Assembly: GCF_947623445.1 (NCBI RefSeq) | Contig: NC_135248.1 | Location: 434,001 to 498,000, forward strand | Reading direction: 5' to 3' | Source: Clavelina lepadiformis | Taxonomy: Eukaryota > Chordata > Ascidiacea > Aplousobranchia > Clavelinidae | DNA length: 64,000 nucleotides | Shown: piece after piece, positions 1 to 64,000 of the stretch | How positions within the stretch are numbered: position 1 is the first letter of the stretch | Layout: each line of letters begins with the position of its first letter | Notes under the pieces: model-generated | Databases searched by the model: none | Seen by the model: only the letters and a program-made list of their open reading frames with translations | Told to the model about the DNA's origin: nothing | Position numbers and translations under genes: made by a program

Positions 1-98
1 TCATCCTGAGTTTTAGTTATCTTGAGTCGAATTCTCCAGAAATTGAATTGACCTGAAACCGTTCGTCAGAATCATGACTTTGAGATAAAAAGTTTAAA

Positions 99-170
99 TG
101 ACACCGACATGATTTGAACACACAACCTTCTGATCTGGAGTCAGATGCGCTTCCGCTGCGCCACGGGGTC
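99..170 (-). tRNA. tRNA-Trp (CCA), possibly slightly decayed
   Basis: On the minus strand this 72-nt stretch has the full layout of animal cytosolic tRNA-Trp: an A box (GTGGCGCAGCGG), an anticodon arm with CCA inside TGACTCCAGATCA, and a T loop TTCAAAT with the usual B-box spacing. There is no intron. The acceptor stem pairs except at position 4 (C opposite U), and the T stem contains G-U pairs, so this could be a functional gene or a young tRNA pseudogene. The D and anticodon arms match the known vertebrate tRNA-Trp pattern closely. Confidence 0.72.
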
Positions 171-414
171 GTCGCTTAGTACAATGTTGTACCAGAATAA
201 GATCATGACAATGAATGGTATACATGCAATAGTCACACCTGCGATGTAGTAAAGCTCGGAGGCAGAACTTATACGAGCAATCTTGCTAGATCCATTTCTT
301 TGCTTTGCTCTGATTTTCTTTTCGGAAGAGACGATCCAAATAAAAATGCTCACTATTGTGCCACTCCATAAACCGAGCCTTCATCCTGGCAGGCACCGTA
401 GTTTTAAGAACTGA

Positions 415-545
415 TAAGTGGCTTACGGCCGAACACCAGTTATCTACCTCTCCAAATTGTGTTTTATTCACTCATGACTCGGCTGTATGGCTGAAAATCG
501 AACCTGGAACTTGCGGCGTCGAAGCAAACGAGCTACAAAGTGGTA
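415..545 (-). repeat. tRNA-derived repeat fragment (SINE-like)
   Basis: On the minus strand it carries a B-box-like CCAGGTTCGAT and an A-box-like TAGCTCGT, and ends in a CGGCCGTAAGCC motif. The same combination occurs in the tRNA-derived elements near 6147, 15849 and 28462, so this looks like a diverged member of that family. No protein is expected here. Confidence 0.5.
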
Positions 546-732
546 AATGAGAAGAGCATGAATAGTATTGGGTTTATTACCGTAAATAACCACGCGTCAA
601 ATGCCTGGGTAGGGAACCGAACATGGGAGCTATAGTACGAAGTTGATGTGTGAAACGCCAGAGCTATACAGCGGCATATTATGAAGGCATTAACTACAGT
701 TTATTACAATCAGATGTAATTGTCTATAAAAA

Positions 733-812
733 AGTCATCCTGGAAGGGAATCGAACCCGAAACCTACTGCTGCTAGGTTGTGATGCTTCTTCCACTACAT
801 TGTGGTGCGGTT
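733..812 (-). repeat. tRNA-like sequence with Pol III-type boxes
   Basis: The minus strand has a B box (GGGTTCGATTCCC), an A-box-like GTAGTGGAAGAAGC upstream, and a T6 run just downstream that could act as a Pol III terminator. The ends do not pair into an acceptor stem and no clear anticodon arm forms. It is better read as a SINE head or tRNA pseudogene than as a working tRNA. Confidence 0.4.
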
Positions 813-3800
813 GGGAATTGCTTTGTCATGGTCTCGAGTGTTGTGACATGACTCATTGTTTTTAAGAAACCGCTTCCTAAGAAATACGTGACAAGGGCCT
901 GTGTTTTACAATAAATTTCTCGTTCTTTAAACATTCGAAATTATAAACTTTATTGGTTTTGGAGTAAAACACACAAGTTAAACCATAACCCTGTGTACAA
1001 TAAAGACAATTAATACCCAGTACACAGAAATCAACACTGTATATGTAAGACTGGATACAATGAAACACAATAGGTGTAATAATACTAAAAAATAGGTGTA
1101 AATTGGAAATAATACGACCGAAGAATTTAAATGTAATTTTAATAAACTGCGCCATTTCCAAAACTTTGTAGACGGGGTTTGCATTGTTTAATAACAAACA
1201 TTTTGCTTTCATATTTCCAGGATTTAAAATCACCAAGCATCGTTTATATGTTTTGAACATGAATTGCGTTCCTTTACGTTTTCTTTTTTATCAGAACCTC
1301 GTGTAGAAAGTCGTTTTCGTATTAAACATGCGTTACTAGCCGTGCACGAATAATGGTAATATCTTGCTGACAACAAGGAGTAAGTTAAGAACACAAGATA
1401 AGACGAGGTGGTTTTCCAACATCAGTTGCCGAATTTTAGGAAACAAAACACGTCGATGAATGCTCTTCTTGTTTTCCTAAGCATTGGACTTGCGGACCTT
1501 GTGCATAAATGTCGTTGACCGCACAGCTATGTAAGGTCGACAACTGAACTTACACAGACGTGACGTGAACTAACAAACAAACCATGTAAAAAATTCACAA
1601 AAAAATAGCTAAAGTACACTCGTATGCAAAAACTTGTTGTTGTTCCGTCTTAGGTACAGGATGAAAAGACGTTTCCTTAACAGAAGAAATCCAAAATATC
1701 TTGAATTATAAAGCTAGCATAAGATTAAAGCTGATGCAGAAGTGCTATAACGCGTATGCGTATAAATATGAGATTCACTTCATCTCGAGGTGTTTGAAAG
1801 GTTTGAGACTTCAAAATCCCATTTTTACCGCAGTCCAAATTGTGGGCGGAATGGCCAAATTTCTAAACGAGGGTTTTAGACCTAATTTCTAAAATGCTTG
1901 TTAAAGCTGAACGCAACTGATGATGCCAAACAGTCAACTACTCTTTGTTTTCATAAGTAAGCCGCTCCACTGCGTCAAGGTTACAATCGTCGGAACGAAG
2001 GTACGGGAGATCCCCCCCTTTTGATCCCAGCATTTTGCAATACTGCTGCATAGAGAAGCGGGATAAAGACAGTTGGAACTAACCAAATACTAAGTTATAG
2101 GTACAGGATTTGGCAGGTGTCAGCTAGACCTACAGTATGCAACCGCCTTCTCTTAAAGCCAGGGGAAGTAGGCCTACTTGTTTATCGATGTTTCATTTCA
2201 TATGATTACCTGTAACCTGTAAATAACCACCTCAAATGCGTTAAATTGAAACAACAAAACAGCACATGGGGACAGAAGAAGAAAATGTTAGATTTTAATG
2301 TAGAACAGAAGACATCGATGACCCTAGCTCACCTATGAAATGTTAGGGTCCTAGCCGGTATGTCGCGGTGTGCTGTGGAAACCTCAAAAATAAAGGTTGA
2401 AAAACAAACCAGACAAATTTGCTCGCAAGGTTAAAATAAAATAGTGCTGGATAACCTTAGCGAGCACTATTTTATCTGAAAACCCAAAATAAGGTTTCTG
2501 ACATTTTGCGCTCCCCATAGATGGCGGCACTTATACAAAATGTCGGAAATTTTTACCCTTATCTATTCCACATCCCATCTAAGATACCTTAAACTGGCCT
2601 GTACCCTCACAAACCTAGGGGCACGAAGGTAAATAAAATAATTGGGCGGGGTCGCTTTGGGCTTGGCGAAACCATCAGGTCCTGCACCATCGATTAAACA
2701 CAGAAACACACAATAAAATGTTCCTTTCGCAAACCACATGAAAACAAACAAACGAAACATTAAAAACAGAAACTCAAGAAATATCAAAATATAAAGAAGA
2801 AAGTCTTCCGACTCCAGCACGTTTACAAAATTATTGTTTGTATTTAATGTAATGCAAGCAAAGTTTCTTTAGCTTAGACGACAAAAAACGCGAGAGGAAA
2901 GGAAGGAAGTATAAAAATCGCACAAAAATACAAAACTTAACAGAACTGTAAAGCTGGAAGTGAAGGCATTGATTGACTTGGATTGCATTTTGACGGGAGT
3001 CTGCAAAAAAGAGTTGTCAAATCTCAACAGAAAGCATAATGCAAAATTTATACGATTTATGGTAGATATGAGTATTCAACTTTTATTGCTAACCACAGTA
3101 TACTAACCACTGTAGTAATACTTGCGATAGGTGTTTTCAATATTCAGTGCCATGTAGAGCTGAAATATTTAGAATCTGAAACATATAGGAAAGTACAGTA
3201 AATGAAAACACCTGAAACACCCAACTATGTGATGCAAACTTATGCTAACAAATACAGATGATAAATAATTTAAAACAGGTTAACTTCACAATTTAAGGCT
3301 TTCGGAAACTGAAGGATCTCAAGCAGGAGAAAGTGTTACGCTAAATATTTTAAGATTAAAAGAATGGATCGCAATAAAAAACATTTCAAATTGCAACTTA
3401 CCAGAAGTGAAGCAACTGGGAGAGATGGAAATGAAAACTGGAAGCATGTCTGACGTCATCTCGATCTAGAAAAATTCACTGAAAAAAGGAATTTAGTTAA
3501 CTAAAGTAATATTTTCATGTCTCTGTTTTTATTTTATTCAACCTAGCCGTCTAAACTTAAAATTTAAACCCATCCTTTGACACTTGTTTTCTCATTCTGA
3601 CATTGACATCTAAATAAACAGTCCGCTGCTGAATAAAATTTAGGTATTTAAACTACACTTGGACTGACATCAACACTGTCTGCTGCTTACAGCTGTCCTG
3701 TGCACATCTTGCAGTATTCAGTTCTAGCGAGAAGTTTTAGATTGGTAGATATCAGATCAGCTTTACGGAGGCTTCTGGAAACCAGACTTGTCATATGAAT

Positions 3801-5530
3801 GCTGGTATCGGTATGTCATGCGCAAATTCTGCAAATAGCAAGCAGATAAAACTGATTGCAACAGCTTTAATGGCCACTAATTTGCATTAAAATGAAACTC
3901 ACTGCATGGCAAGCACTGAATAAGGCACCGAGATGACATCCTTAAAAAACCAAGCTTAAAAAAACCAGCACTTAACGACTCCAACAACGCAACAAACCCC
4001 AAAGCGCAGAAAACAACGACATAGAATCGACGCGAAAGCGCGCGCAAAGAGCTCAGCAGCATTAAGCAGAAACAAACTTCAACCACAAAAAGCCAAACAT
4101 TCAAAGACATGGAAAGGTGCAAAAGATGCCAACAACGACCATACAACAAATATTAATCCCAAGTCTAATGCAATGAACAGACGAATGAACGACATTTCAA
4201 CATTTAATAAATCATCACTTGCATACCTGACAACACCTTCATCATAATTTAATGAATTAGTGAACTAGCTAGCCAAGACAGTGTTAGATCATTCTGTTTT
4301 CTGCAGAGTGCAACGACCTGTTACTCGACAATCTATACCATAAGATTAAGCCAAACGCCTTCAGGAAATCTTAAATTAAATACTGAAACTTCTTTGCTTA
4401 TTATTCAATGAATTCTCCAATAAATCTCCACTTGACAGTATGAAGTATATTGCATCAATGCACCTGGTAAATACACCACCAAACTGAAGTTAACTCCGCT
4501 TTGAAACTTGTAAGTCACCTTCATTATTCTTCAGTTACTGTTAACTGCCAAGTAATCACTTTGACTACAAAAGGCAAATGAATGAACGAAGGACGAACAC
4601 TGGCAACGAAGGTTCGAGAATCGCGCGTAAATTCCAGAGCTGCAACAAAATTTGCTCCAAGGTGAATTCCAAGCGAAAAGCGTGTAAGTGCCGGCGTCTT
4701 GCTCGAAAATGTAATTAACAATGCCACGGGCAGAAACAACGGAACAACTACAGTACTACACTGTTGGAAGATGTAGATTGTAGAGAACATGTTCCCTAAC
4801 ATTGAAAACACGTTTATTAACAACGGAATATCTTAAGTGCACAACAAATGGATGATGCCAAAATGCGCGTAGAATAGGTCTGGCCCAATACTAGCATAAC
4901 AATGAGCTCGTTATCGAGAATGTTTTCTTGCGCTCAGGTTTATCAACGCACCGTTGCTCCTAATACGCCCTCTAGCACCACCGCACGGACAGATGATTAG
5001 TCGAACCGATAGTATGCGAATCCGGGAAAAGGAAACTCAACCCCTGTCTGGTCGACAGCTTATTGTGGTAAGCTCCGAGAAGCAAGCAAAGGTAAACCCG
5101 AATTACTTAAAACTATCATTGCTATTCATCTATTGGTGCGTGCGTGTTTACCTACCTCTTTGACGTCACAATTGAACTGACTGTTCCGATTAATTACATT
5201 GACCTGTTGATTCCTATGATGAATATTGTAATTGATTGGTCGGGACCGGATCACTTTGACGTGTTTTAATCAATCTCTTGTCTATTTAATAAATCGATGA
5301 CTATAATTACAGCGTGAATTAATACAAAACTGTCAATTAATTTTAACGTGGCCTATTTTTGGCAGTAACTTGTTACTGTATTGCTGCAGTATTAGTGTGA
5401 AGAAATTTACCGTAAAATTTGATATAAAACTGAATTTTGAACACAATTTTTTCGAGTTAAAATGTTGTACAATATCTAAGGCTCTGCAGTCAACGGCTTT
5501 TTAATTCGATCTGTTTCAAATTCAATTCAA
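813..5530. other. Non-coding stretch, no gene recognised
   Basis: About 4.7 kb of AT-rich DNA. The open frames are short, lack recognisable domains and do not join at convincing splice sites. The only structures seen are a pair of overlapping inverted repeats at 2421-2474 and scattered TGACGTCA palindromes (for example 3451 and 5161). Confidence 0.5.
2421..2474. repeat. Two overlapping inverted repeats
   Basis: Arm pair one is 2421-2433 with 2452-2465 (GCTCGCAAGGTTA and TAACCTTAGCGAGC, one bulged base). Arm pair two is 2437-2448 with 2463-2474 (TAAAATAGTGCT and AGCACTATTTTA, perfect). The pairs share 2463-2465, so the two hairpins compete at their base or could fold together. There is no adjacent gene. 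It may be the core of a small mobile element. Confidence 0.6.
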
Positions 5531-5744
5531 GGTTCTCACACTTCCTTCTCAAGTCTACATCCACTCACTAACCCCGCCGCCGGACATTGGATGCTTGATG
5601 AAGTCCAACGTCGATATTTCGTCGCACGGAGCCTGCCTGGCATCGAGCGGCAACATCTCATGCCCTCTAGTGGGCTATGATTTATGAAGAGTTTTAGCGA
5701 CAAGAGGCGCTGATGATCAGCTTTCGACCACAAAAGTTTTTCTT

Positions 5745-5820
5745 TGCATCTGTTGCACGGCCGGGAATCGAACCCGCTACCTTCATGCTGGAGGGCAAAG
5801 ATTTTTCAACCTGCTGAATA
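5745..5820 (-). repeat. tRNA-derived repeat fragment
   Basis: The minus strand has the T-arm-like AGCGGGTTCGATTCCCGG followed by CCGTGCA. The 5' part does not pair into an acceptor stem, so this is a tRNA-derived repeat piece rather than a tRNA gene. It lies just outside the left edge of the caspase array, next to other tRNA-like repeats. Confidence 0.4.
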
Positions 5821-5974
5821 ACCCTTTTTATTTTGCTGCCAATTTCAAATATATATCATTCGAAATCACTGACCAAATAAAAAACATATTCCACTGATGT
5901 TGCCACTTCACCCGCGTCCCCGGCTGGCGCCTGAGTCCCAGACGTTGTTAGGTGGCTTAAGGCCGTTAACTTAC

Positions 5975-6146
5975 AGATGGGGTTGGGGTTAGGGATTAGG
6001 AAGGGAGGGGTGGGGTTGGGGTAGGGTTTCAAGGGTTTAGATTGGCCGAGGGATAGGACAAAGAGCGGCTGAAGGCCATGGATTGTTTTAGAGTGGCTTA
6101 TGGCCTTGAATTGGGTTAAAGGTGGCTTATGGCCTTGAATTGGGTT
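5975..6146. repeat. G-rich tract followed by minisatellite of about 30 bp
   Basis: Bases 5981-6040 are runs of GGGGTT, TTAGGG and related G-rich words on the plus strand, resembling telomeric repeat or a G-quadruplex former. From about 6066 a unit of roughly 30 bp (GTGGCTTATGGCCTTGAATT and variants) repeats several times and runs into the tRNA-derived element at the left boundary of the duplicated array. Units 2 and 3 keep only two or three of these repeats. Confidence 0.65.
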
Positions 6147-6440
6147 AAAGGCGGCTTATGGCCGTGGTTTAAGTTGAGCGGCTTATGGCCGTGAATTGGG
6201 CTAGAATGGCTTACGGCCGGGATCGAACCTGGTACCTCTAGCACCGAGTGCAGTGTCGAAGAATACGAGCTACGAAGTGGCAACAGCAAGCAACAACAAT
6301 TTAACGGATTTAAACAAGCATCAGATGTAGATTCTTGAAAAAGGAAATGCAACAGATAGGGATTCGAACCCGAGACCTATCGCACCAAATGACTTCCCAT
6401 TGTGCTCGAGCTATGCAACTGTACTTGCCAATAAAGTTAA
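6147..6440 (-). repeat. Dimeric tRNA-derived SINE, copy 1
   Basis: On the minus strand two tRNA-like heads lie in tandem. One has A box CATAGCTCGAGC and B box GGGTTCGAATCCC; the second has A box GTAGCTCGTATTC and B box CAGGTTCGATCCC. A tail of CGGCCATAAGCCG repeats follows. It sits exactly at the left edge of the array, and the same element marks the start of units 2 and 3. The dimeric reading is my inference. Confidence 0.6.
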
Positions 6441-7313
6441 AAAGGTATATAACCATCATTTCCATGTAGCAAAAAAGTGGTAAATCTCACTTGCTTTCAA
6501 AAAATCGAGCTCATTCTCGATATAATGCGCGCGACATATTCCAAAGTGGTTCAATATTTGCCCCAGAAGTCCGGTGGTTGCTACGAGTTGGAAAGTTTGA
6601 AAACTCTTGTTTGTGGAAATGAGAGAAAATAGTTGCATTCCACTTAAATTTTGATTTACAATGTTTGAAGTAAATATTCTGGAAGAATAAGTTTGCTTTT
6701 TAACTTTGAAGGCAGAGCTGCCTATGACGTCACCAAGAACTTCTTAATAATTTATTGCTTGTTTTAGAAGCTCCAATGTGAGGTGACAAATTGTAAATGC
6801 TTCAACATAATTTTGCTGAGATGATCTAAGAAAGAGAAATACGTCACACCTGGTCAACAGCACATCGCATTTAACCAGTTGGAGGGCGCTAAAGATCACG
6901 ATCCCAGCATTCAACGAGATTATTGCGCAACAATTGGATCCGGAACAAACCCTGACTTTCTTTTGTAAAATATCCATCCACACAGACATCACATTACACC
7001 TTGATTTCATCAAGAACAGTGCACCGTGGTACAATTACGTCATAATCGTGGATTGAACTTATAAACACGTGACAAAACATAAAAAAGTTCAAACTACGTC
7101 ACAGGATTCTCATTACATGAAATTTCGAGGCGGAATCTGCGTAAGATGACGTAATAAATGAAGCTTATAAAAACTTGGCGAAATAGACAAAGTTTTGTAA
7201 AACGAGACAAAAACTAAAACAAAGGTAGGAATAAAAAATCTAAAAACAGCTGAAAATATACAAATTATTGATATGATTCGACGAAGCAGCAGATTCAATG
7301 GATCAGTAAAAGC

Positions 7314-10300
7314 TTAGATTGGGGTCTCGTAGTAAAACTTCTTCACACTCAACCCCGCCACGCTCAAATCTTCGGATGACGCAAGGATCTGTGACGTATT
7401 AGGCGGCAGGCTTCTTCTATCCGAGTTTCTTCCCTTGGCGAATAGGTGAGTCATGTTGCTAGGTTCCGTGTCCGACTTGTGCATTCGGCGAACGGCGTCA
7501 GCTGAGTTGCTGTACGGGGGATTCACCTGAAGGCTGCTTTTCCTGGGGCCGCCAGGAATTGCCCAGGGCAGGCTCGGCAGACGATTGCTGTTGTCGATTG
7601 CTGATCGCCTTTCCATTACGTCATCGGGTTTCTGGGGGTTGACGTGCTCGGGTTTATGGGGATCTCCCGTGTTGTAGCCAGGGGAAAAGGAGAGACGTTG
7701 GTCCCCACTGCAAAAAGCAGCAAGCGGTAAATGAATTATATACACTGTGTCCGCCAGATGGCGGGTTGAGCAGACAACAAACAAATAATTTAATGACATC
7801 AAGAAACTCGACTAAGACAGCCACATGACGTCAACAATCGGTTTCTGGGTGTGTTGCAATCCCTTATGACGTAACAATAACTCACCTGGCGTTAGGTGAT
7901 GCGTAACTTTGCCTGGATGCCAAATATGACGGAGGCTCCACCTGATTATGATATCATAATTAATAATTATTAACGAGAAGCAAAAATTAATAACGCCACC
8001 ATCTATCATTGTGACGTCAAAGAAGAAATAAAGAGAAGGAAAGCATGAAGCCTATTTTAAAGGGAAATCCCCATATGGGTACCTGTGGGGGGCGGGAAGC
8101 TTGGTTGGGTTTGGGGTGGAAGAACAACTCGGCGGTGAGTCGAGTCGATACGGAGGGGATTTGCTTCTTCTTGTTCCACGTTGGGTCGTCGGTGGCAGAT
8201 TCAAAGTCATAAGCGACCAGTCTGTTCACCCTGGTCATCATCTAAACAGGCTACAAGTCAGCCGCCGCGTGTGACGTCACAATGAAACTCAGCGAGCAAC
8301 AATTACCTGCATAATCTCCATGTGAGCTCCGTACTTGCGCAGGGTGGCGCACAAATTCTGGATGAAGATTGAACCGTTGTTTTCATTCCGCCACGAATAA
8401 TATTCTGCAACAAAGCATGCACTCTGGCGTCAAAATGCTGATTATGACGTAATAACTATACCACGAACGAAAACGAATGCTCTTAACCACCTGACACTGT
8501 CGAGTTCGCGATGAGGAAATCGGCCTCAACGGGGACCGACACGTAATCAGGTGCGCCATCTACCACGTCACCCACAGGGGCACCTGCAGGTCCGTCCACT
8601 CTGTCAAAGCTGTTCGATGCCAGTCGTACCTGGACACCATCGTCACGTTTGTAGCCACGGCACGCCTGGAAGTGTCGATGATTAAAATTATATACAGAGA
8701 CTTGTGTCACGCATCACTGCACACCAACCTGGATGAAGAATAACTTCGGCTTCCTTGCAAGACTCGGGCAGTTGTCGGGACTGAACGGCCGCGTGAATTC
8801 CTTCAACTCCATCTTCGCATCTCGCGCGTACAGGACGTCATTATCGCCACCATGTGTCAGGATCGCACAGCCAAAGCAGTCATAGTTTGAGTGGTCGGCT
8901 TCGGCCACTAAGAACATGGACATATTATAACAAACACAAATGCATTACAACAGCGAATGAGGAAGTTGCAAGCTTACCTCGCTTCAGCCAGCGCTGGATG
9001 AGTTGTTTGCTCGCGTCGTGGATGATGCGGACGTATTCGAAGCCGAGATTTTTCACCGTGTCTTCGATGTTCATCGCATCCATGTCCGTGCCGAGTCGAA
9101 CTTTCAACCTGAGCTTCGGGTCAAAGTTCTGAAAAACCGAATCAGATGAAGTTGCTTTCTATAAATCCACATACAGGACCACAACACAGTGAATTTATGC
9201 ATGTGGACAAGCTAGAACATGTATTGGCACGAAAGGGTGGACCGTTCTAAGCTCCACTAGATAAGATGATGTGGAACCTTTTGGTTGAAGATGATGAAGC
9301 ATCCTCTCTCCTGGTGCCTCATGTTGTACTGATACTCCGAATCGATCCTCTCAAGCAATCTAATCTCCGGAGGATGTGCTCCTTGCATGGATACGTCTCC
9401 CTCGCTTCCAACATCTGCATCCACCACGTCGTTCCTTGATCCTTCCTCTGGACCACACCTGAAACATAGATATCTCATAACATACCACCACAAGACAGCG
9501 AGTTGATATCTTTTAGCTGACACTCACATATAAAAGTGCTTGATTGATTCTGTGATGTCATCTTCTTTGTCATCCCGAGTATTTTGAAAAACATCATCAA
9601 TTGTGACCACATAATCTCTCTTCTCAGCTTTGCTGCAAATGAATTTTTTTAAATTAATTCCTGAAACATAATCAGCACATTGATGAAAATCACAAGAGCA
9701 GTTTTGTTTATGTAACAATACAGTCGTGTTTACTCACCCAGGGTCAAAGTTCATGACGACGTTCCCCGCAGGTTCTATAGACGGAGTATCCTGGAACAGG
9801 ACGGCTCCTGCGTGTACAAATGTGAAAATAGATTATTATTTATCAACCAAAACAAATTCTCGTGCAACTACCACGTAGAGTTTCAAGAAGCAATTGAGCA
9901 ATATAAGAGCAAACAAAAGCAGAAATTGATGGATTGTGAAAAGCAAATAGAGTGTTAGATCGGTATAAGTTTCGTCATCCCCCTATTGAACGCAGCAAAT
10001 GGGTCTTGCACCATCGGTAAATCGTTTGACTAATGAGTAAACATGAGAAGGTAAACACTGGCTCGCTTATTGTGAGGACACGACCCAGCAGAGAAAAACA
10101 AACACATCACAATTAAATGATTATGACAGAACATTACACCACAATTAAAAGCAAAAGATTGCAAAGCAACACAGAGCACTGCAGCAATTAATTAGTGGTT
10201 GCGCAATCGATTAATTTTACTGAAATAACATTAATGAAATAAAAGCAGCAAATTATTAAAGGAAGTTTCACGTTGCTGACAATCTATTTTTAGCATGGAC

Positions 10301-11053
10301 GACACATATTGATACCGGTACTCAGCTTTACACATGGGCAATGTCACAAATGTGCAGTGAAGTTACAAATGGACGCAATAATCAGACCACGCTGGTTAGA
10401 GAGAGTGGCTACAACTTAAACAACATAGTCTGAAGAAAGCTGAGCCCACTTGACCAAACAGCAAGTTATAAGAGCTCATTTGCCCGGCAACATTTCCATA
10501 CAGGCAAGCAGCTAAATTACAATATGCCACCAACTTAAGCAATAAACATCATATTGCAAGCTTACTGAATGAAAAATCTTAACTTTAAACGTACCACAAG
10601 CATCATTACAACTATCTGCGCTGTTGCTAACATCGCTGAAACAAATCATTTACAAGTAAATGAAAACATGTTGTGCCTTATCACGAAAAACACAGAATTG
10701 GTTTAGAAATCAAAGCGAAAATTAAACTTGTACCTGCTGGTAGTGAAGATGTGGAAGAAACTCGATCTTCCTGATGTCGTTCGTCGATTCCGTCAAATGT
10801 GGGGTCTGCCATCGCACTTTCGTAATCTTTGTCCTGCAAAAATTCACAACTTCATAAAACACAAATCCTTCATTGTATGAAAAGAATTAAACGAACATTT
10901 CAAAGACGAAAACAGTCAGAAGTATTGTGCAATTTAAGTTTGTGACTGTAAGCTACACATTTTGAAATGTGGTAAAATATTTTCGTAAAATATCTGCACA
11001 AGCACGTCATAGCTTACCTGGTTTGTACGATCAAATTCTGGGAAAATATCCAT
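7314..11053 (-). CDS. Caspase-3/7-like effector caspase, copy 1, with C-terminal tail
   Basis: A cysteine protease cutting after aspartate, of the apoptotic effector type. Exons in gene order: 11018-11053, 10734-10833, 9738-9807, 9528-9632, 9278-9458, 8978-9128, 8729-8907, 8491-8665, 8307-8404, 8083-8241, 7886-7941, 7314-7707. All junctions are GT-AG and in phase, giving 567 residues. Seen: catalytic His233 in LTHGG and Cys276 in QACRG, 43 residues apart; a p10 start like caspase-3 (EYYSWRN, NGSIFIQ); and the end of the core at LTAELFF. The roughly 145-residue N-terminus shows no CARD or DED. DVVD occurs at 114-117 and again in the p20/p10 linker at 307-310, both plausible cleavage sites. Residues 419-567 form an extra, probably disordered tail ending YYETPI. 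Reading through the intron at 8082 would instead add a short hydrophobic end. The exon model is inferred; the family call is firm. Confidence 0.9.
10595..10635 (-). other. Possible cryptic or frame-breaking cassette exon in caspase copy 1
   Basis: On the minus strand a 41-nt block is bounded by a good acceptor (TTGTTTCAG) and a GT donor. It lies in the long second intron. Including it would shift the frame and hit a stop in the next exon; skipping it gives a perfectly phased protein. The block is kept in all three units (about 23205-23245 and 35821-35861). It may be a poison exon or just a chance pair of splice sites. Confidence 0.3.
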
Positions 11054-11095
11054 GACTTTATCGATGTCTTCTCAGAGGTTAATGTTTTTGCACAA

Positions 11096-11140
11096 GAATA
11101 GCAGCAGCAGCAGCAGTAGTAGTAATAAATAAATAAATAT
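11096..11140 (-). repeat. CAG/TAG-type microsatellite just upstream of caspase copy 1
   Basis: AGC repeats followed by AGT and AATA repeats lie about 45 bp upstream of the caspase start codon. The number of AGC and AGT units rises from unit 1 to unit 3 (23707-23752, 36326-36371). A second CT-rich repeat lies at about 11307-11327, 23918-23937 and 36546-36576. Both would lie in the 5' UTR or promoter. Confidence 0.8.
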
Positions 11141-12596
11141 GTCACAAGTCACGTAAAATATTTCTCTAAAAACAAAGCAGAGTTGAAGAAACATCTTTTC
11201 TGAAGTAAATCTTTGACCGAGTTCCCTCTCAGCAACCTGCTTGTGCTGACATCAGGGAGCTCTCGCTTCAAAACTACCTGCTCAGTCCTTTATATAGAGT
11301 AGGCCCTCTCTCTCTCTCACTCTCTGAAATGTTTGTGTCTGTTTGAAGACAGATCAAATGTTGCAACACCTCACATTAAATAGTAAGTTATAATTGCAAC
11401 TGACACACCTATATCAAGGAAAAGTACAACTGCTGGCCGCTTACTACAGCTCCATCTAGATTGCTGAGTCAAATTTCAAAACAAAGAAAGCTTCCCACAA
11501 CACATCAAGACAAAGGTTCAAGCCATTAACAAAGTTGAAATGAGTCTCATTGTTCCAGCAATTCATGAAAATGTTGTTTTCAGTGGAAGTCCCACCATAA
11601 CAATGATGTAAACAAGAAACAAAAGTAAGGAGAAATGAGTTATTATTGTTACAACATGGTGCTAGAAATCCCCATTAGACCACCAGCAAGACATTTGCAT
11701 AAAAAATAGCATAATCTATATCAGCATTGACAAGTTTCTATTCCATAAGCCATGATACCAATCAATTGCAACAATACAAAAGTTTGTGAATGGTCATTTT
11801 ATAACAATCTACAGTGGACACAGGATAGTGTGGTATCATATTTCACTCATAATTGCAGACATCAATGGAAGTCAAGAGGTCACAGCTTGGAGTATTCCAC
11901 GGTTTCTGCCACAGGCCCACTTTGACTCACAACTTTATCAAATTTTACTTTACTTAAAATGCAAAAAATTGCTGAAATAATAATCAGTTGGACTCATCTA
12001 CATCATCACAATACTTTCCTCAGCCAGAGGATAAACATTACCATACCGTACCATCTTCCAGGCTAGGCCTGGGTTAAAATTAGGTTAAATCATAAAATAC
12101 CAACCAGGCTAAGCAAGCACGGATAGATCTGTGCTTGAGAGATATAATTAATTCCAGAATTATCCACCTGGCCTACACAGTCTGGCTATGTTGTATGGAA
12201 ATGATATACACATATTTATACATACTGCTACTTTGTAAGGCACTTGCTACAGGCCTACCTTAGTTACAACTTATACAAGGAAGGGTGTAGGCCTATAGCC
12301 GCAGATCAACTTCACAGATGCAGAAAAAGTTGAAGGATCACTTCCGGATACATTATGTAAGAACATCCGCTACATCACGAACGCGCCATTCAAAGATTCC
12401 GAGCCATTCAAATGCACAATAGGATTCCAACCTAGAGGCCTAATCATAATCAGCGATATTCATCGAACGTTCTGGTCGCAGCAAAGTTGATTCTTTGTTA
12501 ATAAGCAACTTTCGTCGCTCGTGATTCACACTTCACACAGGTTGTCTGGTTCAACGGAGCGTGTTACGTCATAACAACCCGGGCGACCAAAAATAG
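11141..12596. other. Caspase copy 1 upstream region, no gene recognised
   Basis: This presumed promoter and intergenic DNA is repeated in units 2 and 3 (about 23753-25209 and 36372-37855). Only simple repeats and short non-conserved frames are seen. Confidence 0.4.
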
Positions 12597-13098
12597 TTAC
12601 AGAACCAAAACTTGATAATTTGCGCAATAAGCGCCATATTGAAAGCAACGTGTGTTTGCTGAAGTAGGTATATTTGGAAATATCACGTGAAGTCGCGGCC
12701 ACACGCTATTTTGATGAGTCTTTATCTTTTTAACATGATACAACACAAAACTTCTTCGCAGGGAATAACAACAAAACACAAACATCTGCCCGATACAGCT
12801 TTGTCTTTCGCCTATGACATAAGAACGCTTGATGACGTCGCTATGCGATCCTAGAATGATAGTCGGTGTTGATTGCGCAGGACACTGTAGGCCTATATTT
12901 GAGTGACAATTCTTATTTCCTAATTTCACCACCGTTTGGTTTTTGTTTAAAGGGTCGATGTCGCAATAATTGTTTTTATCATGCTTGATTGGTCCTGCGT
13001 CACAATAAATTGGCGGGAAATCGCTCAGACATTTACCAGCTGGGAGATTTTCGAGCACAATTAATTATCTTGCTGAGTTCAAATCAAATGGGAAAAGT

Positions 13099-13263
13099 TT
13101 ATTTTGGTAAAATGTTGCTAACGCGCATCAGCTGACTCGTTGCCGCAAACCCAGGTGAAGACGACACCGATTGCGCAATGCTGATTTGAAAATTCCCTGA
13201 GGCTAACCAAAACATGGCCAAAGTCCACAGGAAAAGAGGAACATAAACTGTAATGTGCTTCAT
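13099..13263 (-). CDS. Possible small secreted peptide, copy 1
   Basis: A 54-residue open frame starts MKHITVYVPLFLWTLAMFW, which looks like a signal peptide, followed by a polar stretch ending SNILPK. It repeats intact in unit 2 (25712-25876) but is interrupted in unit 3. No family is recognised. Units 1 and 2 are nearly identical here at the DNA level, so conservation between them is weak evidence for coding. It may be chance. Confidence 0.2.
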   Translation of the reverse strand: MKHITVYVPLFLWTLAMFWLASGNFQISIAQSVSSSPGFAATSQLMRVSNILPK

Positions 13264-15158
13264 GTCTTGACAAATTATTGTGTTACAAAGAAACGAAAGA
13301 AACGAACACGATTGTCTAACTAAAACATTTCCAGAACTTTTTAAGCAAATAATCACTTATTATGACGCAACATTTTCAGCAAAATCAACCCACACGACAA
13401 CATCACAAAATAAAAACATGTCAAAATACTACAAACATACTGATGGTAATTTTGCTTCGACCTAATTGTAGCGCAGGGGCTGTGGTCTCGCATTGCATTG
13501 TGGGAGAGGTGACTTACGTTTGACGAGCATAAACCTACTTGAAATTAAATTCCCTTTGTCGCTCTTTCAAACCCAGACATACTCTAACTACCCTAGTGTG
13601 ACGTCACTATTGTCGATTAATGGTGCAACATCTAGTTGATGACGTCATTCAAAGCTATTATCTTGTTGAGACTTGTCTAAAAAACGGAGACGAAATAAAC
13701 AAAAAGATTTTTGAAATCAGAAGACTGGTGACGAATTGCAGCGGAAACCCGCTTGAGTGATGTCATGAAGATGAATGAAACACATCATGAACCGCAGAAG
13801 CGCGGCAAAAATACGGCGCCAGAGAACGAACGAACGAATATGAACTCGTATTTATTACGCAGATGTTTCAGATTTCTCTGTAATCATTCCCGGCAGAAAC
13901 GACTATAAAATAGTAGAACTGCAATTTCAAACTCTGACCATGACAAACGTATGATTATTAAGAACAAAAGCGAGATATAAGGACAATGTCGAATGCATCA
14001 ACTCTAGCTCAAAAGCTTCAACGACAACAGATAACTTTTCCAGGATCTTTAGCTCTGCTGCTGGGTTTTGCAACAAATAGAAGCCTCAATCGCTGCAGAT
14101 TTATCTATACCTGATCTAAAACTTTTTCAACAAAATTTTGCGTTAAATTAAATGTTGCCACAGATGTGTCACAAAAACCTGGCTTAAAATGGCACAAATA
14201 GCGACGCTGTAATGTTGAAATCGAATGTGTAAAGGCTGGTGTTTATTGAAGTACGGAGCTGAACTTGTCGGATTTTGCGACGTACAAATCTTTATTAAAA
14301 AAATTTTTGTACAATTACTGACGAAGCTTTTTTGTGTCAGCAGAAATTTCTTCTAAAACGTACAACAGGGTGGCGCAATTGCCAACTGAAATCAACACAG
14401 GAAATCTGACTTTCCTTCACTTACATTGCCAAGTAAACGCACGAGGTGGTGTTCTCGTATGGCGTCACAATCTCAAGTGTACGTGTCAGAATGACCATTA
14501 AATTTCCAAGTTCCAACCTACTTGTGGTGATAAATTGTACGTCACAAGGATTTTTCAAAATCTTTTCATTACTTTGTTATTCAATTAACTGTGGTTCTTA
14601 TCTAAGCTCGATATTGTGTCAGATGCTGTCATCTTTGCTTTGTAAAAATGCGACAAAATACTCGCGGATCTGAAAACAACTTCCGCTCGCACAGACACCA
14701 ACAGCGCGTCGGTCGCGTCCGCGAATGCTTTGCTGGCACCAAAAAGGATCGACCGAGACATTCATTTATTCATTTTATTTTTCATCTTCAATGTAGAGAA
14801 CGAAAACATTATGCTGACGCAAGTGGTCCCAAACATGTTGGTAGTTATCGACACTTTCCACAAATTGGACGGGCAAATGTGATAAGGCCTCGAGGGCAAA
14901 AACGTGCATTACGGACCAATAAGAGAATGTAAAAAAGTTATTAGCGTCAGCACGGCCACCAAACCCAAATTCGAAGTGTCGAAGTTTTTATTAATTTAGA
15001 AGCTCTGTAAGAAAATTATTTGTAAATAATAAATAAAAATTTGTGTCAACGCAAAAGACTGAATACCAAGTTACTACAGAAGCTTCAGTCCCAAGTTTCG
15101 TTCAAAAATCAATGTAAATTTTTGTCTTTCCTACTGTAAATGAACCTATATATAGACT
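13264..15158. other. Unit 1 distal region, no gene recognised
   Basis: Non-coding by inspection. Several open frames of 60-95 codons occur, but they keep their DNA sequence only between units 1 and 2 and do not resemble known proteins. TGACGTCA palindromes occur at 13599 and 13640. Equivalent DNA occurs at about 25877-27771 and 38534-40420. Confidence 0.4.
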
Positions 15159-15166
15159 GCTATAAG

Positions 15167-15512
15167 CAGGGTTGCCATCAGTCTCAACTCAAAAATAAGG
15201 ACGACTAGAAAATGAACAAGGAATACCACCTTAAACAGTGTACAACAAGAGAAAGCAACCAATGTTCCTAAAAAAAAAAAAAACAAGACACTATCTGCAT
15301 GTTCATAATTTTGGTATCTCTTTGGTACAAAATGGTATCGTAAGGTGACAAAATGCCCAAAATAAGGACAAAAGTGCCCACCTCCGCCTTAAAAATAAGG
15401 ACGCAAGTGAAAATAAGGACATTTCTTAGAAATAACGACAAACATATTTTCTAAGACACGGACCTTTAAAATAAGGACAAATCTTAGAAATATGGACGGT
15501 ATGGCAACCCTG
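15167..15512. mobile_element. hAT-type MITE, 346 bp, copy in unit 1
   Basis: Terminal inverted repeats CAGGGTTGCCAT and ATGGCAACCCTG flank an internally repetitive body with several AATAAGGAC words. An 8-bp target duplication, GCTATAAG, lies at 15159-15166 and 15513-15520. The empty site in unit 3 (near 40417-40426) has a single GCTATAAA. CAG-type ends plus an 8-bp duplication are the mark of the hAT superfamily. No transposase is encoded. Confidence 0.9.
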
Positions 15513-15848
15513 GCTATAAGGCTGTTATTTTAGAAAAGAAGTACATAGACATCCTATATAGTATTACTGACTGTGCTTGAATCAAATGCCACAAGTTGTC
15601 GCACTTCACTATTCTTTATTCCGTAACAATAAACAGCGCCACCGAATGGAGCATTATTAACATGAGTACTGTTGACAACATGACGTCATATCTAACAAAC
15701 ATTTAAAAAGCAAGGTTTAGAAAACGACGTCATTACAAGTTAGTTATGACGTCACGCAATTGTTTATTCAGAGAGCACGGAATGCATTGGAAGTGAAGAT
15801 TGAGAGGAAAAGCAGCAAACGAGGTATCGCGGTTGATATAGTTGATAT

Positions 15849-16142
15849 AAAGGTGGCTTATGGCCGTGGATTAAGTTGAAGCGGCTTATGGCCGTGAATT
15901 GGGCTAGAATGGCTTACGGCCGGGATCGAACCTGGAACCTCTAGCACCGAGTGCAGTGTCGAAGAACGCGAGCTACGAAGTGGCAACAGCAAACAACAAC
16001 AATTTAACGCATTTAAACAAGCATTAGATGTAGATTCTTGAAAAATGAAATGCAACAGATAGGGATTCGAACCCGAGACCTATCGCACCAAATGAATTGC
16101 CATTATGCTCGAGCTAATCAACTGTATTTGCCAATAAAGTTA
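15849..16142 (-). repeat. Dimeric tRNA-derived SINE, copy 2
   Basis: It has the same two tRNA-like heads as the element at 6147, with fewer 3' tail repeats. It marks the junction between units 1 and 2. Shortly after it, at about 16230-16275, units 2 and 3 carry a short insert absent from unit 1. Confidence 0.6.
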
Positions 16143-17055
16143 AAAAGATATATAACCATCATGTCCATGTAGCAAAAAAGTGGTAAATCTCACTTGCTTT
16201 CAAAAAATCGAGCTCATTCTCGATATAAAGCGCGCAAGACCAAACCCCGGGGCTGGCGCTGCCCAGAAGACTCAACTGTTTCGGCGCGACATATTTCAAA
16301 GTGGTTCAATATTTGCCCCGGAAGTTGCTACGAGTTGGAAAGTTTGAAAACTCTTGTTTGTGGAAATGAGAGAAAATAGTTGCATTCCACTTAAATTTTG
16401 ATTTACAATGTTTGAAGTAAATATTCTGGAAGAATAAATTTGCTTTTTAACTTTAAAGGCAGAGCTGCCTATAACGTCACGAAGAACTTCTTAATAATTT
16501 ATTGCTTGTTTAGAAGCTCCAATGTGAGGTGACAAATTGTAAATGCTTCAACATAATTTTGCTGAGATGATCTAAGAAAGAGAAATACGTCACACCTGGT
16601 CAACAGCACATCGTATTTAACCAGTTGGAGGGCGCTAAAGATCCCGATCCCAGCATTCAACGAGATTATTGCGCAACAATTGGATCCGGAACAAACCCTG
16701 ACTTTCTTTTGTAAAATATCCACACAGACATCACATTACACCTTGATTTCATCAAGAACAGTGCACCGTGGTACAATTACGTCATAATCGTGGATTGAAC
16801 TTATAAACACGTGACAAAACATAAAAAAGTTCAAACTAACTCACAGGATTCTCATTACATGAAATTTCGCGGCGGAATCTGCGTAAGATGACGTAATAAA
16901 TGAAGCTTATAAAAACTTGGCGAAATAGACAAAGTTTTGTAAAACGAGACAAAAACTAATACAAAGGTAGGAATAAAAAATCTAAAAACAGCTGAAAATA
17001 TACAAATTATTGATATGATTCGACGAAGCAGCAGATTCAATGGATCAGTAAAAGC

Positions 17056-20000
17056 TTAGATTGGGGTCTCGTAGTAAAACTTCTTCACGCTCAACCCCGC
17101 CACGCTCAAATCTTCGGAAGACGCAAGGATCTGTGACGTATTAGGCGGCAGGCTTCTTCTATCCGAGTTTCTTCCCTTGGCGAATAGGTGAGTCATGTTG
17201 CTAGGTTCCGTGTCCGACTTGTGCATTCGGCGAACGGCGTCAGCTGAGTTGCTGTACGGGGGATTCACCTGAAGGCTGCTTTTCCTGGGGCCGCCAGGAA
17301 TTGCCCAGGGCTGGCTCGATAGACGATTGCTGTTGTCGATTGCTGATCGCTTTCCCATTACGTCATCGGGTTTCTGGGGGTTGACGTGCTCGGGTTGATG
17401 GGGATCTCCCGTGTTGTAGCCAGGGGAAAAGGAGAGACGTTGGTCCCCACTGCAAAAAGCAGCAAGCGGTAAATGAATTATATAAACTGTGTCCGCCAGA
17501 TGGCGGGTTGAGCAGACAACAAACAAATAATTTAATGACATCAAGAAACTCGACTAAGACAGGAGAGTGTGCGCCACATGACGTCAACAATCGGTTTCTG
17601 GGCGTATTACAATCCCTTATGACGTAACAATAACTCACCCGGCGTTAGGTGATGCGTAACTTTGCCTGGATGCCAAATATGACGGAGACTCCACCTGATT
17701 ATGACATCATAATTAATTACACTGGTCAACACGATTTTTGTTGCAGATTGTGTTTGGGTCTTTTTTACCTAATTTGGGGGCGCTGAATCCGAATCTGGCG
17801 TTATTTTGTTTCTATCACATCACGTTTTTGAGATAATATATAATTTATATATGTTCATTATGAAATAATACTGCAAATCAGAGACCGCCTTGAAATGTAG
17901 AAGTTGTTTTAATCAGAACTGCTGGAACGTTTAATCATGCAAAACACGAACACAAAGCCTCGTGTTCAGTTAAAAAACATCACTAGAAATTGACCGTTGA
18001 ACATTCAATGTAATGCCACAATCTTTAAGAACTCGAAAATTTTCGTTTTAATGGCTTTCGTTTGTGGGTAGTAGTGTAAATTTATCTCTTCAAATTCCAG
18101 CAGTAATCTGCCATCATGTGGCAATCCCATCGGCCCTGGTAGCGCTCTTCCATAACTCTAATATATTGGTGGAAGCGCTCACCTTGTTCTTCACTGACGT
18201 CCCCAAGGTTTTCAGGAAAGTAATCTGAATGATTTTTCAGAAAATGTAGCTTTATGCTCATATTGCATTTCATCTCTTGCATGCTGGACAACATTTCTTT
18301 TACGAGGTCTCGATAGTTCTCTGCCTTTCTGTTGCCAAAGAAGTTACTAACAACTAAAGAAAAAGCATTCCATGCCCTTGCTTCTAATGTGTTCATTGAT
18401 GCTGCAAAATTTGCATCTCTGAGCAACTGCCTTATTTGTGGGCCGTTAAAAACTCTTCACTAAGACTTCACTAAAACTATTTTTTTTCTTCACTAAGACT
18501 TGGGAAGGCTTGGCATATGTACTTAAAGCAATCTCCACTGTGACCAAGGGCTTTAACATACTGTTTCATTGCGCCAAGTTTGATGTGAAGTGGCAGCAGG
18601 ATGATCTTCTTGGTATCCACTAACGGGTTATGAATGATATTTTTTTCTCCAGGTGTTAAACTGCTCCTTTCTGGCCACTTATCTTTTATCCAATGCTCAT
18701 CTTTGGCTCTGCTATCCCAGTAGCAGAGAAAACAAGGGTATTTGGTGTAACCACCTTGCTGTTCTAACAGAAAGTTCATCATTTTTATGTCTACACACAA
18801 TCCCCAGCCATGATCACTGTACTTCAGTGTTTCCAGCACATTCTTAATGTTTTCATACGTCTCTTTGAGTGTCACAGAATGTCCTACTGGAATCGATGCA
18901 TATTTATTTCCATTGTGAAGTAACACGCATTTCAGGCTTCGTTTTGAGCTGTCAATAAACAGTCTCCACTCATCTGGTTGATATTTGGCTATTCCTAATT
19001 GCAAAAGAAGACCTTCAATATCATGGCAATAAACCAAAGATCTTTTAGAAGAAAAATAGTTCAGAAATAGCTTTTCTCGATTCCGATAAAACGTGACAGA
19101 TCATTCAAGCTGGAGAAGGTTTTTTTCCTGGAGCCGTGAAGCTAGCAGTTCTGAGGCCTGTTTGGAAAGATTTAAATCACGGATTAAATCGTTCAGTTCC
19201 GACTGATTGAACAATAAGGGTTGCTCAGAAAAGGAGCTCAAGGGTTGAAAATCTAAATCTGAAACTTCTTTATCAGTTTGTGAAGAATCAGAGGATAATC
19301 TAAGCTCTTCTTCACTACTTTCGGGCAGATGAGTAAAGGTAGGCACAGGTATTTCGTCACTGTGTGCAATAGGACGCAGAGCAGAGGCAAGATTTGGATA
19401 TTGCAGCTTGTGCTTGTTCCTCTTGTTGTAACCTTTCACACTGACACGACAAAAGTAGCAATCATTGAGATGATTTTTTTGTTCTGGCCAGATCATTGGT
19501 ATACCAAACTTCAGATGTTTGTCCTTGCCCTGAGACCAAGATCTCAAACTCTCCACGCAACTTCTGCATACTTTATGAGGGACCCAACTTTTATCTTGGT
19601 CCCCTAACTTCACCTTAAAGTAAGCGAAATAAGACCTTTTCACAAAATTGGTAATTTCATGTCGTTGGGAAGAGACAGTGAAGCAACCACAAATATAGCA
19701 AAAAATATTGGGGTCATTGGCGCATGTACGCTTTTTGACAGCTGACATAGTATTTAATACAATCCAAAATTACAACTCAATAACACAAACTGACTCCATA
19801 AAGTCAATGAAAGTATACTGCGAAAATTACACCCTGTCTTTCGTTTGGTTTCAAGTTAGTTTCAAGTTTCAAGTTCAGAGTAAGCAGAATTAGCACGATA
19901 AGCACATTAAGCATGATAAGCAGATTAAGCATGATAAGCACGATAAGCAGTTTGGTTCTTTGGATAATCAGACATCCTGTGTCTTTTAATGTTTCAAAAC

Positions 20001-23000
20001 AAGCTTATATGACCACACATTTGGGTTATTTGCCAAAGCGCATAATTTTATTTTACCTTGTACAAACAATATTATGTTTATCGTTTACAATGTTTATGTT
20101 TTACTAAAGAGCAAGGTGCTGTCATAAAAAGCATTTATAAAGCCGATTAAGTCTGCAGGGCAGATGTATAAAGATAAAGATGGTAACTAAGTAATGAACT
20201 ACCAAAGAAAAATGAATGCGTCCACATATATTTTCGAAATTCGAAAAGAGGTCCGTGATTGAAAAAGATTGAGAACCATTGGATTAAAGTTAACCGAAAT
20301 CTCTGTCATTCAGTACTACAACAAAAACTTTCAGCCGAGGTTTCATCATAGGTGATTTCAATAACAATATTTGATCTGTTGCTGTTATACGCTCACCGTA
20401 CCGTCGCTAATGAAAGTCAAAATTTGATCATTTTATGAAATTGGGGAAAATGCGCAGCGAAAAAACCTGACGTGATAGAGCAATTCTGAGCTCAGAATTG
20501 GATTCAGCAACCAAAACTTATCCTAAATCAATCATCAAAGTTCATGCAACTAAAAATTGTTTTGTTTTTGTAGACCAGTGTTATTAACGAGAAGCAAAAG
20601 TTAATAACGCCTCGATCTATCATTGTGACGTCAAACAAGAAATAAAGAGAAGGAAAGCATGAAGCCTATTTTAAAGGGAAATCCCCATATGGGTACCTGT
20701 GGGGGGCGGGAAGCTTGGTTGGGTTTGGGGTGGAAGAACAACTCGGCGGTGAGTCGAGTTGGTATGGAGGGGATTGACTTCTTCTTGTTCCACGTTGGGT
20801 CGTCGGTGGCAGATTCAAAGTCATAAGCGACCAGTCTGTTCACCCTGGTCATCATCTAAACAGGCTACAAGTCAGCCGCCGCGTGTGACGTCACAATGAA
20901 ACTCAGCGAGCAACAATTACCTGCATGATCTCCATGTGAGCTCCGTACTTGCGCAGGGTGGCGCACAAATTCTGGATGAAGATTGAACCGTTGTTTTCAT
21001 TCCGCCACGAATAATATTCTGCAACAAAGCATGCACTCTGGCGTCAAAATGCTGATTATGACGTAATTACTATACCACGAACGAAAACGAATGCTCTTAA
21101 CCACCTGACACTGTCGAGTTCGCGATGAGGAAATCGGCCTCAACGGGGACCGACACGTAATCAGGTGCGCCATCTACCACGTCACCCACAGGGGCACCTG
21201 CAGGCCCGTCCACTCTGTCAAAGCTGTTCGACGCCAGTCGTACCTGGACACCATCGTCACGTTTGTAGCCACGGCACGCCTGGAAGTGTCGGTGATTACA
21301 ATTATATACAGAGACTCGTGTCACGCATCACTGCACACCAACCTGGATGAAGAATAACTTCGGCTTCCTTGCAAGACTCGGGCAGTTGTCGGGACTGAAG
21401 GGCCGCGTGAATTCCTTCAACTCCATCTTCGCATCTCGCGCGTACAGGACGTCATTATCGCCACCATGTGTCAGGATCGCACAGCCAAAGCAGTCGTAGT
21501 TTGAGTGGTCGGCTTCGGCCACTAAGAACATGGACATATTATAACAAACACGAATGCATTACAACAGCGAATGAGGAAGTTGCAAGCTTACCTCGCTTCA
21601 GCCAGCGCTGGATGAGTTGTTTGCCCGCGTCGTGAATGATGCGGACGTATTCGAAGCCGAGATTTTTCACCGTGTCTTCGATGTTCATCGCATCCATGTC
21701 CGTGCCGAGTCGAACTTTCAACCTGAGCTTCGGGTCAAAGTTCTGAAAAACCGAATCAGATGAAGTTGCTTTCTATAAATCCACATACAGGACCACAACA
21801 CAGTGAATTTATGCATGTGGACAAGCTAGAACATGTGTTGGCACGAAAGGCGGACCAGGCTGAACTCTACTAGATAAGATGATGTGGAACCTTTTGGTTG
21901 AAGATGATGAAGCATCCTCTCTCCTGGTGCCTCATGTTGTACTGATACTCCGAATCGATCCTCTCAAGCAATCTAATCTCTGGAGGATGTGCTCCTTGCA
22001 TGGATACGTCTCCATCGCTTCCAACATCTGCATCCACCACGTCGTTCCTTGATCCTTCCTCTGGACCACACCTGAAACATAGATATCTCATAACATACCA
22101 CCACAAGACAGCGAGTTGATATCTTTTAGCTGACACTCACATATAGAAGTGCTTGATTGATTCTGTGATGTCATCTTCTTTGTCATCCCGAGTATTTTGA
22201 AAAACATCATCAATTGTGACCACATAATCTCTCTTCTCAGCTTTGCTGCAAATGAATTTTTTTAAATTAATTCCTGAAACATAATCAGCACATTGATGAA
22301 AATTGCAAGAGCAGTTTTGTTTATGTAACAATACAGTCGTGTTTACTCACCCAGGGTCAAAGTTCATGACGACGTTCCCCGCAGGTTCTATAGACGGAGT
22401 ATCCTGGAACAGGACGGCTCCTGCGTGTACAAATGTGAAAATAGATTATTATTTATCAACCAAAACAAATTCTCGTGCAACTACCACGTAGAGTTTCAAG
22501 AAGCAATTGAGCAATATAAGATCAAACAAAAGCAGAAATTGATGGATTGTGAAAAGCAAATAGAGTGTTAGATCGGTATAAGTTTCGTCATCCCCCTATT
22601 GAACGCAGCAAATGGGTCTTGCACCATCGGTAAATCGTTTGACTAATGAGTAAACATGAGAAGGTAAACACTGGCTCGCTTATTGTGAGGACACGACCCA
22701 GCAGAGAAAAACAAACACATCACAATTAAATGATTATGACAGAACATTACACCACAATTAAAAGCAAAAGATTGCAAAGCAACACAGAGCACTGCAGCAA
22801 TTAATTAGTGGTTGCGCAATCGATTAATTTTACTGAAATAACATTAATGAAATAAAAGCAGCAAATTATTAAAGGAAGTTTCACGTTGCTGACAATCTAT
22901 TTTTAGCATGGACGACACATATTGATACCGGGACTCAGCTTTACACATGGGCAATGTCACAAATGTGCAGTGAAGTTACAAATGGACGCAATAATCAGAC

Positions 23001-23663
23001 GCTGGTTAGAGAGAGTGGCTACAACTTAAACAACATAGTCTGAAGAAAGCTGAGCCCACTTGACCAAACAGCAAGTTATAAGAGCTCATTTGCCCGGCAA
23101 CATTTCCATACAGGCAAGCAGCTAAATTACAATATGCCACCAACTTAAGCAATAAACATCATATTGCAAGCTTACTGAATGAAAAATCTTAACTTTAAAC
23201 GTACCACAAGCATCATTACAACTATCTGCGCTGTTGCTAACATCGCTGAAACAAATCATTTACAAGTAAATGAAAACATGTTGTGCCTTATCACGAAAAA
23301 CACAGAATTGGTTTAGAAATCAAAGCGAAAATTAAACTTGTACCTGCTGGTAGTGAAGATGTGGAAGAAACTCGATCTTCCTGATGTCGTTCGTCGATTC
23401 CGTCAAATGTGGGGTCTGCCATCGCACTTTCGTAATCTTTGTCCTGCAAAAATTCACAACTTCATAAAACACAAATCCTTCATTGTATGAAAAGAATTAA
23501 ACGAACATTTCAAAGACGAAAACAGTCAGAAGTATTGTGCAATTTAAGTTTGTGACTGTAAGCTACACATTTTGAAATGTGGTAAAATATTTTCGTAAAA
23601 TATCTGCACAAGCACGTCATAGCTTACCTGGTTTGTACGATCAAATTCTGGGAAAATATCCAT
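17056..23663 (-). CDS. Caspase-3/7-like effector caspase, copy 2; transposon in tail intron
   Basis: This paralogue has the same twelve-exon model as copy 1: 23628-23663, 23344-23443, 22351-22420, 22141-22245, 21891-22071, 21592-21742, 21343-21521, 21105-21279, 20921-21018, 20697-20855, 17639-17694, 17056-17449. The catalytic LTHGG and QACRG motifs are kept and no exon is broken. A few residues differ from copy 1, for example SIPSIPT in place of QIPSVST near the end of the core. The intron before the tail exon is about 3.0 kb, against 141 bp in copy 1, because a DNA transposon ends 23 nt upstream of the acceptor AG. That is branch-point or pyrimidine-tract territory. The tail may therefore be skipped, leaving a protein that ends soon after the core in a hydrophobic MLSFSLFLV stretch. 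Confidence 0.88.
17720..20580 (-). mobile_element. DNA transposon, 2,861 bp, inserted in caspase copy 2 intron
   Basis: The ends are inverted repeats starting CACTGGTC (left CACTGGTCAACA, right as reverse complement CACTGGTCTACA). A TTA target duplication lies at 17717-17719 and 20581-20583. Unit 1 has the unoccupied site. The element encodes one minus-strand transposase-like protein, now broken. Subterminal GATTCAGC words and a string of ATAAGCA-type repeats (about 19894-19952) lie inside. CAC ends with a 3-bp duplication fit the CMC (EnSpm/Mirage/Chapaev) group, but the superfamily is not certain. Confidence 0.9.
18082..19748 (-). pseudogene. Broken transposase-like gene in the unit 2 transposon
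   Basis: Three open pieces read in order. Piece 19101-19748 has paired cysteines of a zinc-finger type (CYICGCF, KVCRSC, DCYFC). Piece 18477-19037 has FIDSSKRS, CVDIKMMN and PCFLCYWDSR. Piece 18082-18426 has GERFHQYI and ends ADYCWNLKR. The acidic residues in FID, CVD and GERFH could be a DDE triad; that is inference. Pieces one and two are in the same frame, separated by a single TGA. Pieces two and three differ by a frameshift near a poly-A run and a small local duplication of TTCACTAAG. I know this protein type from uncharacterised animal sequences but cannot name a Pfam family. Confidence 0.75.
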
Positions 23664-25711
23664 GACTTTATCGATGTCTTCTCAGAGGTTAATGTTTTTG
23701 CACAAGAATAGCAGCAGCAGCAGCAGCAGTAGTAGTAATAAATAAATAAATATGTCACAAGTCACGTAAAATATTTCTCTAAAAACAAAGCAGAGTTGAA
23801 GAAACATCTTTTCTGAAGTAAATCTTTGACCGAGTTCCCTCTCAGCAACCTGCTTGTGCTGACATCAGGGAGCTCTCGCTTCAAAACTACCTGCTCAGTC
23901 CTTTATATAGAGTAGGCCCTCTCTCTCTCTCACTCTCTGAAATGTTTGTGTCTGTTTGAAGACAGATCAAATGTTGCAACACCTCACATTAAATAGTAAG
24001 TTATAATTGCAACTGACACACCTATATCAAGGAAAAGTACAACTGCTGGCCGCTTACTACAGCTCCATCTAGATTGCTGAGTCAAATTTCAAAACAAAGA
24101 AAGCTTCCCACAACACATCAAGACAAAGGTTCAAGCCATTAACAAAGTTGAAATGAGTCTCATTGTTCCAGCAATTCATGAAAATGTTGTTTTCAGTGGA
24201 AGTCCCACCATAACAATGATGTAAACAAGAAACAAAAGTAAGGAGAAATGAGTTATTATTGTTACAACATGGTGCTAGAAATCCCCATTAGACCACCAGC
24301 AAGACATTTGCATAAAAAATAGCATAATCTATATCAGCATTGACAAGTTTCTATTCCACAAGACATGATACCAATCAATTGCAACAATACAAAAGTTTGT
24401 GAATGGTCATTTTATACCAATCTACAGTGGACACAGGATAGTGTGGTATCATATTTCACTCATAATTGCAGACATCAATGGAAGTCAAGAGGTCACAGCT
24501 TGGAGTATTCCACGGTTTCTGCCACAGGCCCACTTTGACTCACAACTTTATCAAATTTTACTTTACTTAAAATGCAAAAAATTGCTGAAATAATAATCAG
24601 TTGGACTCATCTACATCATCACAATACTTTCCTCAGCCAGAGGATAAACATTACCATACCGTACCATCTTCCAGGCTAGGCCTGGGTTAAAATTAGGTTA
24701 AATCATAAAATACCAACCAGGCTAAGCAAGCATGGATAGATCTGTGCTTGAGAGATATAATTAATTCCAGAATTATCCACCTGGCCTACACAGTCTGGCT
24801 ATGTTGTATGGAAATGATATACACATATTTATACATACTGCTACTTTGTAAGGCACTTGCTACAGGCCTACCTTAGTTACAACTTATACAAGGAAGGGTG
24901 TAGGCCTATAGCCGCAGATCAACTTCACAGATGCAGAAAAAGTTGAAGGATCACTTCCGGATACATTATGTAAGAACATCCGCTACATCACGAACGCGCC
25001 ATTCAAAGATTCCGAGCCATTCAAATGCACAATAGGATTCCAACCTAGAGGCCTAATCATAATCAGCGATATTCATCGAACGTTCTGGTCGCAGCAAAGT
25101 TGATTCTTTGTTAATAAGCAACTTTCGTCGCTCGTGATTCACACTTCACACAGGTTGTCTGGTTCAACGGAGCGTGTTACGTCATAACAACCCGGGCGAC
25201 CAAAAATAGTTACAGAACCAAAACTTGATAATTTGCGCAATAAGCGCCATATTGAAAGCAACGTGTGTTTGCTGAAGTAGGTATATTTGGAAATATCACG
25301 TGAAGTCGCGGCCACACGCTATTTTGATGAGTCTTTATCTTTTTAACATGATACAACACAAAACTTCTTCGCAGGGAATAACAACAAAACACAAACATCT
25401 GCCCGATACAGCTTTGTCTTTCGCCTATGACATAAGAACGCTTGATGACGTCGCTATGCGATCCTAGAATGATAGTCGGTGTTGATTGCGCAGGACACTG
25501 TAGGCCTATATTTGAGTGACAATTCTTATTTCCTAATTTCACCACCGTTTGGTTTTTGTTTAAAGGGTCGATGTCGCAATAATTGTTTTTATCATGCTTG
25601 ATTGGTCCTGCGTCACAATAAATTGGCGGGAAATCACTCAGACATTTACCAGCTGGGAGATTTTCGAGCACAATTAATTATCTTGCTGAGTTCAAATCAA
25701 ATGGGAAAAGT

Positions 25712-25876
25712 TTATTTTGGTAAAATGTTGCTAACGCGCATCAGCTGACTCGTTGCCGCAAACCCAGGTGAAGACGACACCGATTGCGCAATGCTGATTT
25801 GAAAATTCCCTGAGGCTAACCAAAACATGGCCAAAGTCCACAGGAAAAGAGGAACATAAACTGTAATGTGCTTCAT
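25712..25876 (-). CDS. Possible small secreted peptide, copy 2
   Basis: It is identical in layout to the 54-residue frame at 13099, with a signal-peptide-like N-terminus. It lies in the near-identical back half of unit 2, so its survival may only reflect the recent duplication. Confidence 0.2.
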   Translation of the reverse strand: MKHITVYVPLFLWTLAMFWLASGNFQISIAQSVSSSPGFAATSQLMRVSNILPK

Positions 25877-27779
25877 GTCTTGACAAATTATTGTGTTACA
25901 AAGAAACGAAAGAAACGAACACGATTGTCTAACTAAAACATTTCCAGAACTTTTTAAGCAAATAATCACTTATTATGACGCAACATTTTCAGCAAAATCA
26001 ACCCACACGACAACATCACAAAATAAAAACATGTCAAAATACTACAAACATACTGATGGTAATTTTGCTTCGACCTAATTGTAGCGCAGGGGCTGTGGTC
26101 TCGCATTGCATTGTGGGAGAGGTGACTTACGTTTGACGAGCATAAACCTACTTGAAATTAAATTCCCTTTGTCGCTCTTTCAAACCCAGACATACTCTAA
26201 CTACCCTAGTGTGACGTCACTATTGTCGATTAATGGTGCAACATCTAGTTGATGACGTCATTCAAAGCTATTATCTTGTTGAGACTTGTCTAAAAAACGG
26301 AGACGAAATAAACAAAAAGATTTTTGAAATCAGAAGACTGGTGACGAATTGCAGCGGAAACCCGCTTGAGTGATGTCATGAAGATGAATGAAACACATCA
26401 TGAACCGCAGAAGCGCGGCAAAAATACGGCGCCAGAGAACGAACGAACGAATATGAACTCGTATTTATTACGCAGATGTTTCAGATTTCTCTGTAATCAT
26501 TCCCGGCAGAAACGACTATAAAATAGTAGAACTGCAATTTCAAACTCTGACCATGACAAACGTATGATTATTAAGAACAAAAGCGAGATATAAGGACAAT
26601 GTCGAATGCATCAACTCTAGCTCAAAAGCTTCAACGACAACAGATAACTTTTCCAGGATCTTTAGCTCTGCTGCTGGGTTTTGCAACAAATAGAAGCCTC
26701 AATCGCTGCAGATTTATCTATACCTGATCTAAAACTTTTTCAACAAAATTTTGCGTTAAATTAAATGTTGCCACAGATGTGTCACAAAAACCTGGCTTAA
26801 AATGGCACAAATAGCGACGCTGTAATGTTGAAATCGAATGTGTAAAGGCTGGTGTTTATTGAAGTACGGAGCTGAACTTGTCGGATTTTGCGACGTACAA
26901 ATCTTTATTAAAAAAATTTTTGTACAATTACTGACGAAGCTTTTTTGTGTCAGCAGAAATTTCTTCTAAAACGTACAACAGGGTGGCGCAATTGCCAACT
27001 GAAATCAACACAGGAAATCTGACTTTCCTTCACTTACATTGCCAAGTAAACGCACGAGGTGGTGTTCTCGTATGGCGTCACAATCTCAAGTGTACGTGTC
27101 AGAATGACCATTAAATTTCCAAGTTCCAACCTACTTGTGGTGATAAATTGTACGTCACAAGGATTTTTCAAAATCTTTTCATTACTTTGTTATTCAATTA
27201 ACTGTGGTTCTTATCTAAGCTCGATATTGTGTCAGATGCTGTCATCTTTGCTTTGTAAAAATGCGACAAAATACTCGCGGATCTGAAAACAACTTCCGCT
27301 CGCACAGACACCAACAGCGCGTCGGTCGCGTCCGCGAATGCTTTGCTGGCACCAAAAAGGATCGACCGAGACATTCATTTATTCATTTTATTTTTCATCT
27401 TCAATGTAGAGAACGAAAACATTATGCTGACGCAAGTGGTCCCAAACATGTTGGTAGTTATCGACATTTTCCACAAATTGGACGGGCAAATGTGATAAGG
27501 CCTCGAGGGCAAAAACGTGCATTACGGACCAATAAGAGAATGTAAAAAAGTTATTAGCGTCAGCACGGCCACCAAACCCAAATTCGAAGTGTCGAAGTTT
27601 TTATTAATTTAGAAGCTCTGTAAGAAAATTATTTGTAAATAATAAATAAAAATTTGTGTCAACGCAAAAGACTGAATACCAAGTTACTACAGAAGCTTCA
27701 GTCCCAAGTTTCGTTCAAAAATCAATGTAAATTTTTGTCTTTCCTACTGTAAATGAACCTATATATAGACTGCTATAAG

Positions 27780-28125
27780 CAGGGTTGCCATCAGTCTCAA
27801 CTCAAAAATAAGGACGACTAGAAAATGAACAAGGAATACCACCTTAAACAGTGTACAACAAGAGAAAGCAACCAATGTTCCTAAAAAAAAAAAAAACAAG
27901 ACACTATCTGCATGTTCATAATTTTGGTATCTCTTTGGTACAAAATGGTATCGTAAGGTGACAAAATGCCCAAAATAAGGACAAAAGTGCCCACCTCCGC
28001 CTTAAAAATAAGGACGCAAGTGAAAATAAGGACATTTCTTAGAAATAACGACAAACATATTTTCTAAGACACGGACCTTTAAAATAAGGACAAATCTTAG
28101 AAATATGGACGGTATGGCAACCCTG
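27780..28125. mobile_element. hAT-type MITE, 346 bp, copy in unit 2
   Basis: This is the same element, with the same ends and flanking GCTATAAG duplication, exactly 12,613 bp from the unit 1 copy. It was copied by the segmental duplication rather than by a second insertion. Confidence 0.9.
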
Positions 28126-28461
28126 GCTATAAGGCTGTTATTTTAGAAAAGAAGTACATAGACATCCTATATAGTATTACTGACTGTGCTTGAATCAAAT
28201 GCCACAAGTTGTCGCACTTCACTATTCTTTATTCCGTAACAATAAACAGCGCCACCGAATGGAGCATTATTAACATGAGTACTGTTGACAACATGACGTC
28301 ATATCTAACAAACATTTAAAAAGCAAGGTTTAGAAAACGACGTCATTACAAGTTAGTTATGACGTCACGCAATTGTTTATTCAGAGAGCACGGAATGCAT
28401 TGGAAGTGAAGATTGAGAGGAAAAGCAGCAAACGAGGTATCGCGGTTGATATAGTTGATAT

Positions 28462-28755
28462 AAAGGTGGCTTATGGCCGTGGATTAAGTTGAAGCGGCTT
28501 ATGGCCGTGAATTGGGCTAGAATGGCTTACGGCCGGGATCGAACCTGGAACCTCTAGCACCGAGTGCAGTGTCGAAGAACGCGAGCTACGAAGTGGCAAC
28601 AGCAAACAACAACAATTTAACGCATTTAAACAAGCATTAGATGTAGATTCTTGAAAAATGAAATGCAACAGATAGGGATTCGAACCCGAGACCTATCGCA
28701 CCAAATGAATTGCCATTATGCTCGAGCTAATCAACTGTATTTGCCAATAAAGTTA
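28462..28755 (-). repeat. Dimeric tRNA-derived SINE, copy 3
   Basis: It is nearly identical to the element at 15849 and marks the junction between units 2 and 3. Confidence 0.6.
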
Positions 28756-29668
28756 AAAAGATATATAACCATCATGTCCATGTAGCAAAAAAGTGGTAAA
28801 TCTCACTTGCTTTCAAAAAATCGAGCTCATTCTCGATATAAAGCGCGCAAGACCAAACCCCGGGGCTGGCGCTGCCCAGAAGACTCAACTGTTTCGGCGC
28901 GACATATTTCAAAGTGGTTCAATATTTGCCCCGGAAGTTGCTACGAGTTGGAAAGTTTGAAAACTCTTGTTTGTGGAAATGAGAGAAAATAGTTGCATTC
29001 CACTTAAATTTTGATTTACAATGTTTGAAGTAAATATTCTGGAAGAATAAATTTGCTTTTTAACTTTAAAGGCAGAGCTGCCTATAACGTCACGAAGAAC
29101 TTCTTAATAATTTATTGCTTGTTTAGAAGCTCCAATGTGAGGTGACAAATTGTAAATGCTTCAACATAATTTTGCTGAGATGATCTAAGAAAGAGAAATA
29201 CGTCACACCTGGTCAACAGCACATCGTATTTAACCAGTTGGAGGGCGCTAAAGATCCCGATCCCAGCATTCAACGAGATTATTGCGCAACAATTGGATCC
29301 GAAACAAACCCTGACTTTCTTTTGTAAAATATCCACACAGACATCACATTACACCTTGATTTCATCAAGAACAGTGCACCGTGGTACAATTACGTCATAA
29401 TCGTGGATTGAACTTATAAACACGTGACAAAACATAAAAAAGTTCAAACTACGTCACAGGATTCTCATTACATGAAATTTCGCGGCGGAATCTGCGTAAG
29501 ATGACGTAATAAATGAAGCTTATAAAAACTTGGCGAAATAGACAAAGTTTTGTAAAACGAGACAAAAACTAATACAAAGGTAGGAATAAAAAATCTAAAA
29601 ACAGCTGAAAATATACAAATTATTGATATGATTCGACGAAGCAGCAGATTCAATGGATCAGTAAAAGC

Positions 29669-32600
29669 TTAGATTGGGGTCTCGTAGTAAAACTTCTTCA
29701 CGCTCAACCCCGCCACGCTCAAATCTTCGGAAGACGCAAGGATCTGTGACGTATTAGGCGGCAGGCTTCTTCTATCCGAGTTTCTTCCCTTGGCGAATAG
29801 GTGAGTCATGTTGCTAGGTTCCGTGTCCGACTTGTGCATTCGGCGAACGGCGTCAGCTGAGTTGCTGTACGGGGGATTCACCTGAAGGCTGCTTTTCCTG
29901 GGGCCGCCAGGAATTGCCCAGGGCTGGCTCGATAGACGATTGCTGTTGTCGATTGCTGATCGCTTTCCCATTACGTCATCGGGTTTCTGGGGGTTGACGT
30001 GCTCGGGTTGATGGGGATCTCCCGTGTTGTAGCCAGGGGAAAAGGAGAGACGTTGGTCCCCACTGCAAAAAGCAGCAAGCGGTAAATGAATTATATAAAC
30101 TGTGTCCGCCAGATGGCGGGTTGAGCAGACAACAAACAAATAATTTAATGACATCAAGAAACTCGACTAAGACAGGAGAGTGTGCGCCACATGACGTCAA
30201 CAATCGGTTTCTGGGCGTATTACAATCCCTTATGACGTAACAATAACTCACCCGGCGTTAGGTGATGCGTAACTTTGCCTGGATGCCAAATATGACGGAG
30301 ACTCCACCTGATTATGACATCATAATTAATTACACTGGTCAACACGATTTTTGTTGCAGATTGTGTTTGGGTCTTTTTTACCTAATTTGGGGGCGCTGAA
30401 TCCGAATCTGGCGTTATTTTGTTTCTATCACATCACGTTTTTGAGATAATATATAATTTATATATGTTCATTATGAAATAATACTGCAAATCAGAGACCG
30501 CCTTGAAATGTAGAAGTTGTTTTAATCAGAACTGCTGGAACGTTTAATCATGCAAAACACGAACACAAAGCCTCGTGTTCAGTTAAAAAACATCACTAGA
30601 AATTGACCGTTGAACATTCAATGTAATGCCACAATCTTTAAGAACTCGAAAATTTTCGTTTTAATGGCTTTCGTTTGTGGGTAGTAGTGTAAATTTATCT
30701 CTTCAAATTCCAGCAGTAATCTGCCATCATGTGGCAATCCCATCGGCCCTGGTAGCGCTCTTCCATAACTCTAATATATTGGTGGAAGCGCTCACCTTGT
30801 TCTTCACTGACGTCCCCAAGGTTTTCAGGAAAGTAATCTGAATGATTTTTCAGAAAATGTAGCTTTATGCTCATATTGCATTTCATCTCTTGCATGCTGG
30901 ACAACATTTCTTTTACGAGGTCTCGATAGTTCTCTGCCTTTCTGTTGCCAAAGAAGTTACTAACAACTAAAGAAAAAGCATTCCATGCCCTTGCTTCTAA
31001 TGTGTTCATTGATGCTGCAAAATTTGCATCTCTGAGCAACTGCCTTATTTGTGGGCCGTTAAAAACTCTTCACTAAGACTTCACTAAAACTATTTTTTTT
31101 CTTCACTAAGACTTGGGAAGGCTTGGCATATGTACTTAAAGCAATCTCCACTGTGACCAAGGGCTTTAACATACTGTTTCATTGCGCCAAGTTTGATGTG
31201 AAGTGGCAGCAGGATGATCTTCTTGGTATCCACTAACGGGTTATGAATGATATTTTTTTCTCCAGGTGTTAAACTGCTCCTTTCTGGCTACTTATCTTTT
31301 ATCCAATGCTCATCTTTGGCTCTGCTATCCCAGTAGCAGAGAAAACAAGGGTATTTGGTGTAACCACCTTGCTGTCCTAACAGAAGGTTCATTATTTTTA
31401 TGTCTACACACAATCCCCAGCCATGATCACTGTACTTCAGTGTTTCCAGCACATTCTTAATGTTTTCATACGTCTCTTTGAGTGTCACAGAATGTCCTAC
31501 TGGAATCGATGCATATTTATTTCCATTGTGAAGTAACACGCATTTCAGGCTTCGTTTTGAGCTGTCAATAAACAGTCTCCACTCATCTGGTTGATATTTG
31601 GCTATTCCTAATTGCAAAAGAAGACCTTCAATATCATGGCAATAAACCAAAGATCTTTTAGAAGAAAAATAGTTCAGAAATAGCTTTTCTCGATTCCGAT
31701 AAAACGTGACAGATCATTCAAGCTGGAGAAGGTTTTTTTCCTGGAGCCGTGAAGCTAGCAGTTCTGAGGCCTGTTTGGAAAGATTTAAATCACGGATTAA
31801 ATCGTTCAGTTCCGACTGATTGAACAATAAGGGTTGCTCAGAAAAGGAGCTCAAGGGTTGAAAATCTAAATCTGAAACTTCTTTATCAGTTTGTGAAGAA
31901 TCAGAGGATAATCTAAGCTCTTCTTCACTACTTTCGGGCAGATGAGTAAAGGTAGGCACAGGTATTTCGTCACTGTGTGCAATAGGACGCAGAGCAGAGG
32001 CAAGATTTGGATATTGCAGCTTGTGCTTGTTCCTCTTGTTGTAACCTTTCACACTGACACGACAAAAGTAGCAATCATTGAGATGATTTTTTTGTTCTGG
32101 CCAGATCATTGGTATACCAAACTTCAGATGTTTGTCCTTGCCCTGAGACCAAGATCTCAAACTCTCCACGCAACTTCTGCATACTTTATGAGGGACCCAA
32201 CTTTTATCTTGGTCCCCTAACTTCACCTTAAAGTAAGCGAAATAAGACCTTTTCACAAAATTGGTAATTTCATGTCGTTGGGAAGAGACAGTGAAGCAAC
32301 CACAAATATAGCAAAAAATATTGGGGTCATTGGCGCATGTACGCTTTTTGACAGCTGACATAGTATTTAATACAATCCAAAATTACAACTCAATAACACA
32401 AACTGACTCCATAAAGTCAATGAAAGTATACTGCGAAAATTACACCCTGTCTTTCGTTTGGTTTCAAGTTAGTTTCAAGTTTCAAGTTCAGAGTAAGCAG
32501 AATTAGCACGATAAGCACATTAAGCATGATAAGCAGATTAAGCATGATAAGCACAATAAGCAGTTTGGTTCTTTGGATAATCAGACATCCTGTGTCTTTT

Positions 32601-35600
32601 AATGTTTCAAAACAAGCTTATATGACCACACATTTGGGTTATTTGCCAAAGCGCATAATTTTATTTTACCTTGTACAAACAATATTATGTTTATCGTTTA
32701 CAATGTTTATGTTTTACTAAAGAGCAAGGTGCTGTCATAAAAAGCATTTATAAAGCCGATTAAGTCTGCAGGGCAGATGTATAAAGATAAAGATGGTAAC
32801 TAAGTAATGAACTACCAAAGAAAAATGAATGCGTCCACATATATTTTCGAAATTCGAAAAGAGGTCCGTGATTGAAAAAGATTGAGAACCATTGGATTAA
32901 AGTTAACCGAAATCTCTGTCATTCAGTACTACAACAAAAACTTTCAGCCGAGGTTTCATCATAGGTGATTTCAATAACAATATTTGATCTGTTGCTGTTA
33001 TACGCTCACCGTACCGTCGCTAATGAAAGTCAAAATTTGATCATTTTATGAAATTGGGGAAAATGCGCAGCGAAAAAACCTGACGTGATAGAGCAATTCT
33101 GAGCTCAGAATTGGATTCAGCAACCAAAACTTATCCTAAATCAATCATCAAAGTTCATGCAACTAAAAATTGTTTTGTTTTTGTAGACCAGTGTTATTAA
33201 CGAGAAGCAAAAGTTAATAACGCCTCGATCTATCATTGTGACGTCAAACAAGAAATAAAGAGAAGGAAAGCATGAAGCCTATTTTAAAGGGAAATCCCCA
33301 TATGGGTACCTGTGGGGGGCGGGAAGCTTGGTTGGGTTTGGGGTGGAAGAACAACTCGGCGGTGAGTCGAGTTGGTATGGAGGGGATTGACTTCTTCTTG
33401 TTCCACGTTGGGTCGTCGGTGGCAGATTCAAAGTCATAAGCGACCAGTCTGTTCACCCTGGTCATCATCTAAACAGGCTACAAGTCAGCCGCCGCGTGTG
33501 ACGTCACAATGAAACTCAGCGAGCAACAATTACCTGCATGATCTCCATGTGAGCTCCGTACTTGCGCAGGGTGGCGCACAAATTCTGGATGAAGATTGAA
33601 CCGTTGTTTTCATTCCGCCACGAATAATATTCTGCAACAAAGCATGCACTCTGGCGTCAAAATGCTGATTATGACGTAATTACTATACCACGAACGAAAA
33701 CGAATGCTCTTAACCACCTGACACTGTCGAGTTCGCGATGAGGAAATCGGCCTCAACGGGGACCGACACGTAATCAGGTGCGCCATCTACCACGTCACCC
33801 ACAGGGGCACCTGCAGGCCCGTCCACTCTGTCAAAGCTGTTCGATGCCAGTCGTACCTGGACACCATCGTCACGTTTGTAGCCACGGCACGCCTGGAAGT
33901 GTCGGTGATTACAATTATATACAGAGACTCGTGTCACGCATCACTGCACACCAACCTGGATGAAGAATAACTTCGGCTTCCTTGCAAGACTCGGGCAGTT
34001 GTCGGGACTGAAGGGCCGCGTGAATTCCTTCAACTCCATCTTCGCATCTCGCGCGTACAGGACGTCATTATCGCCACCATGTGTCAGGATCGCACAGCCA
34101 AAGCAGTCGTAGTTTGAGTGGTCGGCTTCGGCCACTAAGAACATGGACATATTATAACAAACACGAATGCATTACAACAGCGAATGAGGAAGTTGCAAGC
34201 TTACCTCGCTTCAGCCAGCGCTGGATGAGTTGTTTGCCCGCGTCGTGAATGATGCGGACGTATTCGAAGCCGAGATTTTTCACCGTGTCTTCGATGTTCA
34301 TCGCATCCATGTCCGTGCCGAGTCGAACTTTCAACCTGAGCTTCGGGTCAAAGTTCTGAAAAACCGAATCAGATGAAGTTGCTTTCTATAAATCCACATA
34401 CAGGACCACAACACAGTGAATTTATGCATGTGGACAAGCTAGAACATGTGTTGGCACGAAAGGCGGACCAGGCTGAACTCTACTAGATAAGATGATGTGG
34501 AACCTTTTGGTTGAAGATGATGAAGCATCCTCTCTCCTGGTGCCTCATGTTGTACTGATACTCCGAATCGATCCTCTCAAGCAATCTAATCTCTGGAGGA
34601 TGTGCTCCTTGCATGGATACGTCTCCATCGCTTCCAACATCTGCATCCACCACGTCGTTCCTTGATCCTTCCTCTGGACCACACCTGAAACATAGATATC
34701 TCATAACATACCACCACAAGACAGCGAGTTGATATCTTTTAGCTGACACTCACATATAAAAGTGCTTGATTGACTCTGTGATGTCATCTTCTTTGTCATC
34801 CCGAGTATTTTGAAAAACATCATCAATTGTGACCTCATAATCTCTCTTCTCAGCTTTGCTGCAAATTAATTTTTGTAAATTAATTCCTGAAACATAGTCG
34901 GCACATTGATGAAAACCACAAGAGCAGTTTTGTTTATGTAACAATACAGTCGTGTTTACTCACCCAGGGTCAAAGTTCATGACGACGTTCCCCGCAGGTT
35001 CTATAGACGGAGTATCCTGGAACAGGACAGCTCCTGCGTGTACAAATGTGAAAATAGATTATTATTTATCAACCAAAACAAATTCTCGTGCAACTACCAC
35101 GTAGAGTTTCAAGAAGCAATTGAGCAATATAAGATCAAACAAAAGCAGAAATTGATGGATTGTGAAAAGCAAATAGAGTGTTAGATCGGTATAAGTTTCG
35201 TCATCCCCCTATTGAACGCAGCAAATGGGTCTTGCACCATCGGTAAATCGTTTGACTAATGAGTAAACATGAGAAGGTAAACACTGGCTCGCTTATTGTG
35301 AGGACACGACCCAGCAGAGAAAAACAAACACATCACAATTAAATGATTATGACAGAACATTACACCACAATTAAAAGCAAAAGATTGCAAAGCAACACAG
35401 AGCACTGCAGCAATTAATTAGTGGTTGCGCAATCGATTAATTTTACTGAAATAACATTAATGAAATAAAAGCAGCAAATTATTAAAGGAAGTTTCACGTT
35501 GCTGACAATCTATTTTTAGCATGGACGACACATATTGATACTGGGACTCAGCTTTACACATGGGCAATGTCACAAATGTGCAGTGAAGTTACAAATGGAC

Positions 35601-36279
35601 GCAATAATCAGACCACGCTGGTTAGAGAGAGTGGCTACAACTTAAACAACATAGTCTGAAGAAAGCTGAGCCCACTTGACCAAACAGCAAGTTATAAGAG
35701 CTCATTTGCCCGGCAACATTTCCATACAGGCAAGCAGCTAAATTACAATATGCCACCAACTTAAGCAATAAACATCATATTGCAAGCTTACTGAATGAAA
35801 AATCTTAACTTTAAACGTACCACAAGCATCATTACAACTATCTGCGCTGTTGCTAACATCACTGAAACAAATCATTTACAAGTAAATGAAAACATGTTGT
35901 GCCTTATCACAAAAAACACAGAATTGGTTTAGAAATCAAAGCGAAAATTGAACTTGTACCTGCTGGTAGTGAAGACGTGGAAGAAACTCGATCTTCCTGA
36001 TGTCGTTCGTCGATTCCGTCAAATGTGGGGTCTGCCATCGCACTTTCATAATCTTTGTCCTGCAAAAATTCAAAACTTCATAAAACACAAATCCTTCATT
36101 GTATGAAAAGAATTAAACGAACATTTCAAAGACGAAAACAGTCAGAAGTGTTGTGCAATTTAAGTTTGTGACTGTAAGCTACACATTTTGAAATGTGGTA
36201 AAATATTTTCGTAAAATATCTGCACAAGCACCTCATAGCTTACCTGGTTTGTACGATCAAATTCTGGGAAAATATCCAT
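29669..36279 (-). CDS. Caspase-3/7-like effector caspase, copy 3; transposon in tail intron
   Basis: The third paralogue has exons 36244-36279, 35960-36059, 34964-35033, 34754-34858, 34504-34684, 34205-34355, 33956-34134, 33718-33892, 33534-33631, 33310-33468, 30252-30307, 29669-30062. All exons stay open and in phase. Its p20, p10 and tail exons are almost identical to copy 2. The N-terminal exons and the upstream region, from about 34.75 kb on, differ more from both other copies, for example DYEVTIDD in place of DYVVTIDD. It carries the same transposon in the tail intron as copy 2. Promoter divergence could give this copy different expression; that is inference. Confidence 0.88.
30333..33193 (-). 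mobile_element. DNA transposon, 2,861 bp, inserted in caspase copy 3 intron
   Basis: It has the same element, ends and TTA duplication as at 17720, shifted by 12,613 bp. Only a few substitutions separate the two copies, so they arose by the tandem duplication and not by two insertions. Confidence 0.9.
30695..32361 (-). pseudogene. Broken transposase-like gene in the unit 3 transposon
   Basis: It shares both lesions of the unit 2 copy (the TGA after the first piece and the frameshift before the last). It has one more: a Trp codon after WIKDK has become TAG near 31288, shortening the middle piece to 120 codons. The shared lesions predate the duplication; the extra one came after it. Confidence 0.75.
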
Positions 36280-36325
36280 GACTTTATCGTTGTCTTCTCA
36301 GATGTTAATATTTTTGCACAAGAAT

Positions 36326-36359
<34 letters not shown>

Positions 36360-38359
36360 ATAAATAAATAAATATGTCACAGGTCACGTAAAATATTTCT
36401 CTAAAAACAAAGCAGAGTTGAAGAAACATCTGAAGTAAATCTTTGACCGAGTTCCCTCTCAGCAACCTGCTTGTGCTGACATCAGGTGACATCAGGGAGC
36501 TCTCACTTCAAAACTACCTGCTCAGTCCTTTATATAGAGTAGGCCCTCTCTCTCTCACTCTCTCTCTCACTCTCTGAAATGTTTGTGTCTGTTTGAAGAC
36601 AGATCAAATGTTGCAACACCTCACATTAAATAGTAAATTATAATTGCAACTGACACACCTATATCAAGGAAAAGTACAACTACTGGCCGCTTACTACAGC
36701 TTGATCTAGATTGCTGAGTCAAATTTCAAAACAAAGAAAGCTTCCCACAACACATGAAGACAAAGGGTCAAGCCATTAACAAAGTTGATATAAGTCTCAT
36801 TGTTCGAGCAATTCATGAAAATGTTGTTTTCAGTGGAAGTCCCACCATAACAATGACGTAAACAAGAAACAAAAGTAAGGAGAAAATGTTTGTTATTATT
36901 GTTACAACAAAGTGCTAGAAATCCCCACCAGACCACCAGCACGACATTTGCATAAAAAATAGCATAATCTATATCAGCATAGACAAGTTTCTATTCCATA
37001 AGCCATGATACCAATCAATTGCAACAATACAAAAGTTTGTGAATGGTCATTTTATAACAATCTACAGTGGACACAGGATAGTGTGGTATCATATTTCACT
37101 CATAATTGCAGACATCAATGGAAGTCAAAAGGTCACAGCTTGGAGTATTCCACGGTTTCTACCACAGGCTCACTTTGACTCACAACTTTATTAAATTTTA
37201 CTTTACTTAAAATGCAAAAAATTGCTGAAATAATAATCAGTTACACTCATCTACATCATCACAATACTTTCCTCAGCCAGAGGATAAACATTAACATACC
37301 GTACCATCTTCCAGGCTAGGCCTGGGTTAAAATTAGGTTAAATCATAAAATACCAACCAGGCTAAGCAAGCATGGATAGATCTGTGCTTGAGAGATATAA
37401 TAATAATTAATTCCAGAATTATCGACCTGGCCTACACAGTCTGGCTATGTTGTATGGAAATGATATACAAATATTTATACATACTGCTACTTTGTAAGGC
37501 ACTTGCTACAGGCCTACCTTACTTACAACTTATACAAGGAAGGGTGTAGGCCTATAGCCGCAGATCAACTCCACAGATGCAGAAAAAGTTGAAGGATCAC
37601 TTCCGGATACATTATATAAGAACATCCGCTACATCACGAACGCGCCATTCAAAGATTCCGAGCCATTCAAATGCACGATATGATTCTAGCCTATAGACCT
37701 AATCACAATCAGCGATATTCATCGAACGTTGTGGTCGCAGCAAAGTTGATTCTTTGTTAATAAGCAACTTTCGTCGCTCGTGATTCACACTTCACACAGG
37801 TTGTCTGGTTCAACGGAGCGTGTTACGTCATAACAACCCGGGCGACCAAAAATAGTTACAGAACCAAAACTTGATAATTTGCGCAATAAGCGCCTTGTTG
37901 AAAGCAACGTGTGTTTGCTGAAGTAGGTATATTTGGAAATATCACGTGAAGTCGCGGCCACACGCTATTTTGATGAGTCTTTATCTTTTTAACATTATAC
38001 AACACAAAACTTCTTCGCAGGGAATAATAAAGCAACAAAACACAGACATCTGCCTGATATAGCTTTGTCTTTCGCGTATGACATCAGAATGTTTCATGAC
38101 GTCGCAATGTGATCCTAAAATGATAATCGGTGTTGATTGCGTACGACACAGTAGGCCTATATTTGAGTAACAATTCTTATTTCCTAATTTCACCACCGTC
38201 TAGTTTTTTGTTTGAAGGGTCGATGTCGCAATAATTGTTTTTATCATGCTTGATTGGTTCTACGTCACAATAATTTGGCGGGAAATCGCTCCGACATTTA
38301 CCAGCTGGGAGATTTTCGAGCACAGTTATCTTGCTGAGTTCAAATCAAATGGGAAAAGT

Positions 38360-38533
38360 TTATTTTGGTAAAATGTTGCCAACGCGCATCAGCTGACTCG
38401 TTGCCGCGGACCTTGGTGAAGACGACACCGGAAAATCGACACAGATTGCGCAATGCTGATTTGAAAATTTCCTGAGGCTAATCAGAACATGGCCAAAGTC
38501 CACAGGAAAAGAGGAACATAAACTGTAATGTGC
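38360..38533 (-). pseudogene. Broken counterpart of the small secreted-peptide frame in unit 3
   Basis: The region matching 13099-13263 keeps the MKHITVYVPLFLWTL start, but the Trp codon in the hydrophobic core has become TGA (TGG to TGA on the minus strand). An indel follows in the mature part. Either the peptide was lost here or it was never real. Confidence 0.25.
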
Positions 38534-41066
38534 TTCATGTCTTTACAGAATATTGTGTTAAAGAAAAGAACACGATTGTCTAAAACATTTTCAGAACTTT
38601 TTAAGCAAATAATCACTTATTATGACGTAACAATTTCAGCAAAAACAACTCTCACGACAACATCACAAAATAAAAAACATGTCAAAATACTACAAACATA
38701 CTGATGATAATTTTGCTTCGACCTAATTGTAGCGCAGGGGCTGTGGTCTCGCATTGCATTGTGGGAGAGGTGACTTACGTTTGACGAGCATAAATCTACT
38801 TGAAATTAAATTCCCTTTGTCGCTCTTTCAAACCCAGACATACTCTAACTACCATACTGTGACGTCACTATTGTCGATTAATGGCGCAACATCTAGTTGA
38901 TGACGTCATTCAAAGCTATTATCTTGTTGAGACTTGTCTACAAAACGGAGACGAAATAAACAAAAAGATTTTTGAAATCAGAAGACTGGTGACGAATTGC
39001 AGCGGAAACCCTCTTTTGGTGATGTCATGAAGATGAATGAAACGCAGAAGCAGGACGACAATATACGACGCCAGAGAACTAACGAATAAATATAAACTGG
39101 TATTTATTACGCAGACGTTTCTGCGATCATTCCCAGCAGAAACGACTATAAAATAGTAGAGCTGCAATTTCAAACTCTGACCATAACAAACGTATGATTA
39201 ATAAGAACAAAAGCGCGATGTAAGGACAATGTCGAATGCATCAACTCTAGCTCAAACGCTTCAACGACAACACATAACTTTTCCAGGATCCTTAGCTCTG
39301 CTTTCGGGTTTTTCGACAAATAGAAGCCTCAATCGCTGCAGATTTATCTATACCTGATCTAAAACTTTTTCTACAAAATTTTGCGTTAAATTAAATGTTG
39401 CCACCGATCTGTCGCAAAAACATGGCTTAAAATGGCACAAATAGCGACGCTGTAATGTTGAAATAGAATGTGTAAAGGCTGGTGTTTATTGAAGTACGAG
39501 GCTGAACTTGTCGGTTTTTGCGACATAATTTGCGACATACAAATTTTTATTAAAAAAATTTTTGTACAATTACTGACGAAGCTTTTTTTGTGTCAGCGGA
39601 AAGTTCTTCTAAAACGTACAACAGGGTGGCGCAATTGCCAACTGAAATCAACACAGGAAATCTGATTTTCCTTCATTTACATTGCCAAGTAATCGCACGA
39701 GGTGGTGTTCTCGTATGGCGTCACCATCTCAATTGTACGTGTCAGAATAACCATTAAATTTCCAAGTTCCAACCTACTTGTGGTGATAAATTGTACGTCA
39801 CAAGGATTTTTCAAAATCTTTTCATTACTTTGTTATTCAATTAACTGTGGTTCTTATCTAAGCTCGATATTGTGTCAGACGCTGTCATCTTTGATTCGTA
39901 AAAATGCGACAAACTACTCGCGGATCTGAAAACAACTTCCGCTCGCACAGACACCAACAGCGCGTCTGTCGCGTCCGCGAATGCTTTGCTGGCACCAAAA
40001 AGGATCGACCGAGACATTCATTTATTCATTTTATTTTTCATCTTCAACGTGGGAGACGAAAAAATTTTGCTGACGCAGGTGGTCTCAAACATATTAGTTA
40101 GTTATCGACAACAATTTCCATAAATTGGACAGAAAAATCTGACAAGGACGTGAGGGCAAAAACGTGCATTACGGACCAATCATAGAATGTAAAAATGTTA
40201 TTAGCATCAACACGGCCATCAAACCCAAAGTCGAAGTGTCGAAGTTTTTATTAATTTAGAAACTCTGTAAGGAAATTATTTGTAAATAATAAATAAAAAT
40301 CTGTGTCAACGCAAAAGACTGAATGCCGAGTTACTACAGAAGCTTCAGTCCCAAGTTTCGTTCAGAAATCAATGTAAATTTTTGTCTTTCCTGCTGTAAA
40401 TGAACCTATATATAGACTGCTATAAAGCTGTTATTTCAGAAATAGAAGTACATAGACATCCTATATAACAGTATTACTGACTGTGCTTGAATCAAATGCC
40501 ACAAGTTGTCACATTTCACTATTCTTTATTCCGTAACAATGAAACAGCGCCACCGAATCGAGCATTGTTAACATGAGTACTGTTGACAACATGACGTCAT
40601 ATATAACAAACATTTAAAAAGCAAGGTTTAGAGAACGACGTCATTACAAGTTAGTTATGACGTCACGCAATTGTTCATCCAGAGAGCACGGAATGCATTG
40701 GAAGTGAAGATTGACAGGAAAGGCAGCAAACGAGGTATCGCGGGTTGATATAGAAATCGAGGTCGGGTTGTTATTTTGAGGGCCTGAGTTTAAGGCGCGG
40801 CATTCTCCCAGGTTAAGGCGTCGCACGGTACACAGCGACCTTGCCCGTATTAACATCTTTAAGTTGAAGACGAGACCACTTCGATCCTGGAAAATCATGA
40901 GCAGCCGCCTCAGTTGTAATTATATTTGCAAGGGCAGACAGGATCACATAGCGGAGTAAATGGTGTCGTAACCACCTGGGCTTGCTTCGGCTTGTAACAG
41001 TCTATAACCACCTTGGATTTTCGCTGAATTTACATTTCGTGCGACATAAGGGGATCGTTCCTTGTG

Positions 41067-44000
41067 TTACACTGGTACTACTAGGTCGCTGCTGTCAGAA
41101 GCTTCCCGACTTGATTCAACTTCAAGGCTAACCGCTATATCGCCCGCACATAAAATATTGTCCAACTCCAACTGCGCTAAGTTTCTCGCTGACAAGATAT
41201 TTGATGTCGATGGAACGGGACTTTCCCTCGACTCTACTTCCGTCACCGCGTGTCCGTTTTGTAGAACAGCGCCGTCAGTGGTAGGGTAAGCAGAGGTGTT
41301 GCTGTCGCTAAAGGACGCTAGATTTTCATCCCTGCGACCGATGTCGGCGAGATAAGTCTCGCGTTCAGCATCATTGAGGGGCTGGGGTGTAGGAAAATAG
41401 GCCGAGTTTCTCCGCGTCCGGGACATGAACGGGTTCGAGAACTTCTCCTCGAGCATCTTAAAAGATGGACGCTTTAGCGCCTCCCAGTGCCAGCAATCTG
41501 TCATGATCTCGTATCTAAACATTTTCATGGTTTAAGAATTTGGAATTTTTGTCAAACCTGATTTTATAAACACACAAAAATAACAACATGAATTTGTTTC
41601 ATAGATCTGCTTCGTTGCTCTGTGTACAGCGCCACCTTCTGTCGCAATAAATGTGAACAAGACGATAAAAGGTGGCAGCTGTGCGGCAGTGAAGGAGGAA
41701 CTTACAAATACTCGTTGCACGAGGAGGGTCTGGGCATTCTGTAGCCGCTCTTCAGCTTATGGAAGATGGTGACCGCGTCCATGCCCGGGTAGGGAATCGA
41801 ACCCAGGGTCACCATCTCGTACAAGAGGACACCCAACGACCACCTGCAACGAAGAAGCGAGTTTAGATGAAGATGAAGCGGCCGCGCCTTGGAACTTTTT
41901 TTAAAAGTTGGAAAAGTTTTGGGAAATAAAAATCAACAAAACAACTTTCATCAAAGTAAACCAATCAGAAACTTACACGTCACTGCGCCACGTGATAGGA
42001 GAAAGCCCTCCCATCATGCGCTCCGGGCTGATCCACTTAAAAGGGACCCGACGCTCGGTGGCGCTCTTGATCAACCCGTACCTGTATACATCGTTGGCGA
42101 GCCCGAAGTCGGAAATCTTGCATTGAAGATCCTGGCAATTGTTACGTCATTAGATCATGTCACGAGCTGATGACGTAGTGAAAATATCAAACGCAGGATT
42201 TTGCTTACATCACCGACGAGTATATTTCTTGCGGCTACGTCACCATGAATAATGCGAGACGTTGAGATAAATTGAAGCCCTGACGCCACCTGGCGGGCGC
42301 ATTTATATAGACTGATCTCGGTGAAGTCATAAACCGGATTTTCTCTCCGCATCGATTCCTGGATGACGTAAGCAGAACGTCATAAGCATTAAGCACAGTG
42401 CATGATAAAGTCAATCAATGCTGTTCTGCTATTGGCTTGCATCAAAGGACGAACAAAAACAGATGAAGAGAGCGCGACTGAGATATGGATGACGATTGCG
42501 ATGTCGTTTATGACGTCATTTCAACGAAAAATCCTAGCTTAAGTCGCTCAAGTCAAAGAAATTTTAGAATATTTCAAGTTCGATTATTCTCACCTCCCGG
42601 GAATCCCATAAAAAGTGCAGAAGATCCCCATACGTCATAAAGGGAGTGACTAGTAGGGGGGAAGGAGTGTCATCTGTCCCAATCGATTGTGATGTGCACA
42701 CGCCCACCACCCCCAGCACGTTGTCATGGTGACCGAGAGAGATGAGGAGGGACATTTCGGCGAGGAATTCTTCTCTTTTTTCCGGGGAAAACCCGGCTAA
42801 AAACCCGATGTATGCCCGAGTCATAAAAGCGACTTTGAGATGTAATAAACGACAATAAACGTCACGTCATGTTATATAAACCAAGAAAGTTTAACAGAGC
42901 GCGCAAGTTCCATGGAAGACCTGCACGCGCGCGTCTAATGTTCAAGATGGACGTCACTGAAGTCCGAGTAGTTTAAGAACGAGTGTAAAATAACAGCGGA
43001 AAGCGCTTATGTGGGGGGATACGAACCTGCCAGTGACTTGACCGCCACTACCTTCTCCTCCCCAGCCCGCTTTAGAGTCGCTCTGTGCACGATTCCAAAG
43101 TTACCGCGTCCAACCACACCTAAACACGTCATAAAAATGTTAATATGAAATAAATGCTGCAAGTCTGACATAACATTACAGGAGAGTTCACTATTCTAGA
43201 ACGTTCTTCAAATGTTTTTTAAATTATTCTCTGAAAGGCAAGAAATTCAAGCTCTCTAAATCGCTGTAGCGTCCAAACATACGCGCTTATGCCGGCAAAG
43301 TCAGCTGTTACGTCGAAGGTATGAGGCGACAAATGAACAATGACTATTGTTAATAGAAATACAAAAACTTGAGTATAAAGATCTCCAGATAAGAGCACGT
43401 TGCCCTATGACATGCGCCCCTTGTGCTTGAATACTTAGAAGCGAACATTTCACAACAAACGTTGCGAAGTTCAAAGGCCAAGTGCAGAGCGTTTATTTCC
43501 AGTTGGTTTAACAACAAATATTCTTCACTAGTGGGAGATAACAAGTTTTTGAGATAAATATTCTCGCAAAGGCAGCTCGTATAAGCCGTGACAAGCTTAA
43601 CTACGTAAACACCATCCACTAAGTTTATGTTCGTCCCGGATTTTCGGCAAACGCGATCTTGCTTTCCAAAAGCGCGCACAGCAAGGAGCAAATAAGGTGA
43701 AAGAATATCACGTGTTTACACTAACTCTATCGGATTATAAGATTTCTATTTATCGTTGATCGGTATGCGATAATCCCAGCAACTAGCACGACGTATCTTT
43801 ATTTTCGTCATAATAAGAGCGCGATAATACCGCGAAATATATCGACACAATGCCCTGTTGTTTAAGAATAATTAGCTTGGGGCATGAAAAAGGCATCTTA
43901 AGTTCACTGACGTTCGATAAAAAAGATAAATCTAATTTTGGAGCAAGGTGGTTCCCAAGATAAAAAGAGAGATTTGAGGAATTTTAGGCCTGAAATAAAT

Positions 44001-47000
44001 TAAACCGAGCTCGGATTAAACCCGCAAAATTGTTTTACGCAAAACACTGCGGGAGAAAGGTGGCGCAAGAGCGCACGTTTCCAAGCAAAGTTCGTTCAAC
44101 TTGACACGAACAACTGCATGACCTTGAACTTACCTTGTAGCGTCAGGTCGTCACGGTTCAATTCCCAGCGCTCGCCGAAGGCCGTTTGCGCTTTAAAATC
44201 ACGTGATACGTTTGTTGTCATTCCGTTTCCGATCACTAGAGGCGCTGTGTAGTTCTTGCGCGAGACAAACTTGGAGAGAGCGAGATCCAGTGTCCTTCGC
44301 AAACCAGAAATAATTTTAGTTTGAACGCAATTAATGAATATTAGAATATATCTGCAACCGTTTTTAACACCAGATTCTCAGTCAAGCCAAAAATAAAGTT
44401 AACTTTGGCAGAACATGGCTTCATGAAAAAATCGACGAAACGACAACCACAGTCATTGGCTCACTTTTTCTTAAAAAGCCGGTACTTCCAGACGGCCAGA
44501 AATCCGGCCACTACAAATATTATTCCGAGGGGAATCCCCACACTTAGGAGTACCAGCAGCCTGAGTTCGGTGCAGCCCGAACCCGAACGCAATCCATCGC
44601 CAATGTGAGAGGATCTATGACGTAATAATCAAAATTGTAACTACAAGCTTCGTGCACTCAATTCATTACAATTATGACGTAATAACTCACGGACAACGGC
44701 AGGTGACCCCCATGCTGGGTGGGTCATCGTCGATGCATTCCGCGATCGCGCTGCAAGTTTTTTCCGTGACACCGCGCGACTTGCACGCGTTAAAATTGCT
44801 GCACCCGGTACCGCCAGCATTCAAGCTGATACCGTTGCCATCATAACCAACAGGACAACTGCAATTGGCGGGAAACGGCTGACCTGGCCTGGCATCCACG
44901 CAAGTAGCTATGGAGTGGCAGTAAGCCAGGCCATTTTTTCTTGAACAGGCGTCAATATCTGAGAGAAAAACAGCAATTGGGCATCTTGCTCCAGTCAAAT
45001 CCATTCTTTATTGAGAGTTTGCACAATTTCGAGGAGTTTTTACCTTTGATGGTGAAGTTCAACTCCGACCTCAACCCGAGCTTCTCGCACTCTATCGTTC
45101 GGTGACACGTCTCGTTGTGGTTTACGTCCGGTGTCAAGGAAAAGCTGTAACTTCTGTTGTAATCTAGATCGGCGACTGTGACGTAATAATAGGGGTTCGT
45201 CTTCTCTTCTTCAGGAGACTTTGCCTTCTGCGGAAGCGAAATTAAAAGTTGTGTTTTATTAATCCCGGCACCTGTCATATGTTTGGCAGGAAAGGGAAAC
45301 GCCATGGCAGAGTGAACAAGCCATGGCAGAGTCAACAATCCATTCGACCAAAATGTAACACATGCAAACCCAAGCAATTAAAACTGCCAGAAGGTTGAGG
45401 CTCGTTCACCAACTACGTATTTCACCGTAAGTAGGTCAGGCAGCCCAGTGTTAAATATAGGCGGTTAGGTTAGAAGGAACGGGTTTGCAGAAAGTTGATT
45501 TTAGCTATTTAAGGCTTATTGGGGTTGAGTTAGATTAGAAGGTAGAAGTTACTATGTCATAACATTTAAGTTAGATCAGCGTGGTCCAACTTCTTTTCAT
45601 CGCGGGCCAAAATCTGAAAATTTTTTATCTTGCGGGCCAATGTTTTTAAATTAGAACTAAAGAACAATGTGACATTGATATTAGAACTGAAAAAAGTTCT
45701 CTTTTTTATTAAAACTGAAATTAGAATAGTTCAAAATTTAGCTGATAAAATTTAAATGCTGATCAATGTGACATCTGCGGTCGAGGTTCTTCCTCGACAA
45801 TAGCGACTATCAAAGTTGACTATCAGTTCGCGGGCCAAAAGATCGGTGCTCCCGGGCCAACTTTGGCCCGCGGGCCTGCAGTTGGACCACGCTGAGTTAG
45901 ATTAACAAGAATCTTTGACAAATAGCTAAAAACGTATGATTTTTGGTTAATTGATATCAGCTCATTAACAGGCCAACCACACAACCCTTAAGTGAAAGCT
46001 CATCGGCAAGCGGTTAATCTGGCATGAAGCCAACTTAGCTACGGGTCGCCGCAGATTGACTAATCAATAACTACGCTGTATTTAGCATTGTAATGGTCAC
46101 AAATTGCATTGTGATGATTACACCAACCCTTTCCAAATTACTGACACCATCTTGTGGCAAAATGGTTTTTAAAGTGGTTGCACTTAACAATAAAAATCAG
46201 AAACTTCCGAACAATACAATTTCTTCAACACTGTACGTACGTACACCGTACGTCATAAAGGCCCGCAACCCTGGCCACCGATGTTATGGTCAGGAAGTCG
46301 CCAGAGTATAGGACTCAAAGCGCTGTAAAATAAAATCTGTGCAACATATTATCAGTATATTTTCATAAAGAAAGTCAGATTCCATCGGCCTGGATAAAAT
46401 CTTCACAGACGCCAGAATGGTTGGAAAATGAAAAGGACTGAAATGGGAAGATGATTTCTATTGTTAAGTAAAAGCCGCTGAAAACATCTTGCACGCAAAA
46501 TGGCGGCCGTAACTCGGCAAGGGTCTGTTATGATTACATAATATACATAGCAACAATATAATAGCCTAATTGTACTGTAGCCTGTAATAGTTAGGATTAA
46601 GCAAGTTAAGCAGGCAACTGAGTTAGCGTTAAAGTTAAAGCATTAGGTGTTAGTAAAGCGCATACCAGCTCCACGTAATAATCGCCGTCTCTTACGATCG
46701 GACTTTTCGGGATGGTTGTGCCGGCTCCGTGCGCACTGAAGATATAACTTGTCACTCGCTTGTCAAGTGCCACGTCGTGTGGCGCATGCCACCTGACAGT
46801 GGCAACTGCTTTGTGCTTAGTCAAGTCATCCTCTATTTTATCGATTGAAAAGTTGCTGGCTTTGCCAGAAGCAGTCGACAAGGCTGAAAGAAATAATGTC
46901 GTAATAACTTGTATAAGCTCTCCCAGTTGTTTGATCACAAAATGCTAAAGTATTCAATAAAGAAACAACACATTCAACAAAGAAATTTTTGAGTGACGTA

Positions 47001-50000
47001 ACGCTAACAATTGAATTCACTGAACTCACAACTGATTGTTTGTTCTTGGCGACAAAACTCGTAGGCTATGACGTGTGAGATGTTCAACTTGTCGATCAAG
47101 TGATCTCCACAAAACAAAGAATACCCATCCCACTGGCGCTTGTTGCTCTTCTTCACATAGAGACCGACGTAGGGGTGAACTTCAAACGAATATTTCCTCC
47201 CAAACTTCACCGCCAGGACAAGGTCCCTCGTGTCCTGAGAAAATGAAGCTCAAAGTTAAAATTAAAAGCGCAGGCGTGGAGGTTAAAAGGTCAAAGCTTG
47301 ATGGTTGCAAAAACAATTTATCGAAATTGAAGGGGAATGACGTCACACAAACCTTGGTCACAGCTTTGCAGCTTTCAGAGACCAAGTTGCAAACTGCGCT
47401 GCTCTGCGTGGTGGAGATGCAACTCTGTCCGAGCTGTTCACTGCAGGGGAAGATACATTCCTGGTAGATCCCATCCGCCCCTGTCACCCAGTAGGACTCC
47501 AAGTTGCCGCATCTAAACAAAGTAGCGTCATCAATGACGTCCACGTAATGTCTTGTTGTTTTATCATATAACGCTTTGGTGCAGGTGATTCTACTTCGCA
47601 TTTTGCTTTATAATGTAACCAACTTACGGCAAGTTTCCGGTGTTGGTTGGGAAAGGATCAAAAAACTGAGGAAGTCCGAATGGGAAGTTTTTGTCTGTGA
47701 AGACCAAGACAAGGTCAATTTCATTCGCTCTATTTCGTCATTAAACTTCATAATAACATCAATGATACGATATAAATTATTAAACTTCCGAACTAAATTT
47801 CAGGGCGGTAATGTGTTGGGGGCTAAACGCCATTTTGAGTGAGAAACACAACGAAGTAAATTTAAAGAAAACCTTTCATGGAACTAAGGTCAGAATTTTA
47901 TATGAAACAACTTTCGAAAAAATCGAAAGTTTAGTAAAATTACTTGCAAAAACAAACTGTAGAATAATCGAGCAAAATTAGCCTAAAATTTCAGTATTTT
48001 TCGGTCATCTGTCTCCACAATCCAACCTTGTGGGCCATCGGGTGATGGATTCGCGATGCTTCGTTTTACAAACTGGGTGCTGGACTTCTCATCGGCGTCA
48101 TGGAAGCAGTAAATGAACCCGTCCAACCCTGCATCTGTGACGTCATAACATAGTAGGTTATAAATTTATTTAATTTTTACTTAATCGGATTCTACGAAAA
48201 GTTTGGTCAAAGCAAAGCAAAGCAATCAGTCGAAATTCAGCCCGTCACATATGTAGCTATATACAGTAATAATACTTCGTAGCTTTGATCCTTCAAAGTA
48301 AGTTCGATATGCAATGAACAATTTTCAATGCGCTACGTCAAAGCACTTAGCAATGACCAAAATCTATAAATCGACTTCTTTGAACAACGGAGCCAACTTT
48401 CGTGTCGTGACGAGGTTCGATGCTTGCAGTGATATTTCACGTCAGATCTCACTAATGGGGGAACCTTTCTCATTTCGGAGAAATTACGCAAAATATTTAA
48501 CATTAATGCTGATTACCTCTTGTGGTCTTCTCTATGCTCCAAGAATAGGTTATAGTGAGGTTGTAATCAGAGAGATTTTGACGGTTGACGTCAAAATTGG
48601 TTTTCACAGTCAAGTTTGTGATAGTGACGTTAATATGATCTGCAAAAAATAAATTGATGACGTCATCAAAAATCAAAACTGAGAGTTATATCTTTGGTAA
48701 GTAACGATGTTAATTGTGACTTAGAAATAGGCGATTGATACGTCATAAGTTAAAAGATAATAGAAACATTTTGTAGAAAGCATAAAATAAATTTTGTTGC
48801 CCACATGAATGTTATGTTGTTCTCAAGAAATTAAGTGCATCGATTTCTGATTATCCAAAATAAAAAGTTGACAATTTTGAATCAGTTTTTTGACATTACT
48901 GTTTGATTTTCGAATATGACGCGGCAAAGTATATGAATGGGAAGCGACCCGGATAAATTTTTAAAATTCATAAAAAACATTTACCTAATAATTGTACAAA
49001 AAAGTTGCTAAAAACGTGACAATACTGTCTGTTGTAAGGGTTTGTTCCAGCGCCGCATAAATGCATCGACGTCACGATTCGGTAGAAATAATCGACCGAA
49101 ACGTGATAAACCCGGAAAATCCGCGAAATCGTCTCTGCGGCCTTTATGTCGAAGTTGGCTGTCGCTGTCTTAACCAAACGAGAACTGTGACGTCACACAA
49201 AACACTTTATTGTATTATCTTCAATCAACTCGAAAAATAAGGAATTAAAATGTTGAAGCCACGCCAGATGAAATACTCCGGCGCCACTTGTAGGTTTATT
49301 TGCTTCGAGTGAATCCATTGATTCTATAATAATTAGAGGATATGTTGTTGAGAAACGCTAAATCATTCCAACGTTTATTTCCACGAATGTGGGTCATTGG
49401 AGGGTTTTATGTGACGTGAAATGGTTGCACGTCATTTTATTCCATCTTACGATTATTTGTATTTGAAAAATCCACCAGAGGGCAATCTTTTCCTTGGACA
49501 GTTCCATTTACATCAAAAGTTCTAGGATAATTTCTAATGCGAAAAATTAGATGATCTTCAGGTAACGTGACTGGCTTCGGTCAACCACAATGTAAAGATT
49601 ACTACGTCATAAAGCATTAGCCGATGCGACACAAAGAACTGAAGACATCATATAATTTAGCAAAATAAAGCGTTTTCAAGAAACTAATTTATTCTTTTGA
49701 ATAAAACTTTTGTCCATTATGACGATTAAAAAGTTATTCTTGACGTCACACAAACACGCCTTGTGTTAAAATAAGCAGCAGAGCCAAGTAACTTTATTAA
49801 CGTAGATTTGAACTTTAAAGAAACAATATTTTGCAAGTTTTTCGAATCAATCTTTTCCACCAAGAAAACTTTCTTCCACAAAACATTGAACTGATGAAAT
49901 CGAAATAAACTGACTTTAACAAATGATAGAATGCAACCAATATGCAAGCAATATGTACCAATATGTACCAATATATGCCAATATGTACCAATATATGCCA

Positions 50001-51791
50001 ATATGTACCAATATGTATGGTTCTAAACTAAAACCACATTTTTGATGCAACTTTAAGCAGAAAATTTAATTTATTTAGCCGGTTGCCTCCAAATGCTTTG
50101 AGTAATCTTTGCTGACCTGGTTGGTGGAACATTTACAAACGATAGTGATTAATTATTAAAAGTGTGTTGCCATCTCGACAAAGGAAGATTCATTTTGACA
50201 AAATAATCTTGTTACAAAATATGAATAGCCTGGAGGCTGCAAAATCACCAGCAGCTGCATAATCTCATATTTCTGACTGTTTCCTGCCCGGGATTAAATT
50301 ACTGGTCGTCTGTTTGATCACAAACAACCTCTTTACACAGGCTGCGATGGTTGAACTAAAACTTATGACTTAATCTATTGCGGTCGTTTATGTGATAATT
50401 TGGCAAAATTTATGGACTTTAGAAAACACGCATTTTGTTACATTTATATTTTTTCACCCGAAAAGTTTGTCTGAAAAAGTGGTCAAATGTTGAAAAAAAT
50501 AGAAATCTTTAAAAATTATTCCCTGATTCAGCTACGAAGCAAAAAAGCAAAAAAGTTTTCTGTAAACAAGACGAGTCGGAATTTTTGTGACATTGGTTGG
50601 CTGATTTATCGTAAAACTATCGAAGATTTATGATCAGTTCTCGAACCAAAGAGTCCAATTGCTGTTAGGAAAATAAAATATTCCAGAATTGCTGACGGAA
50701 AACTGAAATTAAACGAGTCTCGTGATTCCATGAAAACGTTTTACTAAATATTGATGACGTCACTGCTGGTTTAAGTAGTTGTCAGGTTTGCATGTTGTGA
50801 ATCGTGCCAAACCAATTAATATATGCCACAACATTTTGGTGTACGTCATAAAGACAAGGAACACGTATGTATTACGTCATATCCTGCATGGCATAGGTCA
50901 AGCATTTGTGAGTGGTTGCAGTAAATTTTCAAAAATATGCTTCGTGGTTTCACCAGCGATATACATATGACGTCACCCATGAAGCACAGTTAAGACAGAC
51001 AACAGCGAAAAAGTCAAATGACCAAACTTAGAAACCAAATTGGACAAATCAATTCAATTCACTCAACTCATAGATGACTGGCCGCAACCAGTACGCACGG
51101 TCTGTCATTTCCACGAAGTCGACCAGACTAATAATTCCAACAAAGCAACTTTAATTATTTGTTGAACCGCGTGCAGTTGTCTATTCGGCGCCAAATGCCA
51201 CCGCGTGACCTCTCACAGCGACATTTCTTCAATGGTTTGTTGAGTTCGATGAAGAACGCAAGAACTCACAAAGCAGCAATTTATGGCAAAATATCTCACA
51301 AACTTTTAAACCCAGTTTTCCACTTTTTGGAACGAACCAAATTTTAAAGTGATGTCACAGCAAAGTTATTATTATGACATCAATAAAATTATCTTCTTTA
51401 TCGGAGAAAAAGTCATTTCTACAAAATTAACCAAAAATGGCGGACAACGAAACGACAATGATTCCAGAAATATTTATTCCAGTAAATAATTTGCAAATTT
51501 TATGAACAGCATCCGACCTCACTTAGAAAGTAATTTGTGAAATAGCGTGGTATGACGTCATAAAGGTACAAAACAGCTTGAATCGCGACTAAATCCGCTG
51601 CTAGTAGAAGGCAGACGGTAGTTGGAAAGAACGTGATGTTTAGTTAATTAACTCGTTGTCTGTGATTAAACAGATTACATTTACAGCACTTTGAGGCATT
51701 CAAACTCACCCGCACATGAACCGGAAGTGACGTAAGGGACTAGCAGCAGTATAAATCCAACCAATGAGGGTTTCAGCCTGGTCAGGTTCAT
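41067..51791 (-). CDS. Receptor tyrosine kinase with EGF-like modules
   Basis: A single-pass membrane receptor kinase. Inferred exons: 51710-51791, 48985-49164, 48027-48134, 47628-47694, 47353-47512, 47030-47234, 46666-46883, 45044-45227, 44691-44958, 44465-44614, 44134-44294, 43027-43119, 42594-42796, 42209-42358, 41977-42131, 41706-41843, 41067-41514; all phases fit, giving about 989 residues. Residues 1-25 are a signal peptide. A Cys-rich and FN3-like region follows, then EGF-like modules (about 402-490, DIDAC and CSCPVGYDG), one helix at about 509-531 with RLFKKK after it, glycine loop GRGNFG (598-603), VAVK lysine 622, HGDVAARN (731-738), DFG (751) and the LYEIMTDCW end of the lobe. A Ser-rich tail of about 130 residues closes it. 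Catalytic His and Asp are present but Arg of HRD is Gly. I cannot assign it to a vertebrate RTK class. Confidence 0.87.
45577..45894. mobile_element. hAT-type MITE, 318 bp, in an RTK intron
   Basis: Inverted ends CAGCGTGGTCCAAC and GTTGGACCACGCTG are flanked by an 8-bp duplication AGTTAGAT (45569-45576 and 45895-45902). The body holds CGGGCCAA words near both ends and no coding capacity. It lies between the RTK exons at 45044-45227 and 46666-46883. Confidence 0.9.
49935..50018. repeat. Minisatellite of about 10-11 bp in the RTK long intron
   Basis: Units CAATATGTAC and CAATATATGC alternate about eight times. It lies in the intron between the first two RTK exons. Length polymorphism is likely. 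Confidence 0.85.
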
Positions 51792-54374
51792 TCTTAATTT
51801 GAACTAAACCGTTAAAACAAGCTGCAAAAGATAAGGGTCGTTAAGTGGTAAATAGTTTAGGCGCTGCTGCTGCACCGCGCGCGTAATGACGCTCTTGTCG
51901 GGAAGAATTTGAGCTAATCTCTGCCAAATAAAGCGCTAACTTTTGTCTGTTCAAACTAACGAAGCGCCTTTCTCCTTACTCTGGTCGCAACAAAACAATT
52001 CCTCAAACGCGATATCGCTCAGTCATCCTCACACCACCGGTCAGTTTCCGTTCTAGTCTGTCGATGCCATTCGCCTGCTCCACTTAGAAAATCGTTAAAT
52101 GATCCAGCTAAAAATAGAGGAAATATTTTGCGCCTTTTTCCATTTCATCCGATAAGGCCTGACAGCTATCGGCGTTCCCCCCAGAATAGCCGCTGTTTCA
52201 CAGGAGCTTGAAGACGACATGGACTTTTCACAAAACAACAATTTCCTGTGTTCCCACACGTGACGTCACTGGAGTAGCGTCCCAAACGGGTTGTAAGAAG
52301 ACGGTCACGTGATTGCTGGGGTGTGGAGGCTGCAACGTTTCCAGAAAATGCAAGAAAGCACAAAGCACCCCTGGAAGCTCCCTTGCAAATTGTGCATCGA
52401 TTATACACTGTGACGTCATTATGCATTGCAGATTGTCGACGCAGATCCGCGCTTCAACACTGAACAAAATCATCTGAACACCAATTTAGTCCTGATCGAG
52501 CTCTAACTTGGCGCCTACATTTGACTGATAAATCGCCTGCCTATAGAAATCTAAACAAACGCAATATCACCGATCTTTCAATTTCACCCTGAACTCACCC
52601 ATTCTAGATTGACCCCCGCTGCGCCCCCTCATGGTCAGGTAAAAGATTAACCTACATCGAGAAAGCTTCGATGTGAAAAAGCAGACTGACGGCAAGCACG
52701 TACCACCCACGCACGCGTGATGACGTTTCTGCGCTTTTTCTTTCTATTTGTTCCAAAATCGTGCAGATCAGGAATTGTCGACCTCGTTTGAGCTCGCGTT
52801 CTGCACGCGATGTTATGTATGTCATGTTCTGTCGCTCGCTTCAATAATTGAGTTCTGGAATGCTGTAACGGTAATCTGAGAACAAAACGCGCGCTTTCCT
52901 GTGTTACGCAGCAGCCGATAAAGTGCGCGCATATTAAGATTAGAAAGTAAATTTCACGTCACAGCAGATTTTAAGAAAGATTTCTTAGTAGTTGTCCAAC
53001 ATTCTATGTCAAACAACTGTTCTAAAATTACTTTGCCGCGTGCTAAACCCTTGCACTTTCGAGTTGAAACATTCTTGTATGACGTCACAATGCTAAAATT
53101 AACGTCATATCACCCAATCCGTTAAGTTAAATCGACACTTGGATAATGTCGCGATGTCACCATATCTGGGTGTTCATCGGCGACCTTTCAGCTGTGACGA
53201 GTTTGCGAAATGAAGTCTTGAAATTCTTCTCTTTCCTCTGTTTATTCGACCAACGTCACAATGCATGGGTCGGATTAGGAGAGATTTTAATTAACGCGCC
53301 ACTCGCCCCAGGCTGAGTATGACCAACTCTGCTGGAATTCCAATGCAAAACACTTTCTTCTATCCGAGTTAATCCTATAACTGAAATACAGCGATCTGTC
53401 CCTCATGCATCTACCTATTTGGCAACCATTATAACGTGGTGATGACGAATTTAACCGCCAAATCTCAAAAAATTGAAATTTTGACATGACCTGATGCTTC
53501 AAATTTTAGTTGCATTTAAAATAAAGAATCTAGAAGTTCATCTTGCGCTGCAAGGCCGTCATTCTAATATTAGTAAATACTGAAGTAGTCACTGTTACGT
53601 CAGCAGTGTGAAACAAACAACTGATGTGAGGCGAACAAACAAGCTCAGCTTCAGGTTATTTCTGCCAAAAGTAGTTTCCGACAAAACTCGAATTTCTACA
53701 CCTTTATTAATTGAAGCTCGCCTGCAAGGGTTTAAAAACGCTCAAATATAGCGAAGTTTAAGTGAACCTGCATCGCCCGAGTTTTTCCATGAATAGCCCA
53801 TAGTCCTAATAATAAGCTTTAACTAGCCTTAAACATCCAAGTTACAGCTAAACCTATTCATATAGCCGCGGGCTTATACGCAGAACATGTTTTAACTCGC
53901 TCAGTTATTTTCGTTTTATCGGATTAGTGATGAATCCTTTCGTTATTCCTCTGTAGTGACACCTAGAGGTTGGAATGCTATTATTAATTAAGTTTTTTTA
54001 ATTCCGAACAATCACGCTTTTACATAAAAAATGATATTGTTCTTAAGTCATATTTCGTAAATATTCCTTTGCAAACTGTTTTTAAAAGACGTGTTGCCGT
54101 TTCTTTATCTGATCGCAAACAGTTTCATCTTCTATGCTACGCAGTTTTCATACAACGACGTAGTCAAAAATTATTGATCTAAAATTAAAATAAATTATTT
54201 TATATCTAAAATAAAAAGGAATTTTCGTAGTTTGCAATTAATGACAAAACAACCTCTACCCGTTTGCGAATGCACCTTGACATTGAAGCAATATTTCTTG
54301 TAAACTTTATTCATAAGAATCATAACCAAGTTATCAGCGACCGGTAAATTAGACTGTTACCTATTATACCGGCC
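51792..54374. other. RTK upstream region, no further gene recognised
   Basis: This is about 2.6 kb upstream of the RTK start codon. Open frames here are short and overlap on both strands without splice support. Several TGACGTCA palindromes (52261, 52411, 53080) lie here and could be regulatory. A 5' UTR or promoter of the RTK gene is likely, but its position cannot be fixed. Confidence 0.4.
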
Positions 54375-54415
54375 GCCGTTTACCGAAATAATAAAATTCG
54401 AATACGGTAAACGGC
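54375..54415. repeat. Perfect 11-bp inverted repeat
   Basis: Arms GCCGTTTACCG (54375-54385) and CGGTAAACGGC (54405-54415) are separated by 19 bp. It lies between the divergently transcribed RTK and phosphomevalonate kinase genes. It may be a protein binding site or a relic of a small inverted-repeat element. Confidence 0.6.
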
Positions 54416-54999
54416 AATTAGACTAGTCTATGAATAGAAATATGTGCTAATTTGCAACTTAAAATAACATACTACTGAACACCAGCCTAATTTTTCCACA
54501 GTGTAAATTAACCTAAAACTTATCACCCTATATAGACGGTGGACCTCTGAGTGGAAAGTTATACAGTTTTCATCGAGAATCGTGCGTGCAAAGACGCAAA
54601 TTTTGGAGAGATGGCGTGCACCAAAGCCTTAATTCTTTCTTTATTTATTATAAATTGTCGTTCAAACAACCAGTTTTTCTTTGTTTAGTATAAATCGACG
54701 TGAAGTTCAAAAATATTGGTGTGCATGTACAGCTGACAGGACAAGAACCTTCAGCACACAGACCCAATCGCTGACCATTATGCTGCCAACCATAACCTAT
54801 ACTGGAGAGATTAGTGGTTTTTGTGATAAGTTATGCGGAGGACTGAAAGATGAAAAATATCTTGTGCACTTTCAAATCTATGTTTTCTATTTAAATAAAT
54901 TTCAAATTTTTGCAGTTTCAGCTTTTAACCTGTAAAATGAAAAGGTGGTAGACCTGCATATCTGCAACACAATTGCTCCCGTGAGCATGCTTTGTGAGC

Positions 55000-55575
55000 A
55001 TGAGCGTGAGCATGATTCGTGAGCGGACTGTGTTTGTTCTCAGTGGAAAGAGAAAATCTGGCAAAGATTTTGTGGCTGAAAAACTGCAAAATGCTATCGG
55101 TGGTCATATCTGTGGCTTGGTGAGGTTGTCCGGGCCCATCAAGCAACAATATGCTCAGGAGCATGGATTGGATTTCCAGAGTCTGCTCTCATCCGGACCA
55201 TATAAGGAAATATACCGGGATGACATGATCAAGTGGGGTGAAACAAGGAGGAACAGGGACCCGGGTTATTTTTGTCGATTGGCCACTCATGACGTCGAGA
55301 TATTTCCTGTGTGGATTGTCACCGACGCCAGACGTAAGACTGATGTGGAATATTTCAAGAAAAATTTCAGCAAAGTCATTTTGGTTCGAGTTGAAGCTTC
55401 AGATGAAGTTCGTAGCGAGAGAGGGTGGAGTTTTGCTCCTGGAATCGACGACGTGGAATCGGAATGTGGTCTTGATGCTGGAATTGATTGGGATCACATC
55501 ATAATCAATAACAATGAAGTTGGTGATTTAGACAATTTTGAAAAGAGAATTCACCTTTTATTATCGCTGACCTAA
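55000..55575 (+). CDS. PMVK: Phosphomevalonate kinase, animal type
   Basis: It catalyses ATP-dependent phosphorylation of mevalonate 5-phosphate to the diphosphate in sterol and isoprenoid synthesis. The 191-residue product matches the animal (not the GHMP) family along its whole length. It has the P-loop SGKRKSGKDFVAEKL, LSGPIKQQYAQEHGLDF, DMIKWGE, DPGYFCR, a WIVTDARR segment and GWSFAPGIDDVESECGLD near the C-terminus. Human PMVK is 192 residues. The gene here is one uninterrupted frame, unlike its intron-rich neighbours. Several GAGCATGA-like repeats surround the start, giving ATGs at 55000 and 55012; the first gives the family length. A plain cytosolic or peroxisomal enzyme is expected. 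The C-terminal peroxisomal signal is not obvious. Confidence 0.94.
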   Translation: MSVSMIRERTVFVLSGKRKSGKDFVAEKLQNAIGGHICGLVRLSGPIKQQYAQEHGLDFQSLLSSGPYKEIYRDDMIKWGETRRNRDPGYFCRLATHDVEIFPVWIVTDARRKTDVEYFKKNFSKVILVRVEASDEVRSERGWSFAPGIDDVESECGLDAGIDWDHIIINNNEVGDLDNFEKRIHLLLSLT

Positions 55576-57498
55576 AGAGCGTGAATTAAAACTATGACAG
55601 TGTTTATGACATGATGACGCTCAGTTGCATCAGCATTTCTCAACCGAGAATCATTGCAATGAATATACTCGGAATATATATACAATTTTTTTATTAGTAG
55701 GTTCTACTACACTGCCTCTTAGCCACAAAACTGTTTTTTAAAGTTGGTTAATATTTACGGCAAAGATGTCAATAATTTTTGTTTGAACTATTGAATACAA
55801 TATTTAAAAGCTGTCTGTCTCAAACATGACGAGGTATTTAGCTCGCTGGTGTTTTAACTGTTATTTAGAATTGTAACTTACCGAGGTTTAAACAACTTAA
55901 AGGGAGTAATACAAACTTTATTGCTATTGTTTTCAATCAGCGATATTTATCCACAAACATTCTGTCTATTTCCTTTCATCAAGGTGCTTGAAATAACTGA
56001 GATTGAGTGGACGATGAAATGATGATGAGAAACAACACATTTGTTCTCGGTGAGTTATAGTTTTTATTTTAGAAATGAGTTGTTGCCGAAACATGGTTGG
56101 GCAAAATTATTCGATTCACACTTGTGGTGGAATTGCATTGTTTAAACACATTAAAGTCGCAGAAATTGTCATTTGTAAACATGCTGAGTCTGACGAGATA
56201 ATAATTCTTGTAATAGATTGATTCATGAGTGGAAATATTCAATTTAAGTTTTACAATTCACATCAACATGGATTTGCTAAAGTTCAAAACTGCAGTTTCA
56301 ATAGTTATGCTTCTATCTCTACTCTAGGTCACTCAACAAACATAGTTGGAAGATAGCCAGCGTAGTGTGACATGTGTGCTAAATGTTGTGTAATCACCAA
56401 TTGAATACAAAGATAACGTACAAAGTAAAAGTCCCCATGCATGGTCGTATCCTTAGCCCAGCAAATGACCCCTTTTGAACTTTTGATGTTGTCCTTCTAC
56501 TAATTGTCAGCAACAATTAGAGGCGGCAAGTTGTTTACTTGACTGGGCTCATCCATGATCATTAAAATCTGCTGTGATTATGTCCTTGGACACAATTTTA
56601 TGCTCTCGGTTGAAGATGACAAGTTGTAGTAATTAACATGTTACCAATTATGTTGACAGACTTGTGAAAGTTTAATGATGCTAATACGTTGACTTGGCTT
56701 GAAATTCTGCTGCAGTTGATGATGATTGGATGAATTAAGATGTCTATGGCAGGTGATATGATATGTCTATTGAGGGCTGGTAGCACGTATTGTTGGAAAT
56801 CTCCAAATTTGCTGACGGTATGATTTTTTGTCTTTTCAAAGTTCCTTTCACCCAAAAGTGCTTGTAGAAATTCAACAAGTTGATGTGATTTAATGAATGT
56901 GGACTTTTTAGCTTCCAGGCATCCAACTTGGGTTCAGCCATTACCTCATCGAACCTGAATTAACAATGAAAGTGCGAGTGTCATCATCAATCGTCATCAC
57001 AAATAAGCTCAAGGTTGTCGGCAACTACAGTCGCTGTTAGGAGCAGCTTTGCTTGGGAGGAGTGCTCTCTTATTCCTCTCAAGTGAAGACAGTTGGTTCG
57101 TTTTTTTGTGGATTCCACCTTCTCAATGCTCTTATTTATTTCATGGTTTCTCTAACTCGACATTTTTTAACCAATAACTTGAGTTTTTGAAACAGAAAAT
57201 TAAAGATTTAGTTGTGAAGTTGATTTTTGCAGAAATAAAACATGCTTGTAGATTCAATTTGATTGGTCGAGATACCATCAATGAAACGTCTTAATAGGGT
57301 TGGTAGATGAAAGCTCTAGGAACCTTTCCTTGGCAGGAATGCAACATGGATCCACAATTTTTGTGTATTTTTGTATTTGATCACAATTGTTTGGAAACCA
57401 AGAATTCCTGAACACGATTGAAAAAAATATTGGAACCAGATTTGTCGCTACGCCGGTCCATACGTCACTATGGTGATTCTCCATATAATTAATGACGT
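55576..57498. other. Convergent intergenic region between PMVK and DNA2
   Basis: No gene is seen. It should hold both 3' UTRs. On the minus strand an AATAAA lies near 57131, a plausible poly(A) signal for the DNA2 gene. Short frames around 56600-56940 lack any recognisable domain. Confidence 0.45.
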
Positions 57499-60400
57499 TT
57501 ACAAGGTCCATATCTTGTCGCGTGATGCAAGATAGTCGATGAGCTTCTTGCAAGGTTCGTAGTGACGTAAGGCCGTTGTGCAACCAACCATGACGAGCTT
57601 GTGCTTGGCGCGCGTCAATGCCACGTTCAGTCGACGCCAGTCACTCAGCAGCTCCCCCTTCTGGTAAAAAAAACAAAGATAGTTTCGGTTGGGACCAACA
57701 TAGAGGGGAAACACCTAAAGCCCCACCTTTTCTCCGACGGCATCGCCCCCTCTCTTGACGAAGGAGACTACGATGACGTTTTTGTCCCTGCCCTGGTATT
57801 TGTCCACCGTGTTAACCTCCACCCCTGTTTATACGTCACAATCGTCATACAACGTCATAATGACCGAACCGGTAGTTTGCCCACTCACCGTCCGGTATGG
57901 TTTGCTCCAGCAACTTAATCTGGTCCCGAAAGGGGGCGATCACGCCAATGTGGTCGCCTTGGCAACCGGCCTGCACCAAAATCCAAATTTAAATAAAATA
58001 AACAAAGAAATATAGAACTTGAACCTGACCTTGATGAGGAAGCTGACCAGGATTCGGGCGACCTTGGCCTCCAACTTGCTCCACGTCACTCCTTCCCCCT
58101 CATCAGCTGATGACGTCTGCAATAACGTAGTGTTGAGCGATAGGACGTAATGAGCTCACAGTTTATCTCACCTTGCTTGTGTCGAGGAAGATGATGGAGT
58201 GCTCAGGGTCGACTACTCGCGCGATCCACTCGTTTTCTGCTTCCACCATCGCGTCTCCATCCAATCTCAACGTTGCCATGCCAACCGACGGATGCGCACA
58301 TTCCAGTCGACCCTCGTAAGTCACGTGGTTGCTCAAGGTCATTATTTCTCTGAGAGCAACGGAAGATTATGACGCAATTCAACAATGACGTTGTGATGTT
58401 AACAACAGACCTGTTCATCCTGTATTGCATTGTGAGCTCACAAAGAGCTGCTTTATGACGTGTCAATCTCCAAAACAGACTTTCATCAGCGCCCATCTCC
58501 CTAAAAAAACAAAATCAGTCGATCGGTGCATTGTGACGTCACACAAGCAACTCACTTCGCCTCTCTGCTGACCACTAGCGGTGGAAGTTGCTTGTGATCT
58601 CCCACCAGGACGAACTTGGTGGCGCACAAGAGCGGCGAGATACAGGCCGGTTGGGCGATCTGTGACGCTTCGTCGACGATGCAGACGTCGAAAAGGTCGC
58701 GACCCTTCCCGGGGATGGCGAAGAACACGTGTGACGTCACAGCCAAGCACGTGCAGCCGACAACGCGCTGAAATAAAGACATCATTACCAAGGCAACTGT
58801 GTAGAATGACGTCAATTGACTCACCGCGTCGTTGTAAAGCTTGTTGAGTTGGGAAGGGTTGGTGAAGTCACGTGACATGGTTTCCTCCGTGTAGGGGTGC
58901 ACGGAGGGGTGGACTTGACTGAGACGACCCAGACGCAGGAACCCCACCTGGGTACAACAACCCCAGGTCAATGACCTTTATTAAACGACCCAATGACGTC
59001 ACACTTGCCTGGTACTTGATAAGCTTCATCAGAAGATTGTCTACTGCCGAGTGCGTGTATGACGTCACAAGCACGCGCAGCCCACAGAGCAGCAAGATGC
59101 GGATCATCGCCACGATCGTTGTCGTCTTTCCGCTTCCCGGCATACCTGTAAACAAAGCAGAATTGTGACGTCATCGGACTTAAATGTAAATTAGATGATT
59201 GTGACCTAACAACCGACCAACGACGAGAGTGTAGTCATTGGATAAGAGGACTCTTTTTATCGCCTGTCGCTGCGTTCTATTCAGTCCTTGCAGCATCTTG
59301 GCCACCTCGTCCTTCGATGATCTCGGAATGAAGTTGAGACTTCGCTGGAATGTAGGCTCCCTGGCATCGACATCAAATAACTATTATATCAACAACATCA
59401 ACCTGTGTCAAGATTAAACCAACCTGTGAGAAATTATCAGTCCTCGAAGTCTGTTGCATTGTGGGTAATTGTCCATCAACATCGACAAATTACTCAATGC
59501 TGATTGGACAGAAATTTGTGACAACCAAACATGGCGATCGATGCTGTACTTCATTGTGACGTCATAAGTGCCAAAATTTCTGCACAAAATCGACAAAGAT
59601 GATGGAAGCGTCTGAGTGACGTCACAATAACCTAGTGACCTCACACTCAAGTCGAAGCGTTTATACTTGACATAAAATCAGAGAAACTTTGCTTTGGCTG
59701 TGAATTTGCCTGAACCTTCAGCGACCGTCGCACAGACCTGTCCGTTTCCACGGTGATGAAATTGTTGTGTATTTTGTGTATGACAGCAGTTGCCATGGCA
59801 ACAAACTCTGGTTCTGGTCCACTGATTAGGACCATTTCGTCAACTTCAAATTGAGTCTTGTCGTGAAGAGCGGAATCTTCATGAGACCTGGAACATCAAC
59901 AGGGAGGTCACGTGAGGCAATGTCATGAGCACATAGAAGTATTATATCACCTTTTAAAAGTGACAAGCATCTTAGTCTGGTCGGTCGGCTTTCGAAGCGG
60001 TCCGGCTAGTGAGAGGCCAGTGATGCATGAACCATCTTCTGACCTGTGGGAAACATCAATTGAAATCTTAGATGGACCAACACAAGGATTACTCAGGACT
60101 AGTCTTGACCTTTCTTTGGACGTTTTCAACCAGAATCTGAGCCGAGAATCTTTTCTTCGAACTTCGATGTTTTCCAGTAAAGTGCAAGTCATCCAATGCT
60201 CAAAATATTGCAAGTCGTGCTCAGTCAGATGTGATGTATGATGACTCATCAGATTAAGGAGTTCGGGCGAAGGTTGAAATGCTGACTCACGTACGTCAAC
60301 AGCTCTTGAATCATAAACATCGTAGTATGTGGAATGACATCATCACAATAAAACTAACAACTGCAACTTGCGTAAAATATAGATCGAAATTGAGGAAGAT

Positions 60401-62492
60401 CTGCCACTGACTTGTGCATCAATGCACAGTTCCTCAGGTGGGAACAATTCTTGCAAATGTTTTCATTCGTGATAGTTGGTGGGAATGAAGCGCAGTGGAC
60501 CGCAGTTCCATTTTTACCCGCTTTGTTGACACAATTCACCAAGTAATTTGCAACCTTTGTGATGTAATAATCAGAATAAAATTTGAAGTTTATTGAATGA
60601 ATGATTTTGCACAAAATGTTAGATTGTGATGTAATAAAGACAATATTATGACCTGATTTCTCAGCATAATGAGTCCGTTGCGGTCGGCCTGTTTGAGGGG
60701 GACGCAGGAAGTATTCCCCGACTTCAAATAAACGAGGAGCCCGGATGAAAGGGAATTTGTGTTACCATGGCAACTGTTCCTTCTCTCGTTGCAAAACATG
60801 CTGTAGGTGGCCACCTGTCCACAAAGTGGCGCCATGGAGACATATTTATAATTTGACGGAAGCAAGCGTCGTACCTGGATGTGGTGCTCCATCGAGTGGC
60901 TGGCTCGGCCGGTCTTTATTTCGACGGGAAGAATGACCTCAACATCATCGTTGGTTCGACTCTCCCTGATCTTGAACCTGCCCGTGACATCGATCTTCCC
61001 CTTCAGCCCGTACCTCGGCGACCAGACGTTCTCCTCGATGTCCATCACCTAATCCACGTCCATCTCACATTTGTGGTTGAGAGGAATCGACGGAACATAC
61101 CTGGGTCATCGCCACGCTCGCTTTGAACTTCCTCGTTTTATTCCCGGGTGGGTGCTCGGTGGGGAGGTTCATGTCAACGATGCCAACTCCCACGGTGGTC
61201 CTCCCCCGCAGATGATCTTCCATCCATCCCTGGATGTGAGGAAGGAACATCACAACATCCTTGTAAATCTCTTCCTGAGATGATGCAACAGCCAAACTGA
61301 ACACAAAATTTTGACATCAGTATGACATCACACACAACAGGTGGTGGAGGTGGTGGTGGTAGTTACATGTCTTGCAAATATCTCCGATCGAAGACGATCG
61401 AACGAGCAAGTTTCGACAGCTGGTTACGGTCCAGTGCTTTGTCATGGTCCAGTGAGTTCTGAAACAGTGAATGAACCAATGTTCCGATCAACATCACTTT
61501 GCTCACATCATCAACGCTCACGATCTCTGTGCCCTGTTCACATGAAAACAACTCATGTTCACGTGAAATAAGACCAAAGGCAAGATTAATTTATTTCAAT
61601 AAGACCTTAAATCTTTCCGATATGATCGCTCTTCTCAGGCAGCCGAATGCGTTTGAGATCGTCGTCCCACTGATGAGATGATCAGGATGTACAACGATCA
61701 AATTCTTCGTCATCTCAACTTTTATCGTTGCTTGATTGTTCCTTGCTGTCGCATTATTGTTGGTGATTACATTCACGTAGTCACCTTGCTGAACTTTTAG
61801 TTCACACCTAGCAGAACCAAAAATAATATCAAGTTAAAAACAAAAACATAAAATAAAGCTCCAGAAAACAAGGCAACACAAGAATTTATCCACCAGTTGT
61901 CTCTCAATTCAATGTTGTGCTCCAGGTCATTGATCTTAACTCGAAGAACTTTTATCGGGAATCCGTTCTTGTCAACATCGTGCGAAACATCAACAACCTT
62001 CCGTCGTATCTCCAGCAGTTTGTTGTCGGACTCGCTGAAGTGTAATTTAGAAAACAGCCTCATCCAAAGCATTTCGACTTTGACAGATATTAAAAGATTC
62101 TGTTATAAACAAAAAACGTACTTTCGTTTGCACGTTTCTGTTCCTTTAAGTTTGGTTGAACATTCATCAAAGATGTCGTCATCATGAAATACTTCCAACA
62201 AACTTCCATCAAGTTGGAACATCGATTGTTTCAAATCAGATGTGGGAACACTGCCACAATTATTGCCATTCTTTTCCGCTTCTACAGTCACGATGTTGGA
62301 TGAATCTTTTTGCTCTAAATGTCTTTTTATTTTTCCACTGCTGGCATCTGAATTTCTGCCATTGGTCAAACTTTCTCTGATTGAAGCAAAATTGTTTTCT
62401 CCTGCAAGAATTGGGGTCCTGATGGGAGAGGAGGAGCTTGGTTTACTTCTCTTTGGTGCGGGGGACTCTTTATCTTCTGCCATCCTCTTCAT
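57499..62492 (-). CDS. DNA2: DNA replication ATP-dependent helicase/nuclease DNA2
   Basis: It processes Okazaki flaps and resects DNA ends in nucleus and mitochondria. Twenty-two phased exons give about 1,133 residues: 62122-62492, 61894-62034, 61606-61807, 61367-61533, 61101-61296, 60875-61048, 60653-60814, 60412-60554, 60110-60244, 59951-60043, 59738-59887, 59424-59579, 59218-59360, 59009-59145, 58825-58947, 58556-58767, 58411-58500, 58172-58349, 58030-58116, 57889-57970, 57727-57824, 57499-57660. Seen: the RecB-type nuclease with GLKGKID (Asp379) and PVEIK (Glu402, Lys404), and iron-sulfur cysteines 227, 505, 508 and 514. The SF1 helicase has MPGSGKT Walker A (Lys751), VDEAS (863-866), [21 protein letters not shown] and [10 protein letters not shown]. 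Intron 14 starts with GC, not GT. The intron at 60044-60109 is 66 nt and open in frame, so it could be retained. The start could also be nine bases downstream (MAED). The N-terminal 100 residues are poorly conserved, as in the family. Confidence 0.94.
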
Positions 62493-64000
62493 GCAGCACA
62501 GATAAAAGATGTTGTTAAAAGAAACTCCGGCTCCAACATAGGAAGGACGTGCAACAAATGCAAGATCACGCACTACAACAGTGAAGATGGTCTTGGTTGG
62601 GAGTTGGGCCAAAAAAATGAACTTGTATCCAGACTGAAAAGTTTGCAAACAGAACGCGTGGTGTTTTTTTTCTAACAAATGCAAATGGTGATATATTAAT
62701 TTATCTTACAATCGTAGATATAGATGCCACTGTTGCAGAATGCAATGCTCTTTATAGCAGAGTGGTTTGAGCGTTGGGCTCACCATAATGGTCGTTGGTC
62801 ATATTCTATACGCAAAGGTATTAACGTTGCAATGCCATTGGGCGAGGCATCAACGACACTTGCTCCTGTTCAGCGGGTCTGGTGGACTGGTCTAAATTCA
62901 CGTATCACAAAAAATCAAAAATCTACAGTAAACACTGCGTGACAATCAGAACTTGCGCAAAGGCTCGGTGAGCCTCGAGGGAAGAGGAACCATCATCGGG
63001 TTAAATTCGTGCAAAAACTTTCCTCAGTTCGAGAATAAAGATTATGATGAATCCATCAAATACCAAACGTGACTTGTGTGAGACGTGTAAATATCATATC
63101 AAAATCATAATCTGCAGCTGGTAAAAGTAACCACACATTTCAAACTTCCCAGTGTAAAAGATATATGATATCTAACAAGAACAACCCTCTAACTAAACAA
63201 ACTGGATTAGACGCAGTTCCCAGAATATTTACTCTCGTCATATTTTGTGGTTTTACTGCAAACACTTGCAAATGATTGTAATTAGAATGCTATGTAATAA
63301 CATAATTAAGAGAATCTTTGCACAAATTGTGGTAACGGTACTACGTAAAATTAACTGGATAAATGAAAAAAGATTTCCCAAATGGGTCATTGGAGACTTT
63401 AGGCTACTTTTCAGAAATGAGTCTTCGGTCTACATTGTTCAAGTTTCACAATGAAAAGGATATTACAATGAGAGGATGTTAAATGTTTGGAGAAGGTAGA
63501 AACAAAGACTAAGAGAGTTTCCTACACGAGCAAAAATACTCTCCTGGGGGTTAATCATTTAAATTGTTTATTTCACCAAGTCAACATTTAGGCTGCCCGC
63601 CTCAATTCAACTTGAACAAGCCTGAAAATTGATCTTATCTGACCTTGAGCCTAGTCATGTCATCTCAAGCTCAGAGCGATCTCTTTTAATGCCCACATAT
63701 TAACTACACATTCCTTGATGTCAATCATTAACAATTTAAGTGACTTTTTATTGATAACATTGTTGTTGGAAACGTCTTTAACGCTTGCAAGTTTGCGTCA
63801 GTGTGTTGCCATCAGAGCAGACTTGTACCCTACAAACTATCCCATTTCATTTTGCAGCCATTCTTGCAGTTGCCATATTGGCCAATTGGAAAGTTTGCTG
63901 TTATTTGGTGAGAAATCCCCCGCGTTATCACGATAAATCAATGTGCGCCCACTGGTCAGCTGGTCAGCAAATTTGAAGAATAGCGCGCTAAAGTGCGGTT
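62493..64000. other. DNA2 upstream flank, no gene recognised
   Basis: AT-rich sequence with short frames on both strands and no domain. A stretch at about 62755-62795 (AGCAGAGTGGTTTGAGCG) resembles a tRNA A box, but no B box follows. The DNA2 promoter should lie in the first part. Confidence 0.45.

What the first reader, a model, noticed from the sequence alone, without database searches (positions are those of the whole stretch)
6147..40753. Three-copy caspase array with mosaic ancestry
Three head-to-tail units each carry an apparently intact effector-type caspase gene. Unit 2 looks like unit 3 in its front half (including the transposon) and like unit 1 in its back half (including the MITE). 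The switch lies at about 22.1-22.9 kb, inside the caspase N-terminal exons and introns. The simplest history is an older two-copy array (front1-back1-front2-back3) in which back1-front2 was later duplicated by unequal exchange. The breakpoint inside the gene means copy 2 is a natural chimera of the other two. Caution: in a very heterozygous species, two haplotypes joined in assembly could imitate this.
Basis: partly seen in the sequence, partly recalled or inferred. Interest (0 to 1): 0.72.

Follow-up and report, generated by a model that had tools for sequence, protein, structure and literature searches.

The report
Chimeric middle gene in caspase triplet
A sea-squirt chromosome carries three side-by-side copies of a cell-death protease gene, and the middle copy is a front-back hybrid of its two neighbours, just as expected if two older copies mispaired and exchanged once; this is a clear but ordinary example of how gene arrays grow.

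Summary
[quoted passage not shown] Three head-to-tail units (6.1-15.84, 15.84-28.45, 28.46-40.75 kb) each carry an open caspase-3/7-like gene on the minus strand. One switch explains 291 of 295 two-against-one sites. Left of it unit 2 is 0.14% from unit 3 and 2.4% from unit 1; right of it, 0.17% from unit 1 and 3.7% from unit 3. The switch lies in U2 22,015-22,160, between prodomain and catalytic exons. The blocks on either side are both 12,613 bp and 0.16% apart, evenly in both halves; both unit junctions share the same filler. This is the product of one unequal crossover between two older copies. The hybrid protein differs from copy 3 at 1 of 418 residues; more notable is copy 1's upstream region joined to a transposon-bearing 3' end. 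Another caspase-like array in this genome is mosaic too. Haplotype misjoining is unlikely, but reads were not available. New member of a known kind; modest interest.

The parts
6062..15841 (.). Unit 1 (parental copy; front1-back1), with the flanking 29-bp tandem array at its left edge
15842..28454 (.). Unit 2 (chimeric middle copy; front like unit 3, back like unit 1)
28455..40753 (.). Unit 3 (parental copy)
8083..11053 (-). Caspase gene copy 1, coding exons E1 (11053-11018), E2, E4-E11 (8241-8083); 418 aa to the end of E11
   Evidence: Peptidase_C14 E = 7.3e-55
20697..23663 (-). Caspase gene copy 2 (chimera): E1-E5 copy-1 type, E6-E11 copy-3 type
33310..36279 (-). Caspase gene copy 3
22015..22160 (.). 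Ancestry switch (inferred crossover interval): last 20 nt of E5, the intron, and first 57 nt of E6
9475..22087 (.). Duplicated block, copy 1 (back1-front2); edge set arbitrarily inside the switch interval
22088..34700 (.). Duplicated block, copy 2; 12,613 bp, 20 mismatches and two 3-bp indels from copy 1
15832..15849 (.). Unit 1/unit 2 junction with direct repeat GTTGATATA x2 (filler at the older duplication join)
28445..28462 (.). Unit 2/unit 3 junction, identical to the first
17720..20580 (.). DNA transposon 50 bp beyond the E11 read-through stop of copy 2; same insertion in unit 3 at 30333-33193; 9 near-full-length relatives elsewhere at 96-99% among the 40 of 611 candidates that were scored
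15167..15512 (.). MITE (CAGGGTTGCCA ends, 8-bp target duplication GCTATAAG) in unit 1; same insertion in unit 2 at 27780-28125; empty site in unit 3 near 40,420
9693..10634 (.). 942-bp low-divergence tract between the two parental copies (4 differences), next to the switch

Best explanation
Two-step array growth. First, a roughly 9.7-kb unit holding one effector-type caspase gene was tandemly duplicated by a non-homologous join, which left the filler repeat at the junction. The two copies then diverged by 2-4%; a hAT-like MITE entered the upstream side of copy 1 and a DNA transposon the 3' side of copy 2. Later, copy 2 of one chromatid or homologue paired with copy 1 of the other, and one crossover in a 146-bp stretch between exons E5 and E6 added a 12,613-bp block. 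The product is copy 1, a hybrid, and copy 2. The hybrid has copy 1's upstream region and prodomain joined to copy 2's catalytic domain and transposon-bearing 3' end. All three genes look able to make a caspase-3/7-like executioner protease. Shown: structure, switch, equal block divergence, open frames. Inferred: the crossover itself, expression, protease activity, any effect on cell death through dosage.
For: One switch fits 291 of 295 sites. The blocks are equal in length and 0.16% apart, with the same divergence in both halves. Junction filler is identical at both joins. Insertions are shared exactly as the model requires. In the parental pair U1/U3, pS = 0.039 and pN = 0.0072, from 18 changes. 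The protein keeps THGG, QACRG and YYSWR motifs and has two DVVD sites starting at residues 114 and 307. Best solved relatives are caspase-7, E 2.7e-66. The gene's DNA was found at three places in the genome, all in this array.
Against: No reads, second haplotype or sister species were available. Of 14 polarisable block differences, 10 are on unit 2 against 4 on units 1 or 3 (two-sided binomial p about 0.18 by my arithmetic), which a simple clock does not predict but does not reject. The lowest-divergence tract (U1 9,693-10,634) lies just outside the switch interval rather than at it.
Confidence: 0.87

Rival explanations
1. Assembly artefact: two haplotypes, each with two copies, were joined end to end, copy 2 of one to copy 1 of the other.
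For: It would give the same layout; block divergence would then be allelic divergence. The session's chromosome 1 is slightly shorter than published (28,783,666 against 28,789,166), so scaffold gaps may have been stripped and a hidden gap cannot be excluded.
Against: A false join would have to occur across copies 2-4% apart whose longest exact shared stretch is 406 bp, while the assembly used 117x HiFi reads from DNA sheared to 12-20 kb and hifiasm. The window has no N. Block divergence of 0.16% is low for two haplotypes of a marine ascidian (recalled expectation of about 1% or more, not measured here). No unplaced contig was found to hold the gene, though that DNA search can miss sequence: two other queries did not even find themselves.
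Confidence: 0.08
2. Unit 1 was duplicated whole, and the front of unit 2 was later overwritten by unit 3 through gene conversion.
For: A 942-bp low-divergence tract between units 1 and 3 suggests that copies in this array may convert.
Against: It needs two events and a tract of about 6.2 kb that includes the 2.9-kb insertion and runs to the unit edge. It does not explain why both halves have the same divergence.
Confidence: 0.04
3. The 12.6-kb block was copied by a replication-based template switch between the two copies, not by crossover. (This shares the whole history of the best explanation except the last mechanism, so its odds overlap with it.)
For: It gives the same product at a homologous join.
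Against: Nothing specific; the two mechanisms would leave the same sequence here.
Confidence: 0.1

Closest known systems
Maize p1/p2 and P1-wr cluster (PMC2686159 and PMC3014980, passages seen)
   Same: First duplication at a junction without detected homology; [quoted passage not shown] hybrid genes; proteins almost interchangeable, with regulatory differences.
   Different: Plant gene, 11 copies plus hybrids, reshuffled by many events; here there are three copies and one clean switch.
Anti-Lepore haemoglobin arrangement (recalled; two searches found no paper in the library)
   Same: Three genes with a hybrid in the middle, made by unequal crossover between two older tandem copies.
   Different: Human globin variants; here it is in a reference assembly of a sea squirt and of unknown population frequency.
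Vertebrate caspase-3/7 executioner caspases
   Same: Catalytic domain (residues 145-407) aligned over nearly all of solved caspase-7; His and Cys motifs; no CARD or DED found.
   Different: 113 residues before the first DVVD; three near-identical tandem copies.

Membership tests
Caspase family (Peptidase_C14) | Caspase domain match over the curated cut-off | tested here: met
   186.6 bits against cut-off 21.4
Caspase family (Peptidase_C14) | Catalytic His and Cys in context (HG and QACxG; motifs recalled) | tested here: met
   THGG at 232, QACRG at 274; aligned to caspase-7
Effector (executioner) caspase | No CARD or DED prodomain | tested here: met
   Only Peptidase_C14 at E <= 0.1 for the 418-aa model; the 5' exons have no RNA support
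Effector (executioner) caspase | Closest to caspase-3/7 among solved caspases | tested here: met
   The 60 rows shown, of 213, are named caspase-7, caspase-3, their proforms or apopain; no phylogenetic tree was made
Effector (executioner) caspase | Cleaves after DxxD and is activated by interdomain cleavage (recalled) | not testable with these tools
   DVVD at 114 and 307 is suggestive only
Unequal-crossover product (anti-Lepore type) | Hybrid middle copy with parental types on both sides | tested here: met
Unequal-crossover product (anti-Lepore type) | Duplicated block bounded by homologous positions, equal divergence throughout | tested here: met
Unequal-crossover product (anti-Lepore type) | Real in the chromosome (read support, other individuals) | not tested

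The most novel reading that the evidence does not exclude
The border between prodomain and catalytic exons is a recurrent recombination point in this species' caspase arrays, so promoters and prodomains are shuffled against catalytic domains as a routine source of regulatory variants and copy-number polymorphism in a colonial, budding chordate.
Probability: 0.07. Interest if true: 0.5.

Novelty: new member of a known kind. Interest (0 to 1): 0.27.

Why it matters
It is a very readable case of array growth: one non-homologous duplication, two insertions as time stamps, then one homologous unequal crossover mapped to 146 bp. It gives C. lepadiformis extra copies of an executioner-type caspase, with one copy carrying another copy's upstream region, which could be tested for dosage or expression effects. 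It does not overturn anything known.

Tried and rejected
Protein novelty of the chimera: rejected, U2 differs from U3 at 1 of 418 residues. Estimating allelic divergence from unplaced contigs: of three 3-kb pieces fetched two were searched and gave no match at all, not even to themselves, so this told nothing; the third (L035) was not searched. A twelfth exon (E12, 7,707-7,654) used in the model was dropped: its stop is present in U1 but not in U2 or U3. A different frame of the same stretch is open in all three units, without a Pfam match (unit 1 only). A candidate exon E3 (10,590-10,650 region) was left out because it did not join in a convincing frame. The paralogues at C1 27.08 Mb, C9 0.595 Mb and C9 15.42 Mb gave DNA matches to unit 1 in exons only, so they could not root the noncoding differences. 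Literature listings: searches (12 of 315 papers listed; 3; 8 of 12; 8 of 26; 4), and with no paper; none of the titles or abstract starts seen names this array, and most of these papers were not opened. A search of plasmid records with one exon found nothing; it was of little use.

Full report
Identity of the window. The window is G000:C9:434001-498000 of a 209.06-Mb assembly in 95 contigs. Contig lengths C1 28,783,666, C2 26,529,800, C3 25,734,561 and C9 15,725,681, and C7 20,448,514, match chromosomes 1, 2, 3, 9 and 7 of Clavelina lepadiformis kaClaLepa1.1 (28.79, 26.54, 25.74, 15.73, 20.45 Mb; 210.1 Mb in 102 scaffolds; PMC10884593, parts 1 and 2 of 3 read). That assembly was made from 117x PacBio HiFi of one specimen with hifiasm and purge_dups. 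The small shortfall in length may mean that gaps were removed, so a hidden gap in the window is not excluded, although the window has no N.

Observation. Self-comparison gives three direct units. Aligned together, units 2 and 3 are nearly identical from their left ends to about U2 22.0 kb, and units 1 and 2 from there to their right ends. Totals: front U1-U2 80/3,321 (2.41%), U1-U3 78/3,321 (2.35%), U2-U3 9/6,246 (0.14%); back U1-U2 11/6,364 (0.17%), U1-U3 218/5,968 (3.65%), U2-U3 222/5,968 (3.72%). Of 295 columns grouping unit 2 with one neighbour, 291 fit a single switch; the best of 10,000 permutations fits 223. The four exceptions (U2 16,689, 22,522, 22,932, 24,733) are scattered single sites, as later mutations would give. 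Ten more sites are private to unit 2.

The switch. The last 2=3 site is U2 22,014 and the first 1=2 site U2 22,161. In the gene model this interval holds the last 20 nt of E5, the short intron and the first 57 nt of E6. Since the gene is on the minus strand, copy 2 has its upstream region and E1-E5 (residues 1-103) of the copy 1 type, and E6-E11 of the copy 3 type.

One event. The sequence from the switch in unit 1 to the switch in unit 2, and from there to the switch in unit 3, is 12,613 bp in both cases, with 20 mismatches and two 3-bp indels. Front and back halves show the same rate (Fisher p = 0.82). Both unit junctions read identically, including the doubled GTTGATATA, whereas the outer right edge (40,753) has it once and the outer left edge not at all. 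The simplest reading is that the junction was made once, by a non-homologous join, and then copied with the block. The MITE has an 8-bp target duplication in unit 1 and an empty site in unit 3; the transposon is absent at the matching place in unit 1. Both insertions therefore fall between the two duplications. This is what an unequal crossover between two older tandem copies leaves behind.

Points against or unexplained. Ten of 14 polarisable block differences lie on unit 2, and several are adjacent pairs or close clusters. A 942-bp tract (U1 9,693-10,634), mostly the long intron, has 4 differences between units 1 and 3, which none of 5,000 uniform shuffles matched; divergence is uneven along the units, so a uniform control is only a rough one. 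The tract may be an older conversion tract or a constrained intron, and it lies beside, not at, the switch. The longest exact U1-U3 match, 406 bp, lies inside it.

The gene. Ten coding exons give 418 residues up to the end of E11; the model has no RNA support and its 3' end is not settled. If E11 is read through, the stop is at 8,019 (U1), 20,633 (U2) and 33,246 (U3); in units 2 and 3 the transposon begins 50 bp beyond it, and the first AATAAA or ATTAAA then lies 581 nt after the stop, inside the transposon, against an ATTAAA at 225 nt in unit 1. Pfam gives Peptidase_C14 at 7.3e-55 and nothing else at E <= 0.1. Best solved relatives are caspase-7, then caspase-3. Between units 1 and 3, 11 synonymous and 7 non-synonymous changes give pS 0.039 and pN 0.0072, which fits purifying selection since the first duplication. 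U1 and U3 differ at 6 of 418 residues, U1 and U2 at 5, U2 and U3 at one (residue 77). The protein chimera is therefore nearly silent; the upstream region, 4.5% different between U1 and U3 (199/4,389), is the part that might matter.

Elsewhere in the genome. The gene's DNA (2,780 bp) was found at three places, all in the array. Outside the array the best protein matches to the E8 region are at C1:27.084 Mb (69%), C9:15.426 Mb (59%) and C9:0.595 Mb (58%). As a comparison, a four-copy caspase-like array on C7 (period 4,515 bp) was profiled in the same way. Copies 1-3 agree in the front (0-4 differences per 300 columns up to column 1,800) while copy 4 is off by 4-15. In the back (columns 2,100-4,500) copies 1 and 2 agree (0-1 per 300 columns) while copy 3 is off by 2-22; copy 4 does not align well there, beyond the array's end. 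Front and back histories thus differ there too, so a mosaic array is not peculiar to this finding. The other caspase clusters seen were not profiled.

What is known. The maize p locus was explained by the same two stages: a first duplication without homology detected at the junction, then unequal crossover between two direct copies to make a third, with hybrid genes (PMC2686159, passages; PMC3014980, passages). The haemoglobin anti-Lepore arrangement is the human textbook parallel, recalled only (searches found nothing in the library). Tandem duplication of caspase genes is known in vertebrates (PMC2779465, passages).

Verdict. The finding is well supported, clean, and ordinary in kind. The chance that it is an assembly artefact is put at 0.08 and could be settled from public reads.

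Noticed in passing
G000:C7:2033027-2047243 (L045, L046): Four-copy array, period about 4,515 bp, of a caspase-like gene with a 331-aa open frame (Peptidase_C14 43.2 bits, profile 1-209 of 233) that by eye lacks the usual HG and QACxG catalytic motifs; its copies are also mosaic.
   Followed up: partly
window 7317-7706 (-), and matching stretches of units 2 and 3: A frame of 130 codons with an AG acceptor is open in all three units, with 5 non-synonymous and 3 synonymous U1-U3 codon differences and no Pfam match; it may be a last exon of the caspase or of another gene.
   Followed up: partly
window 9693-10634: The long intron is far less diverged between units 1 and 3 than its surroundings: conversion tract or constrained element.
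   Followed up: partly
window 17720-20580: Transposon with three separate open frames and only sub-threshold Pfam matches (zf-AD, PDDEXK_13). Of the 40 of 611 candidates scored, 9 outside the array are near full length and 23 look internally deleted (query 1267 to 2355 missing).
   Followed up: partly
window 54988-55572 (+); 58555-58977 (-); 60593-61048 (-): Neighbouring genes: phosphomevalonate kinase (2.2e-46), and exons matching AAA_11 (5e-20) and Dna2 (7.2e-09), probably of one Dna2-type helicase/nuclease gene.
   Followed up: no
window 41070-41531 (-): Next to the array's right edge, an open frame with a weak kinase match (PK_Tyr_Ser-Thr, E = 0.0059, below the curated cut-off).
   Followed up: no
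G000:C5:17.58-17.60 Mb and C5:20.93-21.38 Mb: Further clusters of caspase-domain matches; the genome had 53 Peptidase_C14 matches, some of them several exons of one gene.
   Followed up: no
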